A stretch of 64,000 nucleotides of DNA from Polytrichum commune (taxonomy: Eukaryota > Streptophyta > Polytrichopsida > Polytrichales > Polytrichaceae), in NCBI GenBank assembly GCA_950295325.1, contig OX485806.1, positions 36,892,001 to 36,956,000 of the forward strand. The letters are read 5' to 3'. Made by a program: the position numbers and the translations under genes. The notes below the pieces were generated by a model that was not told the DNA's origin, did not search any database, and was given only the letters and a program-made list of their open reading frames with translations. Shown one piece after another: positions 1-64,000 of this stretch (position 1 is the stretch's first letter; each line of letters starts with the position of its first letter).

Positions 1-1290
1 TAGAAAGCCGACTTGTTATACTAGTTTACACTCCTTGTTCAACCTTGATGGTTTTGATGAATTATGAGTGGAGGGGATACAAAACGTGTCACAAGTCAGA
101 GGGGATTTCGGCACAGTGTTCCAGGTTTCCTCGAGGAGCGATTGTTTAGGCTCACCTCAATTACAGTGAGGTTCAAGTCCTAGCAATTAGAAGTCCGAAG
201 CGCATTGTCGCTAATGACGGTACTCTGACTGGCCGACAACACGGCGTCGACATACGCAATTGCACCCGAAGTTCCGAACCCAATTCCCCTAGCCTCGACG
301 TATTTTAACTTTAGGGTTTAGCGTCAGTGTGGACATCTACATGTCCGACCAGACATCCTGAACAACACATTCAGTGGCGCCGTGGACATATGCCCGTCCA
401 ATGAAACGTCTGCATTCTCTTGCGCGCATTGCCAAAAACATTACTACCCTATGCCACAACATTGTCGGGAGCAAGGAAGTGCAAAAACTGGAGGTGAAAG
501 AGTGACATACCTCCAGGACTGCTGCCGAGCACTCATCCTGCGGCTGTGCTCCGACTCCACTGCCGCCTCCTACGAAGTGCTGACCTCAATTACGCGGCCC
601 CGCTTCGCCATAGGTGAGCCATGCCTTGACAACTCCCTGCTTTTGGGCATGTGCACTCACCTCACGTCCTCCCTGGCCTTCGACCTCCTCTCTCCAGCAG
701 CTCGTTTGTGTTGCCTCAGTGCTGCAACATCCACCTCGGGGGGTGGCACATCAGGTGGAGAGCTCACCTTGCGCTTGCTGCTCCGATCCCGCGGCCGCAT
801 CATCTTCGAACACGGGGAGCAGCACCACAACACAGACTCAACGACGCGGATGAGAGGCCGCATGTTATGAGAGGAGGGCGTGACCTAAAAATTTATGTGG
901 CATTCCCTAAATATTTTGGGAAGAAGTTTGTTTTTTATAGCTAACCACAAGTAGTTGCCCATTCTCCAACCTTTTTTTCCTGGGCAGCACTTTAACTCTG
1001 CCCGCCGCAACTATATACATGCAGAGAATATGACTTGTGGGGATGACGTGGCGTTATTGTGCTTCCCGACGCCCTGCCGTAGAACGTCAGCATATTTTAA
1101 ATGACATCCCCAAAAACATGCCTATCCTTCCTAACATCGCCATGTCGTGCATAATGATCTGACATGTTTCCCGCAACGTCCAATAAAATCTACAATTCTG
1201 AGGGCGTTAATTGCCGAACATAGTGACATCTCTGAAAGCATCACTTGTTTCCATAAAACGACCCCAAAAACGCGGGTTTCTTATAGTGTA
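1..1290. other. No recognised gene; GC-rich island at about 480-870
   Basis: I recognise no gene here. The stretch at about 480-870 is clearly more GC- and CpG-rich than its AT-rich surroundings and is open in several frames on both strands, including a basic minus-strand frame with the run RSSKRKVSSPPD. It could be a fragment of a host exon or a gene-derived repeat. No splice signals or family motif let me choose a strand. Confidence 0.3.
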
Positions 1291-1302
1291 TGTTTCTCAC
1301 TA

Positions 1303-1350
1303 CGTGTGTGTATGTGTGTGTGTGGGGGGGGGGGCGGGGGGTTGGGTTAA
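1303..1350. repeat. TG microsatellite running into a G tract
   Basis: A (TG)n run passes directly into a run of about ten G and a second G-rich block. It is simple low-complexity sequence. The ORFs through it are not genes. Confidence 0.85.
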
Positions 1351-1559
1351 AAGGATCCATCCGTGTATATGCATTATTGGGGGTAAATTGGGGGGGTTGG
1401 ATGTGGTGGTATTCGGCTGGGAGGGGTGTATTGTTGTCCATATCTTTGAGAGGGTCTACTTTAGGTGTATTTTTCCATTTGATGGGTTTTGCTTCAAACT
1501 TACATGATTTTGGATATTGGTAATTGAAGTCCTCAAGGATATAGCCTACAAACACAATC

Positions 1560-2180
1560 ATTTACTGTGAGGATAATGTAGTCCCAAACTAAAACATCCC
1601 TTAAAATATGCTCTACTTTGATTTCTACTGATGATAATTGCCAAATTGCACAATATTACTTGATGGATTAATTATAAACTGAGAAACATTTACAATTTAC
1701 ATCCATAAATATTAGTTGGGCAAATGGCATCCTGGAGTGGAGAGACACACACATATTTTTTGGAAGATGCATTTTAGATGTACTGATGCTAATAAATAAA
1801 GGGGATTGTTGAGTTGACCACAAAATGGTTAAAACAACCACAATCAATATGTAAGGTGTTGACGATTGGGCTTTGACTTGTCATCCAAGTTGGCCAAGTT
1901 TATAAATTTACACACAAAGATAATATTGTGCTCTTCTTCATGTGTGGAATGAAAAATCAAAATTTGACAGATCATGGTATCACACAAAACGTCTTTGTGG
2001 TCATTTAAACAAACTATGTGGTTGTTTCAACAAGTCTCTAAATGAATTTCAATGTGCAAATATAATGGCTAGAACATATCATGAGAGTGGACATTCCACT
2101 CTCATGTATCATAGTAGAGTATTTTGGAATTTCAAATGTCTCAGAGGTTCCACTCTTTATACCATGTAGAAATATGAGTG
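1560..2180. repeat. Old dispersed repeat, partner of 8400-9160
   Basis: Several blocks recur in the same order at 8400-9160. Examples are AATGTAGTCC followed by TTGCCAAATTGCACAA, and further on TCTCATGTATCATA followed by TATTTTGG. The copies are strongly diverged and separated by unrelated sequence, as expected of an ancient interspersed repeat. No coding potential or terminal structure is visible. Confidence 0.55.
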
Positions 2181-2605
2181 CAAAAAATGTATATTACTTG
2201 AGGTATTATCATACTTAGTATATATAAGAGGGAGGTATTTGTTTTCTCTAGTGTGAATAAAATGGTTACCAATTTCTTTGAAGTAAAGGTAGATGTACAA
2301 AAAGGGCCTGCACAAACAAGGAAAGAAAGGAAAAGAAAAGAAAAAACTGATAATAGATTTCTTTTTGTTTTTTAGGGCTAAATTATTATTCAAGGTAAAA
2401 CCTATGGAATGAAAAAACCTTCAATAACTTTCTCAAGGAAATTGACAGTGGATTGTAACATTTCAATGTAATAAAGACACGTTTTTTTCTTTCATAATTT
2501 AGGTATTTTCACGGAGACAATTTTCATGTTGGATTGGGAATTGTAGTGTAAATACATGAGTCTCTTATCTAGAGAATCATTAATATGTATATTTTTTCTT
2601 AATGA

Positions 2606-2818
2606 ATAGGGAGAACCGACCGCTGGTTATAAATGAATTGGTTGAGTTTAAAAAATAAGTAGTTGAAGTTCAAGACTTCAGGAAAATTACCGATCATTTT
2701 AAAGGATTCTATGGAATATACCTCAAATTAAAAAAGGAAAACCAAAATATCACAATAAGTAACGGGTTGGACTTGGAAACACTTGGATTTGATTGATTAT
2801 GCCCAAAAATACTCAATG
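2606..2818. mobile_element. Degenerate copy of a small ~226-bp MITE family
   Basis: It matches the better preserved element at 45208-45433 along its length. Shared blocks include GGGAGAACCG near the left end, TTGAAGTTCAAGACT in the middle and GATTATGCCCAAAAAT at the right end. The terminal repeats are eroded here, so the boundaries are approximate. A third, interrupted member lies at about 12060-12400. Confidence 0.6.
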
Positions 2819-3313
2819 AACATTATTTTTTCTCTATATAATGTTTTTTTTGTATATATGGGATTATATTTCATAGTCACCCATGCATGTCATTTAGAGG
2901 TCCAGTGAAGAGTGCCTACTTGTTGGCTAACCCCCTTTTGATCTTATAATATCATGACATATTCAACTTAAAAATGAAGACATGTAACTCAAATACATGT
3001 TTTTATGCATGAAAAGGTCCAATTTGGACATCCTAGATGCTGACGGGTTAACTCCCTTCCTAACAAAGCTTATTCCTCCACATGCTTGCCGTCACTTTTA
3101 TGTGGAGTAAGGGAGCCAACATATGAGAGGGTAGAATTGTCTTGTTGTCCCACATGAATGTTGGAATGTGGCCATCCTCGCAGTTACCCATTTTGAATGT
3201 TGCATGAGTGGATTCGATGAACTTCATATCTTGAGATTGTAGGAAAATGAAATCTATCCAAAATAATGAGAATTTTGTGCAAGGTTTAAATAAAGTGCCA
3301 CTCCACAAAAGAT
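2819..3313. other. No recognised feature
   Basis: This is AT-rich sequence with only short frames. I see no motif, repeat boundary or RNA gene. Confidence 0.5.
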
Positions 3314-4469
3314 TACCGTACGTTAAGGGCAGCTTCGGCGCTCTCTTGCCGAATAATTATTAAAAGTGAAAAAACAGTGTTCGGCGGCAAAAAAAAAATT
3401 ACTAAAAATTTCGGCATTTTAAATAGTTTAATAATGCAATTTCGGCATACATCCAAGAAGTTATTATCTAACAGTAAACAAGGATGTTCATTCACGATTT
3501 CACAATTTGTGTGAAGAGTTTTACAAAAGATATAAATCTTTCACGACTTTGTGAAGAGTTGAGAATGCTCTGTGCTTTATACAAGTAGAGTGGAGTTGTG
3601 TTCAACAATGCATATGGGATATGTAAAGTTTGAGGTGAAGCACCTAGTTAGACTTCATTTTTATAACACGCATAACTTTTGCATAGAGTCTTCAAATGAC
3701 ATAAAATTTGTTGGAGGTGAAAGATTACTTGATTTCTAAACTTTTCTTAGAGAAACAAAATTCCAAAAAAGTTGATCTTCTATGCACAAATGAGCTCCGA
3801 AAAACTGTTATGAACGCATTTTAATTTTTTGATCTTTACACGGCTGCAATGTTTTGTCCATATCTTTCACATAAAGACTTATTTTGACACAAAACTTGTT
3901 GGAGGTGGAAGATTACTTGAAATCTAAACTTTTCTTAGAGCAACAAAATTCCAAAAATGTTGATCTTCTATGCACAAATGAGCTCTGAAAAACTGTTATG
4001 AACGCATTTTAATGTTTTGATCTTTACACGGCTGGAATGTTTTGTCCATATCTTTCGCATAAAGACTTATTTTGACACAAAACTTGTTGGAGGTGGAAGA
4101 TTACTTGATTTCTCAACTTTTGTTAGTTGGACAAAATTCTATAAAACTTCATCTTCTATGCTCAATTGGACTCCAAAAAATTGTGTACAACACATTTGAA
4201 AAGCCTCACTTAGAGTCTTTCTTAACCCATATTCTTTGTGGACTAATGTAAGTGAGCTTGATTACAAAATGAGCAGCTTCTCTCCTTCAAAATTCATATA
4301 TGCTTCCAGTGTAAGTAAAATTCTAGTGAGAAGTTAAAATTTCTTACTTTTCGGCAATTTTGAAAATTAATTAATTTTATATTCGGCAAAAAATGTCAAT
4401 AATTTTCCAAAATTTTCGGCATCTATTTTTAGAATTAATTTGTGCCGAAGCTGCCCTTAACGTACGGTA
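3314..4469. mobile_element. Non-autonomous DNA transposon with perfect 26-bp TIRs
   Basis: The first 26 bases (beginning TACCGTACGTTAAGGGCAG) are repeated as an exact reverse complement at 4444-4469. Inside each end lie multiple subterminal TTCGGCA/TGCCGAA motifs, such as at 3335-3450 and 4350-4450, which look like transposase-binding sites. There is no coding capacity. If the outermost TA on each side is the target duplication, the element is TA-inserting. Otherwise no TSD is obvious, so I leave the superfamily open. The centre holds a 188-bp tandem repeat. Confidence 0.85.
3690..4130. repeat. 188-bp tandem repeat inside the TIR element
   Basis: The phrase TTGGAGGTG(G/A)AAGATTAC recurs at about 3711, 3899 and 4087, exactly 188 bp apart. 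The material between (for example CTTCTATGCACAAATGAGCT and TGATCTTTACACGGCTG) is repeated with few changes. About 2.3 units are present. Confidence 0.85.
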
Positions 4470-5214
4470 GTCTAAAATACAACAATCTCGTGTCCCACAC
4501 CATGCAAATTAATTTTCATCCGCTCAAATGGAAGTTAACTTCCGATTCAAAAGTAGAGTGGCAGTCAAGTCCTCCTCCTCAAAGTCAAGTCCCCCTCACA
4601 ATCATGCCGGTTACTAATTCTTGTATTCCAACAAACATCAACGCACAATTCCATGTGGAGGGTGACATTCAAGTAGATATGGACAAACTAATTGTCCAAA
4701 AATGATAAATGACGTGCACTTGTGGGGACAAACACATCAAACGACAACAACAAAAACAACAACACAACAACAAGAACTTCAAATGCTTGCATTCCATGTT
4801 CACCAACACCACATTTGTGTAGTTTTGCGCGGTTGGGAATTGTCCGAAATTCATGCATAAATCCACATAATCTTGAATCCTAGGTCATCCCCATGTCGTC
4901 CTGAGATGGTGTATCATCTATCTAACCCGGTGGAAGTTAGTGATTTCGAACGAAGAAGGGGAAATTGATTTTTGCTACATCCAGAAGATGTCAAAAAACA
5001 TGAGTTAAAGATACGGGCGTTATTTTTTCTTTTCTTTTCTTTTCTTTCTTCAAAAAGCATGAGCCTGCAAGCTGCCGTGGGCGGAGGTTTACATGGTGAG
5101 AGGTGTGGTTTGATGGGAAGGAGAGGATCTTGCAACCCGAATGGGATGACTTTGGTGAAGCACGAGGGTGGAGGAAGGCTACCACGAACACGCCCAAGCT
5201 CAAGGTGGGAAAAG
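4470..5214. other. No recognised gene
   Basis: No frame here has a recognisable domain. Short low-complexity tracts occur at 4738-4775 (CAACAA-type) and 5028-5048 (TTTTC-type). The flanks of the element at 5215-5738 could be remnants of older coding DNA, but I cannot support a product. Confidence 0.4.
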
Positions 5215-5738
5215 CCCGGGGTGGCAACTCAAACAAATAATTACAGGGGGCTCGTCCAAAAATTTCACAAAGGTATAGATTATGTACACATAATCATACA
5301 TATAATATGGAATATGTTTAAGATAGTCTACAACTTTCAACAATTGAAGAGGGGTTGAAGAGTTTCAGAAGAGAAGCGGGAGGGAAGCCACTGAGAGAAG
5401 TCAGGAAGGGAGTTAGGGTTAGGGCTTCCAAGCCAAAATAATCTGCATTATCTTCAAATTTTTGTAGATTACATAAATTATAATTAGGTATGATGGAGAC
5501 CAGATTATGGACTAGCCCCCCTGTCCAAGAGAAAGTCCACATTATTTTCAAATTATGCATGTATTATAATACATAGACATGTTCAAACCAAAAAATTATT
5601 ACGTATTATGGACGGTCTCAATGTGCACTACATCACTCCATTCTAAGTTCTGTAAAATTGTTCTTTGATATGAACGTGCAAGAATAATATGGATGGATTA
5701 TGTGTTACAAATTATTTTGCACTAGTTGCCACCCCGGG
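5215..5738. mobile_element. Putative MITE with CCCGGGGTGGCAACT inverted ends
   Basis: The left end CCCGGGGTGGCAACT is mirrored at the right end as AGTTGCCACCCCGGG, with further inverted similarity (AAATAATT) just inside. The flanks GGGAAAAG and GGGGAAAG resemble an imperfect 8-bp duplication. The body is AT-rich and non-coding and contains an inner inverted pair around CAGGGGGGCT. It is probably a small hAT-like element, but the TSD is not clean. Confidence 0.6.
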
Positions 5739-6059
5739 GGGGAAAGGTGAGTCCCACATCTCTAACACTGCAAGGCACAGGAGGAATGTGGCTCTTTCCC
5801 AATTTCAGAGCCCCAGACAACTCAATTTCTCCAATAAGAGTGAACATTATGAAAAGAGGGTACAATTTGCCACACTATTTCATATTCTCTCAGAAGGAAG
5901 GTTGGCCCATGGCTGAGGATGAGAAAAGGTTTGGCGTTTACTCTTTACCTATTGGTTTTTTCTTGGCTACTGTACTTCATCCATAAACCTCATCAAAATC
6001 GTAGAATATTTGTTTTTTGTTACATTTTCAGAATCACAAATAGCCGATGCATGTTATAG
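5739..6059. other. No recognised gene
   Basis: Open frames of 75-86 codons overlap in different phases and carry no family motif. I treat them as chance. Confidence 0.4.
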
Positions 6060-6285
6060 AAATTTTAAAATCAATGGACTAGGAGAAGCAACATCTAGGT
6101 TCAAAATAGCCAGTTAGAATGCCAACTTCAGGAAAAAGAAAAACAAAACAAAACAAGTAAACATCAAAATGTAGGCTAAAAAGGGTTTAAAAAAGGTTAT
6201 TAAGAGTTTTGAAGCGTTTAGTCACGTTGCCCTTGTTAGGACTCAAGGTTGTGAATACTTAACTTTATGCCTCATTACCTTAGTT
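6060..6285. repeat. Dispersed repeat, partner of 11645-11865
   Basis: GGAGAAGCAACATCTAGGTT begins a block that recurs in the same order at 11670, and both copies share the later phrases AGTCAC(G/A)TT and CTCAAGGTTG/CACAAGGTTG. The two are diverged old copies of one interspersed repeat. No coding potential is visible. Confidence 0.7.
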
Positions 6286-7015
6286 GAGGTAATGGGGGGG
6301 GGGGACCCCTTTAAGAGGGTGATGTTGGGGCTTGCCACGGGGAGGTCACTTAGTGCATTTTAAAAACGACGTGCGGCATAATATAGGGAGGATTAAAATC
6401 ATTTGACATAAAAATTATAAAAGAATTCCAAATAATGAAGGGTCCATTAAAAGTACATAAGCCCATTACAAGTAAAATAGATAGGTATAAAATATGGGCC
6501 ATTCCCTTTTAGTAAAAATAATATAGGGGCTGAAAATAAGGATCTTAGGATGTATGTTTAGTAGAATCAATTTCATACGCATGCCTCACGAGGGATGGAT
6601 GAAAAATTACTCATCATTCACCCAAAAATGGATGAAATTGGAAGCCTAACTCTATGCCCGACTTCTTTTGGTGGTTTTTCTCTCCTTCTCTTTTGAAACT
6701 CTTCAACCCGATTGTAGGGCGCCCGTTTGTGCACAACATTTGAGCCTCACCGTTGTGTTTAGGGTTTAGGATTGCTTGTCGTCATCCTCTTCTCCAATCT
6801 TGTGTAGAGTTTTTTAGCCAGGCTGCGTGATCTGATGCGGAAACCTTGAAGAGTAGGTCTGAAACGATCCACAGAGATTAGTGATCATTGAGTGTCATGG
6901 TTATTCTAATTGTTAGTTAGATTCTGCTCCCGAGCTTTGCAGGAACTAAGCATAGCGCAGGCAGAGAGTACCAAATTGAATATCGCGTTACCAATATCCA
7001 GGCCGTAACAAATTT

Positions 7016-7156
7016 AAGTATGATCACACTGATAGCAAATGGATTGATGTAGATTGCATTATATCTATGGTAACCATGAGCTACAATTCTACAAATGAGG
7101 TGTACACTCTTGATAGGAATGATTCAGAGCAACTGCCCAAGTTTGTGACAGAATGA
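7016..7156 (+). pseudogene. Captured gene fragment inside the hAT-like element
   Basis: A 46-codon open stretch ending in TGA reads as ordinary protein (KYDHTDSKWIDVDC..., ...EVYTLDRNDSEQLPKFVTE). It lies in the part of the element that is absent from the related copy at 19618-20115, so I infer host sequence captured by the transposon. I do not recognise the family. It may be the 3' end of a larger exon whose upstream part (around 6950-7010) is in another phase. Confidence 0.4.
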
Positions 7157-7250
7157 ACTATATAAGATTCATGACCAAGCTTAAAGTGTTTCACATTATA
7201 TGGTTTTGGTCTTCACTAGCATGTAAAGTGATTTTGAATAAAGGATTTTT

Positions 7251-7325
7251 ATGGAGCGGGTGTTGTGTTTGTGAACACACACACAATCTTGTTGTGTTTG
7301 TAAACACACACTCAATCATGTTGTG
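7251..7325. repeat. Two-unit ~32-bp tandem repeat
   Basis: TTGTGTTTGTGAACACACAC is followed after 32 bp by TTGTGTTTGTAAACACACAC. Each unit is locally palindromic around GTTTGTNAACAC. It is a small local duplication within the hAT-like element. Confidence 0.7.
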
Positions 7326-7678
7326 TTCCATCCTAAGTCTTCTTTTTGTATTTTCACTTTAAGTTTTTGTACTTGGTTTTTGCAATGGTACGTAATTTTT
7401 ATATTTTTTTGTTGCCATGCGTTTCCCATCACTTTTGCATTGCATACATTCTTAAATTCAGTTTTTTTAATTAAGAGGAATATAGACTACAAAAAATTTC
7501 AATGACATGGGCATTATAAGTAATGGTAGGGTACAAAAAAATAGGCCATTTTAGAATATTATGTAATTATAGGGAGCTTTTAATTCGTGCCTTGGAGGTA
7601 AATAGCCCCTAAACAAATACCCCTCCGCCGCACGTGGTACACAAAAATCCTACTGAGTGACCTCCCCGTGGGGCTTGC

Positions 7679-8399
7679 TTAACATGTGTGTAAAACCGAA
7701 TGTGACGTCATCCAACTTTGTGACATAAGGCAATATTTACAAAAATAGCAATGCTACCCAATGAACAACTTATGAACAAACTCAAGTGCATCACATCGAT
7801 CCTTGAACTTAGGTAAGTACTTTTCTCAAATGTATTTGTCGCAAAACAAAAGCAATATGTACATGTCTTCGCACCTCACCCTCAAAGTGTTGAATCTATA
7901 CATCCAAATATGTGACACGACAAGATAAAGGCTACAACTTATAATTCCTCTTTTGGGAAGTGGAATTGGTTGATGTCCTTTATGCATGATATATGGCCCT
8001 ACTGGTGATGGTGGGGAGAGGATTCATAGAAGGTCAGTTTTGCATGAATTTTGTAGATCATTTTAGACATAAAAGACATAAATTCAAACTTACGTATTTT
8101 TTCTATACTAAGTCATATCTATTTGAAATACGATCTCAACTTGAGTGTGTGAGAGAGAGAGGGGATATACAATTATGAAACTGGTCATTATTAGGAAAAT
8201 GTGAAGACCTCTAAAACCCTAATTACTATTAATTGGGTACCTTCAACATTATTGATCTAAGTGTTCCACCAAAAACCACCAAACTTATCTACCTCACAAG
8301 TTTATGGTCAATCACCACAAGCCCAATATATTAAGTAATTTTCTTCAAATTTACATCATTTTGGATGCCAGGTCGTGAAGCCCTCTAGAGTCTGACTTA
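7679..8399. other. No recognised gene; short repeat shared with 12400-12465
   Basis: The block around 7690-7740 (ATCCAACTTTGTGACATAAG) recurs with changes at 12418-12465, so it belongs to a dispersed repeat. Nothing else is recognisable. Confidence 0.5.
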
Positions 8400-9160
8400 T
8401 TTTTATCTAAGAAAAATGTAGTCCTAAAACTCAAATATTGCTTTTAAAATATCACTCCAGTTTAATTGACGTCGAATGCCAAATTGCACAAATAATCATG
8501 ATGCATTAGTCTTATCCATAAAGTAAAGCAGAATGAAACCATGGGTTTAGTCTGAAACCCTAACTTTATGCAAATTAAAACAAAGTCATCCAATTTCTTT
8601 TAATGCTTAAATTACCATATATAAATAATGGTGGTGGGCTAGTAAAAACAAGCTTGTCCTACTAGGATGGGTGGGCCAAGGTAGCCTTGCACATGTCAAT
8701 TTGAGATTTAGGATAGTGGGTCCCATGCGCATACCCTATTTTAGGTATTAGAATTCTCTCAAAGTTTGAGAGATGAAAAGAAAAGGTCCCAAAAATTTCA
8801 CATACTTTCACAATAGGCTCCAGTACACAACAAGCTAATGAATTCTTCGTAGAAAGTTTTCTCAAAGAAGGATCAAACCCATGGTTCCGTCCCTCTTTGA
8901 TAGACTGTACGGATAACTCTATTGGTACACTCTTTGTAAAACATAATGATTCATCTATGATCTTGAGTTGTTTAGTGAAGAAATGATCTGATGGAGTGGA
9001 GAGCCTCATACACTGTAAATCCCTTGGAAGATGAATTGATATAGAATGACACAATAAATATATTTCTACTGTGAAAATCGAATGCTTGTACATGTCATGA
9101 GGGTATCCACTCCTCTCTCATGTATCATATTATTTTGGGGTTGCAAATGATCCAAGACCT
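8400..9160. repeat. Old dispersed repeat, partner of 1560-2180
   Basis: It shares ordered, diverged blocks with 1560-2180. A 143-codon minus-strand frame (8662-9093) falls inside this repeat. It has no recognisable domain, and its span is better explained by the repeat. Confidence 0.5.
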
Positions 9161-9673
9161 TAAATATTTCTTCAAGCATCTCCAATTTCATTAATACATA
9201 GCAAGAGCAAGCATTAAAGAGGCTTGTTCTCCTTCTTTCAACAATTTTATCACTACCATAGTTGTTGCCAAGTTAGAGGACTTCCTGTTTCAAGCAATGG
9301 CAGGGTACCACAAAGTTCTTTCATATGAGACCATGATCCAAAAGTCCTTGATGATATCATCAAGTATCAACAATTAAGCGTCATAATTGTTTCAATATCT
9401 ATACTAATAATAACATATAGTTTTAGTTTTATCCATTTCAAATTGCAAAATGAAAATTTGAAGTGTTTAAAGTAGCCATGACGTCATGTCAAGACTGTAA
9501 AAGCTTCCAAAACCAAACATCTAGGATATCCTAAGATCTAACCATTTAAAAGCAAAAAAGGTGGTCGAATCTAGTTTGCACCTTCTAGAGATGGCAATGC
9601 CCCACTCTTGACTTTACTATTCTTTTCAACACTTTCAACAACCTCTCCTTCTACTGCACCTAAACGTAGAAAT

Positions 9674-10891
9674 TCATAGGAGTACATTATTACACATTGG
9701 AATCCTTGAGGTTGAACCTGTCCCTTGTGAAGGACAATGCATGTCAACCATGCCGGGCAAATCACTTGCAAACATGAAGTATGATTTGCTTTTATGATCA
9801 ACCATTCCAAAACTTTTGTTGTTCGTGCTTATTTCTTCAGGAGCTTGGTCTACGACTTGAAGTGTTGGATCTATTTCCAAGGCAATCATAGCTTTGGAAT
9901 TCGGTTGAAAATCAACTTGCTGTAAGGTAGAATTCATCTTGCAATCTTGGTCGTCCAAAGCACATGTTGGCATTGACCTTCCTTGCATAGTAGGTTTCTC
10001 TACAGAAGTACGAGTGCCATAAAGCTTTGACTGAGACGTTGAAATCTGAAATGAGTTGTCTACTATAGCTTTCGGATCACTTGACATGGTAGACTGCGTA
10101 GTGGAGTTTGAGACATGCTTACATGAGTCTTTGAAATTGAGAGTTGTTTGCTTCCCATATTGAATGACAGCAATGTCGTATGCTCGAGCAGCTTCCTCTG
10201 GAGTCTCATAGTTACCGAGCCACATCTTTCTCTTGGTCTTTCTTGAGACTTTGATTTCAGCAACCCAAGGATGTTTGCGCTCAGGACGCCAACGTACTCC
10301 TTTGTAGTGTGTGATGACTCCACCTATAAGTTGCTCCAATTCTCGAGTCATCACTCGTGTCATTGTCCTTTCTAATCTCCAAACTCTTCCACGCTTGGGT
10401 ACAAGAAAGTGTGTTGCACAAAGATCATAGCAGTTGGTTTGTGCCACAAAATTTACTTGCTCTCCTTGTTGAGAAAATAACAAAGAAAAACAATTATACA
10501 GAAAGTTTGACAATAGTCTTAAATTCTCGTTAAAGTGGGAAGGATCTAGCCCAAAAGATTGTAGTGAAGGTTCAAGGAAACCATGTGGATTTAATACACT
10601 TGAATCCAATATCAAAGAATGTCGGGGTGTTGTTGGTGAGATATTGTAATATGGTGATCCACTTGGATTTGACAAATACGAGACCGAAAGAAGCCCTATC
10701 TTTGTGCACATCTTCTCTTTGGAAAACGCAAATTGATCAAAAATGTTGAATGAAATAGATGAATTGATTATACGTGGAACAGAAACAAAACTTAGTTCAA
10801 AGAAATAATCACGCCATTGAGCATGAAACACTATTTTCTGAGAACCATTTTCAAGTGTAGAATCTTTACGTGTTGCTTTGGTGAGCTCCAT
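9674..10891 (-). CDS. AP2/ERF-type transcription factor, single AP2 domain
   Basis: The 405-codon frame carries one AP2 DNA-binding domain at about residues 195-253, recognised by HYKGVRWRPE, PWVAEIKV, KMWLGNYETPEEAARAYD and the closing TLNF. AP2/ERF proteins bind DNA through a three-stranded sheet and act in the nucleus. The usual YRGVR...WGKW stretch reads YKGVRWRPERKHPW, so the domain is divergent and cannot be placed in a named subgroup by eye. A basic run (RKTKRK, about 217-222) lies within the domain. The N-terminal ~190 residues and the C-terminal ~150 are Ser/Asn/Gln-rich and look non-globular, as is usual in this family. The first in-frame Met is at 10891; an intron or a later start cannot be excluded. 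It is the only apparently intact host-type gene in the window. Confidence 0.8.
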   Translation of the reverse strand: MELTKATRKDSTLENGSQKIVFHAQWRDYFFELSFVSVPRIINSSISFNIFDQFAFSKEKMCTKIGLLSVSYLSNPSGSPYYNISPTTPRHSLILDSSVLNPHGFLEPSLQSFGLDPSHFNENLRLLSNFLYNCFSLLFSQQGEQVNFVAQTNCYDLCATHFLVPKRGRVWRLERTMTRVMTRELEQLIGGVITHYKGVRWRPERKHPWVAEIKVSRKTKRKMWLGNYETPEEAARAYDIAVIQYGKQTTLNFKDSCKHVSNSTTQSTMSSDPKAIVDNSFQISTSQSKLYGTRTSVEKPTMQGRSMPTCALDDQDCKMNSTLQQVDFQPNSKAMIALEIDPTLQVVDQAPEEISTNNKSFGMVDHKSKSYFMFASDLPGMVDMHCPSQGTGSTSRIPMCNNVLL

Positions 10892-11644
10892 AACTTCGTG
10901 TACTTTGTCACTTTCAATGCTAACCTATAGGCTCAAAGAGCATAATATGGGAATATATACAACTCATGTCCAATTTGTAAATTGTATCTCTTAGTTGAGT
11001 ATACAAAGATACTTCCTTAATGGCTCTTTTTCATACCAACAATTTGTTACCATATTGCACGTTACAATTAAATGACATCTATAGATTTCATATCTTGATA
11101 TTTTGTCTGGCTTTGTCTTATCAAATGCTTACTTAAATTCATACTAAGTTCTACGTACAACAAAATCCACTTCATGACAACAAATTGTTCAATGCCAATC
11201 ATGGTAAAATAAAGATAAGAAGCATTGAACTTGAAGGATCTTAGCTTTCAAAAATTGTTTGATAGACCTTTCACAATTGTCAAGCTAGGAAACAAATGGT
11301 CTAGGAGATAGCACTGTAACGTTCAAGACTAAGAAGTGTCCAAAACATTGAACATCAACAAATCACTTGTCCTGAGCAAAGGATTCAAATCCGAGAGAGT
11401 GACTTGAAATGCTCTCAAGTGACATTGTGAATACTTGAAGGTTCGATATGCATGAACCCTCTCAATGACGAAGAGGCTTCTTTCCAATGCCAAGCTACAA
11501 ATAGTATGCGTTTGTCTCAGTATTCACTTTACGGCACACTTTGAGGTGGACCACCGTGCATGTACTTTTTTGACTTGCACATCATGCAACTTTCAAACAT
11601 GGCGTGTTGAAAGGTGGAAGTGATGACTATTATCAAGAATCTTT
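10892..11644. other. Upstream region of the AP2 gene, no features resolved
   Basis: This AT-rich region lies 5' of the AP2/ERF frame and should hold its promoter. I cannot point to a convincing TATA box or start site. Confidence 0.4.
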
Positions 11645-11865
11645 ATCGAGGAATGACTTGGGAGAAGCAACATCTAGGTTTGAAGTAGCTGATTAGACTA
11701 GCAACCTCCAAAGTAGACTATAATTAAATAGAAAAATAAATAAATAAATTGAACCATATGCAAAAAGAGGTTCAAAAAACAATGTTGATGGCTTCAAAAC
11801 ATTTAGTCACATTATCTTTGTTTAGAACACAAGGTTGAGAACACTTGACTTTCGTAACAATATTC
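11645..11865. repeat. Dispersed repeat, partner of 6060-6285
   Basis: Starts with GGAGAAGCAACATCTAGGTT and follows the order of blocks seen at 6060-6285, with an AAAT-rich insertion at about 11730-11750. Confidence 0.7.
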
Positions 11866-12059
11866 AACTATGTTTGTACATTGGATGGGCCAAGAATACG
11901 TTAGATTCCATTTGGAATTATGTTCTATTCATTCCTATAGCAAAGCACTGCACTAGTAGATTTAAGTTAACAAATTCGATTGAAGCAATGTACTAATATT
12001 ATAAGAATAAAACGAGTGATATCAACTCAAGAAAGTTATGGTATTTCTCAATGCTTTGT

Positions 12060-12400
12060 TATGGAGCTAATTATGTTTGAAAAATAATTGGTCGAGGTTT
12101 AAGACTTCAAGAAATTACCGATCATTTTAGAGGAATCCATGCAATATACTAGTTTGGTGTGGGTATTAAGATTGACACCAAACTTCCGTTGATTATCAGG
12201 GTGATACTTTAAATTTGCAATTGTGGTTCTCAAATTCTTGAATGACCGGACTTGTGCATAACCGTGATTCTCAAAAACTCAAAACCAGTCCAATATTTCT
12301 TTGAATAATTGCCGAAAGATGTCAACATGTAAATGGTTGGATACGGAAACACTAGGATTTTGACCGACTATGCCTAAAAACCTCCCCGGACACTGTGTTA
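12060..12400. mobile_element. Interrupted member of the ~226-bp MITE family
   Basis: The left part (TTTAAGACTTCAAGAAATTACCGATCATTTT) and right part (GATGTCAACATGTAAATGG through TATGCCTAAAAACCTCCCCG) match 45208-45433, with about 120 bp of unrelated sequence between. It ends in a version of the family terminus, CCTCCCCGGACACTG. Confidence 0.6.
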
Positions 12401-13644
12401 GGGCTTACTCAAGACGGGTGTAAAACAAAATGTGACACCATCCAACTTTGTGATATACGGCAATCAATTCTCCAAGGACTGTTGGCCGCTGCATCGACAC
12501 TTCACTTGCTTAGGATTGCTTGAAGTACAAGAAATCTCCTAACAAATGGGTTATGAGGACTCGACATGATGCGGGTGTGAAATGAAAAATCAATAACCTC
12601 ATGAACAACTTTAAGTGGGATAAGCAAATAATGTGTGTCATGTCCAATACGGATTTCTCCCTCCATAAAGCAAAATTAGTCTAAGATCGCAAAGGGCGAA
12701 TTTGGGAGCATCGGCGACCAACGTAGTTTGAAGGTAAGGTTGCTCAATTATCCTTCAAAATCATGACTACGTGCACAAGCTCAAAGAAAGAGGGAGAGGC
12801 CCCATCCATTTTGAGGGAAATTCTAGGCCATTCCAGGGGCTCGTAGAATATGAAAAACACTCTTGAGTAGTGCATCTACTTAGGAACACGGTTGGGAAGA
12901 GGTTGTTGTACCCTAAAATATTTTTGAAACTGCCAAAGCCCAAGCCCAACACCTACTACATCAAGGAGTGGTGTGAACATTGCAAAATGAAGACCGACAC
13001 CATGAGGGAGATCAATAACCTCTTTCCAAGAACTTTCCAAGAAAGTGCCTCTTCAATACTTACAATGATATAGATTAGGAGAGATGTTGTGAGTTCAAGG
13101 CAAAATACCACATCAACGAAGCCTCCATGCACAACCTAGGAAGGAAACACATTGTTGTGCTCAAGCTCAAGGGGAATAAACATGCCAAGAAGATGGAAAT
13201 GGACACGGTTGAGCTCCACCGGTACATAACATTCTTGGAAATAATATAATTGCCATATTCAAGGGCATGGCTCAATTTTGTCGGGTCACCACCAGTGTGA
13301 CCAACATGTCATTCGCTAAGTGGGATGAGAGCACCTTCAGGATGGCAGTGCGGGACGACCATAGGGGGTGATCATTCACACTTATTGATTACATGTGCAT
13401 TCTAGGTTGTACGGGTAGGGGTTAAATGTGATGCCTATCTACAAACCCTTTATATCCAAATTCATGTCCTTCAAATGAGAACATTGTAGAGTGTTTTCCC
13501 TGGCCTTGATTGCACATGGAGTTTTACATCAAAGGATTGCAAGGCCTTGCTATGAATGGGGAGACAACATTCAATGTTTTTGGTGACAACAAATTCATGT
13601 ATGCAACCATGGTAAGTCTTGTTTTTATGCAACCATAATTTACA

Positions 13645-13800
13645 AACGCTTGTTCATAAACCACTCATGTCCTCAACATTCTTCACCTTATAAAGAACTT
13701 GGGATGATATACAAACAAGTGTTTGTAAATCACCCAAGGATTTATGAACAAACATTTGTAAGCATATAACATATTCAAGTGACTACAAATACTCGTTCAT
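13645..13800. repeat. CpG-decayed palindrome remnants in the relic intron
   Basis: TTTACAAACGCTTGTTCATAA (13647 region), ACAAACAAGTGTTTGTAAA (13711 region) and ACAAATACTCGTTCATATA (13784 region) align with the intact ACGAACGNNCGTTCGT palindromes of the 16-kb elements. The differences are mostly CG to CA or TG. Another remnant, TTTACAAACGCACATTCATA, lies at about 14794 near the acceptor side of the same relic intron. The position matches the intact copies, where this intron also has one palindrome near each end. Confidence 0.7.
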
Positions 13801-13816
13801 ATAACACCAACCTTGG

Positions 13817-14767
13817 TGTGAGGCCAAACCCAGCATCCTTAAGCGTCCTAGTCCGGGTGATGGTTTTGAGAATCACATGTGTCATACCAAAGCTCGTGGT
13901 AACATGGAATGTACTTTCATCTCAACAAGCTCCCAACTCACTTGAAATCATGATGTTTTATTAATGCTAGTCTCTTGAATAGGTAGAGCATTGGCCTTCT
14001 CAAGAGTCGACCAACTACTACACTTAACCTTACTAAGTCCCCTACAAGTCTCTATGAATTCTACTAATTCCACTAATCCTTCTACTAATTCCCATACAAC
14101 TCTAATTCTAAAATTCAATTCTATGAGAGGAACAACAAGAGGGAGAGAGAGAGAATGAGAGGGAAAGGGAGAGGGTAAGGGGGCCTTGTATGAACCTCTC
14201 CCCTTTACCCACACTCCCTTCTCAATACAACATGCTCATGTGCCCACACACACGTGTGCACCCATACGTGCAAGATGGAAGAACGCGAAGGAAGAGAGAG
14301 TGAATAGGAACACAAGTGAGTGAAGAAGGTGAGAGAAAGGAATATATAGGGGAAGGGAAGGGGTGAGTACCCCTCAAAGCTCAAAATAAGCCCCTCGATC
14401 CTCTCGTACTTCGTAGGCTCTTATCATATCCGCCAAGTAAGCCCCTCGATCCTCGCCTACTTCGTATGCTCTTATCCTATCCGCTAAGCCTTCAACTCCT
14501 AAACCAACAAGATGGATCCCAATTCAAATATTTAAACTCAAGGAGCTCCCCTTGGTCCACCACATGCTACACTCACCTAACCAAAGAACTTCCTTCATGC
14601 CGTTAAGCTTCTAATTAACTACACCACATAAGCCTAAGGCCTAAACATAACTTCAAACCAAGCCTCACTCTTTTTATATTTCTGAGAATAATTATAAAAC
14701 ATCAAAATGTAACTCCTAATGGTTTCAAAGGGTTAATAACACATGTGGGCACCATTTTGGGCTTACA
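13817..14767. mobile_element. Solo LTR (951 bp) with 5-bp TSD
   Basis: The block starts TGTGAGGCC and ends GGGCTTACA, the TG...CA termini of an LTR with a short inverted repeat. It is flanked on both sides by CTTGG (13812-13816 and 14768-14772), the 5-bp duplication made by LTR-retrotransposon integrases. No internal gag-pol follows, so it is a solo LTR left by recombination between two LTRs. It is inserted into the relic intron of the giant-element pseudogene, so it is younger than that copy. Confidence 0.87.
14391..14492. repeat. Two-unit ~50-bp tandem duplication inside the solo LTR
   Basis: AAGCCCCTCGATCCTC begins both units, and each continues through TACTTCGTA(G/T)GCTCTTATC to ATCCGC(C/T)AAG. 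Confidence 0.8.
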
Positions 14768-15462
14768 CTTGGTCGTGTGCAACTCAATGAATTTTACAAA
14801 CGCACATTCATATATCAAACACACATTCATTGTTTTATTGCAAATATTTGGCTTGACCGTGAATAACTTCATTAATGTCATTGATCATGATGAATATTAA
14901 GTTCATAGGGACAACACATCTACGATGGACATCAACAACATTCTACAACCACGGATGGGTTTCAATCCAATTCCAGGTGCACCCATGCGTGTATTGGACA
15001 TGGATGGCAACAAGGCAATTCCCCCGCTACATGTGCAAATCGTCCACCCGTGAATAAGACATGGGTTTAGGAGTTGGGCGTTGAAAATGCTCCCACTCTC
15101 AATGTAGCTCCACTCATAATTAAACCTCCACCTAGGTTGGGCCCTAAACCTCAAGGTACCCCAAGTGACTACATAGGATTTTCGGCTAGCATGACCTAGG
15201 ATGCCCTCCCTGCAAGAACCTTCGTCCAGGAGCCGCAAGGGACTTTGAGTGGTTGTTCTACACTGTTGTCACCTAAACCCAAACTTGTGGTCCCCAAAAT
15301 GGAGTCCCTCAACGACCTTGACCATCCTTCTCGTCCCTCTTTAGAATTCTTCTACAACACAAAAAGAAAGATAAAGAAAAACCCTTATAACAAATTTTAT
15401 GTGATGGCAACCATTGATGTCTCGGATGAAGATAAAGGGGACTTTTGCTAATGCCAAATGTC

Positions 15463-18227
15463 CTCATAACTTAACCCAAAATACTACTTATTTGCTATAA
15501 GGAATAAAATAATTGACACTGAAGGAGATAAAACCTTGCGGATGTTCAAGAAAAATTTAAGTATTAATTTGCTAGAAGGTTCTGGAAGGTGTGCATGTGC
15601 TCTTGTAATTAAATTTGTTCAACAATGTAAGTATGCTCTAAGTGCTTAGCATGCTTGAGGGTGTTGAGGTGATTTGAAAGAGTAACGAGATGCATTTAAG
15701 GCATAAAATATGTCTTCCACATTTGATTATAAAGAAACAAAATGTTGTGTCTTAGTTTCTAGCCCATCGACATGATTGGAGTGAAGCTTTAGCATCGAAT
15801 CTCGGAAGGGGTTTTTTTCTTAAATAATTAATTTGTGTACCAAAATTAAAACCAAAATTCATGTTGGAGAAGGAGCTATGAAGGGTTGGGATGGAGGGTG
15901 TCAAAATACCAAGGTAGATTGGAGACCAAATTTTGGAAGTTTGATTATTGACGATATTTTGAAATTTGTATGTCAAATTTGGAAGATAGCTTCATGTATA
16001 AGTTTTCTTAAATGCGATTTTTAAAATTTTTTAAAATTTATAGGAAATGTGAATTACTATGGCAATAGGTGTCGAAATGGCAAGACAACTTGAAGATCAT
16101 ACTGTGGAGCCTCGGTTGTTAGCAACGATTGCAAGTTTGTAGGTTAGTTTAGAGGGTAGAATCATGTACAAATCCTCTTAGATGTAATGGCGTTATTGGA
16201 GATATACTAGAGGTTTTCTTGTTCTTCCTCTCTGAGATATCTTTAAATTTATAATCATTTGTACATTTTTTCCTTCTTATTTTGATTTAATTTTGCTTAT
16301 CCCATCCTCATGTCTCCTTTGTTTCTCTTTGTTTTGTGATGTTATTTTTCTTTCTAGTTTTTGAGATCAATTTGCTACAACAATTTCATTGATATCCTCA
16401 TTTAGATTATCATGATGACTTCTTCTTTGAAATTAACCTCTACTTCTCTTTTATCTTAGGATAACTTTGCTACTCTTTATTCATAATCTCCTTCACATAT
16501 TTATTATAAAGTGACTTTGACTTCACTTTCTTTTTTAGTGACATTTTATTTCTACTTTAGGTCATTAGAAAACAATCATCACACACCATTTACCAAAATG
16601 CACAAAATGTAATTAATCATCTTTGCTTCAAGTAGCAAAGATGGTTTTTTTTGGAAATATTCCATAATTATAGCATATTCTTAACACAATGACATCATTA
16701 TATGTGGAATTGTCACTTGGAAAGATCTCAAATGTATATGATTAAATATGAAGAATCCATTAAAATACACCCATTATAATCAACCATCTTTGTTACTTTC
16801 ACAAATTAAAAAAAAAAATTAAAAATTTTATTTTGATTATAATATATCTTGAGTATACTAACATAATTTTTAGTAATTACATAAAAAATTATTTACTCTA
16901 AGATGTATATGGATAAGAAATCCTCATTAAATTTGAAAATTTAGAGTATGTTATATCTATAAATATTTGATGACATGAGGCATCATAATCGGTTACTAAA
17001 TGTGTTTGTTGGAATGAGCATGATGCAAGGTTTATCATTATTCATCAATGATGAGAGATTATTATTTCGGTACAGAATTGTGTTCTCAACAAGAAAAGTT
17101 GTCACAGTGTAGTCCATAATTAAGGTTGATTATTATTACATCTATCCTAGGACCCACCAACATAACTTCATATATGAAAAATCATTATGTCCATTATTGA
17201 TTCATGAATTTGTATTTTCATAATATCCAATTGGAAAATTGTGCATAGTTGTTTTTTTAAACCATTTAAAATAAAACTAGTTATGTCATGTTATGTTATT
17301 TATTATTGGACATTATATAATCCATTTTGCATACAATGCTTTTTCTTTGTATAAAATTCTTAGCAATTATTAGAAATAATGAAGATTCACCTAATATTTG
17401 ATACATGAGGTTCATACTTTTATGAATATCTCGATTGCCATGGAAGTGTTTGTGTTAGCTAGGTATCAAGCATGAATTAAGCCCTCTTGGAAAAAGTTTG
17501 CATGAAAAGTAGGAGGTGGACATTTTAGAGAGGGACCGAATATGCCTTCAAATTATGGTTGGTTGATAAGTAAGGTGTAATCCAAGTTACGTATACACTA
17601 AGGTCAAAGCTCGTGCCATTCTTCATGGATATGGGCCCACTTCAAATCCTATATGAGTAGCATAGATAGTAGTTTCCTAGATTCTAGACGCATTTTTGTT
17701 TACCACCTCTATGAGGTAGGCCATTTGTACGTGGAGATGCATCTGTATGTGGTGAAAGTTACTGCTTGTCTAGCTTAGATCCAATAACCTCAAACATCTG
17801 GTACACCAATTTTGTGAATGAGGTGGAAATACTCATACATGACTACATATTGCTTCTTCAAGAATAGTCATCAAGATTGACCAAATGTTCCACTTCCAAC
17901 TTTCAATGCATGTGGTTTGAAAAGTACGTAAAGTGAAGTCATATTCATCAATGTTAAGGTCGTCTGCAAAGTGTTACATGAAGTGAACGATAAGCTTAAC
18001 ACCAAAACATATTTTAATGTGAAAGGCAACACCAACAAGTACAGACTGTTGTTCATTGCATAGAGGCCAAGAAGTCTTGACAGTGCTGTGAAAAGACAAC
18101 ACCTTTGAGTGCCGTGTATAGACAGCACCGTTCAGGGTTGGTGCACGATCAAGTTCCAAGAATAGCATTGCATTTATCATAGGGGCGGCGCATGACCCTT
18201 TCGGCTACTACAATCTGTCCATCCAAC
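15463..18227. other. No recognised gene in this AT-rich stretch
   Basis: Only short, motif-free frames occur. Around 16020-17400 the DNA is very AT-rich. I see no RNA gene, TIR pair or LTR end that I can support. Confidence 0.5.
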
Positions 18228-18235
18228 CATCACAT

Positions 18236-18645
18236 CACGGGTAGATCACTCCATTGTCAAGTTGAACATCACGTGCGACCAAAAAAAATCTTCTTTTGGT
18301 AAGTTGCACAACCAAAATGGGTCAAAATTTTATCAAAATTTTATCATGAGTAGATATACACAGTACCTATGACATACTTAAAAATGGTAACGAAATTTGA
18401 TGATTTGTTTTTTTCATAAAACATACCGTTTCTAACTAGAATGACACAGAATTGAACTAAAAAAATTACTAAAAAAAATAAAGATGACTAAAAATTTCAG
18501 AAAACTATTCAAAAGTTACTATCAATGGTTATGTATATGTAGAAAAAAAATCATAAATTTTAAAATTATATATGGCATGTAATATAGGGGTAGCAAACTT
18601 TGTCCGCACGTGGTGTTCAATTTGACAAGGAGTGATCTACCCATG
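18236..18645. mobile_element. hAT-like MITE (410 bp) with 8-bp TSD
   Basis: The left end CACGGGTAGATCACTCCAT is mirrored at the right by GGAGTGATCTACCCATG, with inner inverted similarity (TTGTCAAGTTGAACA, CACGTGCG). A perfect 8-bp duplication, CATCACAT, flanks it (18228-18235, 18646-18653). It is the same family as 6336-7670 and 19618-20115. It is non-coding. Confidence 0.92.
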
Positions 18646-18691
18646 CATCACATACAATCCATCCATACTTGGTATTATCACATTTACACTA

Positions 18692-18837
18692 CAGATTTTG
18701 GAAAAAAATAGTGACATTACCAAGGGTGATAGGGATAATAACGAGGGAGTTTTACACTATGAAAATCGGTTTCAAACTTTTAGGTGACAATATCAAGGTG
18801 TTCTATTAACAAGGGTGACATTATCAAGGTTAGACTG
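18692..18837. mobile_element. Short pogo/Tigger-type MITE with TA target site
   Basis: The right end reads AAGGTTAGACTG followed by TA. Its reverse complement, CAGTCTAACCTTGATAATG, closely resembles the left terminus CAGTCTAACCTCGTTAGTACG of the Tigger-type element at 22644. The left end is TA followed by CAGATTTTGG, with a TGACATTACC motif just inside. At 146 bp it is non-coding. The left TIR is eroded, so confidence is moderate. Confidence 0.6.
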
Positions 18838-18839
18838 TA

Positions 18840-19130
18840 GTGTGTACGACAAAGTTGTTTCTTCATTGTTGAGTGCATTCATGCACGTCATACCTTCACT
18901 TAGTGATAGAGTCACAAGGAGGCTTTCTAGGTGCTCTTTCACGTTTTCATTCTTTGCTTGTGAAGAGAACTTTGGTGATGCCCAAGTTTGTTGCACATAA
19001 ATGTTAGTCTTCATAATTGTGTTGTTGTCTTGAACCATTTCATTTTTAGCTTGAGATTCACCACAAATGTATTCAACAAACTTCGAGAGTATGAGATTCT
19101 TGAGGTTTTTGGTTCCTTACCTCAACATAG
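18840..19130 (-). pseudogene. Possible unidentified exon or exon relic
   Basis: A continuous minus-strand reading of about 90 codons (NLKNLILSKFVEYICGESQA ... NNEETTLSYT) has protein-like composition and contains SQAKNE twice. A GTAAGG that could be a donor lies upstream at about 19128. The pogo-type MITE abuts its downstream end. I do not recognise the protein, and chance cannot be excluded. Confidence 0.3.
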
Positions 19131-19520
19131 TCGGTGTTGAGTATCTTTCTCGTCACAAAGTGGACGGTGTTGCATATTTGTTGATTTTGTACATGTTTAT
19201 GCAAGTCTTTGATAATGTGTGAAAAAATAACAAAATGTGAGACCTATGGATACTATTTAACATCAATGTGCACTATGGTACTAATTGTTGGTTTAAGAAA
19301 GCATTACTCCAATAATGTCTTTATTTGAGCAACTAAGAGATACAAATTACAATTGTACATGACCTATATACATTTCCAAATTTTCTCGAGTCTATAGACC
19401 AATATTGAGAGTAACAAATATTGAAGGAACTTATAGAATTCACTCATGCATTTTCATTGACCACCTCCATGAGGTAGGCCTATCGGACATCCACAAAAAC
19501 CCACCCATGTAAAGTGTTAT

Positions 19521-19572
19521 TGATTTTTTGTTTTGGTTTTTTTTTTTTTTGGTTTTTTTGGTTTTTTTTGTT
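19521..19572. repeat. GGTTTTTT-type low-complexity tract
   Basis: A T-rich run interrupted by GG every 7-14 bases. The Lys-rich minus-strand ORF through it is an artefact of this tract. Confidence 0.85.
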
Positions 19573-19617
19573 TTGAAGTTTTTCAATGAGACCCCCATTT
19601 CCATGCTTACATCCAAC

Positions 19618-20115
19618 CACGGGTAGATCACTCTAAGGCATTTTTGTGCACCACGTGCGGCTGGGGTTTTCTTTGTTTTGGGGCTATTTACCTTCAAGGG
19701 TTGAATTAAAGCCTCCCTATAATTACTTAAATTTAAAAAATGGCCCATTTGTTTGCACCCTTCCATTACTTATATTGTCCAAGTCACTGCAATTTTCTGT
19801 ACTCTATATTCCTTTTAAGTAATTTTGGACAAACAGAAATCCCAATTATCATCCATCCCCGTGAATCCTAAACCCATGTACATACCATACTAAACATACC
19901 TTCTAGGATCCTTATCTTCAACCCCTATATTAATTTTACAAAAAAATAATGGCCCATGTTTTATGTCCATCTAACTTACTTATAATGGGATTGTCTACAT
20001 TTAATGGCCCCTTCATTATTTGGAATTCCTTTATAACTTTTATTTCAAATGATTTTAATCCTCTCTATATTATGCTGCACGTCATTTTTAAAATGCACTA
20101 AGTGATCTACCCGTG
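19618..20115. mobile_element. hAT-like MITE (498 bp) with 8-bp TSD
   Basis: The left end CACGGGTAGATCACTC is mirrored by AGTGATCTACCCGTG at the right, with a shared inner GCACGT. A perfect 8-bp duplication, CATCCAAC, flanks it (19610-19617, 20116-20123). Its interior matches the subterminal parts of 6336-7670 in the opposite orientation. No coding capacity is visible. Confidence 0.93.
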
Positions 20116-20123
20116 CATCCAAC

Positions 20124-22643
20124 AAAGTGGGCCATACCATGCTTTTGGTGTCAACCAAATGCCAAAGTAAAAATAATAATCAAGGTCTACACCAACTTTA
20201 TCTTCGAACCTAATCAACCTTATGGCAATGACATAGAGTGCTCATAAAAAGTAATAGGCTACTTTGTAAAACATTGAAAAACCAAAGGTTGAAGAATGAT
20301 GGTTTCTTTTGGGATACCATAGGTCTAGTTCAACATTTTTGTTCCCGAAATATAAATTTCATTTGGCATTCCATAACATCCCAACCAATGTGATAGTGAC
20401 ATGTGGCAAATTAAGCCCCATAAACAATGATTTAATGTTCATTTAAACAACAAACTAAAAGGGCCAATGAAGTTTCCTTTTCAAAAACATGGCCAGTTAT
20501 GTGTAGAAAATCATGCACAATTCTAGGAGAACATTCACTTTTAGATTGTGCAACTTTCATCCATCTACTATGGTTAGTATGTTGATACAAAGAAACAATT
20601 GTACAACACTAATTATGATATTCATGGTCCCTTACTATTATGCATTTGACAAAAAAATCATAAACAATATAGTATTGCACAATATTGGTCTTCAATGGCA
20701 AAGGTCATATGCATGTAGATAAGAGAATTTCATGAGTATTTAAAAAACAAAATTGAAATTGGATTTTGTTTGGGCGTTGTATGAAACTTAGAAGGTTGAA
20801 CTCTAGAACTATCACTTCTTAATAGTAAGGTTGTTATTGGAAATAACTATGCTAGATCACCTAATAATATGTTGCTCAATAAAAAAAATTCAACGGATCA
20901 TCATAAGTGTACAATTTGGTATTGCGAGGAAGCAAGTTTCCAAGAATATAAACTTAGCATGCAATTAAATGGAAAAGGTAATAGCCAAACTTTTAAAACA
21001 AAATTGGTCACTTTGCTGTTGAAATCCTTTTATGACAACTTGTTGTAGAAATAAAAATAAAAAATCCAAATGAAGGAACATTTAAAAAAATAATATTCAC
21101 AATTCCTTTGGCATGATGCTTCGGTTGGACATCTTGGCACAATTGTTTTCTTAAGGGCGACCTTGTTGGATACACTTGCACCACCTATATTTGTATGGCA
21201 AAGGGTATCCTTAAACAACCACAATCCGTCATGAAGGATATCCTAATCTGTGCAGTATACAAACTTTGCTTAATATCCAACAAAATTGCATTTGTGTTGG
21301 AAAGTAAATCAAAGGTTTAAAGAGCAGTCTCTTAAAGCAAAAATCCAGAATCCAAGATTAACTCACAAAATGGTGAAATTCACAACTGGAGAGGAGATCT
21401 CACACTACACCTTGCCATCACCACCACCAAAATAGTTTCATCATTTACCAAATGTTTTCGGTTTTTCAAGTGCACAAACTTTTCTCAACATCCACCAATC
21501 CATCTCAAAGCAGAATTAATTATGCAACATTGCATTCATGGGTTGTTCCTTTGTTGTAATTTGCATTGAAAGGTACAATCAAAGGTTTATGAGTTGTCTT
21601 CCAAACCAAGTTTCACCCACAAAAATCCTTAAACTTCACAACTGAACAAGAGATGTCGCACTACACCTTGTGATCACTACCACTCTTAAAATTCACAACT
21701 ATAACCTATGTAACTTTGTGCTTGACCAAATCTAGTAAGAGAGATACATGCTAGAAATTTAAACCAAGAAATCAAGCACAAACTTTTCCTCTCCTACTAG
21801 AATAAAATTCAATCACCTACAAGTTCGATGTTATACATGTTTTTCCACCAAACAAAGCCAAGTGAAGCATCAAGTCATCGACTATAGTTTGAAAGCATCA
21901 CAAGATGATAATGATGTATACTTTAAGGTACTAATCTGCATAACCTAAATGAGTCAAGGTTTAAAATCAACTACACCAAATACCATAAATGGTGTAGTTT
22001 GAATAGTAAGCGACACTAAACAACATAAATGGTGGACTCCTTGCAGTCAGATTCATCAAATTACCTCAATGGCTTCTGTAACTTCAAGAGTTTGCCTCAA
22101 CAACTATGGATAGAAAATAGTGACTTGCAAGTTTCTTACAAGTATGGGTATGGAAGATTGCTCAATGGAGAAACTCGACAAACTTCTGGCAATGGCTCCA
22201 CAGAAAATTGCCCACCATAGCTTGTCATGCTAACCTTGAAGGGGGTGTTCCCCCCTGCATTCACACATCAGCCCATTCATGTCAAATACTCCCACCAGCT
22301 AGTAAGTTCTCACCGTTCCTATTCAATTTCTAGCTGACCTCAAAACCTTGAATCCAACAATCTTTACATTTGATTCTAATAGTGATAAAATGCATGTAAA
22401 AAACGAGATCAAAGAAATTGCAATAAGGTTTAAAAAATATTGGAATTCGGTTAAGGATGCATCTACTCCGAACTCCAACTCCTTTCATTCTCTACAAAAT
22501 CGCTGCAAACTTGCATCCAACCCATATGCTCTCAAAACAATCCTCGCCACAGTCGATAACATCACAAAGCTGAAACAAGTTCAGCATTCACAAAACCTTC
22601 TTTATTTGTTGTCACATCAAACCTGTCAGACAGTTTGGATGTA
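20124..22643. other. No recognised gene; local duplication at 21291-21440 and 21555-21690
   Basis: The two blocks share, in order, (A/T)CAAAGGTTTA, TTCACAACTG and CACTACACCTTG, so one is a diverged duplicate of the other. Frames of up to 125 codons (22348-22725) carry no recognisable motif and run into the terminal repeat of the next element. Confidence 0.5.
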
Positions 22644-23987
22644 CAGTCTAACCTCGTTAGTACGACACTCATTAAGACGACACCCTCGATATTACGACAC
22701 ATTTTTGCGTGACCAAACTTCTTAGTTCAAAACTCCCTCTTTTAGACGACTATGACACTCGATAATACGACACTTAGAGCATGCATTTTGTCATATTAAA
22801 GAGGGAATAAATGCTAAAATTCCTTTCATCCATGATATGTACATCTAGAATACATCCATTTTCACTTGGGAACTACTTGAGAACTTCACTTATCATTGGG
22901 AACTTAATGATAATTAGGGTTACAAGTGTAGAATGGACTTGGTTTAGGGTTAGAGGGGCCTCCTCCCTAGTATGTTGCCTCTTGTGCACTCTCTTGGATT
23001 CTTGCAATCTCCAATCTTTGTGCACTCTCTTGCACTCTTACATGACTTTGGTATTCCTCCCCCCCAATGTGACAAGCGTAGTGCAACCTTTGGATCAAGG
23101 TATAATAGCATCTTTCAAAATTCAATACAAGAAGAAACTTTTGCAGTGGGTTTTGTTACAATATGATGATGCTACATTGAAGGACTTAAGGAAGGTGGTG
23201 CCCAATATCAGACAAGCTATCATGTGGAGTTATGAAGTATGGAGTGAGTTGGATGCACAAATAGTCAGGAATTGTTGGAGGATGGCGCGTATATTACCTG
23301 CAACATGAAATGCCGATTTTGCCTTAGTTGATGAAAGGGAGAAGAATAGAATGCGAGAAGAATCAGATGAACTTGGTGCTCTGATTTCAAAATTGCGATT
23401 GGGTGATGATGAGATGTCTATCGAGACTTATATTTAGATGGAAGGGGAAGAGATTACTGAGCTAGAATTGACAACTGATGAGTTGGTGGATGCCGCTTTG
23501 GGAGTCAATCATGCACAAGGCTTTGATCTTAATGTTGATTTGCATTCAGTAGATGTGGATGATGTTGCTCCACCTACAATAAAGCTTAGTGATGCTAAAC
23601 ATCATGCATCATTGTTGTCTAATTTCTTATTAGACAACTCTTTACATTTTGGTGTTAATGAAATTATTAGTTTTCAAAAGCTAGCAGGGAATTTAGAGAA
23701 GATGACAGTTGCTAACTTAGGTAGGCAACACCAGAGATCTTTGAACTCTTATTTCAAGAGTTCTTGAGAATTTTTGTATTTGTTTGGAGTTATAAGTTAT
23801 TATTTCATACACTTCCTAAACCCTAAACTCAATGTATATGGTTTGAATCTCATATTTCTTATGTTTTTGTATTCCCTCGATAGTACGACAATTTTAGGCC
23901 ATTTGTCATATTAACGAGAAGACGACACCTCGATAATACGACATTTTTTGCGTTTCCCAAAGGTGTCATACTAAAAAGGGAGAACAG
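22644..23987 (+). mobile_element. Tigger/pogo-type Tc1-mariner element, decayed
   Basis: The left terminus CAGTCTAACCTCGTTAGTAC and the inverted right terminus (CTGTTCTCCCTTTTTAGTAT) agree at 17 of 25 positions. Both are flanked by TA (22642-22643, 23988-23989), the mariner-superfamily target site. Subterminal zones repeat CTCGATA(A/T/G)TACGACA on both sides. At 1344 bp it is shorter than an autonomous pogo/Tigger element and contains only the 3' part of a transposase gene. Confidence 0.92.
22811..23767 (+). pseudogene. Tigger/jerky-type DDE transposase, C-terminal relic
   Basis: The diagnostic DDE_1-family phrase FLPPNVTSVVQPLDQGIIAS is followed by FKIQYKKKLL. This is the region after the second catalytic Asp of pogo/Tigger transposases. 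The 22811-23308 and 23438-23767 frames are in the same phase. They are separated by a TGA (23306-23308) and a TAG (23435-23437), with protein-like sequence between. The C-terminal segment (EEITELELTTDELVDAAL ... HHASLLSNFLL) resembles the acidic tail region of the family. The DNA-binding domain and first catalytic residues are absent, so it cannot be active. Confidence 0.88.
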
Positions 23988-23989
23988 TA

Positions 23990-24544
23990 TTCCAATACCA
24001 AACCTTGAACCCCAGAGCTTCACTTTAATACACAAAGTTGATGAATGGAGATGACGTGCACGTAGTATAACATAATATGTTATTCTATACCAAAGAAAGA
24101 ATGGTGAAATCACAGTTCAGAGTGCTATATTTCAAGATGTTCAAAATTGGCAAAATGGTCTTCTGAAAACCCTTTCGCTCCAAAATTCTAAACCACTGTG
24201 AATATTGTCCAACTCCCTGGACTTCTAAAATTTCGTAGGCTTCAGCTACCATTGAATCCAAACCACATGCATAACCGGGAAAGTATGTAAGATGCTAGAA
24301 ATTTCATGTGTGGGGATTGTAAGATGCTTGAAATTAGTGTTGCTCGATGAGCTCAGAATTAGGGTTCTTAGATCGATTACAGATTTTGCCGAAAATTATT
24401 CGGTTGAAGTTCAAACGAGATTCAGGAACTTTATTATCATTCTAAACAAATGACGATCCTTGTGCATATTACTATTCGTCACAATCCACAGTACAATCAT
24501 GGCATTAGTGGTTCTCTGAAAATCATCAAAGAATATCCTTCTCT
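23990..24544. other. No recognised feature
   Basis: No gene-like frame, terminal repeat or RNA gene is visible. Confidence 0.45.
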
Positions 24545-25235
24545 ATCTGAGTGATGATAGAACACATGACACGTTATTTGTTCAGCAAGCCTTCGAGGTT
24601 CACCATTCTCATCTGTAACGACTAGGTGTGTACCCTTTGGAGCACTGGGTATTTTCAGATGGTTGCGCCGCTCAATTTGAAGGAGCGAGATGTTGGTATT
24701 ATGTGGCAAGATACCCGAAGTACACAATCTCACCACATCAACCAGAAGGGTGTAGGATGGTTAGGAGTTTGTTGGGATCCGGGCACGGGAAGGGCAAACA
24801 TGACGGAGCAGGGGCCATTGCAAAACAAGCATTACGAAAACCGCAACGCAAATGTGATGGTATACCACTTCGGAATGCCGAAGAATCTGCCGCATATTTG
24901 AGGATGATTTTCACTAAAGAACAGTTGAGCCTCCTAAATGTGCGTGAAATGTGCAACGAGTGATTTGGGAAGTTGAAGAGGATGCTGTCGATCGCAGCCA
25001 GCCTTACGGATGTGCAACCATCGAAGGTTCTAGGAAAATACATTCTATTTCATCTTTGAGTCACATAGACTATGAGTTGTTAATGATGCGGGAAGTGTCA
25101 TGCTTCTGTCCAACTTGTATGGATGGTGGAGAGGAGGATGATTGCGACAATTATTCTCATGTAAATCCCTGGAAAACTCTAAGGCTAGTTCCTACAGAGA
25201 GGTCCCAAGCCCGGGCTTTACATCAGTTTGTCATG
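24545..25235 (+). pseudogene. Relic of a second type of DDE-like transposase
   Basis: The translation TLFVQQAFEVHHSH, (stop), EHWVFSDGCAAQFEGARCW, GSGHGKGKHDGAGA and later REVSCFCPTCMDGG matches a eukaryotic transposase-like family known for SDG-x-QFK, a GKG-x-DG-x-GA motif and a C-terminal CxC-x2-C knuckle. Two phases are involved: 24628-24963, then 24951 onward. A frameshift at about 24950 and an upstream stop make it a pseudogene. The N-terminal half and terminal repeats are not recognisable. It differs from the DUF7869-like transposase of the 16-kb elements. Confidence 0.65.
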
Positions 25236-26236
25236 CTTTGACACTATGGCATCTACAGATGGACAATCTTTAGCTGATGGGATAGAACAAGGAAAAGTGC
25301 TGGATTTTCATGTCTGCCAAGCCATTTGTTCACCTGCCAAGAAGACTCCCATGACAGACGGGTCAACGAGATCAAGGCTGGAGAATGGTTACTGAGGGGC
25401 GCATGGTCTCATAAAGGCAAAGAAACTCCAGGACACATGTCCTCTTGGATAAGCAACCTCCAGCACTTTGTTATTCGCATCTTGTCTCATGTACAAAATT
25501 TGTGATGACTATATATAACTTAGTCACAAGTGTAAAGGATCTATTTCGACATATACACTTAGCTGAGAAATAGAGAAGATGATCATGCAGGCTACATGTG
25601 ATGGGGAACTCCTTGAATCTGGCCAACGTTGAAGTTGATAGATCATAGCACGGCTAGTTTTAGTGGAGAATTTCTAGAATGTAGGGTTACATGCCTGTGA
25701 CCTAAAGTGCTATTACTTGAATGAGCTGTAATCTATTAAACTGACCAATATGTTTGAACTGGTCACGTATGTTGATCGATCTGATTTCATTTCTAGAGTC
25801 CGATAATCTTCCCCCTACACGCTAAGTCAGCGTGATAAATGATTAAAGACAAGAAATCCTATGTTTTGGATTTGTATCTTAAAAAAGCTTCTTGTTATAC
25901 TTGGTCACGTACTACATGAGCAGTGTGATGATTTGTTATTTGCTTTGCTCATGGGAAGATTGATCTCGAGCATAGTCAGTCATTGCATCACAGGTGCGTC
26001 ACTGCTGAAGTTTTGTATGAGGGGGGTGTGGGACACCTGATTTGAGGATTTTGATGATACATGCATTGAACCTATTCAACAAGTTCTGCTCACATTCATC
26101 AACTCTTCTTGTATGCACGAGTGGTAACATTCTTGATTATTGTAAGAGTTTTCTATGATGGAGCATCAGTCTCCCTGGGCCTGCAGATCTTCTTTTTGCC
26201 TACCCTCGGATTAATACATGTTGGACGTTGCACTCA
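25236..26236. other. No recognised feature
   Basis: Short frames in all phases with no motif I can name. It may include introns or UTR of the minus-strand fragments downstream. Confidence 0.4.
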
Positions 26237-27150
26237 AGCTTAAGCAAGTGATGTGCCCTGGTTCAGGATGAACGACCAGTCCGACTTCGATTGACCAGAG
26301 CATGCAATGAACTTCTGGGCTGCTAAGTCAACCGGATTCAATTCTGGTTGTGATCCTGGAAGAGGGAATTGTGACTTAGGTGACAAGGGAAGACACAACT
26401 CACTATTTGCTATAGCCGGGGTTGAACTTGCTTGAAATCTTTCACTGGTAATGAACTATACTGACTAGGTGGAACAATGGGAAATGACAGGGTTGAATGA
26501 CTAGCTTGAAGTTTATGCACTGGCTGCAATGGTTCAATGAGATCATTGTTGTGAACACTAAATTCAGAAGTTGATTTCAATGTCAGATCATCCTCATCAT
26601 CACTATCCTTTAGAACAGGATTAGATGCCAAAGGAATTTGAAGGTTACCATCAAGTTGTCGTAAGCATCTCCTGGAAACGGGACTTCTACTAGATTATGT
26701 ACATCATCTGGATTTCGTTTTGTACCACTGTGTTACAGTGCTGACGAAGTGGGTTGACGACAAGGAGTCCCTACATTCATATCAGGTTCAAGAACCACTG
26801 ATTTTGCATTGCAATTATCTGCGAGAAAACACAAGTATGGGAGAAGCTTGAGAGTTGATCTCAACATAGGTTGAGAGTTGCTTCTCATCTTTGAACATTT
26901 AAGTATATTTGAGAGTTGGATTGCTCTCATGGAGAGTTGTAATACGGCTTGCGTCCACTAGATGCAATCTGTAGATTGCAAACAGCACAGCAGTGAATCA
27001 ATGTGTCCAGACAAGTATGTAGGGATTGTGTAGTTTGGAAGAAGCTAGCTCGCATTTACAATTGTTCAGGCTTTTCATCACCACCATAGTGTTGCAATCA
27101 TATCCTTCTGCAAAATCTACAGCAGCTTGATCCTAGTACTCCTCAGTTGA
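26237..27150 (-). CDS. Putative exons of an unidentified host gene
   Basis: Four minus-strand open segments look coding. One near 27135-27005 includes QAAVDFAEGYDCNTMVVMKS. One at about 26821-26740 follows a TTTCTCGCAG acceptor and includes KSVVLEPDMNVGTPCRQP. One at about 26690-26410 includes LDGNLQIPLASNPVLKDSDD. A last one at about 26367-26237 follows CCTCTTCCAG, reads NPVDLAAQKFIACSGQSKSD and ends in a stop. Pyrimidine tracts and AG acceptors precede three of them. I do not recognise the protein. At least one in-frame stop (after STEEY) suggests decay or a wrong boundary. Minus-strand exon-like segments at 45.1-47.57 kb could belong to the same gene, with giant copy 1 sitting between. Confidence 0.4.
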
Positions 27151-28463
27151 TAAAACAAGTCATTTATGTGTAATCGTTTCTACCTCATTTACAATATTGG
27201 TCTAGTAGATGTTTGAGGTTACTAAATCTTGAGCAAGATGCTGAAATTCGACAAATATGCAGTTGAACAAGAAAACCCCATGTTGCAGGCCATGGCTTTT
27301 CCACCACCATATCCATTTGTACAATTTACATCAACCTAACCTCCTCCTTTATTGATAAATATCTATTCTTGCATGATTTTTTTCTACCCGATTGAAATAT
27401 CTATCTCTCAAGCCATGTGAAAAGAAATACAAAATTATCTACTTTGTACCTTCTATAGAATGTAAATTCAAACACTAAGTATCAATATGTGAATAAAAAA
27501 AAATTCCAACATATTATGGTAATATGTGGAAGTTACATGTTTGAATTTGGAGTTAGTAAGGATATGAAAAATAAAATAATAATGATAAAAAAGAATTCCA
27601 ATGTATCTTCTATCATTCCAACCTTCCAATATTTCAACATCCCAACATGACAACAAATACAATTAGGAGGGAAATACAATTCAACATTATTATAGCAATG
27701 AATTAAGTTTAACATTTCATTTGAGCAAGTGGGAGCCATCAAATATTCCTGGCATTTAACATGTAAATTCAACATTCCAATATTTGAACTTGAAAATATA
27801 AAACAATCATTTTGAAAATAATTCATAGCATATGAGAGTCATAAGCAATGAAAAAATGGTTTTGAACATTAAAAAAAACATTGCATTCACATTAATAAAA
27901 TAAAAATATAGTTTCAGGTTTAAGATGGTAGAGGGTGCCCTTTAAAAAATTATTAATATTTTCTTACAATCTCTTAGAATGTGGAAAAAAAATGGTGGAC
28001 ACTCCAAATACCATCAATAGCCAAAGACATATTTGATCTAATTATGGTTTTTTTAGCATATGAGAAATTCTCGTAATTTATCTTCCAGTTGACATCTTCA
28101 ACTGAATCTGCAGCCAATTGTAAAAAGAACCTCTTGTCCTCGTTCGTGAGTATCCCGGACCACTGACCATCTGTCCGAAGCGTGTTTTGCCAAGTGTTTG
28201 CTACAATAAGGTTGGTTTTTTTGGCTTCTTATCTTCTAATCCATGCACCATGACTTTGAAAATAATAAAAATATCGACCGGTTGATACTAATGTGTGGAA
28301 CATGACGGCAAATACTTTAAGGTGGTTTGTTTTGCTTCCATAACAACCCTAAGTCTTGGAATCATATTATGTCCTGAAAAATTATCTACCCAAATCACCT
28401 TAGGACGACCATGAATATTGGATTAGAATGCACTAGGTTCAATAAAAATATTCTGCAAATAAT
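27151..28463. other. No recognised gene between the exon-like block and giant copy 1
   Basis: AT-rich with motif-free frames. A short plus-strand run at 27238-27330 (ENPMLQAMAFPPPYPFVQF) looks protein-like but has no support beyond composition. Confidence 0.4.
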
Positions 28464-28488
28464 ACTATATTCGGTATTTGGAGACTTT
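28464..28488 (+). repeat. Left terminal inverted repeat, giant copy 1
   Basis: Begins ACTATATTCG and ends GGAGACTTT. It is identical to the left end of copy 2 and 22/25 matched to the inverted right end. About 150 bp of nearly identical sequence follows in both copies. Confidence 0.92.
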
Positions 28489-28862
28489 TTGTTGATTATG
28501 AGACTATATAAGGATGCACATTTCAAAATTGGACCAGTAATGACGACTAAAAATCCCATATGTATAATGGTATGCTACTATTATTATACATAAAGGCATG
28601 GAAGTGAAAAAAAATGTGAGGCATACATGAAAATAGTTGCGTATGAAATGACAACTCGTTATGAATGGAAGGGAAGATGCGAAGAATGAATGGAAGTTGA
28701 ATGAGTTAATTGGGATAGAAATACAATTATAATGGAAATACCATCAATGTCTTGAGTAACTTGGAATAGCATAGAAAGTAAGCACTTAAATATGTTCTAC
28801 ACCTAAGCCCATTTAGGGAGCCCGTCCCACTAGTACGCTTCTAGTCACACTAGTCCGACCCA

Positions 28863-29171
28863 CTATTTTTTTTTTGCGGCTAAGTCCTTTTTTTGGGCGG
28901 CCTCCATGGCTCTAAAAATCTCAGGCCCACGACTGTATCCTTGTGTGTTGCCTGGAAAGGAATATGTGTCGTTCTTGCATGTTTCAGGACGCGCTCCCGA
29001 ATTGTACGAGGTGGTATTATAAGTAGAATACGAGGGTGTTTGCGAAAGGGAACGTCTTGCGCTTCTCCGGAGGGCCAGAGAACGATCGGACTTGGAAGAT
29101 GCAGCCTTGAGGGCGTGCCTATCCAAGGAGGAAGTCGAGGAGGGTTGGCCACCAAGCGAGCGGGTAGCCAC
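28863..29171 (-). CDS. Multidomain gene copy 1, last exon (F), Ser/Arg-rich tail
   Basis: This exon begins after the acceptor TTTTTGGCAG and ends at a stop after AAKKK. It encodes about 102 residues rich in Ser, Arg and Tyr (RRSARRSLSQTPSYSTYNTT), with a lysine-rich end (AAQKKDLAAKKK). The same exon in copy 2 (47970-48278) has exactly the same length of 309 nt and a conserved acceptor. That supports this reading frame over the overlapping one that is also open. No domain is recognised; the composition suggests a disordered, possibly nucleic-acid-binding tail. Its link to the upstream exons is inferred from splice sites and phase 0. Confidence 0.6.
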   Translation of the reverse strand: MATRSLGGQPSSTSSLDRHALKAASSKSDRSLALRRSARRSLSQTPSYSTYNTTSYNSGARPETCKNDTYSFPGNTQGYSRGPEIFRAMEAAQKKDLAAKKK

Positions 29172-29322
29172 CTGCCAAAAAACTCCATAGGAAGATAATA
29201 ATAAGAACGGAGTGGAGAAAATGAGGAAGGGCGGTTTGGGATGGGCGCTCGTAAACCTCTTGGCACGCACAGACAAAGAGGAAAGCAACGGTGAATATGG
29301 GTTTAGGGACAAAGAAGGGCAC

Positions 29323-29832
29323 CTTGGATTTGGTGACATCGATCCCGGGGACGATGGGGGCGTCGAGGAGAGCATACGAATCCGGTTGAATTGCGGCACT
29401 GTTCAGTAATGTGGGGGAAGCATGGCAAGGAGGGCCAACGACCGGGGATGGGTTTGCAGGAGGAGGAACGGGGACGACGGGGGAGGGGTCGCACCGGGTT
29501 GCTTCCAGGTGGAGACGTCGGCTCGGCCCACGACGAGCGATGGCGTCGTCCCTCGAGGGCGACACATGCCCCAAACGAACGAGCGTCCGCTTCTCCTTGG
29601 AGAGGGGGGAGGGCGACGGGGCGAACGCCCGAGGGACAACCCTGGGGGGCGGGCTGTTGACAACACTGTCGTCGACGTCCCGGGAGTAGTCCACGGCCGA
29701 GGCTGCATCCACCGCCGAGAAGTGGTAGAGTGAGGGGATCACGGAATACATCACGCCGCGGGAAGGGGAGCCTGGGGACGAGGGGGGACGGGAAAGGCCG
29801 TCGAGGACGGGGGCATCACATATGGGGGCAAA
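29323..29832 (-). CDS. Multidomain gene copy 1, exon E, Pro/Ser-rich linker
   Basis: The exon follows a pyrimidine-rich acceptor (TTCCCCATAG) and ends at AAG/GTGCCC. That donor is weak, but it is identically placed in copy 2. The frame is conserved between copies at both ends (APICDAPV near the start; SAVDAASAVDYSRDV; SPSPLSKEKRTLVRLGH; KSK or KAK at the end). At 510 nt it keeps phase 0 on both sides. It is Pro/Ser/Val-rich with no recognisable fold. The intron behind it holds a half palindrome (GCGCTCGTAAAC). Confidence 0.5.
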
Positions 29833-29993
29833 CTATGGGGAACAACAACAATAACAACAACAACACAGACAACAAAGACATCCAAAAACGGATGAAGCGT
29901 TAGATATGTGAACCAAATGATAACACGCACATACATGAAGATATTTCAAATGAGTTTATTAAATTTCGCGAGCCTCATGATGCTCTTGTATAC

Positions 29994-30713
29994 ATTATCG
30001 CGGGGGCTTAGTCCCGCATTGCCGATGGGGTTGGACCTAACAAAAAAGGGGATGCTACCGGCGTGGAGGACAAGCCTTCTAAGGTACGGCGCTAGCGTAT
30101 CGACCAAAAATGCGTCCTTCCTATCTCCGGTCCACGTGTCGGGAAAGATGACGTTGCCTGGGGGGTTCAAAACGCTCTTGGCGGGGCTGTCGTCGACCAG
30201 GAGGGTGTTCTCCGGAGTAGGCCACCACCCGTGGGGGGTCCCCTGAAGCCGGGGGACGCCGCGCCAAAGTCTGGACCTTAGGACCTTGAGGAACTGTTGC
30301 CCTCGGCCTCGGCCGCCGAACTTGGGAACCGGTAGACCCTTTTCGTCGAGTAGTTCATCGCAGTCCTCTTGCCCGAGGACAAGGCAAGGGCTCGGGAGAT
30401 CACGGAATAGGAAGTCGACGATGGGTTCCGTGTTCTCCATGACCATTGAGCTCCACACAATGACGTGGGCGAACTCGACAACCTCGCGAAGGAAGTCGCG
30501 CAAGCCGGGACGGGCGCGGACAGCCTTGCGGTTTATTAGGGTGTCGAGCTCGCCGTCATAGTCCCTTTCGTCGGGGTGACGGAAGGGACGCGTGGGGACC
30601 CTCGGGATGTGTTCGGTGTGACACAACACCCCGTTGAGGTCAAACACGATGAACGGCTTGTTTCGGGTCTGAGGTCCACTGGTGGAGGGGTTGCGACCTA
30701 TCTCCGGGGGGTC
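29994..30713 (-). CDS. Multidomain gene copy 1, exon D, FCP1/NIF-like HAD domain
   Basis: After the acceptor TTAATCACAG the exon encodes an FCP1/NIF-type haloacid-dehalogenase domain. It has FIVFDLNGVLCHTE at about residues 21-34, HVIVWSS at about 83-89, and LLVDDSPAK with NPPGNVIFP from about 171. Active FCP/SCP phosphatases use DxDxT. Here the motif is DLNGVL, so the second Asp is Asn and the Thr is Val, and phosphatase activity is doubtful. A putative donor (AAT/GTATAC) at 29993 allows joining to exon E in phase 0. Without it the frame runs on to a stop at 29946-29948. Copy 2 has the same 720-nt exon. The domain probably binds protein or acts on the transcription machinery, but that is inference. 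Confidence 0.8.
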
Positions 30714-31304
30714 CTGTGATTAACAATTCGACTAGTTTAATGCTATGATCCAATAAAGAATTTAGCAAACATGAAGATGCAGTATGGAAAAAGACGAAGG
30801 GCGAGAACAAGGGTACATTTGCGAACGATCGTTCGTGAAAGGCCAGCAGTGACCATGCGCACCATTCACGAACGTTCATTTGTGAATGAACCCTATAGTG
30901 CATTTACGAACGGGCGTTCGTGAAGGAGATGGTCGCGGGGTGGCATCCTTTTACGAGCGTCCGTTCGTGAACGAGGCATAAATGCACAACAGATTTGAAC
31001 CCGCATGAACATACACAAAACAACCAATGCGAGACGACGCGATTCGATGCAAAAAAATGTTTCATTTATATGAATTCCGTGAAAATTTACAATTTGTCTC
31101 AGATGATAATCTATCGTACAGGTTCCTAGGGCAACAAGATGCCATGTCCTACAAAACTGGTCGACCTGAGGAAGCACACAAAAATGGGCTATCGGAGGTC
31201 TCGGATGCCGATGTATACAACGCGCCAAAAACACAACGCATGTGGTTAGAGATGTTACGAACGCGCGTTCGTAAATGCATGCGGTAGTCTCAAAGATGAG
31301 TTAC
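30714..31304 (-). repeat. Intron C-D with five palindromes
   Basis: The intron begins GTAACTC and ends TTAATCACAG. Between them are palindromes of the ACGAACGNNCGTTCGT type at about 30821, 30867 (imperfect), 30905, 30954 (imperfect) and 31257. Copy 2 has four in the matching intron. Confidence 0.85.
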
Positions 31305-32747
31305 CTCGTCATCGGAGGGAGGGGCAGCGGCGCTGGATTGAGCGGCAGCTCCCTCCTCAGCGATTAACGAACGCGCGTTCGTCACATCCGCCGCCGCAGG
31401 TGCCTCAGTCTCCATTACGTCGTCAGCACGCGCCGCCTGAGACGTCTGGGTCTGCTGTATGTCGTCCTCCTCGCCACCCAGGTCGAGAGTCTCCATGTGC
31501 ACGTCCCCAATGCATGCGGGGGGATGTCGGTCTTCCGCAGGGCTGTCCTCGACGTCCATCCTCTGGACGCCTGCGGTGTCACTCGGGCTCCCCTGCGTGT
31601 CCTCCACAATGACCAAGTCAGTGTGTCGCGCAGTATCATCACCCCTTGTCCTATCTAGTAAACTGGGGACGACGGTGAAAGGTGCTGTGTCCGTCTGTGA
31701 AGGCAGTCCTACCCTTGGTGGGGGTGGGGTGAGGACTGTTGGACCTGAAGATTCACGAACGTGCGTTCGTAAATCCTCGTCCTCACGGATAGCCGCCGAG
31801 ATTGCGTCGTGTATGTTGGCGGTGTCCGTGGGCATTGTAGGGGGTGGAGGAGTCCCCACCGGCGTTGGGTGGGGCGCTGGCTGGTAGGAATGCCCTCCCG
31901 GGAAAGGACCGTGCATGGGGTATCCCGTAGGGAATGGGAATGCTGCCTGAGGGGCCACTGCAAAGTTCTGCAGCCTGGTCAGCATCGCCAGTATGGCGTC
32001 CGTCTTCTCGTTGGAGGACTTCAGCTCCTCCTCAATTTTTCTCATTTTCCGGGCATTCTCCTCTGCAGCCGCAGCCATGTCTTCCTTCATCTTCTGCTCG
32101 AGCTTTGCGTTAAGCTCGGCGACGGAAAGGGCCTCCTCCTTGACCCTCTTGTTCTTGTCGAACTCCACCCCAAGCTCGACCATAATGTCAATGTCCCCCT
32201 CGTCCTCGTCGGAGACCTCGATGATCGCCCCCTCGGGCAACTCCACGTACGGGGTCTTCTTCATCCTCCGTCGCGTGTTGCGGAACAGGTCCAACGTGGG
32301 ACGGGAGCGTTGGTCGAGGACATCGAGGGTCTCCATTTTCGGGACCGCCAGCCTTTGCTTGGGGGACACTGACGTCGAACAACCTCCTGGCGTGCCGAAG
32401 GGCTCCGCGCCTGAGGTAAGCGCGGGGAGGACATCCTGGGTGGCACCCGCCGAGGATCCAGTACATCCAGCCGGGGTCCCTTGGTATTCTGAAGGCTCCC
32501 CCGATGGGGCCAACAACCGGAGAGGAGTGACATCCAAAGCCTGGAGGATGGCATCGACGTTGACGGAGGGGCCAGGCTCGTCGTCGTCTGTTTCCATGGG
32601 CGGCATGCCTTCATCGGCCGGCATGTTGAAGTCCGTTCTGGGCACGGACATGTCAGCTAGGTCCATCGTCGACGCTTTTGTCCTGTGGAACTTGTAATCC
32701 TCCTCGTCGACGGCGTCAATATATGTGTTCACGCACAGCCCCAGCAT
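31305..32747 (-). CDS. Multidomain gene copy 1, exon C, acidic coiled-coil region
   Basis: The exon starts at the acceptor TTATCTCAG/ATGCTGGGG and ends GACGAG/GTAACTC, a canonical donor. Its first residues (MLGLCVNTYIDAVD) continue the methyltransferase-like motif that ends exon B. An acidic, Pro/Thr-rich stretch follows, then a conserved block (SVSPKQRLAVPKMETLDVLD, RRRMKKTPYVELP, EVSDEDEGD), and a likely coiled coil at about residues 199-262 (KEEALSVAELNAKLEQKMKE). The remainder is low-complexity, Pro- and Asp/Glu-rich. Two genomic palindromes fall inside the reading frame, at about 31364 (read NARS) and 31753 (read RTHVRES). Both are at the same places in copy 2. Exon length is 1443 nt; 1461 nt in copy 2. 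Confidence 0.75.
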
Positions 32748-32935
32748 CTGAGATAAGAAGGCAAAGATTCAGTCATTTACGAACGCGCGTTCGTAAACAT
32801 GAAGGCTTTGAGCGAGGAAATAATAAAAAAACAATTCACAAAACAATCATAAGTATCGGCTGCCCATGGTAAATTGTTTGGAGCATGCAGTGTTTACGAA
32901 CGAGCGTTCGTAAAAAGTGGTGTGAGATGGCTTAC
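32748..32935 (-). repeat. Intron B-C with one palindrome near each end
   Basis: GTAAGC donor and TTATCTCAG acceptor. One palindrome starts about 20 nt from the donor (ACGAACGAGCGTTCGT at 32895) and one lies about 30 nt from the acceptor (ACGAACGCGCGTTCGT at 32779). Copy 2 shows the same layout. Confidence 0.88.
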
Positions 32936-34261
32936 CATGGCCGCGTACATAAATTTGCTGCCTCCAAATACGTTGTAGACAGTCTCGCCAGTCATTGCCA
33001 AACCCTGCAATATGGAGACGTAGAACTCCATCCTCAGCTCCAGCGCCGGGAAGACAGTGTACAGAGTCTCCTGGAAGAGATCCTTTGGAGGTGGGTGAGG
33101 GATGCTGTATATCTTCTTGAATGTGTTGATCGCCTTTATGGGTGCTCGCCCATTCCTAAGCGCATTGTACGTCAAGAAGATGAGGCTCACCGCTCCCACC
33201 TGCCTGTTGCCTCTGGCCTCGTTTACGGCAACAATTCCCTCCGTCTTCGCTGGCACGTATGTGCTGTGGAAGATGTTGTACTCGAACTTGATCTTGTTCT
33301 CATACAAATCGATGACGACGGATTGCTTCTCCTGCTCCACAATCCACAGCCATACTTGGGGCTCCCTCATGGTCGGAGATTTGTGCTCCATGAATTTCGC
33401 CATGAAAGGGTTGTAAAAAGGCTCCCCCTTCGCGCCCTGTCGCGAGGCACCGGGTATCCCTCTGAAGTCGATGACCGCGAAGGGACAACCCCTTCGATCC
33501 TCCCTGACCTCGAACCTGCTGAAGGTGCCATCCCACTTGGAAAACGTGGTCCTCTCCAGCCCCGTGGTCACCACACAAAATCTTGCCACGCCCTCGAAGG
33601 TGGCGTTCCTCTTCCTCTCCAAGAAGGAGATGTACCGTTGAATCTCTTCAGGTTCCGTTTCTGTTTTTTTTGCTCTTTTGTTTCCCTTGAGCTTCAGGAC
33701 GGCGACGTGCTCCTTCACCAGGCTGCGCATTGAGGCACCGTTGATATTGTACAACGCCTTGAACTCCTTCCATTTCGCCCAGTTGATATCTTCGTCGGCC
33801 TGGAAAAGGTGCATCTCAGGCAATAGGCCGCTAATCTCCCGCATCGCAGCGGTCTTCAGCTTCCTGTGGTCGCACCACTCTTTGATCGAGTACGTGCCGG
33901 GCTTGTGCTTTGGTCTCTTCAAAAATATCTTGGGATAAGGGATGGTCCTTCCGACGGTGTTCCCAAGAACGTGAACCGCACATCGCTGCAGCTCTGATTC
34001 AGTCAGTCCTTGCAGGGCCCTAAAAAATTCCCGCAGTAGAGGCGGGGCCTCTCCGCTCTTCTCTTGAGCGTACTTCTCTTCTGTGTTTGGGTTCACCAGA
34101 TCGCCCGAGCTGTGAGCGTTGAAGAACTGGGTCCACAACTCCCAGGTGTCTCTGTTGCAGCAAATCAGACGGAGCTCACCTTTGAGCTCCAGAACTGATT
34201 TGGTGCTTGTGGACTTCATGTCGATGGAGGAGAATTTGTCCACCATCGCATCACAGAACGC
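32936..34261 (-). CDS. Multidomain gene copy 1, exon B, decayed N6/N4 methyltransferase-like
   Basis: The exon runs from the acceptor TATGTTGCAG to GCCATG/GTAAGC and encodes 442 residues. The C-terminal end GETVYNVFGGSKFMYAAM, joined to MLGLCV of exon C, resembles the SAM-binding D-x-F-x-G-x-G motif of permuted N6/N4 DNA methyltransferases. Upstream, PFAVIDFRGIPG (about residues 260-271), followed by VWLWIVEQE, sits where the catalytic DPPY-type motif would be. It reads DFRG instead, so catalysis is doubtful. No other fold is recognised in the N-terminal half, which carries a basic patch (KLKGNKRAKK). Copy 2 has an exon of identical 1326-nt length. The assignment rests on two short motifs and on the ParB-like neighbour, a combination common in bacterial phage-type methylases. 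Function remains unproven. Confidence 0.65.
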
Positions 34262-34384
34262 CTGCAACATACATACGAGGATGTCAGTGTTCAATACTAA
34301 ATACGAACGCGCGTTCGTAAGTTGGAAAATTTAGAAATTGTTTAATGCAACATATGCTTTACGAACGCTCGTTCGTAAACTCAC
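34262..34384 (-). repeat. Intron A-B with one palindrome near each end
   Basis: The donor GTGAGT is directly followed by TTTACGAACGAGCGTTCGTA (34359-34381), and a second palindrome (ACGAACGCGCGTTCGT at 34303) lies about 40 nt before the TTGCAG acceptor. Copy 2 has the same pair. Confidence 0.9.
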
Positions 34385-35680
34385 CTTCCACTGTGGAGAT
34401 TGCGTCTTGGCGTTCTCCTTCTCTTTTGGCGGGCATCCGTGCGCGACCCACACGTCTCTGGCCGCCACTATATTCGCCGCCCAGGAGGCCTCGAATGCCT
34501 TGATCTTGTTTCCGGAATTCAAAAATGTCGATATTTTGCGGAGCTTGTCCCAATCGTCAGACCAAACCAAAAACGCCTTCCAGTAGCGCAGGTCCGCCTT
34601 GAGCTCGTGCTGGAAGTTATCATCCTTTAGGATGATCTGTGACGCCTCTAGACTGTGTTGTCCATCGATTATCCAGAACTCTCCATTCTGGATTCTTGGC
34701 CAATCCTTCTCAGTGGGGCGTGACAAAAAACCCTTGGGCATCACGCAGACGGTCTGCCTATCCCACTTCACGTTGTTCATGAGGTTATTAATCTGCCACT
34801 TCACCCCTCCGCTTTCACGAGACCTCACCACCCACTTGTTAGGAGATTTCTCGCACTTGAAACAATCCACGTTGAAAGTGAAGTGGCGTCCCATAGGCCA
34901 GCAATCCTTGGAGTAGTTGTTGAAGTCTCGAAGGATTTTTGTCGCTTTGGCAGCGTCTGGGTTTTCTCCCTTCTTCAAAGGGGTTGGCATCACTGGCGGA
35001 GAACTAACCTCAGCGCCTTCCGTCAATCCGGACTTCTCCATCTCGTCCCTCGACCTCTTGGATGGAGTGGATTGTCTGCTGGGCCCTTCTGTCAACCTGC
35101 TCCCCGAAGGCACAGGCCGCGGAGCACTTCTCGATCCTCCTGCCCCCGAAGCAGCTGGTTTTTTCGGACTTTTCTTTTTTTTATTTGCCTCCGCGGCAAC
35201 ACTGTTGTACTTCGAAACATTCAAGGTCAGGGCAGTCAACTTCCTCGCCGTCCAGTGTTGACTCAGGGCATATTTGGTGAAGAGAGCATCCAGATTGAAA
35301 TGTTTCGCATCGGATGCGACATTATTGCATGCATAAGCATAAGAGAATGGGTGCAATAGGTAGTTTAAGAGGAGGTTCACATGGTCTTTTTTATTTTTCA
35401 TATCCAGAATAACAAAGTCTCCTTGTGCCTCTACGGATTCTATCTCCCAATTCTTTGTCTGCACCCATTGGTCTGGTTGGTCAGCCCTTGTCTGCAGCTC
35501 ATAAGTGAATTGCAATGCAAACAACCCTTCCTCGGTCTTCGTGGGGATGGTCGTCCACTCAGCCATGAATTCTTCTTTTGGGACATAGTTGTCGTTCCCA
35601 TTGGTATCCGAGACGCCCTCTGGAAGGCGCTCCACTGGCACTGCGAACAAGTCGATGGCGTTTCTGCTAGCTTTAGCCAT
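34385..35680 (-). CDS. Multidomain gene copy 1, exon A, ParB-like (DGQHS) domain
   Basis: The exon begins ATGGCTAAAGC straight after a GTGATGCAG acceptor, so the ATG may be the start codon preceded by an untranslated exon. It ends TGGAAG/GTGAGT, a textbook donor. It encodes 432 residues: a globular N-terminal region (1-160), a basic linker with a nuclear-localisation-like KKKKSPKKP (about 167-175) and Ser/Pro-rich sequence, and from about 255 a ParB/DGQHR-like domain. Its core is EFWIIDGQHSLEASQII (about 334-350), preceded by a conserved SPNKWVVRSRESGG. ParB-like domains bind DNA or hydrolyse nucleotides, and DGQHR proteins occur in phage and DNA-modification systems. Copy 2 has the same 1296-nt exon, and a relic is readable at 12.47-12.71 kb. 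Confidence 0.75.
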
Positions 35681-35699
35681 CTGCATCACACAAGAGCAA

Positions 35700-36200
35700 A
35701 TCAGAATTGCTTTTACGAACGTTCGTTCGTAAACAACACCGTGCCATGCATATTATTTTCATAGTGTGGTTTTTGGAAATACGAAGTTTTGAATGCTTTA
35801 TGCATTTCAGGGTGTTTCTAATGCATTCACATTGGTTCACATCTTTCACGAACGCGCGTTCGTAATATGAGATACCTGTTTATTAGTATTTTGTACATAA
35901 CTATACGAACGCGCGTTCGTAAAGTCATGCGATATTGTGGAACCTACTGAGTTAAATTTAGTGTTGTGATTGGATTTAAGTACTTATATGAATTACAGCA
36001 TGGATATATCCCTCCATTTTGGATTTAGAGTTTCGAACGCACGTTCGTAAACGTAGTCCTTGGGTTCCAAAGAATCTTTACGAACGCGCGTTCGTGAAAT
36101 GGTATATATTTTGCGCGGCCTATGCATTTACGAACGCGCATTCGTAAATGGGTGTATATTGTGCGCGGTAGAGGTATTTACGAACGCTCGTTCATAAATG
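35700..36200. repeat. Palindrome array 5' of the multidomain gene, copy 1
   Basis: Seven palindromes of the ACGAACGNNCGTTCGT type lie at about 35715, 35849, 35906, 36034, 36078, 36131 and 36181, with variable AT-rich spacers. The array lies between the exon A acceptor and the GC-rich leader at 36.9-37.1 kb, so it is probably inside a first intron. Confidence 0.88.
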
Positions 36201-36250
36201 AGCTTGTTGTTTGTTTTTATATATATAATTAATAATAACAATATAGTGTC

Positions 36251-36312
36251 CGTACATATACGAATTCGTATATATACGAATTCGTATATATATGAATTCG
36301 TATACATACGTA
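36251..36312. repeat. AT-rich palindrome triplet TATACGAATTCGTATA
   Basis: Three copies of the palindrome ATACGAATTCGTAT (one with ATG for ACG) stand next to the main array. At the matching place copy 2 has a TATACGTATACGTATA-type palindrome cluster (55568-55612). The class differs in sequence from the main palindrome but sits at a conserved site. Confidence 0.8.
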
Positions 36313-36894
36313 TGGCAAGGTCTTGCTTGCTGTGTCTCAGCAAAGCTTGCACTTGTGCCTGCAAGTGTTCGTCAGAAAGGTGAGATTGAAGAAAAACAAT
36401 ACAATCAAAACATATAGACTTGGAATGTGACAGAGAATTCAGAACGAGGATCCGAACTTGACTTCCAAAACACATGGCATTCAATAATGAACAAATATAG
36501 ACTGTGAAGGATTTGAGAAGGGAAGGAATATTGTGCTTACTCTGAAATTTTACACACCCAAAAGCTGCTTGCTCCTTTGTTGAAAACCCCAGGAAACCCC
36601 ACAAAAGCAAGGTGATTTGAAAGTCAAATGCACCACTGCACCACTGAAATTGCCTTCACACTAGTTGTTGCATGCTATGTACGAACCCTAACTAAGACTC
36701 TGATGTATATGCAATTTCAAATGCAGTATTTCTCAAGCTGCTACTCTAAAACTTGCAATTATCAAGCTTATAGCTTGAGTATCCTAATCTTAAGCTTCCA
36801 ACTCTCAAGCTTTAAACTCTACAAACTTTCAACTCTCCAACTTTCAACTCTTCTAACTCGAGTTCTCTATTCTTGAGCTGCAACTCTCAAGGGA

Positions 36895-37215
36895 CTGTCA
36901 ATAACTCTCAACACTTGCGCCTACAAAAGAAGTGCACCACACAAAACTAAAAAATGCAAGAGCTTCGCCTCTAAACTCTAAACCAACGCGGCGCTCCTCC
37001 TCTCTCTGCTCCAAATGAGAATGAGGAAGGAGAGGAGGGGGCGCGGGGAGGTAGCCCGCGCCTCTAGGGTTTTCCCTCGGGCTGCCACATGGCCGCTTCC
37101 CATTGGGGAGGGAAGGGATGGGTCGGGCTAGGAAGATGAGGGGATGGGATGGGGAGATAGCATGGGGTGTGGGATGGGTGGATGGGGGGGATGGGGGGGA
37201 TGGGTTGGAATTCAT
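36895..37215 (-). promoter_or_regulatory. Putative leader/promoter of the multidomain gene, copy 1
   Basis: A GC-rich island in AT-rich DNA contains, on the minus strand, AAACCCTAGAGG, a telo-box-like motif typical of plant leaders, and a Pro-coding GGGGAT-type low-complexity block upstream. Copy 2 has the matching island (56270-56500) with AAACCCTAG and a G-box core CCACGTGG where copy 1 has CCACATGG. The position suggests transcription start for the minus-strand gene. The Pro-rich ORF through it is likely non-coding. Confidence 0.4.
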
Positions 37216-37365
37216 TGGGGTTTAGTAATTCAATGTAATCAAAGCACATAAATATATTCAATGTGACTTAATAAAGTGATTTGCATGGGGGGCACTAACC
37301 GATTTGACATAAATCTATGTCATCACAATAAGAAATGCAACTATATATTACACCATTTGCACTTA

Positions 37366-37905
37366 GTTTGAGACTTTCCCAACTCTCTAATTAACGAAAA
37401 TAATCTAAGTTGGATGTATAAGCAATAAAGGCACGTTAATTTCAAGCTTTTTAATATGTATATGCCTCCATCACATAAACATAAGGAGTCCAGTACAAAA
37501 CATGCATTTTAAATGCTACATCCCCTTCATCTACTTTGGATTCATTGTAAACATCTTCTAGATAAGGAGTATGAATTCAATTTCCACATTGCACATCATG
37601 TACTAGGGATTCGATGAAAACCCTACCCCCAACGATGTGTATTAATATGGTGTTTTCAAATATATAGTGTTCTCATAATTGAAATATCTTTCAAGTTTTT
37701 AAATGGTTCCTCAAATAATTTAATATAAGATCCATAAAGGTCCCGATTTAAGATTGGTGGGAACGGTTTAGGATTTTCTTACAAGAGGTGCGGGAAAATT
37801 CAATTTCAAATACTAGGCTTTCAATTCAGTTTATTATGTGTGAACTTGAACTACTGCATTAAATTTATTATTATATTTGTTAATCCGAGACTTTGGAAAG
37901 TCTCA
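37366..37905. repeat. Two internal sequences resembling the element's right-end TIR
   Basis: At 37380 TTGAGACTTTCCCAACTCTC is followed by TAATTAACGAAAATA, like the right end. At 37870 TTAATCCGAGACTTTGGAAA continues to GTCTCAAAATA, the same in inverted orientation. Both resemble the right-end block at 44760-44797. They face away from each other and bracket about 470 bp. Copy 2 appears to lack them. Confidence 0.6.
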
Positions 37906-38246
37906 AAATAAATGCAAATGATTTAATATGTGGTTCAAATTCTTATTCGGATGAGATGTATTTGTGCCAAATTGGTTAGTGTTGCCCATACAAATCGCTT
38001 TATTGTGTCACATTGAATGTATTCTTGTGTTTTACTTGTTCTTTATTTGAATACCATGTTCTGAAATAGTATCCAAAATCATGAAAATGTCCCCAATTAC
38101 AGAATATGGTGATCGTTGAAAGTTTGGCTCGCATCAAATGTAAGCTACAAATAAATTAAGTTAGTGCAATATGGATTTATGAGTAGTGAATATAGTTTGT
38201 ATGTAAACCCTGTTATATGAACTACTGGACATGCACATCCCTCACA

Positions 38247-38275
38247 AACCCTAAACCCTAAACCCTAAACCCCTA
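38247..38275. repeat. Interstitial telomere-type repeat (CCCTAAA)n
   Basis: Three to four CCCTAAA units, the plant-type telomere repeat, lie in the AT-rich centre of copy 1. Copy 2 has a shorter relative (ACCCCAAACCCTAACCCTAC) at about 57538-57562. Confidence 0.85.
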
Positions 38276-38629
38276 GTTTTTTTTACCATCCGCACTATAT
38301 GGGGGAATGTTGTGATCCAACCTAATAGTGTTGAGTGCATTTTAATTACACAATGCATAAGTGGGACTCCATATAGGTATGGTTTCAATTCATATCATTA
38401 CACTATCTTATGCACCATTCCAAATTAATTCAACATTTCCACACAATGTTGAATCAATTCACTATTTGCAAACCTGGAGTTGCATTTGAATTAAGATATA
38501 AAGTATATCTAGGCATGGTTTGAATTCATCTCCTTAATCTACCTTAGTAGCTTGCATGAATTCACCAGACTTTTTATTGGTGTTCATGCACTTGGTGAGT
38601 ATTTGCCGCAATAATATACATAAATGTAA

Positions 38630-38832
38630 TGTAGATACATGTAATGTATATATATGTAAAGTATAGATATGTAAAGTATAGATATATGTAAGAAACATAT
38701 ATATATAGATATATAGATATATATTCACACATATATATAGGTATATAGATATATATTCACATATATATATAGGTATATAGATATATATTCACATATATAG
38801 ATATATATAGATATATATTTACATATATACAA

Positions 38833-38867
<35 letters not shown>

Positions 38868-38905
38868 TAAGTAAATATATACATCGATATGTATATAGGA
38901 ATATA
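38630..38905. repeat. AT-rich microsatellite with ~30-bp higher-order unit
   Basis: TATAGATATATATTCACATA recurs at about 30-bp steps (38706, 38746, 38776 and so on), ending in a pure (AT)n run near 38838-38864. Confidence 0.85.
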
Positions 38906-39039
38906 CATTTTATTTTTTGGTTCGGGAAACCTTGGTAACACCTAAGGTGTGGAACGGATGAACATATTATCAATGCGTGCATGCCATACATATTCAATAC
39001 AGAAAGTTATTTATGTCCCGCATGAATAGAATGGCATAT

Positions 39040-39278
39040 TGTTAGGTTAAAGTAGGCGGCGGGAATCCGCTTTTCAAAGAGAATCCAAGGGATTTTGAAC
39101 CACGGTAGAGGAGTACTTAAAGCTCTCCCCCCCATTGCAGAGCTTTTTTTTGCGGGAGACACCAAGTGTGCGCTCCAGACACCCGACGGAGGGCGCTCGA
39201 GCCAGTTTCCTGTGCGTGAACCGTACACTCATAGGTGGCAGACAACCTTATCCCGCAAATACCGCCGCAAATACCGGG
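39040..39278 (+). promoter_or_regulatory. Conserved block upstream of the transposase, copy 1
   Basis: This GC-richer block is strongly conserved with 58650-58895 in copy 2 (AAAGTAGGCGGCGGGAATCC, AAGGGATTTTGAACCA, GTACTTAAAGCTCT, CCAAGTGTGCGCTCC, ACCGCCGCAAATACCGG) although the flanks diverge. It lies just before the palindrome array and the plus-strand gene. I infer a promoter and leader; TACTTAAAGC is a weak TATA-like candidate. Confidence 0.5.
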
Positions 39279-40130
39279 GGTTTACGAACGCGCGTTCGTA
39301 AACCTGCAGTGCGCGCATGTGTTTGTGGATGAGATATATCGAGGTTGGTTGGATGTTTACGAACGTGCGTTCGTAAATACCGCCTTGGCGTATATTTTAC
39401 ATCCATAAATGTATAGACCCAGATACGATTATGCATAGGCACAGACAATATGAAAGTCATATACGAACGAGCGTTCATAAATGTACATTTTGAGCATCCG
39501 AAGAACATTGGGAATGTGCAAGAGTTTACGAACGCGCGTTCGTAAATATTGAATGCGCGTAAACGGTGTATGGTACATACTGAAATGACATTAGAGTTTA
39601 CGAATGTGCGTTCGTAAGTGACACCGCTTATTTTCAGAATCCATATACTCATGGATATAAGGGGTATGAAGATGTACATACAATACGATAGTAATTTGCA
39701 AACAGAAGGTCGAAAATATCAATGATTTCAGCAGATATACATAAGATGAGCGAGAGTTTACGAACGTGCGTTCGTGATTTCCACCTGGGAGTATGTCGAT
39801 GCATACATCACGCCTCCCTGGGCACGCACACAAATATATATGTATTTACAACAAAATATTAGACATAAATACGAACGTGCGTTCGAATTCATTCAGGGAA
39901 TGTATCTGGACATTGACTGCGGGATGTGGGAAAATGCTCCATTTGCTCCACATACACATAGTATGGGCGAGGGATGTGTATTTGGGGCACATGGAATAAT
40001 ACATTCATATGCGTCAATGACTCTCGGAAGTTTTGTGTAGGCATATAACAGGTATCCCTACACAATTGAAACGGTCCATGTTTTAGTTGACATACAGAAT
40101 GACGGGGAACATTCGAATGCCCGTTCGTAT
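39279..40130. repeat. Palindrome array 5' of the transposase gene, copy 1
   Basis: Eight sites of the ACGAACGNNCGTTCGT type or near variants occur at about 39284, 39360, 39464, 39527, 39600, 39759, 39872 and 40111 (the last two degraded). Spacers differ in length and sequence. The gene body begins at 40296 behind an ATTAG acceptor, so the array probably lies in a leader intron. Confidence 0.87.
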
Positions 40131-40295
40131 ATATGCCCAACTCAAACAGAAGCGTGTCTGCATGCAGACGATCGTTCTGTTATTCCCACTGTGACTTGTG
40201 CTCTATTGTGACTTAGGTTTACTAAAATCTTGTCGTATTTGTGATTGACTTATATATGTTGTGATTCCATGTTCGCGTCATTAGGTGGGTTTGCG

Positions 40296-42743
40296 ATGGA
40301 TATGGGAGATAGTGCATTTGAGTTGTCGACGAATGCATCGTCGTCGGATACGGAATGTCACATCTCTTCGCCTTCGGAGGATTATATTCGAGGGGCTAAC
40401 GTCCTGGGTGTGTCTGGGGATACATCCTCCCATGAATCTTTGGAAGGGCAGGAACATTCCCAACATTATGGGGATGATAACGACCACATTCCATTGTGTG
40501 CCGGTTTCGGGAGGGAGCAGTGGGTGGGCCTTGATGTTGTTCTTCTGAACGAGCATGGTGTCCCTGTGGCAAATGGCATTTGTAGAAACTCCGATCCCCT
40601 TGAATGTATTGATGCCAACCCCCTTGGATTGGATGATGTTGGCGTTTGCATCTTGAATTCTTTACTTCCGTTGGAAGTCCCGTTGACTTGGAGATTTTCC
40701 TTGCGGCGATGGCCCTTGCGTCGAGTTCTCCATGAAGAAGTAAGCTTGTGGGATCATGGACGACGGCACAAGCAAACGCAGTCAGCTTTGTTGGCCGCAA
40801 GACGTCCTCGCAAAGGTCTGCGCAAATACGATTCTAGTCGCGTGTCTGGCATACAAAAAGAACGTAGACGGGATTCCATACTTGGAGAGGACTCTATCCG
40901 TCAAGTATCCACAAAGGACTGTTGTGCGAAGAAATGTTGTCAATTCTTTCCGCGTGAAAAAATTAGGTCCCTTCGGCAAGAGATGTGGCTTGCGGATTTT
41001 CGTATGAGGTCGGCAAAAAAACTCGAGGTCCACAAAAATTTGCACGTTGACAGCCATGGCAATAAGGTGGTTACCCTTGAGAATGTGGAAGTGTGTTGCA
41101 CAGCATGGTATTCCATCCATGCAGTCTCCAAGGCTGATTTTTATAGGTTTAGGAAGTATTCTTTGTTGGGACGCCGTTCTCGATTTCATGGCAACTCGGG
41201 CACCAAGAAACCTAGAGAGGCTACACTCCAAGCCTCCGCGACACTCTCCACCATCATAGTCCCGTTGGCCGATGCAATGCCCCACAAGACGAGGACATTG
41301 TCCTCCGGGGAGAAAGTTGTCCAAATGGTGTTGCCCACGGGCACAAAATGGAAGAACATCTTAACGGACATAAACGAAGTGGGTCGCAAAGCTGGGTGTG
41401 GGCCCATTTCTTTGTCCAAGTTGAGTGTAATTAAAAACCAACAGTTTGCGGAGTACATTTTGAAGAGACCCGGGGACAAGTTTGCCAGGTGTACGACGTG
41501 TGAAAAGTACAAATGTCGCAACCCTTGCTAGGTCCCTTAACAATCTTGCCAATTTTCGTTTCTAGCAAAGGTTACGAGCGCTAACCCTTCGCATTCCGCC
41601 ATGCTAATGGATAGCTCCTCTTACCCCGGACCAATAGTTCATAGGAGGGAACCAACCCTCCTACTTTGCTTTCGGGACTCACCCCTTAATCGGTAACCCA
41701 TTCCTAGATGTGGACTTCCATCCATGGAAGTCCAATCCCTTGTTGATCATCGCATTGCCGGAGCAACACTACAACAACCCGAACCATACTAGGCAACTAT
41801 GGCCTCACAATGGGCCAAAGCCCATGGAGGCCTTGCCGTTCGGCCTCGGGTGGGTGAGGCCACACCACCTCACCCATATAAGCCTCTAGGACTTCACGTG
41901 GGGCCCCTACCCCACCGTCAACCAACCTCTTGTCTCTCTACCAAGAGTTGGGGCCAAGTGGACATTTTCCTTTAGCTGCTGGGCCTAGAACCCCCCCAGC
42001 AGCTTCAGACCATCATAACTTCCTTGTATGATGTCTGATCATAACAGCCAACCACTCTATCTTCATCTACGCTTCACGTAGATGCCGATGGACTCCTCAC
42101 TTGCTCCATTTGAGCAAGTCTTGAGGAAGTTATGCCTGTTTGAACCTTGGCAGTCCCGGGAATCACTCCCAGGCACTGCTGTACCAGGGCGCTGTCCCGG
42201 GACAGCGCCCCACTCAAATGGCCATAACTCCTAGCTCACACCTCCGATTGAGGTGTTCTTGGGCTTTCAAGAATCACCACGCCATGAGCTACGCATAACT
42301 CATGGCCTTGCCCTTGTGCCTCCTAGTCTCCGTGGGTGGGAGGCGTTCCCAACGCCCGGGGCCCTCACCCACACTAGGATCACTTGGGCCCTCTCACCAA
42401 CGGCGCCACAAGTCCCGGGTGTCACTCCGGGGTCCCCCTTGTGCCCATGGTGTTTCGGGCACTCCTCATGGAGAGGTGCGCGACAACAAAGGTCTTCGAG
42501 ACGCCCATCTTATAGGCACCAAGTCCCATACAAGACACCAAAGAAAATACATTGAGCATGTCAACAACCAGGAGGCACACCGTCAAGATTACTACAAGAA
42601 TCGTGCACTATCCATAATGAGGCCTGCGGAGGTCCTAACTGTCATCCATGATAAAATGGACCATGCCAAAACCGCATGCCCTTGTTATGCACGCAAAATT
42701 AAAGCCACGGATGGTTTCTTCAAGTTGCCCGTAGCTGTCACAG
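40296..42743 (+). CDS. DUF7869-like transposase, copy 1, exon 1 (broken by a solo LTR)
   Basis: The ATG at 40296 follows an acceptor-like GCGTCATTAG and matches the copy 2 start by alignment. The frame runs to 41513, is interrupted by a 972-bp solo LTR, and resumes at 42486 after the duplicated ACAAA; it then matches copy 2 to the end of the exon. Features are cysteine-rich motifs (CCAKKCCQFF, CTTCEKYK), a basic region (RPRKGLRKYDSS), and DKMDHAKTAC, the site of the first likely catalytic Asp. The exon ends GTCACAG/GTTCGT. The LTR brings an in-frame stop at 41529-41531, so unless it is spliced out the protein is truncated before the catalytic core. Confidence 0.85.
41514..42485. mobile_element. 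Solo LTR (972 bp) inside the transposase exon
   Basis: It begins TGTCGCAACC and ends GTGCGCGACA: TG...CA termini with a six-base inverted TGTCGC/GCGACA. It is flanked by the 5-bp duplication ACAAA (41509-41513, 42486-42490). Copy 2 has the uninterrupted sequence with one ACAAA at this place, a natural empty site. No internal domain is left. It contains a TATA-like CCATATAAG at about 41873. It does not resemble the LTR at 13817-14767. Confidence 0.95.
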
Positions 42744-42878
42744 GTTCGTATGGAATCACAAATGTGTTTGAAAGGATTTCCAATGTTTTTGGGTTTGTTT
42801 GCCATATGTCAAACTTCATCGGTCTGTTTAGTGGTTATACCATATTTTTGTTGTTCATCCATCGTTTTTTTTTCTCAG

Positions 42879-44404
42879 GTATGATCGCCCACGGCCATGG
42901 GGACGTTAAATATGCCCATTATGGTTTGGATTTTTACCCTGGTGATGCCAACCACACGGTTGGTTCATTTGCAAAACTCTTGCGCGATCTTGAGAAGCCG
43001 CCGATTCACTCTTCACGTGCGCTTTTTGATGGTTGTGGAACGACACCCCTTTACGAGGCAGTGCTTCAGGGGAAGGAGGTTTGTATGTCGGCATTGCCGG
43101 AACCACGTGGAGAACCCATTTGTGCAAAACCATTGCCTCCAACTCTCCATGTTCAACTTGATAATTGTGCTAAAGACAACAAATGTCGATATGCGTTTTG
43201 TTTTTGGTCATTGCTTGTGGCAAAAGGCATATTCAAAGAGGTGTTTGTGTCTTTCTTGATGGTGGGGCACACACACGATGACATTGATGCGTCATTTGGA
43301 CGTTGGAGCATGAAGTTGCATGAAGAGGATTTTCCCACCATACCGCTTCTTATGAAATCATACATGGATTTGGATAATGTGCCCGTAATCCCGCATATGA
43401 TTGAGGAAGTACCAAATTTCAAGGCCTTCATCAAGCCATACATGCTGAAGGGAGATGACCGTTTGGTGGGACACACGAAAGCACAACAATTCCGCTTCTA
43501 TATGAGGGATGATGGTGTCCCTGCTATGCAGTTTAAGCTTTTGTGCACATCTCCTAATTGGTGTCCGGAGGATGGGATACTCGTGTGGCGTCAGAACAAG
43601 GATGGAAAATGTTTGCTCCCAGATGGGGATCCAAAGCCTTGTAAACCCGATCCCATGAAGAATGGGCCGGAAATCATCAAAGGCATATCCGGATTCATTG
43701 AATATTGGAAAGAGTTATGTGAGGAAGACATCACCAAACGTGTTAGGAATACTTATGAACCGTTGATCGCGTATTGGGATCGCATTCGCTCGGCCTTGAT
43801 GACACTTGGTGGCGACACACGTATAACTTTGACACAAGGATTTTGGCCACAAAGTCGTTTGACGGTTGTGGAGTCCGACACCATGTTCTTTGACAATGGA
43901 GAGGTCCGTGAAGAGTTCGAAATGGACGAGCATTACGTTGGTCCTGCGCGCAATCGGCCGGCACCGTCGTTTCGTGTGGGTGTTGATTGCCATGAAGGGT
44001 ATATGGTCCTCGTACGAGCAGGAGATGAGGAGCACCCCAAGCCAATTTGGTTGGTGAAAGCATTGTCTTCACCCAATTTTATCCGAACTAGCCCCAACTT
44101 TCATCAAATTGAAGTGGAATATTGCCGTCCTAGCACCAAAGACCAGAACGTTCTCCGGACCTATTTAGGTTGGGACACCAAAAAGAATTTCAAGTGGACA
44201 GTGGACTCAGCATATGGACCGGTTTGGATAAACACGGATACCATACTTTGTGCTTGGAAACCGCGTAAGGGCTCTAAATCGGAAACAATGACCATCCCCC
44301 AAAAACATATAGATTTTGCCAAAGACAACCTGGCACGTATTGCAGCTGTGGAAAATGAAGCCGAGAATGGATATGAAGTGGAATATGGAGACGGGGAAAC
44401 ATAA
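42879..44404 (+). CDS. DUF7869-like transposase, copy 1, exon 2 (catalytic core)
   Basis: The exon follows a strong acceptor (TTTTTTTTTCTCAG). The intron 42744-42878 splits a Gly codon as in copy 2. It encodes about 508 residues with the family's core motifs: MIAHGHGDVKYAHYGLD, LHVQLDNCAKDNKCRYAF and FLMVGHTHDDIDASFGRWS. In DUF7869-type proteins these frame an RNase-H-like fold, with acidic residues in DxMDxAK (exon 1), LDNC and HTHxDID. Many such genes sit in mobile DNA, so I read it as the element's transposase. The C-terminal half (VEYCRPSTKDQNVLRTYLGW and after) is conserved with copy 2 but has no known motif. The frame is open to the TAA at 44402. Confidence 0.85.
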
Positions 44405-44772
44405 CATAAGTTGGATTTAATGGCTCAACGTAGGGGGACTTTATAGACTTGGTATTATTGCAATTATTATATAATAAATTTATAATATTCAAATTTATAA
44501 ATACGTTTGGGATGTGCCATACAATCCCATAAGACCCTTATATATGGGATGCACACCTTAAACTTTATAATGACATAATACTATTTGATTTTGGGATTGG
44601 ATTGTTTTTTCCACGTGTAGTTCATGTTTATGTTATGATATGAAGACTTACTATTTTTAGTAATGTGAATATTCTTCGCGGGCGAATTTGTAAACCGTCA
44701 TGTTCCCAAAGTTCCATATGTTCACAATATTGGCATCCCAAACTATGGGCGTATTTTATTTTGAGACTTTCC

Positions 44773-44797
44773 AAAGTCTCCGATTAACGAATATAGT
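44773..44797 (-). repeat. Right terminal inverted repeat, giant copy 1
   Basis: Reverse complement reads ACTATATTCGTTAATCGGAG then ACTTT, matching the left end at 22 of 25 positions. The adjacent GAGACTTTCCAAAGTCTC can form a hairpin. Confidence 0.9.
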
Positions 44798-45084
44798 GTT
44801 AAATGAATTGTGGTCTATTCAACCTTTAGAAATGTTGAGATGTTAAATCCACTACAATCTTTGATAAAAATTAAAGCTTTCAGAGCTAGCTTTAGATATT
44901 GCAGTAAATGACATGGACGTTGGAAACCAAAAGAAAATCAGGATTGAACATTGAGAGAACTCATGCCACGTAACCACTTTTTTATAGCATTCAACGATTG
45001 CAGTAACACTCTTTGATTGAGAAATGACCTCTTAAGATTGTGCACTTTGTAAAGAGTATTAAACAGTCCCTGAATTGCACACTC

Positions 45085-45515
45085 AAATAAAGACCAGACT
45101 AGGGGAATAGAGGACCTTGCTAAAGTGTGTCAAATGGGCTCCAGAGCTTTAAAAAGAGCATCTGGTAGCTTGTTGTTTGCAAACTGAGCATCTCGACATG
45201 CTATCCCCAGTGATTGGGGAGAACCGGCAGTTAGTTACAAACGAACCAGTTGAGTTTGAGAAATAGCCGGTTGAAGTTCAAGACTGCAGGAAAATTACCC
45301 ATCATTTTTGAGGAATCTATAGAATATACCCCAATTTAATAAAGGAAAACCGAAGGATGTCAACATGTAACTGGCTGGACTTGCAAACACTAGGATCTCA
45401 ACTGATTATGCCCAAAAATCTCCCCGATCACTGGCTCTCCACTTTCCTGTGCTTTGAGTTTTTGATTTATGACGCATTTGTTGACCTTGCCTATACTGAA
45501 CCTGCATGAAAATCA
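45085..45515 (-). pseudogene. Exon-like segment of an unidentified gene, split by a MITE
   Basis: After a TTTTCATGCAG acceptor at about 45505, the minus strand reads VQYRQGQQMRHKSKTQSTGK and continues to KWRA, where the 226-bp MITE (45208-45433) begins. Beyond it the same frame resumes after one copy of the target site (CRDAQFANNKLPDALFKALE), meets a TGA, and stays protein-like (SSIPLVWSLFECAIQGLFNT). The insertion inside an apparent exon and the stop suggest a decayed gene. The family is not recognised. It may belong with the exon-like segments at 47108-47571. Confidence 0.4.
45208..45433. mobile_element. 226-bp hAT-like MITE
   Basis: The ends are inverted: CAGTGATTGGGGAGA at left and TCTCCCCGATCACTG at right. 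Flanks GCTATCCC and GCTCTCCA agree at 6 of 8 bases, consistent with an aged 8-bp TSD. Related copies are at 2606-2818 and 12060-12400. Confidence 0.8.
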
Positions 45516-45624
45516 ACCAAGTTATATGTAAAGATGCAAATACTAGAGAGATTTGACTGGCAACTCACTCACAATCTATGGCAAGATTTTCATCGCATGG
45601 TACAGGAGCATATGAGAATATGAT

Positions 45625-45958
45625 CAGGGTTGTCTATTGTGTCGTGACGGAGGGTAATCCCGGCATAATGTCGTGCCGTCACGACACGTATCCGTCACGA
45701 CATTATGCCGGATGCTGTCTTTATCCTGACGGACTTGAATTTTACCGATTTTCTTGTGTAATTACATTAACCCAATTCAGACACGTAGGATTTACAATGT
45801 CCACGTGTGATGACATGTCAGCAAAGTAAAGGTAAAGTGGGGAAAAATTTACTAGAGCCCGTCCGCCCCCCCGTCCGCCCCTGTTCCCGACCCCGTCCGC
45901 TCCGTTCCCAACCCCGTACGCCCCGTTCCCCCCCCCCGTCCGCTCCCCCGTCCGCCCC

Positions 45959-45993
<35 letters not shown>

Positions 45994-47071
45994 CCTTCCC
46001 CGTCCACCCCATTTTTTTAAAAAAAAATTCCCCCCCCCCTCCGTCCGCTCCCCCGTCCGCCCCAGTTTTTTTTTTCCCCCCCCCCCCTTCCCCGTCCGCC
46101 CCATTTTAAAAAAAAAAAATCCCCCCCCCTCCGTCCGCCCCATTCCCCCCCGTCCGCGCCCCGTTCCCCCCCCCGTCCGCCCCGTTCCCAACCCCGTCCG
46201 CCCCGTTCCCAACCCCGTCCGCCCCGTTCCCCCCCGTCCGCGCCGTTCCCCCCCGTCCGCGCCCCGTTCCTCCCCGTCCGGCCCAGTTTTTTTTTTTTTT
46301 TTTTTCCCCCCCCCCCCTTCCCCGTCCGCCCCATTTTTTTAAAAAAAAATTTCCCCCCCCTCCGTCCGCCCCGTTCCCAACCCCGTCCGCCCCGTTCCCC
46401 CCCCCGTCCGCTCCCCGTTCCCCCCCCGTCCGCGCCCCGTTCCCCCCCGTCCGCCCCGTTCCCAACCCCGTTCCCCCCCGTTCCCCCCCGTTCCCCCCCG
46501 TTCCCCCCCGTTCCCCCCCCGTCCCCCCCCGTCCCCCCCCGTCCCCCCCCGTCCCCCCCCGTCCCCCCCCGTCCGCCCCCGTTCCCGACTCCGTCCGCTC
46601 CGTTCCCCCCCCCCCCCGTCCGCCCCCGTTCCTAACCCCGTCCGCTCCGTTCCCCCCCCCCCCCCCCCCGCGTCCGCCCCCGTTCCCAACCCCGTCCGCT
46701 CCGTTCCCGACCCCGTCCGCTCCGTTCCCGACCCCGTCCGCTCCGTTCCCCCCCCACCCCCGTCCGCCCCACCCTTGTCCCCCGTCCGCCCCACACCCTC
46801 CTTAGTCGTTTTTTACTACTTTGATTTTAACAAAATGGTAAACAAAATGGCAAAATGATTTACCTGGCGCTAGGCATATCCACGACCACGTCGGCGTTTT
46901 CTGCCACATAGGACGCCACCTTGGCAAGAAGGTAAGTATTTTACCCACCCTAGTCCGTTCCCCCTATGTTGACCCTACGTGGACCCTATTGTGTCGTGAC
47001 GGAGGGGTCCGTCACGACACGACACGACATGACGGCACGACACCGTCATGACGTCGCGATAGACAACCCTG
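45625..47071. mobile_element. hAT-like element (1447 bp) built around a C-rich satellite
   Basis: The left end CAGGGTTGTCTATTGTGTCG pairs with the right end GACGTCGCGATAGACAACCCTG read in reverse. A perfect 8-bp duplication, AATATGAT, flanks it (45617-45624, 47072-47079). These are hAT signatures. Next to each end are palindromic clusters of GTGTCGTGACGGA/TCCGTCACGACAC, likely transposase-binding sites. It has no transposase. About 65% of it is the satellite at 45856-46795. Confidence 0.95.
45856..46795. repeat. C-rich satellite of CCCCGTCCGCCCCGTTCC-type units
   Basis: About 940 bp of short units made from CCGTCCGCCCC and CCCCGTTCC, with C runs, two long T tracts (about 45961-45993 and 46287-46306) and A tracts. 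The plus strand is almost purely pyrimidine. The Gly/Arg/Thr-rich minus-strand frames through it are artefacts of the repeat. Confidence 0.95.
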
Positions 47072-47107
47072 AATATGATAAAATGTAGTGGACTGTCAAG
47101 CACTTAC

Positions 47108-47571
47108 AATTCAGAGATGAAATAGTTAGGTGTGGACTCAATCTCAACCTCAAATGGGACACAGGTAGTGCATTGCAAAGGATCTGAAGGCAAGACGTAA
47201 TAAAACCCGTCAGAAATAAGACCCAAACCATGTAGCAGAGGTCTTACAGTCTGTTGTTGCATGGACAACTGAGTATGGAACTCTCTACCATTCATTCGAT
47301 GTTGAAAAACAAGCGCAAATCCTCTTCTTTCAATACGACCAACGAGATCAATACGGTAACTGCTCGTCTTATCAATCTGCAAAGAGCATATCAGAACAAA
47401 AACCCTGAGCACAACCCTTCCTCCACAACCCTCTTCAAACAAAAACTATATATATAAAATAAATAAATAAATAAATAAAACTAGATGGACTACAATAACA
47501 CAGGCACAGAAAGGAAAACAATGATTCACATCCATCAGCTCCTTGGTGGATAACTTGCAGATCCCTTTAAC
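47108..47571 (-). CDS. Two exon-like segments of an unidentified host gene
   Basis: Reading on the minus strand, a first segment (47571-47530, KGICKLSTKELMD) ends at GAT/GTGAATC. A second begins after the acceptor CTCTTTGCAG at 47376 (IDKTSSYRIDLVGRIERRGF ... LHGLGLISDGFYYVLPSD) and ends GAATT/GTAAGTG at 47108. Both splice signals are good, the join keeps the frame, and the second segment has no stop over about 89 codons. I do not recognise the protein. Giant copy 2 begins at 47572, right at the start of the first segment, so that exon may be interrupted by it. Confidence 0.5.
47455..47480. repeat. (AAAT)n microsatellite
   Basis: Six or so AAAT units within the putative intron. Confidence 0.85.
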
Positions 47572-47596
47572 ACTATATTCGGTATTTGGAGACTTT
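47572..47596 (+). repeat. Left terminal inverted repeat, giant copy 2
   Basis: Identical over 25 bp to 28464-28488. The base before it is C, whereas copy 1 has T. Confidence 0.92.
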
Positions 47597-47969
47597 TTGT
47601 TGATTATGAGACTATATAAGGATGCACATTTCAAAATTGGACCGGTAATGACGACTAAAAATCCCATATGTATAATGGTATGCTACTATTATTATACATA
47701 AAGGCATGGAAGTGAACAAAAATGTGAGGCATACATGAAAATAGTTGCGTATGAAAGACAACTCGTTATGAATGGAAGGGAAGATGCGAAGAATGAATGG
47801 AAGTTGAATGAATTAATTGGGATTGAAATACAATTATAATGGAAATACCATCAATGTCTTGAGTAACTTGCAATAGCATAGAAAGTAAGCACTTAAATAT
47901 GTTCTACACCTAAGCCCATTTAGGGAGTCCGTCCCACTAGTACGCTTCTAGTCACACTAGTCCGACCCA

Positions 47970-48278
47970 CTATTTTTTTTTTGCGGCTAAGTCCTTTTTT
48001 TTGGCGGCCTCCATGGCTCTAAAAATCTCAAGCCCACGACTGTATCCTTGTGTGTTGCCTGGACATGAATATGTGTCGTTCTTGCATGTTTCAGGACGCG
48101 CTCCCGAATTGTAAGAGGTGGTATTATAAGTAGAATGCGAGGGTGTTTGCGAAAGGGAACGTCTTGCGCTTCTCCGGAGGGCCAGACAACGATCGGACTC
48201 GGAAGATGCGGCCCTGAGGGCGTGCCTATCCAAGGAGGACGTGGAGGAGGGCCGGGCACCAAGTGAGTGGGTAGCCAC
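47970..48278 (-). CDS. Multidomain gene copy 2, last exon (F), Ser/Arg-rich tail
   Basis: It starts after TTGTTTCGCAG and ends at a stop after AAKKK. The length is exactly that of copy 1 (309 nt), with nearly the same residues (RRSARRSLSQTPSHSTYNTT; EIFRAMEAAKKKDLAAKKK). A competing frame is open through the same DNA (to 47987), but it is less alike between copies and Pro-rich, so I take it as a shadow. Confidence 0.6.
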   Translation of the reverse strand: MATHSLGARPSSTSSLDRHALRAASSESDRCLALRRSARRSLSQTPSHSTYNTTSYNSGARPETCKNDTYSCPGNTQGYSRGLEIFRAMEAAKKKDLAAKKK

Positions 48279-48430
48279 CTGCGAAACAACGTCATAGGAA
48301 GATAAGAATAGGAATGGAGTGGGGAAAATAATGAGGGCGGTTTGGGATGGGCGCTCGTAAAGAGAACGGCACGCAAACGGAAGACAAGGGAAGCAAAAGC
48401 GGGAAAGGGGTTTAGGGTTGAGGAGGGCAC

Positions 48431-48955
48431 CTTGGCTTTGGGGACGTCCATGCGGGGAACGGTGGGAACGAGGGGGGCGTCGACGGGAGCATCCGGAGCC
48501 GATGGAACTATTGCACTGTTGGATGGCGGGGGGGAGTCGAGGCGTGGAGGGCCCACGATGGCGGAGGACGTTGCGGGGGGAGGAACGGAGTCGGCGGGGG
48601 AGGTGTGGCAACGGGGGCCTTCCATGCGGAGACGCCGGCTCGGCCCGCGACGAGTGACGGTGTCGTCCTTAGAGGGCGAGAGGTGCCCCAAACGAACGAG
48701 CGTCCGTTTCTCCTTGGAGAGGGGGGAGGGCGACGGGGCATAGGCGCGGGCGACAAGTGCGGGGGGCGGGCTGTTGACGACGCCGTCGTCGACGCCGACG
48801 TCGCGGGAGTAATCCACGGCCGAGGCCGCGTCGACCGCCGAGAACTGGTAGAGGGATGGCATTTGGAAGTCCGTGACGTCGCGGGAAGGGGAGGCAGGTG
48901 GCGAGAGGGGACGGGAAGGGCCGTCGACCACAGGGGCGTCGCATATGGGGGCAGA
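48431..48955 (-). CDS. Multidomain gene copy 2, exon E, Pro/Ser-rich linker
   Basis: It follows a TTGACCATAG acceptor, ends AAG/GTGCCC as in copy 1, and stays in phase 0 (525 nt; copy 1 has 510). Conserved islands are APICDAPVVDG, SAVDAASAVDYSRDV and SPSPLSKEKRTLVRLGH. The rest is low-complexity and variable between copies, as for a disordered linker. Confidence 0.5.
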
Positions 48956-48963
48956 CTATGGTC

Positions 48964-49020
48964 AACAACAATCACAACAACAATCACAACAACAATCACA
49001 ACAACAATCACAACAACAAA
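48964..49020. repeat. CAACAACAATCA microsatellite in intron D-E
   Basis: Four to five 12-bp units. Copy 1 has a shorter AACAACAAT tract at 29840-29872. Confidence 0.85.
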
Positions 49021-49139
49021 AGACATCCAAAAACGAAGCAAGCATTAGTAAATGTGAACCACTTGATACAAAGCAAAGACATGGAGGCATTTCAAATCAA
49101 TTTATTGAGTTTGGCGAGCCTCATGATGCTCTTGAATAC

Positions 49140-49859
49140 ATTATCACGGGGGCTTAAACCCACATTGCCTATGGGGTTGGACCTAACAAAAAATGGTATG
49201 CTACCGGCGTGGACAACAAGCCTTCTAAGGTAAGGCGCTAGCGTATCGACCAAAAACGTGTCGTTCCTATCGCCGGTCCAAGTGGCGGGGAAGATGACGT
49301 TCCCCGGGGGGTTCAAGACGCTTTTGGTGGGGCTGTCGTCGACGAGGACGGTGTTCTCGGGGGTCGGCCACCACCCGTGGGGTACCCCCTGCAACCGGGG
49401 GATGCCCCGCCACAGTCTTGACCTCAGGACCTTGAGGAATTGTTGTCCTCCGCCACGACCGCCGAACTTTGGAACCGGCAGACCCTTTTCGTCGAGCAAT
49501 TCATCGCAATCCTCTTGGCCGAGGATGAGGCAAGGGCTCGGAAGATCGCGGAAGAGGAAGTCGACGATTGGCTTGGTGTTCTCCATGACCATGGAGCTCC
49601 ACACAATGACGTGAGCTACATCGAGCACCTCTCGAAGGAAGTCACGCAGGCCGGGACGGGCGCGGACAGCCTTGCGGTTAATGAGAGTGTCGAGCTCTCC
49701 ATCGTAGTCCCTTTCGTCGGGGTGACGGAAGGGACGCGTGGGGACCCGGGGGATGTGTTCGGTGTGACACAACACCCCGTTCAGGTCGAACACGACGAAC
49801 GGTTTGTTTCGGGTAAGACGTCCACTGGTCGAGGGTTTCCGACCTATCTCCGGGGGATC
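49140..49859 (-). CDS. Multidomain gene copy 2, exon D, FCP1/NIF-like HAD domain
   Basis: It has the same length as copy 1 (720 nt), with acceptor TTAATCACAG and putative donor AAT/GTATTC; reading through, the frame stops at 49092-49094. Motifs are FVVFDLNGVLCHTE, HVIVWSS and VDDSPTKSVLNPPGNVIFPA. The Asn for Asp substitution in DxDxT is shared with copy 1, so it pre-dates the duplication and is not decay. The domain is otherwise complete. Confidence 0.8.
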
Positions 49860-50420
49860 CTGTGATTAACAACTCGACTAGTTTAATTCTATGATCCAAT
49901 AAACAACATTGCATTGAGGAAAAGACGATTATGCGAGGAAAATAGTGCAAGGAGAATGTGGTCAAGTGCAGACTTGCGAACGAGCGTTCGTGAATGAAGG
50001 CTGGGGTGGCGCATCATTTACGAACGCTCGTTCGTGAGCGCGGATAGAAGCACATGTACGAACGCTCGTTCGTGAAGGAGGGTGAAAGTGGGCGTGAAAG
50101 TGTAATGATGCGCATGAACATACATAATACAAGATGCGATACGATATAATAAGTTTGGGAGATGCGACGCAGAGATCATCTGCTCATATATTAATTCGGT
50201 GAATATTTACAATTGTCTCACGTGATAATTTTTCACAGTTTCCTATGGCAAATACATGCCGTGTTCTACAAAATTTCTTGGGCTAAGGGTCCACGTAAAG
50301 AAGGGTCCTTGCACGCCTCGTGATGCTGATGGACAGGAACCGCCAAGAACACAACGCGCATGGGTTAGTGGTTACGAACGCGCGTTCGTCAAATGAGTGG
50401 TATTCTCAGAGGAGAGTTAC
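49860..50420 (-). repeat. Intron C-D with four palindromes, copy 2
   Basis: Palindromes at about 49976, 50021, 50059 and 50375. Three cluster towards the acceptor and one lies near the GTAACTC donor. Confidence 0.87.
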
Positions 50421-51881
50421 CTCGTCATCGGGGGGAGGGGCAGCGGCGCTGGACCGAGCAGTTCCCTCCTCTTCGATTAACGAACGCGCGTTCGTAATCC
50501 CCATTGGGCCAGCCGCCTCTGTCTCCATGGCGTCTGTGGCACGCTCCGACTGTGACGCCTGGGTCTGCACAATGTGATCCGCGTCGTCGTCGTCATCTCC
50601 GCCCAGGTCGAGAGTGTCCATGCGGACATCCTCCATCTCCGCGGATGGATGCCGTTCCAGGTCAGGGCTCTCAACGTCCATTCCTTGGACAGCTGCCGTG
50701 TCATTGGGGTTCCCCTGCGTTTCCTCCACAATGACCATGTCAGTGTGTTGCGCAGATTCATCGCCCTGCCTATGCACTACCCTCGGGACGACTGTCAAAG
50801 AGGCGGTGGCAGTGACTGAGGCCAGTCCTACCCTTGGAGGGGGAGGGGTTAGGACTGCCGGACCTGAAGATTCACGAACGCGCGTTCGTAAATCTTCGTC
50901 CTCGCGTATGGCAGCCCTTATCGCATCGTCCGAGTTGAAGGGGGTGGCAGTCAATTGAAGGGGCGGAGGACTCCCAGCTGGCGTTGGGTGTGGTGCTGGT
51001 GGGTGCGAAGGTCCTCCGGGGAACAGGCCTGGAAGGGGGGTATGGGAGGGGTATCCTCCAGGGAAGGGGTAAGGCTGTTGTGCTGGCGCCGAGAAGCTCT
51101 GCATATTTTTGAGCATCTCAAATATGGCGTCCGTCTTTGCTGCGGACTCCCGCAGCGCCTCCTGCATGCGGGCCATATTTCTTGCACTCTCCTCTGCCGC
51201 AGCCGCCATTTCCTCCTTCATTTTTTGCTCTAGCTTGGCATTCAGCTCGGCAACCGTCAACGCCTCCTCCTTCACACGCTTGTTCTTGTCGTAATCCACC
51301 CCTAGCTCCGCCATGATGTCCATGTCCCCTTCGTCCTCGTCGGACACCTCGATGATTGCTCCCTCCGGCAACTCCACGTATGGCGTCTTCTTCATCCTCC
51401 TCCTCGTGTTCCGGAAGTGGTCCAAGGATGGACGCGAGCGTTGGTCGAGGAGGTCGAGGGTCTCCATCCTCGGAACCACGACGGGCCTGGGAGACACTGA
51501 CGTCGAACAGCCGCCAGGTGTGCCGAAGGGTTCCGCACCCGACACTCTAGCGGGAAGGACATCCTGGGTTGTCCCAGCCGAGGATCCTGTATAGCCCCCC
51601 GGTGTCCCTTGGGGGTCAGACGGGTGACCCGCTGGCGCCAACATCCGTAAAGGAGTGATGTTGAACGACTGCAAGATGGCGTCCACGTCCACGTCCACGG
51701 AGGGGGCGGGCTCGTCCTCGTCTGTCTCCAAGCCCGGCATGCCTTCGTCGACGGGCATGCTGAAGTCCTCCCTGGGGACACACATGTCATCGAGGTCCAT
51801 TGTGGACGCTTTCACCCTGTGGACCTGGTATTCATCCTCGTCTTGGGCGTCAACGTAGTTATTGACGACCAACCCCAGCAT
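50421..51881 (-). CDS. Multidomain gene copy 2, exon C, acidic coiled-coil region
   Basis: It starts at GGTACAG/ATGCTGGGG and ends GATGACGAG/GTAACTC. The reading frame is open throughout (1461 nt). It has the same order as copy 1: MLGLVVNNYVDAQD continuing the methyltransferase-like motif, an acidic stretch, PRMETLDLLDQRSRPSLDHF, a basic block with TPYVELPEGAIIEVSDEDEG, a coiled coil (KEEALTVAELNAKLEQKMKE), then Pro/Gly- and Asp/Glu-rich sequence. Palindromes lie in frame at 50480-50499 (NARS) and 50873-50892 (RTRVRES), the same positions as in copy 1. Confidence 0.75.
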
Positions 51882-52048
51882 CTGTACCAACGTTCCAAAC
51901 ATGTCAGCATATACGAACGTGCGTTCGTAAACATCAACATTGAGACAAGGCCAGATCAACGCAAAGGGAAAAATGCCACAACTATTATAACATTTGAATC
52001 AATGACAATTACGAACGAGCGTTCGTAAATCTAAGAATGACAGCTTAC
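51882..52048 (-). repeat. Intron B-C with one palindrome near each end, copy 2
   Basis: ACGAACGAGCGTTCGT at about 52012 near the GTAAGC donor and ACGAACGTGCGTTCGT at about 51914 near the TTGGTACAG acceptor, matching the copy 1 layout. Confidence 0.88.
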
Positions 52049-53374
52049 CATGGCCGCGTACATGAACTTGCTGCCTCCAAAGATGTTGTAGACAGTCTCT
52101 CCACTGATTGCCAAACTCTGCAACACTGACACGTAGAACTCCAACCTGAGCTCCAACGCGGGGAAAACCGTGTACAGTGTCTCCTGCAACAGTTCCTTGG
52201 GAGGGGGGTGAGGGATGCTGTATATCTTCTTGAAAGTACTGTTTGCCTTCACAGGCGCTCTCCCATTTCTGAGAGCATTGTACGTTAAGAAGATCAAGCT
52301 GACAGCTCCCACCTGCTTGTTGCCCCTGGCCTCGTTGATGGCCACGATCCCTTCCGTTTTTGCGGGCACGTAGGTGCTGTGGTAGATGCTGTATTCAAAT
52401 TTGATGGTATTTTCGTACAGCTCAGTGACAATGGATAGCTTCTCCTGTTCCACTATCCAAAGCCATACGTGAGGCTCCCTCATTTCAGGCGATCTGTAGT
52501 CTTGAAACTTTGCCATGAAAGGGTTGTAGAAGGGAAAATCCTTTGCCCCTTGCCTCGCACCTCCTGGGATCCCCCTGAAATCAATCAGGGCAAATGGGCA
52601 ACCCCTGCGGTCCTCCCTCACCTCGGCCCTGCTGATGGTGCCGTCCCACTTAGAAAAAGTGGTCCTCTCCAGCCCGGTGGTTACCAAACAAAACCTGGCC
52701 ACTCCCTCGAATGTGGCCCTCCGCTTCCTCTCCAAAAACTTTATATACAACTCCACCTCCTGGGGATCTGTCTCTGCTTTCTTGGTCCGCTTGTTCCCCT
52801 TCAGCTTCAAGATGGAGGCGTGTTCCTTAACTAGCCTACGCATGGAAGAGCCGTTGATGTTATACCCGACCTTGAACTCCTTCCATCCAGCCCAGTTGAT
52901 GTCCCCGTCGGCCTGGAAGAGTTTGTACTCCGGGACTAGTGCGCCCAACTCCCTCATTGCGTTGGTCTTCAACTTGCGATGTTCGCACCACTCCTTGATG
53001 GAGTACGTTCCGGGCCTGTGCTTTGGCCTCTTCAAAAAAATCTTCGGGTAGGGGATTGTTCTCCCGACGGTGTTCCCAAGAGCATGAACTGCACATCTCT
53101 GCAATTCCGACTCCGTCAACCCCTGAAGCGGCCTAAAAAATTCCCTCAGCAGCGGAGGCGCTTCCCCAGTCTTCTCCTGATTATATTTTTCTTCAGTGTC
53201 GGGGTTGACGAGATCCCCCGCACTGTGAGCATCAAAAAATTGGGTCCACAAATCCCAGGTGTCTCTGTTGCAACAAATAAGCCGGAGCTCACCCTTCAGC
53301 TCGAGCACTGACTTCGTTGAAGTGGACTTCATGTCGATGGAAGAGAATTTGTCCACCATCGCATCGCAAAACGC
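52049..53374 (-). CDS. Multidomain gene copy 2, exon B, decayed N6/N4 methyltransferase-like
   Basis: Open over the same 1326 nt as copy 1, with conserved acceptor (CAG/GCGTTTTGCG) and donor (GCCATG/GTAAGC). It keeps ALIDFRGIPGG in the place of a DPPY motif, VWLWIVEQE downstream, and GETVYNIFGGSKFMYAAM at the end, continuing into MLGL of the next exon. Because both copies and the relic at 13.6 kb share these residues, the departures from the canonical motifs are inherited family features. Basic patches (KLKGNKRTKKAE) may bind DNA. Confidence 0.65.
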
Positions 53375-53490
53375 CTGCATTAGAAAGGAATGTCATTGGT
53401 CAATCAAATACGAACGCACGTTCGTAAATAAAATGATCAGGAATGTTCTAAAGGAACCTGAGAATTACGAACGCTCGTTCGTAAACTTAC
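53375..53490 (-). repeat. Intron A-B with one palindrome near each end, copy 2
   Basis: The GTAAGT donor is followed at once by TTTACGAACGAGCGTTCGTA (to about 53464); the second, ACGAACGCACGTTCGT, is at about 53410 before the acceptor. Confidence 0.9.
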
Positions 53491-54786
53491 CTTCCATTGT
53501 GGAGACTGGTTTTTCGCATTCTCCCTCTCCTTTGGTGGGCACCCGTGTGCCACCCACACGTCTCTCGCAGCCACTATGTTTGCTGCCCATGATGCCTCAA
53601 ACGCTTTGATCTTATTCCCAGAATTTAAAGATGTCGAAATTTTCCGGAGTTTGTCCCAGTCGTCTGACCACACCAGGAACGCCTTCCAGTAGCGCAGGTC
53701 CCCCTTCAGCTCATGCTGGAAGTTATCATCCTTGAGGATGATCTGCGATGCCTCCAGGCTGTGCTGTCCATCAATAATCCAGAACTCTCCATTCTGGATT
53801 CTTGCCCAATCTTTCTCCGTGGGACGGGAAGTGAAACCCTTTGGCATAACGCACACAGTTTGCCTATCCCACTTCACGTTATTCATCAAGTTGTTGATTT
53901 GCCACTTCACACCTCCGCTTTCACGTGACCTCACCACCCACTTGTTGGGGGATTTCTCGCATTTGAAGTAGTCCACGTTGAAGGTGAAGTGCCGTCCCAT
54001 GGGCCAGCAATCCTTCGAGTAATTGTTGAAGTCGCGAAGGATACGAGTCGCCTTTGCCGCATCAGGGTTTTCTCCCTTCTTCAAAGGGGTCGGCATGACA
54101 GGCGGCGAGTTGACCTCAGCTGTCTCCGTGACACCAGACTTCTCCATATCGTCCCGAGTTCTTTTAGATGGCGTGGAGTGTCTGCTTGGCCCCTCTGACA
54201 ATCTGCTAGCTGAAGGCACTGGCCGCGGCGCACTTCTAGAACCTCCTGCTCCGGATGCAGTAGGTTTTTTGGGACTCTTCTTCTTCTTGTTGGCCTCCAC
54301 GACGGCACTGTTATACTTGGACATATTTAGGGCCAGTGCAGTCAACTTCCTGGCTGTCCAATGCTGGCTGAGGCTGTACTTCGTGAAAAGGTTCACGAGG
54401 TCGAAATGCTTGGCATCCTCTACAACATTATTCTGTGCGTATGTATGGGAGAAAGGGTGCCTCCTGAAGTCCAGCAGGAGGTTGATGTGGTCTTTTTTGT
54501 TTTTCAAATCCAAGATAACAAAATCACCCTGTGCCTCTATGGATTCTATCTCCCATGTCTTCATCTGCACCCACTGCTCCGGCTGGTCTGGCCTTGTCTC
54601 CAACTCGTATGTGAATCTCAGGGCGAACAATCCACCCTCGATTTTCTCCGGGAGCGCCGTCCACTCCCCCATGAAGTCATCTTTGGGGACGTAATTATCG
54701 TTCCCATTGTCATCTGTCACTGACTCCGGAAGCCGATCCAACTGAACCGTGAACATTTCGATTGCGCTCCTGACTGGTCTAGCCAT
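53491..54786 (-). CDS. Multidomain gene copy 2, exon A, ParB-like (DGQHS) domain
   Basis: Exactly 1296 nt as in copy 1, from CAG/ATGGCTAGACC to TGGAAG/GTAAGT. It has the same architecture: N-terminal globular region, NLS-like KKKKSPKKP, Ser/Pro linker, then SPNKWVVRSRESGG and EFWIIDGQHSLEASQII. The linker differs most between copies, while the ParB-like block is nearly unchanged, a pattern suggesting selection on the domain. The upstream CAG again suggests a leader exon before the ATG. Confidence 0.75.
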
Positions 54787-54814
54787 CTGCAATGTAACAG
54801 ACACATTCAGAATT

Positions 54815-55530
54815 GCATTTACGAACGCGCGTTCGTTACTGGCATTTGCAGGTCGTCAATAAATTATTTATTATTGGCAAGACATCTGTTGGTTCTTGTT
54901 TACGAACGTTCGTTCGCAAATTTGGTTTGATTTCCAAGGTGTTATTCATTTTCAATAAATACGAACACGCGGTCGTATTTGAGTGCTGTGATGTTCATAT
55001 GGCGTAATCAAAAGGTGTAGGGTTCGTTTTTATTTTCATTTTTTGGGTTCATTTTTATTAGTTTTTGGGTACACATATTTGTGTCCATGCCTTTGTGTAG
55101 ATTTACGAACGCGCGTTCGCAAATCTTGGGTGTGTTTGGATCCCTGTTTACGAACGATCATTCGTAAATCTAGGATATTGATGTGATTCAGTGTTTGTTC
55201 ACGAACGGACGTTCGCAAATACAAGATGTTCCTTATTTAATCAATTACGAACGCACGTTCGTAAAAGTAGAAGGTGAGCGCGTATTTTACGAACGCACGT
55301 TCGGAAAATTAGAAGGTGAGTGGGTATTTTACGAACGCACGTTCGTAAAGGTGGAAAGTGAGTGGGTATTTTACGAACGCACGTTCGTAAAGGTAGAAGG
55401 TGAGTGGGTATTTTACGAACGCACGTTCGTAAAAGTAGAAGGTGAGTGCGTATTTTACGAACGTGCGTTCGTAAAAGTAAAGGGCTTGGTGTATTAGATG
55501 TATAAACGCCACATTTACGAACGATCGTTC
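54815..55530. repeat. Palindrome array 5' of the multidomain gene, copy 2
   Basis: About thirteen palindromes from 54822 to 55534, some with one-base changes in an arm (for example ACGAACACGCGGTCGT at 54962). Six of them form the regular 42-bp tandem array at 55245-55496. Confidence 0.9.
55245..55496. repeat. 42-bp tandem array, one palindrome per unit
   Basis: TTACGAACGCACGTTCGTAA starts at 55245, 55287, 55329, 55371, 55413 and 55455, six units at exactly 42 bp. The spacer is close to AAGTAGAAGGTGAGTGGGTA. Because 42 is divisible by three, an ORF with a 14-residue repeat appears on each strand; I regard these as artefacts. Confidence 0.95.
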
Positions 55531-55562
55531 GTAAATGTGGTCGTCTGTGTATGATAATAAAT

Positions 55563-55612
55563 GCTTTCCGTATATATACGTATACGTATACATACGTATA
55601 CGTATGTATGGG
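55563..55612. repeat. AT-rich palindrome cluster, copy 2
   Basis: TATACGTATACGTATA and neighbours stand where copy 1 has its TATACGAATTCGTATA triplet. Confidence 0.8.
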
Positions 55613-56029
55613 TTTATGAATGTTGCTATCGACATTGCTTGGATTTCTGCCTGCAACTCTTGATCAGAATGATGAAACACAAAGTGAAATATGTAATGAC
55701 AACAACATTGAGATTCAGTGATTAAGAATTCATAATGAAGGGGAAAGTCCTAATTCATACAAAACATGACAAAGCTCATAATGCATAAAACATGACACAT
55801 GGAATTCAACAAAGAACAATTTCAGATTGCAAAGAAGTGTTTTGAAAAGGAAACCTGTACTCACATTGAATTGTTGCAAACCCAAAACCTGCTGCCTGCT
55901 ACTCAGAAATCCAGAAACCTCACAAATGCATTGATTTCGCTTTCAAATGCAATTTCTACCCTCGCTCATTTCTCACACTCTCAAGCCTTCAGAATTTATT
56001 TACAAATCCTACAAATATTCTGATGTAAA

Positions 56030-56230
56030 CACAACTCACAAGCTTTCTGAAACTCTCAAGCTCTCAAGCTTTTTGCAACACTCAACCTCTCAAGCTTTCT
56101 AAAACTCTAAACCTCTCAAGCTTTCCAAAACTCTAAACCTCTCAAGCTTTCCAAAACTCTCAACCTTCTCAAGATTTCTACAAATATCAACCTCTCAAGC
56201 GATCCTACTCTCAAGTTTCTGACAATGCGC
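56030..56230. repeat. CTCTCAAGCTTTC(C/T)NAAA degenerate tandem repeat
   Basis: Units of about 25 bp such as CCTCTCAAGCTTTCCAAAAC recur five or more times. Copy 1 has a looser relative at 36760-36890. Confidence 0.8.
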
Positions 56231-56264
56231 GCCAAGAATAAACATAAAATGCGGCTATACAAAT

Positions 56265-56500
56265 GGCCAGGGCTTCGCCACACCTAAGCTCTCCCCTCCT
56301 CCTCTGCTCCAAATGACAAATGAGGAGAGGAAGAGGCGCGGGGAGGTAGCCGGCACCGCTAGGGTTTCCTGGCGGCTGCCACGTGGCTGACAGCCACTGG
56401 CCAGGGCTGGGATGGGGGAGGGGATGGGGATGCGGATGGGGATGGGGATGGGGATGGATGGGAGGGGAATGGGGATAGGGAGGGATGAGGGTTTACGAAT
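56265..56500 (-). promoter_or_regulatory. Putative leader/promoter of the multidomain gene, copy 2
   Basis: A GC-rich island with AAACCCTAG on the minus strand, a G-box core (GCCACGTGGC at about 56377), and upstream GGGGAT repeats. It is equivalent to 36895-37215 in copy 1. Assigned by position and motif only. Confidence 0.4.
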
Positions 56501-56639
56501 TAAGAAATACGAAATGGTGGGAGCTTAGTTCGGGGACATGAATTTTACATTCCGTATCCCCTGAATACCTCTACAGTTGGATTCCTTGTAAACATATTTT
56601 AGAAAAGTATGTTCAGTTAATTTGTACAACACAATGCAT

Positions 56640-56870
56640 GTCATTTAGTAGGTTTTCGATGAAGAATCCACCCCAATGTGTGTATGGTGTTTTGCAAAAT
56701 AGAGTTTTCATGAACCACACATCCTTAAAGTTGTTCAATGGTTCCTCAGACAAATTTTACATACATAAAGGACGCATTTTGAATTGTGGAGAGGGGCTAT
56801 CAGATTCTCCTCAAGAGGTGGGGGAAAATTCATTTTTCAATACGATGTCATTAATTTCATGAGGTGTTAG
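56640..56870. repeat. ~230-bp block repeated at 57728-57955 and in copy 1 at 37610-37830
   Basis: Shared order: CGATGAA(G/A)AATCCACC or equivalent, GTGTGTATGGTGTTTT, TTCAATGGTTCCT, then AAGAGGTGGGGGAAAATTCA. Copy 2 has two versions flanking the Harbinger-like MITE region, and copy 1 has one. Confidence 0.7.
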
Positions 56871-56935
56871 CTTGACCCACCCTTAATATGATATTTAGTA
56901 TTAGATACTCTAAATACGAACGCATAGTACACTAA

Positions 56936-57462
56936 GGGCCTGTTTAGACTTGGGGCCAAGGCCATTGTGAACGAAGGCCAATATGCCCCATGTGGCATGC
57001 AAATGGGCCCCAAAGGCCATTAATAAGAAAGTAACCTAACTCCATTCATTGCTTTCATGTGTAAACCTATTTAGGTGGGGTTGGGGCCATTTGGAGGTTG
57101 CAATTATGAGAGGGTTATGAGAGGTTCCAACGTACTCATGAACTATTCTATGGATAATAATTAAAGTATAATAAATTTAGAATTTCTCCCCTCCTACTCA
57201 ATGCTCAAAGAATAAACTACTATAAGCGAATAAAAGCTCTAACAATGGCCTCAACAAGAGGGAAAAAGTCCACAATGTTGGGAGCTCTCTTTTCCAAGGC
57301 TTGAGGCCATTGTCATGATGAATAAAATAATTTATTTGTGATTGGCCCCAACTCATGGTGTAAACTTGAAGAGGAAAATCCTAGCCTTTCTACCAATGAG
57401 AGGCGTGGATTTCTTTCACCCCAACCCATTTTTGAGCCTTGACTCCAAGTCTAAACCCGTCC
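56936..57462. mobile_element. PIF/Harbinger-like MITE (527 bp) with TAA TSD
   Basis: The left end GGGCCTGTTTAGACTTGGGG and the inverted right end GGACGGGTTTAGACTTGGAG are matched over about 30 bp. The flanks are TAA on both sides (56933-56935, 57463-57465). The GGGCCTGTTT start and three-base TAA target are typical of Tourist/Harbinger MITEs. It has no coding capacity and is absent from copy 1. Confidence 0.9.
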
Positions 57463-57727
57463 TAAGTATCACTAACGATCTAAACCCTAAGCCCGCAAAC
57501 CACATATTAGACAACTTTCACAAACCATATACACTAACCCCAAACCCCAAACCCTAACCCTACATCTTTTTATCTTACCAACCCTTTTTAGGAGGTCAAG
57601 TCATTTAATTAGTTGTCGACTTGAACTAACAAACGAATACTAGTGCCATCAACTTTAAATTTCACCAATGATCAATTGCATTTAAACTTATAGTTCATAA
57701 TATGGTCCGATGTTTGGCGAGCCTCAA

Positions 57728-57955
57728 GTGTAGGGGGTGGATTCAAATGAAAAATCCACCCGCAAGCATGTGTATATGGTGTTTTAAAATATAATTTTTT
57801 CATGGACAATATGTCTTTCAAGGTGTTCAATGGTTCCTTAAAAAAAATTATTGGATAAAGGACTCAATTTCATATTGTGGCGAGCCTGCGCTATCCTAAA
57901 CCTTTACAAAAGGTGGAGGAAATTCTATTTCTCATAGGACGTCAAACACATGATA
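57728..57955. repeat. Second version of the ~230-bp block
   Basis: GTGTATATGGTGTTTTAAAA, GTTCAATGGTTCCTTAAAA and AAAGGTGGAGGAAATTCTAT follow the order of 56640-56870. Confidence 0.7.
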
Positions 57956-58644
57956 TTAATAATTGTAAGTGTGACTTCACGTAGGCATGGTTTCAATTCT
58001 TATCATTATCGTATGCACCGTTCCAAAGTGATTTATCATTTCCAATCATGCCATTTTAATTCATTATTTTCAAACCTAGTGTTACATTTGAATGAAGACC
58101 TTACCTACATATATTGGGTATGATTACTTCAAAATGTCCTCAATTTACCTAGTACAAACCATTATGGATTAAGCGACTTTTTATTGGTATTCATGCAGTT
58201 GGTGACCATATTACGGGCATTTTTTTTATGTGAATCATATGATACCTACAATTTTAGGGGCTTCCACAACATGTTTTTAGCTACTCTTACCTCATTGTGT
58301 GTGTGAATATGTATTACCCTAAACCCTTCATCACTTTATTAGGTATAATCAATCGTCAATTAACTTGGACTTCACACCTTAGTTGCAAATCATTTAAATT
58401 CAATGTTAACCATAAACCTATATAGACATTATAAATCTAATATTATATATATGTGTATATATAATATAATATAATATAATATACAATATGAAATTCATAT
58501 ATACATATAAATATAGACATATATTCACATGAGACCTTGGTGACAATTAAGGTGTGCGACCGATTGACATATTTACAATATGTTGCGTGCATGCAAGACA
58601 TGTTCCATACATAATGCTATTTATTTATTCCGCATGGATGGAAT

Positions 58645-58895
58645 GGCATATTGTTAGGTCAAAGTAGGCGGCGGGAATCCGCTTTTTAAATAGCATCCAA
58701 GGGATTTTGAACCATCAGGGGGGAGGTACTTAAAGCTCTTCCCCCCACATCAGAGCTCTTTTCTGCGGCACAACCAAGTGTGCGCTCCACAGACCTGACT
58801 GGAACGAGCACAAACCATTTTCTTGTGCGCCCACCCTATACCTCCCAGGTACACAATAGGTTGCACATACCCGCATATACCGCCGCAAATACCGG
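58645..58895 (+). promoter_or_regulatory. Conserved block upstream of the transposase, copy 2
   Basis: Closely matches 39040-39278 of copy 1 while the surrounding AT-rich centre diverges, which suggests functional constraint. Assigned as promoter and leader by position. Confidence 0.5.
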
Positions 58896-60440
58896 ACTTT
58901 TACGAACGCACGTTCGTAAAGATGATTTGGTAGCGACATGTGATGCGAGTGGTTTAGACATGTAGTTTAGACGAGTGGTATAGACGAGTGGTTCAGACAT
59001 GTGATGCGAGTGGTTTACGAACGTGCGTTCGTAAGTAGAGCATTAGACATACCCAGCGTAGATTTACTTACAGGTAGTCACAGGCACAAAATGTTCAATT
59101 ATATACGAACGTGCGTTCGTATATATTTCCTTCCAGATACAGGTACACGTAAGTTGTTGTGATGCGAGTGGTTTACGAACGTGCGTTCGTAAGTAGAGCA
59201 TTGGACATACTCAGCGTAGATTTACTTACAGGTAGTCATAGGCATGAAAATGTTCAATTATATACGAACGTGCGTTCGTATATATTTCCTTCCAGATACA
59301 GGCGCACGTAAGTTGTTGTGATGCGAGTGGTTTACGAACGTGCGTTTGTAAGTAGAGCATTGGACATACTCAGCGTAGATTTACTTACAGGTAGTCATAG
59401 GCATGAAAATGTTCAATTATATACGAACGTGCGTTCGTATATATTTCCTTCCAGATACAGGTGCACGTAAGTTGTTGTGATGCGAGTGGTTTACGAACGT
59501 GCGTTCGTAAGTAGAGCATTGGACATACTCAGCGTAGATTTACTTACAGGTAGTCATAGGCATGAAAATGTTCAATTATATACGAACGTGCGTTCGTATA
59601 TATTTCCTTCCAGATACAGGCGCACGTAAGTTGTTGTGATGCGAGTGGTTTACGAACGTGCGTTCGTAAGTAGAGCATTCGATAATACTCCACGTTGACC
59701 TACTTATAGGTAGTCGTGGACGCTAAAATGTTCAATGATATACGAACGTGCGTTCGTTTATTTTCCTCCTAACCCTCAAAGACACCTACGCTCCCGTGAC
59801 TCTGTTATGTCCAACTGAACATATGATGGTCTGGTATTCACGAACGTGCGTTCATAAATATCAATTGATATTATTTTGCAATTATACAGAAACATCCGTT
59901 CATTTATGCATATGCCTCCTACTACTACGCTATAAATGTTTCTTCTGATGGGTCAACATTTTTACAAACACGGTTAGGGCTAGAACACATGATTGATCGT
60001 TCGTATGCATACGCCCATATGTTTCGGCCAGGACTTACGAACGATCGTTCGTATACATATACCCTTGAGTTTAGGCTCTACCTTGGGTTCGGTCGTTCCT
60101 AGATACACACCCGTCAAAGACATGCCCTTCAATTACGATGCTTGTTGCATGTGGATAATGATGCAAGTGCATTTTAGGTGCTCCTGAGCAATGCACGTTG
60201 CTTATCCCTTTTACAATTCATTGTTTGTTGGGTTGATGTTCTCGTCCGCGCGTTCGTGAATATATGTGCGTATGCTCTCCTTTGTTGGTTGGCAACACTT
60301 CCCATGCTTTATTAGCAAATCGACCCAAAACCCTTCACGGTTAATATGTACCACAATTGCATGCCGTTGTCCATTGGTGTGTGACTCCCACGTAGTATTT
60401 GCTTGTCATGGCGTTGTTTTCGAACGCACGTTCGTCTTCA
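58896..60440. repeat. Palindrome array 5' of the transposase gene, copy 2
   Basis: About sixteen palindromes between 58901 and 60433, including the ~159-bp tandem array. Most have the ACGAACGTGCGTTCGT core; two at about 60000 and 60040 carry GATC centres. Confidence 0.9.
59013..59765. repeat. ~159-bp tandem array, two palindromes per unit
   Basis: GTTTACGAACGTGCGTTCGT starts at 59013, 59171, 59330, 59489 and 59648. Each unit also holds a second palindrome in ATATACGAACGTGCG context about 90 bp on, and the phrases GTAGAGCATT(G/A)GACATAC and TTCCTTCCAGATACAGG. About 4.7 units are present. Confidence 0.95.
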
Positions 60441-60578
60441 TATGTGAGGTCCCCCAACGGTGCCGCGAGAGTTGTTTGTGTTTTTTTAGCCATATATCTA
60501 CACAGCTCTCGTTTTCGCTTTTGTGTGCATTGCGGTGCTTCTTGTTTTGGTCATTGATTAGTGGTTTGCTTAGGTTGG

Positions 60579-62055
60579 ATGGCGCTGCCCGTGGCATATA
60601 GTTCATTGGAGTTGTCCACAATTTCTTCCTCCTTCAATGGTGAGTGTGAACTTTCTTCCCCTTCGGCGGGTTGTAATGGTCTGCCAAACGTGATGGGGGA
60701 GTTTGTGGATACATCCTCCCATGAATCTTTAGAAGTGCACGAACAATCTCTACATTCCAGGGATGACCACAATGACATTCCGTTGTGTGCCGGTTTCGGG
60801 AGGGAGCAATGGGTTGGCCTTGATGTCGTCCTACTCAACGACATTGGTGTCCCTGTGGCAGATGGCATATGTAGAAACTCTGATCCCCGTGATTGTGTGG
60901 ATGCCAACCCCCTTGGTCCGAACGATGTTGGTGTGTGCATCTTGAATTCATTGCTTCCGCTTGAGGTCCCGGTGACATGGAGATTTTCCTTGCGTCGATG
61001 GCCTTTTTGTCGGGTTCTCCATGACGGAGTGAGCTTGTTGGACCATGAGCGGCGCCATAAGCAAACACAATTAGCTTTGTTGGCCAAAATACGTCCTCGC
61101 AAAGGCCTACGCAAATATGATTCGAACCGTGTGCCTCGAGAAGATAAGGAGCGTCGACGGGATCGCATATTGGGAGACGAATCTATCCGTCTTGTGTCCG
61201 CCAAAGACTGTTGCTATCGGAAATGTTGCCAGTTTTTCCCACGGGAGAAAATTAAGTCCCTACGTCAAGAGATGTGGCTGGCCGATTTCCGTATGAGATC
61301 GGCAAATAAACTCGAGGTCCATAGAAATGTGCACATTGACACCCATGGGCATAAGGTGGTCACACTTGAGAATGTGGATGTGTGTTGTACCGCGTGGTAT
61401 ACCATCCATGCCGTGTCAAAGGCTGACTTTTATAGGTTTCAAAAGTATTCATCGTTGGGTCGCCGCTCACGATTTCATGGAAATTCGGGCACAAAGAAAC
61501 CTCGGGAGGCTACACTCCAAGCCTCCGCGACACTCTCCACCATCATAGTCTCATTGGCCGATGCAATGCCCCACAAGACGAGGACATTGTCGTCAGGGGA
61601 GAAAGTTGTACAAATGGTGTTGCCCACAGGTACAAAATGGAAGAACATATTAACGGACATTAACGAAGTGGGTCGCATAGCGGGATGTGGTCCCATTTCT
61701 TTGTTCAAGTTGAGTGTAATTAAAAACCAACAGTTTGCTGAATACATTTTGAAGAGACCTGGGGACAAGTTCGCTAGGTGTACGACGTGTGAAAAATACA
61801 AAGGTCTTCGAGACGCCCACCCCATAGGCACCGAATCCCACTCCAGACACCAAGCAAAATATATTGAACATGTCAACAACCAAGAGGCTCACCGTCAAGA
61901 TTACTACAAGAACCGTGCTCTATCCATAATGAGGCCTACAGAGGTTCTAACAATCATCCATGACAAAATGGACCACGCCAAGACCGCATGCCCTTGTTAT
62001 GCACGGAAAATAAAGGCCACGGATGGACTCTTCAAGTTGCCCGTAGCTGTCACAG
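60579..62055 (+). CDS. DUF7869-like transposase, copy 2, exon 1
   Basis: The ATG at 60579 lies just after a TTGCTTAG acceptor-like site and aligns with the copy 1 start. The exon is open for 1477 nt and ends GTCACAG/GTTTGT within a Gly codon. It encodes residues 1-493: an acidic N-terminus, a basic region (KIRPRKGLRKYDSNR, KDKERRRDR), cysteine-rich CCYRKCCQFFPREK at about 211-224, VDVCCTAWYTIHAVSKADFY at about 267-285, CTTCEKYK at 401-408, and DKMDHAKTACP at about 462-472 with the probable first catalytic Asp. Exon 1 plus exon 2 give 998 residues with no break, so this copy could make a full-length protein. Confidence 0.87.
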
Positions 62056-62194
62056 GTTTGTAGGAAATCACAAATATGTGTTCAAATTCTATCCAATTTT
62101 ACTAGATGTGTTTGCGTTAGGTTTCAACTTCACACATCCGTTTAGGGTTGTTGTTGTTATTGTTGTCATTCATGGATCGTTTGTTTTTTCCCAG

Positions 62195-63714
62195 GGATGA
62201 TTGCCCACGGACATGGAGACGTTAAGTATGCCCATTATGGTCTGGATTTTTACCCTGGCGATGCTAACCACACGGTGGGATCATTTGCAAAACTCTTGCG
62301 CGATTTTGAAAAGCCACCGGTACATTCATCACGTGCATTGTTTGATGGTTGTGGAACGACACCCCTTTACGAAGCACTGCTTGCGGGGAAAGAGGTTTGT
62401 ATGTTGTCATTGCCGGAGCCACCCGGAGAACCTCTTTGTGCGAAACCTTTGCCTCCAACTCTCCACGTTCAACTTGATAATTGTGCGAAGGACAACAAAT
62501 GTCGATATGTATTTTGTTTTTGGTCCTTGCTTGTGGCGAAAGGAATCTTCAAGGAGGTGTTTGTGTCTTTCTTGATGGTGGGACACACACACGATGACAT
62601 TGATGCGTCTTTCGGACGGTGGAGCATGAAGTTGCATGAAGAAGATTTTCCAACCATACCACTTCTTATGAAATCGTATATGGATTTGGATCATATGCCG
62701 GTAATTCCGCACATGATTGAGGAAGTACCAGATTTCAAGGCCTTCATCAAGCCATACATGTTGAAGGGAGGGGACCGTTTGGTGGGACATACCAAAGCAC
62801 AACAATTCCGATTCTTTATAAGGGATGATGGTCTCCCGGCCATGCAATTTAAGCTTTTGTGCACATCTCCTAATTGGGGCCCGGATGATGGTATACTCGT
62901 ATGGCGTCAAGACAATGATGGGAAATGTTTGCTCCCGGATGGGGATCCAAAGCCTTGCAAACCCGACCCCATGAGGAATGGGCCGGAAATCATCAAAGGC
63001 ATATCCGGATTCATTGAATATTGGAAAGAGTTGTGTGAGGAGGACATCACTAGACGTGTTAGAGATACTCATGAACCTTTGATTGCGTATTGGGATCGCA
63101 TTCGCTCGGCCCTAATGACACTTGGTGGCGACACCCGTACAACTTTAACACAAGGATTTTGGCCACAAAGCCGTTTAACGGTTGTCGAGTCCGACACCAT
63201 GTTTTTTAGCAATGGAGACGTTCGTGAAGAGTTCGCAATGGACGAGCATTACGTTGGCCCTGCCCGAGATCGACCGGCACCGTCGTTTCGTGTAGGTGTT
63301 GATTGCCATGAAGGTTATTTGGTCCTCGTACGAGCAGGGGATGAGGAGCATCCCAAGCCAATTTGGTTGGTGAAAGCATTGTCTTCACCCAATTTTGTTC
63401 GAACTAGCCCCAACTTTCGTCAAATTGAGGTGGAATATTGTCGTCCAAGCACTAAAGACCAAAACGTGCTACGCACTTATTTAGGTTGGGACACCAAAAA
63501 GAATTTTAAGTGGACAGTGGACTCAGCGTACACACCGGTTTGGATAAACACAGATACTATACTTTGTGCTTGGAAGCCGCGCAAAGGTTCCAAAACAGAA
63601 ACAATGACCATCCCCCAAAAACATATAGATTTTGCCAAAGACAACTTGGCACGTATTGCAGCTGCGGTGAATGACGCCGAGAATGGATATGAAGCGGAAG
63701 ATGGAGATGTGTAA
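62195..63714 (+). CDS. DUF7869-like transposase, copy 2, exon 2 (catalytic core)
   Basis: It begins after the acceptor TTTTTTCCCAG. The intron 62056-62194 has no palindrome. The core motifs are MIAHGHGDVKYAHYGLD (from about residue 494), LHVQLDNCAKDNKCRY (Asp at about 587) and VGHTHDDIDASFGRWS (about 621-636). These resemble the D...DN...HTHxDID pattern of DUF7869 proteins, which I take to be DDE-type transposases. The C-terminal 370 residues are conserved with copy 1 but unassigned. The frame is open to a TAA at 63712. Confidence 0.87.
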
Positions 63715-64000
63715 ACATAACATATTAGGTGGGAGTTAATGGCGAAAAACATGGGCGCTTAGTAGACTTGGTTTTTATTAGACTTAGTGGACTTGTCACA
63801 CTCCATTGTTGTATACGTTTGGGATGTGCCATCCAAATTCATAAGAGCCTTACTTATGGGATGCGCACCCCAAATTCTATAATGACATAAACCAATTGTT
63901 TTTTCAGAGTTGATTGTTATTTTCCACAAAGAGCTCACGTTTTCATTTTAATTGAAATTCTCTATTTTTAGTAATAAGAATATGCTTTACGTGCGAAATT
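63715..64000. other. 3' flank of the transposase within giant copy 2
   Basis: It aligns with 44405-44690 of copy 1 (TACGTTTGGGATGTGCCAT, TAATGACATAA, TATTTTTAGTAAT). The right terminal repeat is expected beyond the window. Confidence 0.7.

Follow-up and report, generated by a model that had tools for sequence, protein, structure and literature searches.

This locus raises the question of what kind of element joins a DUF7869-like gene to a second, long gene on the opposite strand, and what that companion gene could be for. The window, a stretch of 64,000 nucleotides of Polytrichum commune DNA (contig OX485806.1), had been read in an earlier note as holding two same-orientation copies of a giant TIR transposon. 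The two copies do share the same left terminus, and comparison of the printed ends of copy 1 recovers its right terminus as the inverted left one at 22 of 25 positions. The true ends lie 3 bp outside those given in the earlier note (AACACTATATTCG, the family TIR termini; AATACTATATTCG at the left of copy 1), and the right end of copy 2 (L030) falls 120 bp past the window edge. The elements and their target duplications (TSDs) are:

28461..44800, plus strand: copy 1, full TIR element of 16,340 bp with A-type palindromes; TIRs AATACTATATTCG/CGAATATAGTGTT, flanking TSD AAAT
28457..28460, unstranded: left TSD of copy 1, AAAT, 4 bp
44801..44804, unstranded: right TSD of copy 1, AAAT, 4 bp
47569..64000 in the window (ends at 64120), plus strand: copy 2, full TIR element of 16,552 bp; TSD CTTT/CTTT
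47565..47568, unstranded: left TSD of copy 2, CTTT
12408..15445, plus strand: decayed third copy, retaining pieces of companion exons as well as palindrome remnants, four in number (13639-14814)

Many copies with the same ends, a constant TSD and empty sites had been named as what would confirm such a transposon. Searching the 408-Mb host genome for the TIR pattern with at most one mismatch gave 2,644 termini (1312+1332), against 28 control matches (14+14) for the pattern read backwards. The inverted termini coincide with the insertion boundaries in the 18 elements cut at both ends, and an identical 4-bp duplication flanks 16 of them, being imperfect in the pair L003/L004 and in E7.5 (ctta/cttg). 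One sister insertion provides an empty site, its joined flanks being uninterrupted at 40 places (40 of the 108 candidates scored), and all four aligned loci were gapless. The autonomous copies sampled contain two divergent genes, one for the DUF7869 protein and one for the companion (exons A-D). Among the matches listed, 47 of 83 DUF7869 matches have a divergent exon A match beside them, mostly about 7 kb away, against a rough chance mean of 0.5. The TIRs, the 4-bp TSDs, the empty site and this linkage thus support the giant TIR transposon. The exon A copies scored number 187 or more (90 A-type, 97 G-type); as many of them are stop-free and equal-score sets reach up to nine, this giant TIR family of a land plant appears to be abundant and recently active.

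The plus-strand gene was located in both copies:

40269..42745, plus strand: transposase exon part T1 of copy 1, in two blocks (40269-41513, 42488-42745), from tblastn with copy 2
42869..44404, plus strand: transposase exon T2 of copy 1, with DUF7869 (Pfam E 1.7e-39)
60558..62060, plus strand: transposase exon T1 of copy 2
62146..63714, plus strand: open frame holding exon T2 and DUF7869 of copy 2 (Pfam E 9.9e-40)

DUF7869 (PF25273) scores 136 bits in both copies against a curated cut-off of 26, which bears out the DUF7869-like gene first proposed by eye, and we infer that its product is the catalytic enzyme moving the element. No significant sequence relative of the transposase was found among PDB sequences, and the AlphaFold2 model of the candidate DDE transposase is of very low confidence (pLDDT 28.5). 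The two structure predictions obtained in all were both low, with pLDDT 30 and about 28.

The companion gene runs on the minus strand:

34385..35680, minus strand: exon A of copy 1, 432 aa, bounded by the splice sites CAG|ATG and AAG|GTGAGT; ParB-like box, seen by eye, GEFWIIDGQHSLEA
32936..34261, minus strand: exon B of copy 1, 442 aa, with a methyltransferase-like motif at its C-terminal end (by eye only)
31305..32747, minus strand: exon C of copy 1, about 485 aa, end by eye, donor GAG|GTAACT
29946..30713, minus strand: exon D of copy 1, 255 aa, NIF/FCP1-type domain with DLNG motif (Pfam NIF E 8.2e-16)
28883..29829, minus strand: conserved tail coding region of copy 1, same protein or third gene (tblastn, tblastx)
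53491..54786, minus strand: exon A of copy 2
52049..53374, minus strand: exon B of copy 2
50421..51881, minus strand: exon C of copy 2
49092..49859, minus strand: exon D of copy 2 (NIF/FCP1-like)
47990..48955, minus strand: conserved tail coding region of copy 2

Exons A-D join in phase into about 1.6 kaa, the C/D junction being placed by eye. The long minus-strand gene of the earlier note is real, and its ~1.9 kaa would be possible with the tail. Both genes are under purifying selection (dN/dS 0.06-0.26), and the values of exons A and B, in comparisons with unsaturated dS, are 0.06-0.15. As to domains, the FCP1-like label holds (Pfam NIF in exon D, 58.5 bits against a cut-off of 21.8), while the ParB-like and methyltransferase-like labels stand at motif level only. 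NIF is the sole Pfam match over cut-off in the companion, exons A, B and C having none. The best E value of exons A and B in Pfam, NCBIfam, PHROGs, PADLOC and PDB sequences was 0.04, exon C is acidic with a coiled-coil match below cut-off, and no DNA-binding domain was identified in the companion. The NIF/FCP1 catalytic motif is DxDx. Exon D reads DLNG in its place in the five of five sequences printed, and this residue pattern makes phosphatase activity doubtful.

A key feature absent from the earlier note is a palindrome of 22 bp with four CpG, TTTACGAACGNNCGTTCGTAAA (A-type), present 24-37 times per element, chiefly in upstream regions and introns. Its exact matches number 4,680 genome-wide against 0 for the control. 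In the window, the stretch over which its restriction to these elements was assessed, 65 sites occur at up to two mismatches against 0.08 expected, none of them in the first 28 kb or between the copies. Their main groups are:

35715..36195, unstranded: A-type cluster upstream of the companion gene, copy 1
39284..40128, unstranded: A-type cluster upstream of the transposase gene, copy 1
32779..34376, unstranded: palindromes just inside introns A/B (34303, 34361) and B/C (32779, 32896), copy 1
54821..55532, unstranded: copy 2 palindromes preceding the companion gene, some of them in a 42-bp tandem array
58902..60435, unstranded: copy 2 palindromes preceding the transposase gene, some of them in a 159-bp tandem array

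With the tail region taken as non-coding, five two-gene elements of the A-type have 137 of their 158 sites outside the exons (A-D and T1-T2), which make up 44-50% of these elements; four of the G-type have 68 of 70 outside (exons 36-43%). The G-type elements are a separate family whose TIRs are almost the same and whose palindrome is TTTACGGACGNNCGTCCGTAAA in place of TTTACGAACGNNCGTTCGTAAA, one base being different per half-site. In both families the intron palindromes adjoin splice sites and are mostly of the family's own motif. Own-type sites number 15-40 per element in 11 of the 12 elements cut out and nine in E7.5.

Motif type matches family in all sampled elements (5/5 A-type, 4/4 G-type). 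On C1 up to 36.96 Mb, among the matches listed, G sites are near 5/5 G-type and 0/6 A-type exon A; four of those five lie at most 0.2 kb from G sites, and the remaining one is 6 kb beyond the final site in the list. Against a clean switch, G-type elements contain 0-4 A-type sites each and A-type elements 0-1 G-type. Identity between the families falls from 83-86% in T2 through 77-79% in T1, 60-63% in D and 53-55% in B to 43-46% in A. Only one motif switch was seen and, since the transposase divides between the families just as the companion does, phylogeny alone does not assign the motif to the companion.

The way in which the sites decay was also examined, at up to 6 mismatches (0-6) for the old copy and the flanking control and at 1-3 for the elements. 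CpG transitions make up 14/14 mismatches in the palindrome remnants of the old third copy, and 16/17 and 36/44 in two non-autonomous elements; the flanking control gave 14/54. Non-autonomous elements of 9.5 and 7.1 kb, which hold gene fragments only, keep 40 and 36 sites. Imperfect sites of the nine two-gene elements gave 49/128 (range 1/6 to 6/9). In the 28.5 kb including the old copy, 6 palindrome remnants were found against 6.25 expected from shuffled sequence. As this is no excess, it is their place and mutation type that argue for the old-copy remnants.

We favour, at a probability of roughly 55%, a reading in which a palindrome-binding companion makes up a sequence-specific anti-silencing system, similar to VANDAL/VANC and built from other proteins. 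The DUF7869 transposase would move the element via its TIRs, generating the 4-bp target duplications. Acting as a symmetric complex, the companion would bind the palindrome of its own element, occupying many copies of it in introns and in front of the genes. Transcription of the element would thereby be maintained, most likely because CpG methylation and silent chromatin are kept away or removed. Binding, demethylation and the anti-silencing effect are all proposed here from sequence. More speculatively, and with less than even odds, a large protein, perhaps a derived, catalytically dead ParB-methyltransferase-like module fused to the NIF-type domain, might have turned into a palindrome-specific anti-silencing factor, and family-wide re-spelling of one base per half-site might split daughter families and their non-autonomous parasites into self-recognition groups.

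The palindromes could also be operators, the companion being a transcription factor or repressor that sets both genes and has no role in chromatin silencing. Site clusters upstream of both genes and in introns agree with this, a dimer fits the symmetric site, and exon D is of the NIF/FCP1 type, a family that acts on RNA polymerase II. However, the number of sites, their tandem growth and their retention in fragment-only non-autonomous elements exceed the needs of a promoter, and the four CpG per palindrome, with the decay by CpG transition seen in the old copy and in two non-autonomous ones, also count against it; we consider this explanation unlikely. En/Spm elements carry subterminal TnpA sites, and the palindromes might likewise be transposase or accessory sites for assembly of the transposition complex. 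They are present in 12/12 elements cut out, non-autonomous ones included, and in the 9.5-kb non-autonomous element each terminal kilobase contains one (939 and 8646 of 9,491). Yet the terminal 1 kb on either side is free of them in all nine two-gene elements sampled (for one of them, E20, about 260 bp of the right end is outside the sequence examined), and the palindrome differs between families despite near-same termini and an 83-86% identical transposase, which leaves this role quite improbable.

That the companion is an active enzyme of the prokaryotic ParB-methyltransferase type, marking its own palindromes, is suggested by the ParB-like box of exon A, by the B/C junction ETVYNVFGGTKF..AA..LGL..N..VDA.DEDEY, which by eye follows the methyltransferase motif I-II order, and by the hhalign register of both motifs with phage ParB-methyltransferase fusions. 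The ParB-box alignment is weak (18 columns, E 0.0037, probability 9%), although better than both mismatched controls (E 0.029 and 0.19). For the methyltransferase motif the pairing (E 0.092, 0.6%) falls short of a mismatched control, in which exon A was aligned with the methyltransferase part of the phage proteins (E 0.029). Probabilities of 0.6-9% come with no library match, including no profile match to the amino DNA methyltransferases (N6_N4_Mtase); the phage DPPY is not visible by eye, and GSG is replaced by GSK or GTK. We thus hold such an enzyme to be very unlikely. Least credence goes to RNA-level elements (intron hairpins) or satellite by-products that bind no protein: several introns do have sites beside their splice junctions, and the sites multiply by tandem repetition, but they are also dense in upstream regions and in nearly non-coding non-autonomous elements, and the motif difference between families is consistent.

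Should the anti-silencing reading be right, transposons that are not related to each other would have evolved sequence-specific anti-silencing on at least two occasions, using proteins that also appear unrelated; it would then count as a general strategy rather than an Arabidopsis oddity. The same reading would suggest a function to seek in DUF7869 transposons elsewhere. Self-recognition, if true, would be a previously undescribed transposon self-defence in an early land plant lineage. The two motif families in one genome, with exon A 43-46% identical, are a natural specificity swap.

Among known systems, fungal KDZ, Plavaka and other transposons pair a transposase with a TET/JBP dioxygenase thought to counter methylation-based silencing, according to the available part of PMC12730594. 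The present family would resemble them, as far as that part describes them, in combining a transposase with a protein that may counter silencing; profile searches found no TET/JBP match in its proteins. Its TSD is 4 bp, versus 8 bp in Zisupton and 2-3 bp in Plavaka in the same text, and KDZ/Zisupton membership, defined there by an 8-bp TSD, was rejected on this ground (PMC12730594). The CMCT clade (EnSpm/CACTA, Mirage, Chapaev, Transib) is similar in having CAC...GTG near the ends and a TSD within 2-5 bp. The termini differ, being AACAC...GTGTT here. When T1 and T2 were read by eye, the clade's C(2)C and H(3-4)H motifs were not seen in the interval from second D to last E, as placed by putative catalytic residues; T1 does contain a C(2)C, upstream of T2. 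A 4-bp TSD characterizes the Sola1/Sola2 superfamily, which our family resembles in this trait. In phage ParB-methyltransferase fusions, as in the companion, a ParB-like box comes before methyltransferase motif I (by eye and in the hhalign register); unlike them, the companion is fused to acidic and NIF-like parts and has no significant similarity to them.

VANDAL elements are Mutator-like, whereas the transposase here is DUF7869. Compared with VANC as described, the companion differs in its NIF domain, with no other Pfam match over cut-off. In Arabidopsis VANDAL/VANC, the element encodes an anti-silencing protein and its motif occurs in introns, upstream and intergenic DNA (available parts of PMC5735166 and PMC10398659). 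That motif is directional and 9 bases long, against a 22-bp palindrome with four CpG here. As far as those texts go, both systems share a second protein, a short repeated non-coding motif, growth by tandem repeats, and related families with different motifs and diverged proteins.

The new and surprising part of this element is a palindrome system, together with the switch of its motif between two element families. The window was located at C4:36892001-36956000 of the 408-Mb assembly, and an AP2 domain in the flanking sequence is indicative of a land plant. Elsewhere in the assembly, the small contig C22 has rRNA genes surrounding a 5.8S match (18S and 28S portions recognised by eye), and C5 has a further 5.8S match; C22 could derive from a different organism. 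Besides the two same-orientation copies, each with a plus-strand DUF7869 gene and a minus-strand companion gene, it holds a decayed third copy and several other repeats:

6336-6563 and 19888-20115: inverted repeat pair of 228 nt, 87% complementary, 13 kb apart, flanking the decayed third copy
12.4-15.4 kb: decayed relative of the element
22811-23308: DDE_1 (pogo/Tigger-type) transposase fragment, Pfam E 2.9e-13
23147-23983: sequence found again at 74-89% in E18_37.22, a G-type element; probably another inserted repeat
24619-25241: open frames FSDGCAAQFEG... (no Pfam match) and HGKGKHDGAG..., another transposase in appearance, by eye
28461-44800: copy 1, complete, 16,340 bp, 4-bp target site duplication (TSD) AAAT
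45858-46777: tandem repeat between the two copies, strongly C-skewed, units CCCCGTCCG/CCGTTCC
47569-64120: copy 2, complete, 16,552 bp, its last 120 bp outside the window, TSD CTTT

The earlier note had read the two copies, with their common terminus, DUF7869 gene and long minus-strand gene, as a giant transposon with terminal inverted repeats. The observation is confirmed and the reading is right, given the inverted termini, a constant 4-bp TSD and an empty site. The terminus pattern has 2,644 matches genome-wide (≤1 mismatch), against 28 for the same pattern read backwards. Both ends were inspected in 18 elements. In 16 of them the two 4-bp flanks agree and the first bases are AACACTATATTCG, or AATACTATATTCG at one end of copy 1; the pair L003/L004 and a 7.5-kb element (ctta/cttg) do not fit. 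A TTAA-type target site was rejected, TAA being present at the first three ends and not constant among further ends, and KDZ membership is disfavoured by TSD length.

Evidence from empty sites, which the earlier note had named as confirmation, comes from a single insertion, the element L007/L008, which lies in an inverted-repeat element itself repeated in the genome. Its flanks, joined with one TSD copy, matched 40 genomic places when 40 of 108 candidates were scored, 152-154 of the 154 bases aligning with 98-99% identity, and there was no gap at the joined site in four of four aligned empty loci. Because the joined flanks occur uninterrupted elsewhere, both ends and the TSD are fixed for this insertion, and the termini coincide with its boundary.

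T1 and T2 are the two main exons of the plus-strand gene, and DUF7869 lies in T2. The product is a putative transposase, perhaps a DDE enzyme. At two loci, C1:53130853 and C3:53140342, DUF7869 lies in a 1,049-aa open frame, although T1 and T2 are split in other copies; some copies may lack the intron between them or read through it. The minus-strand companion comprises exons A (432 aa), B (442 aa), C (~485 aa) and D (255 aa). Joining was attempted in seven copies. In five of them, copies 1 and 2 included, the exons run in phase across splice-site-like sequences, with an early stop in exon C of one of the five (E19); in the other two the start of exon C was not located. A further coding region at the tail, which may belong to the companion or to a third gene, is kept between families, as is the stop at the end of exon D. 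Within-family dN/dS lies at 0.06-0.15 in exons A and B, leaving aside one exon A comparison with saturated dS; exon C gives 0.22-0.26 and exon D 0.09-0.19. By these ratios the companion is a functional gene and no mere passenger.

The linkage of the two genes, on which the earlier note depended, also holds. At least 47 of the 83 listed T2 matches have a divergent exon A partner, most ~7 kb off, against a rough chance expectation of ~0.5 that uses partly guessed sequence sizes. The count is a lower bound because the lists hold the best 90 of 1,087 exon A and the best 83 of 1,859 T2 candidates. The T2 match at C1:53130853, scored as unpaired, turned out once excised to carry an exon A split in two. 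On the companion side (7.4 kb) copies 1 and 2 are 78% identical, and in their transposase exons 83-86%. Between them dS varies along the element: ~1.5 for exons A and B, against 0.43-0.50 for T2 and D. A stretch of ~300 bp close to the left end reaches 98% identity. This unevenness suggests either a swap of the central companion module or homogenised ends.

The companion had been described as ParB-like, methyltransferase-like and FCP1-like. The last label stands, exon D being of NIF/FCP1 type. For exons A, B and C no family passed the cut-off in Pfam, NCBIfam, PHROGs or PADLOC; below it, exon C matched HAUS-augmin3 (E 0.0027) and one member matched YEATS (E 0.04). PDB sequence searches gave no relative (best E 0.11). 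None was found for exon A or T2 in viral contigs or for exon A in prokaryote genomes, nor by tblastn with exon A pieces (against phages and plasmids) or with a B/C piece (against phages). AlphaFold2 gave no usable model of exon A or the DUF7869 region from 2-3 window sequences. By eye, exon A contains GEFWIIDGQHSLEA, which is ParB/DGQH-like, and the B/C junction bears a run resembling methyltransferase motif I; a catalytic DPPY is not visible. In hhalign comparisons with five phage ParB-methyltransferase fusions, both fell in register. The ParB box (E 0.0037, probability 9%) beat both mismatched controls (E 0.029 and 0.19), whereas the methyltransferase motif (E 0.092, probability 0.6%) was weaker than a mismatched control (E 0.029), and at whole length the ParB box alone was recovered, at 1% probability. 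From these scores, the ParB-like label for exon A is suggestive and the methyltransferase label is without support beyond the eye.

The palindrome TTTACGAACGNNCGTTCGTAAA, which the earlier note does not mention, occurs at 65 sites in the window (≤2 mismatches, 16-bp core; 0.08 expected), with none across the first 28.4 kb. Genome-wide there are 4,680 exact 18-mers, against 0 for the backwards-read pattern. The sites are grouped upstream of both genes, partly as 42-bp and 159-bp tandem arrays, and also lie just within introns, adjoining splice sites. We sampled nine two-gene elements, two from the window and seven from the first termini listed on contig C1, eight of them cut end to end and one (E20) lacking ~260 bp of its right end. 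Of their own-type sites (≤1 mismatch, tail region scored as non-coding), 205 of 228 lie outside exons A-D and T1-T2 (137 of 158 in A-type and 68 of 70 in G-type elements). The central two bases are TG, CG or CA at 43 of the 65 window sites; this could reflect a pyrimidine-purine step at the centre of symmetry, or else a fifth CpG undergoing decay.

Other elements, 17-20 kb long and with termini almost identical to those above, bear TTTACGGACGNNCGTCCGTAAA instead, one base being altered per half-site. Motif type fits family in all nine sampled elements (five A form, four G form), with 0-4 stray A-type sites per G-type element and 0-1 G-type per A-type. E18_57.01 is A-type at 18 kb, therefore length does not divide the families. 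The non-A pattern has 1,383 sites genome-wide (control, 38), and all 50 distinct non-A sites among the matches listed are G. On C1 up to 36.96 Mb, G sites accompany all five of the G-type exon A copies listed (no more than 0.2 kb away for four; the fifth is 6 kb beyond the last listed G site) and none of the six A-type copies listed; one of the six G clusters is without a listed exon A. Identity between families is 83-86% in T2, 77-79% in T1, 60-63% in D, 53-55% in B and 43-46% in A. The evidence comes from a single switch, and the transposase divides into the same two groups as the companion.

As end-binding sites of the transposase the palindromes are disfavoured, since in the nine two-gene elements the outermost kilobase at either end is free of them; against this, a 9.5-kb non-autonomous element has one site <1 kb from each end. 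That element (C1:639031-648600) and another of 7.1 kb consist of little beyond terminal repeats, A palindrome arrays (units of ~160 bp in the former) and gene fragments, from T1 and D, and they carry 40 and 36 sites respectively. Such retention points to a role of the sites in cis. The decayed relative has four palindrome remnants, a number not above that in shuffled sequence, in which 14 of 14 mismatches are C-to-T or G-to-A at CpG. The share of such transitions is 16 of 17 and 36 of 44 in the two non-autonomous elements, 49 of 128 in the nine two-gene elements (from 1/6 in E16_25.75 to 6/9 in copy 1) and 14 of 54 in a flanking control, the scan allowing 0-6 mismatches in the old copy and control and 1-3 in the elements. 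This pattern suggests that the palindromes of silent copies were formerly CpG-methylated.

No such moss or plant transposon, nor bryophyte anti-silencing like it, was found among the listed titles and abstract openings of open-licence literature, and 'DUF7869' was not found in the open-licence papers searched. The closest comparison is with the Arabidopsis transposons VANDAL21 and VANDAL6 and their anti-silencing proteins VANC21 and VANC6. PMC5735166 and PMC10398659 describe motif-dense non-coding DNA, tandem growth and motif change with protein change, and binding and methylation loss are demonstrated there. Our element resembles those transposons in the motif density of its non-coding DNA, in tandem growth and in a motif that changes with the protein. 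The main rival is plain transcriptional control through the palindromes instead of anti-silencing. We prefer sequence-specific anti-silencing because of the VANDAL/VANC-like pattern and the retention of sites in non-autonomous copies, and consider it the most likely role, with a probability of roughly 0.55. The companion system would be like VANC in its mode of working, though not necessarily in identity.

Follow-up and report, generated by a model that had tools for sequence, protein, structure and literature searches.

The window analysed here, a stretch of 64,000 nucleotides of Polytrichum commune DNA (contig OX485806.1), contains two copies of a large transposon in which the palindrome ACGAACGNNCGTTCGT recurs dozens of times. 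The locus raises the question of what these palindromes do in the element, and which protein, if any, recognizes them.

The palindrome and the element that carries it

The element has 13-bp terminal repeats and 4-bp target duplications, and carries two divergent genes, one encoding a DUF7869 protein and the other made up of exons C, B and A (Table 1). The DUF7869 product is probably the transposase; in copy 2, the second open stretch of its gene matches PF25273 (E 9.9e-40). A NIF-like exon is perhaps the last exon of the C-B-A gene, or a separate gene. The exon fragments of a decayed relic are 37-65% identical to the element exons by tblastn, and a 9.5-kb copy in which neither the transposase nor C-B-A finds a match has retained 40 sites, both ends and its target duplication, CATA.

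Table 1. Positions of the element copies, their exons and their palindromes in the window.
Feature	Position	Strand	Basis or remark
Copy 1 of element	28461..44800	-	C-B-A-NIF gene on minus strand, DUF7869 gene on plus strand; alignment with copy 2
Copy 1 ends AATACTATATTCG / CGAATATAGTGTT; duplication AAAT	28457-28460 and 44801-44804		ends and flanks
Copy 1 palindromes, NIF exon through region upstream of exon C	30821..36195		
Copy 1 palindromes upstream of its DUF7869 gene	39284..40128		
Copy 2 of element	47569..64000, running slightly beyond the window	-	alignment with copy 1, ends, flanks
Copy 2 left duplication CTTT	47565-47568		matched past right end
Copy 2 NIF-like phosphatase exon	49092..49859	-	PF03031 E 3.1e-16; acceptor read from translation
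Four palindromes, A/NIF intron of copy 2	49976..50389		49976 with one mismatch
Copy 2 exon A, low-complexity, coiled-coil-like	50421..51881	-	start: splice sites; end: read from translation
Coding palindromes in copy 2 exon A	50480, 50874		
Two palindromes, B/A intron of copy 2	51913..52026		
Exon B of copy 2, domain resembling DNA methyltransferases but lacking DPPY/W	52049..53374	-	splice sites, fold, alignment
Two palindromes, C/B intron of copy 2	53410..53482		
Exon C of copy 2, C-terminal half with ParB-like domain	53491..54786	-	splice sites, fold
Palindromes upstream of copy 2 exon C, with 42-bp tandem array	54821..55532		
Palindromes upstream of copy 2 DUF7869 gene, with 159-bp tandem array	58902..60435		
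Copy 2 DUF7869 gene, two open stretches	60558..63714 (60558-62063, 62146-63714)	+	
Decayed relic	12408..15445	+	tblastn fragments; two 3-mismatch palindromes (13642, 14796)

The exact palindrome occurs 43 times in the window and not once in any of 100 dinucleotide shuffles. Over the 14 arm positions, 18 further sites depart from the word once, four twice and seven three times, so that the "more than 60 copies" of the sequence-only reading holds, since 61 sites have no mismatch or one. These are spread from 30821 to 60435, every one of them within copy 1 or copy 2, which bears out the claim that, in the window, the motif is confined to one transposon family; the decayed palindromes placed in the relic at 13.6-14.8 kb are likewise present, with three mismatches each. 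Among palindromes of the window with 7-bp arms and two free bases, the next most frequent belong to an AT microsatellite (10 and 9 copies), followed by words with only two. At 29575, a match with two mismatches lies in copy 1, outside the range of 30821-60440 first assigned to the motif.

The full site, as read from 197 sites in the window plus four fetched regions, is a 22-bp symmetric motif, TTTACGAACGNNCGTTCGTAAA. Its three outer positions are T at a frequency of 0.82-0.88 each, in agreement with the TTT...AAA flank described as usual. One site of copy 2 (48692, one mismatch) is without this flank and may be due to chance. Within the lineage, each inner arm position is 98-99% fixed. The centre had been called free, which is nearly so: 13 of the 16 dinucleotides are used in 149 exact sites, but there is a bias to C (0.28 bit). 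Loss of sites through CpG decay was considered and rejected, because eight of the 14 arm positions sit in CpG and the C-to-T or G-to-A changes (30 of 72 arm mismatches) are therefore no excess.

Inheritance of the sites and words of other lineages

At ten orthologous sites that could be anchored in both copy 1 and copy 2, the arms differ from the word at only 3 of 140 positions, while the flanks are 67-89% identical and the centres differ at six of the ten sites. Here the flanks were anchored and the best 16-mer between them was taken, a procedure that favours finding sites; two of nine anchored sites were lost in one copy. The two coding sites are without mismatch in all three copies compared. 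Arms that stay nearly fixed as flanks and centres drift indicate, at the level of sequence comparison, that the sites are inherited and that their arms are held by selection. The earlier proposal, that conserved arms and variable centres point to a dimeric protein site or a mobile palindrome and not to simple inheritance, is partly supported; the sites are inherited at orthologous positions. An earlier column test with masked sites, in which arms were no better kept than flanks (135/154 against 1609/1781 conserved for copy M1; 30/42 against 383/499 for copy 1), was set aside, as gap placement in the masked stretch was judged faulty. Sites also multiply by tandem duplication.

Genome-wide, the pattern of this lineage (group I) was found 5602 times, against four for the same pattern read backward, which answers the call for a genome-wide count. 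Seven control stretches, chosen by round coordinates, contain no copies of the palindrome; most other fetched stretches were chosen for having sites. For the genome searches, the matches listed comprise at most 100 places and 87-92 scored proteins each.

Other lineages carry other words. The group II word ACGGACG-NN-CGTCCGT, derived from the tail of a metagenome homologue and predicted before the genome was searched, occurs 1394 times (backward control, 1), and its palindromes adjoin group II exon C. The group III word TTGGGTCG-NN-CGACCCAA occurs 10011 times (backward control, 0); TTGGGTCG was searched only after ten exact sites had been noticed in fetched DNA. ACGGCCG, also predicted beforehand, gave 27 sites against two, and shows less than this count because most lie at one fixed position per element. 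Three further words predicted from tails, TTGGGCCG, TTCGGTCG and TCGGGCG, have 0, 0 and 1 sites in the genome; the source lineage of TCGGGCG is missing from it (68-72% identity). The lineages have a common design, an arm ending in CG, two free bases and CG, and a CG-NN-CG palindrome can be encoded by 45 of 77 homologue tails where 4.4 are expected.

Among fetched elements, six of group I carry the group I word alone and one of group III the group III word alone; a fetched group II piece has seven group II words and one group I word, plus hybrids. The 614-bit split used for group II was picked post hoc. Groups I and III share the same 13 bp at their ends despite their different words, which separates the word from the end-binding function.

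The C-B-A protein and the readings of the palindrome

The predicted structure of exon C has a ParB-CTPase fold, and that of exon B a fold like beta-class DNA N6A/N4C methyltransferases, a similarity by fold alone; confidence is middling (mean pLDDT 69 and 72, respectively). For these two exons, Foldseek gave no match at E 0.001 or better, and no family of Pfam, NCBIfam or PHROGs was above cut-off; sequence searches against solved structures gave nothing useful. Weak profile hints were obtained for DUF6551 (E 0.024, P0019), which we take to be akin to ParB, and for a ParB-like phrog (E 0.068, P0029). No helix-turn-helix was identified in the fold model, which is poor outside the two domains. 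Viral contigs were discarded as a source of exon C relatives, none of 19 pattern matches being a relative.

ParB proteins have a GxxR nucleotide motif, and beta-class N6A/N4C methyltransferases have DPPY/W and FxGxG motifs. In 18 aligned sequences GxxR is replaced by DGQHS or DGQHT, and in all 21 aligned sequences DPPY/W is replaced by DFR; at the FxGxG position there is FGG, then S, T, C or A, then K, both methyltransferase correspondences being our own reading. DFR for DPPY/W and DGQHS for GxxR suggest that the protein binds rather than transfers methyl groups or switches with CTP in the standard way.

We consider that the palindromes are probably bound by a sequence-specific dimer that the element itself encodes, most likely the C-B-A product. 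This protein, perhaps joined to the NIF phosphatase, would dimerise on the palindrome, and dozens of occupied sites per copy would mark the element as self and keep both divergent genes expressed, by anti-silencing or autoregulation; diverging words would stop lineages from helping each other. The sites lie in introns, upstream of both genes and in coding exon A. Host transcription factors recruited to the element promoters, as transposons commonly do, would account for clusters flanking both divergent genes, yet intronic and coding sites, the seven control stretches without copies, and lineages of one element type with different words in one genome make them an unlikely answer. Binding by the DUF7869 protein at internal transposition sites has precedents, since many transposases, e.g., Spm TnpA, bind repeated internal motifs, and the non-autonomous 9.5-kb copy has kept its sites. 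The exact sites of copy 2, however, are at least 2.4 kb from one end and about 4 kb from the other (the one-mismatch site 48692 being nearer), and the 13-bp ends of groups I and III are the same although the words differ, so that we regard this as quite improbable.

The palindromes could also do nothing as DNA sites. A functionless small mobile or satellite-like repeat, spread by insertion or slippage, would fit the thousands of copies and the 42- and 159-bp arrays; sites at the same positions in diverged copies, with arms that have resisted drift, coding sites free of mismatch in the three copies compared and the absence of copies from control DNA leave it very little room. A role as RNA hairpins in introns and transcripts is scarcely credible: the arms can pair and several sites are intronic, but a hairpin would tolerate compensatory change where the arm word is near-fixed within the lineage, the clusters lie upstream of both genes, and the unpaired centre is only two bases long.

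The best reading of the analysis would be that these are candidate sites, private to each lineage, for the ParB/methyltransferase-like protein that the element encodes, and that they act in the manner of VANC motifs or parS. In a nested 15-kb element, which has a ParB-like GNHR motif, AGGCCTCGGATCCGAGGCCT is present 35 times when one mismatch is allowed, and its 16-bp core occurs 2261 times genome-wide (backward control, 0). It is conceivable, and we offer it tentatively, that ParB-fold proteins and private palindromes form a self-recognition that shields giant eukaryotic transposons from host silencing, in at least two unrelated types here, the DUF7869 family and the nested element.

Comparison with known systems

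ParB/parS, Noc and KorB of bacteria and plasmids use short palindromic sites, several per replicon. The element resembles them in its predicted ParB-CTPase fold and its short palindromes in number; unlike ParB/parS, it is a eukaryotic transposon with dozens of sites per copy, DGQHS for GxxR and no helix-turn-helix identified. Its target duplications are 4 bp in three copies (AAAT, CTTT, CATA), the length made by Sola1 and not the 9-10 bp of Mutator-like elements. According to the accessible text of PMC3627910, Sola2 also makes 4-bp duplications. The probable transposase here is the DUF7869 protein.

ParB domains fused to N6_N4 methyltransferases are described in phages (PMC12704722, in part). 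In algal transposons, accessory genes that combine ParB with a methyltransferase have been described, their products being proposed to bind the element that encodes them, and the giant Sola1-1_Ec32 of Ectocarpus has a ParB-like plus N4C/N6A methyltransferase gene on the strand opposite the transposase (excerpts of PMC12477816). Our element is likewise large, with a ParB-like plus methyltransferase-like gene (the latter by fold only) opposite the transposase; unlike Sola1-1_Ec32, as far as those excerpts go, it has a degenerate methyltransferase motif, then a NIF exon. Palindromes have no word match in the available part of that paper, and in the open-licence literature we found no report of sites for ParB plus methyltransferase transposon proteins. 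The protein type is therefore already known from algal transposons, and its candidate sites are apparently unreported. One genome holds thousands of candidate sites and different words per lineage, so that protein-to-word specificity is directly testable by swapping, and possible palindrome binders could serve as tools.

A close parallel is with the VANC proteins of Arabidopsis VANDAL transposons, for which motif binding and demethylation were demonstrated (PMC5735166, PMC10398659, in the sections available). Like VANC motifs in those sections, the sites are short, nearly element-private, dense in introns and upstream regions, tandem-multiplied and varying between related families, and noncoding save for two coding sites. 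VANC motifs are 9-bp, non-palindromic and in one orientation, whereas here there are palindromes with a free centre; and VANC belongs to Mutator-like elements, whereas the protein found here is unrelated and combines a ParB-like with a methyltransferase-like fold. The palindromes may offer a second case, after VANC, of how transposons could evade silencing without activating their rivals.

Counts and placement of the palindrome

The window holds 43 exact copies of ACGAACGNNCGTTCGT, against none in 100 shuffles, and 61 sites at one arm mismatch or fewer, which bears out the more than 60 copies claimed by the sequence-only reading. The genome-wide count that this reading called for (408 Mb in 64 contigs) gave 5602 matches, against 4 for the same pattern read backwards, which is likewise palindromic. 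The 100 listed matches, all on contig C1 and none beyond 2.47 Mb, form clusters. In 264.8 kb of fetched DNA, most stretches of which were picked because of their sites, 146 sites (≤1 mismatch) were counted and the clusters fall within element sequence; seven 10-kb control stretches contained no ACGAACGNNCGTTCGT. Within these stretches the proposed restriction to the element holds.

A 22-bp symmetric motif, TTTACGAACGNNCGTTCGTAAA, was obtained from 197 sites (≤1 mismatch; the window plus four fetched regions). In copy 2, the second giant transposon copy of the window, sites lie directly upstream of exon C (ParB-like) and in the introns C/B, B/A and A/NIF, where B is methyltransferase-like and NIF phosphatase-like, and exon A holds two coding palindromes. 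Two site clusters lie upstream of both divergent genes, each with a tandem array, of 42-bp and 159-bp units. Other features are collected in the table; the two single palindromes of copy 1 are perhaps parts of another repeat inserted there.

Features of the window and of fetched stretches (L0xx; contig C1 coordinates in brackets)
Feature	Position	Remarks
Non-autonomous copy, 9.5 kb	L009:7070 to L010:6560 (C1:639070-648560)	intact ends, duplication CATA
Unrelated element, ~15 kb	L013:925 to L014:5925 (C1:2246925-2261925)	inserted ~44 bp from the end of M1
Hybrid or 1-mismatch palindromes in group II element	L036:10, L036:3388, L036:3589	one group I arm, one group II arm
188-bp repeat	window 3671-4234	three tandem copies
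Inverted repeat, 228 nt	window 6336-6563 and 19888-20115	87% complementary, 13.3 kb apart
AP2/ERF-like domain (by eye)	window 9674-10924	in reading frame; suggests a plant host
pogo/Tigger-type transposase-like fragment (by eye)	window 22811-23308	
Palindromes CTTCCAT-NN-ATGGAAG and GCTGTCC-NN-GGACAGC	window 41715 and 42191	once each; repeated in fetched stretches
C-rich microsatellite, CCGTTCCC/CCGTCCGC units	window 45836-46858	between copies 1 and 2

Arms at orthologous sites

Sites of copy 2, those of both tandem arrays left out, were compared with their counterparts in other copies carrying the same word. In copy 1, anchoring succeeded for 10 of 18 sites (local flank identity 67-89%); the arms showed no mismatch in 8, one in one and two in one, and the centre differed at 6 of the 10. 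Fourteen sites were anchored in M1 (8, 5 and 1 with 0, 1 and 2 mismatches) and nine in M2448 (5, 1 and 1, with two lost), while both coding sites were free of mismatches across the three copies compared. The palindrome positions are therefore inherited and their arms kept. Conserved arms around a variable centre, as described in the sequence-only reading, were confirmed. We read the arm retention as selection. CpG decay is not dominant among arm mismatches (30 of 72), and CpG is depleted in the seven control stretches (observed/expected 0.35-0.60). An earlier column test, which gave no difference between arms and flanks, was judged faulty and set aside.

Related lineages and their words

Many exon C and exon B homologues continue into the intron, and 45 of 77 such tails could encode a CG-NN-CG-centred palindrome (4.4 expected after shuffling). 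The word ACGGACGNNCGTCCGT, noted from these tails before the genome was searched, occurs 1394 times against 1 backward. In a fetched piece of this lineage (group II; exon C 45% and exon B 54% identical to copy 2), seven exact ACGGACGNNCGTCCGT are spread over both introns and the region preceding exon C. The piece also has two hybrids that join a group I arm to a group II arm, one more 1-mismatch site and one word of group I, the lineage of copies 1 and 2. The hybrids are possible intermediates in word change. Of the six ACGGACG clusters that come first on C1, five have a group II exon C no more than 12 kb away. Ten exact TTTGGGTCG-NN-CGACCCAAA were seen in a third lineage (group III), whose exon C shows 23% identity over residues 22-235; TTGGGTCGNNCGACCCAA was counted 10011 times against 0 backward, and within the stretch of C1 covered by the list the sole scored exon C relative (621458-622807) stands between two TTGGGTCGNNCGACCCAA clusters.

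A further word noted before its search, ACGGCCGNNCGGCCGT, gave 27 matches against 2 backward. Sixteen of 22 loci have a low-scoring group II exon C copy, from a set of 22, at 4 kb or less (shifted-position control, with C7 length assumed: mean 0.025, maximum 2 in 2000), whereas the 70 remaining copies have no locus closer than 10 kb. Since nearly all 16 share one distance from exon C, they mostly represent a single inherited site. Three other predicted words gave 0, 0 and 1 sites genome-wide; for the last, the genome's best copies reach 68-72% identity to the source protein. Six fetched group I elements hold 16, 27, 17, 27, 26 and 33 exact group I words and none of the other three words in exact form, and a fetched group III element holds its own word ten times and no other.

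The unrelated element nested near the end of M1 carries 35 copies of AGGCCTCGGATCCGAGGCCT, 32 exact, an array that may be plain tandem repetition; its 16-bp core, GCCTCGGNNCCGAGGC, was counted 2261 times genome-wide against 0. Its ORF has 195 homologues, and EGNHR(L/V)TAW stands in most of 16 aligned relatives (GNHC replaces GNHR in the M1-nested copy). From this motif, which we take to be ParB-like, the ORF is a putative ParB-like gene.

Putative binder and likeness to known systems

The sites, symmetric and private to each lineage, with fixed arms, an unconstrained centre and symmetrical word changes from lineage to lineage, match the trace expected of a dimeric DNA-binding protein that co-evolves with them. 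Known relatives of both the ParB-like and the methyltransferase-like folds bind DNA, which makes the C-B-A product the strongest candidate. The DUF7869 protein, the probable transposase, is a poor one: element ends are common to lineages although words differ, the terminal 13 bp being identical between the group I ends on the NIF side and those of two places whose position assigns them to group III, and the exact sites of copy 2 leave the outermost 2.4 kb or more free on one side and about 4 kb on the other. The non-autonomous 9.5-kb copy has 40 sites (≤1 mismatch), no transposase or C-B-A matches and a NIF fragment only, a single case that fits sites acting in cis.

No report of the palindromes was found in the open-licence papers searched. 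ParB domains fused to N6_N4 methyltransferases are described for phages in PMC12704722. By analogy with VANC, the C-B-A product would protect the element from silencing; as far as the relevant passages of PMC5735166 describe them, VANC motifs are distributed in a similar manner to the palindromes of this element.
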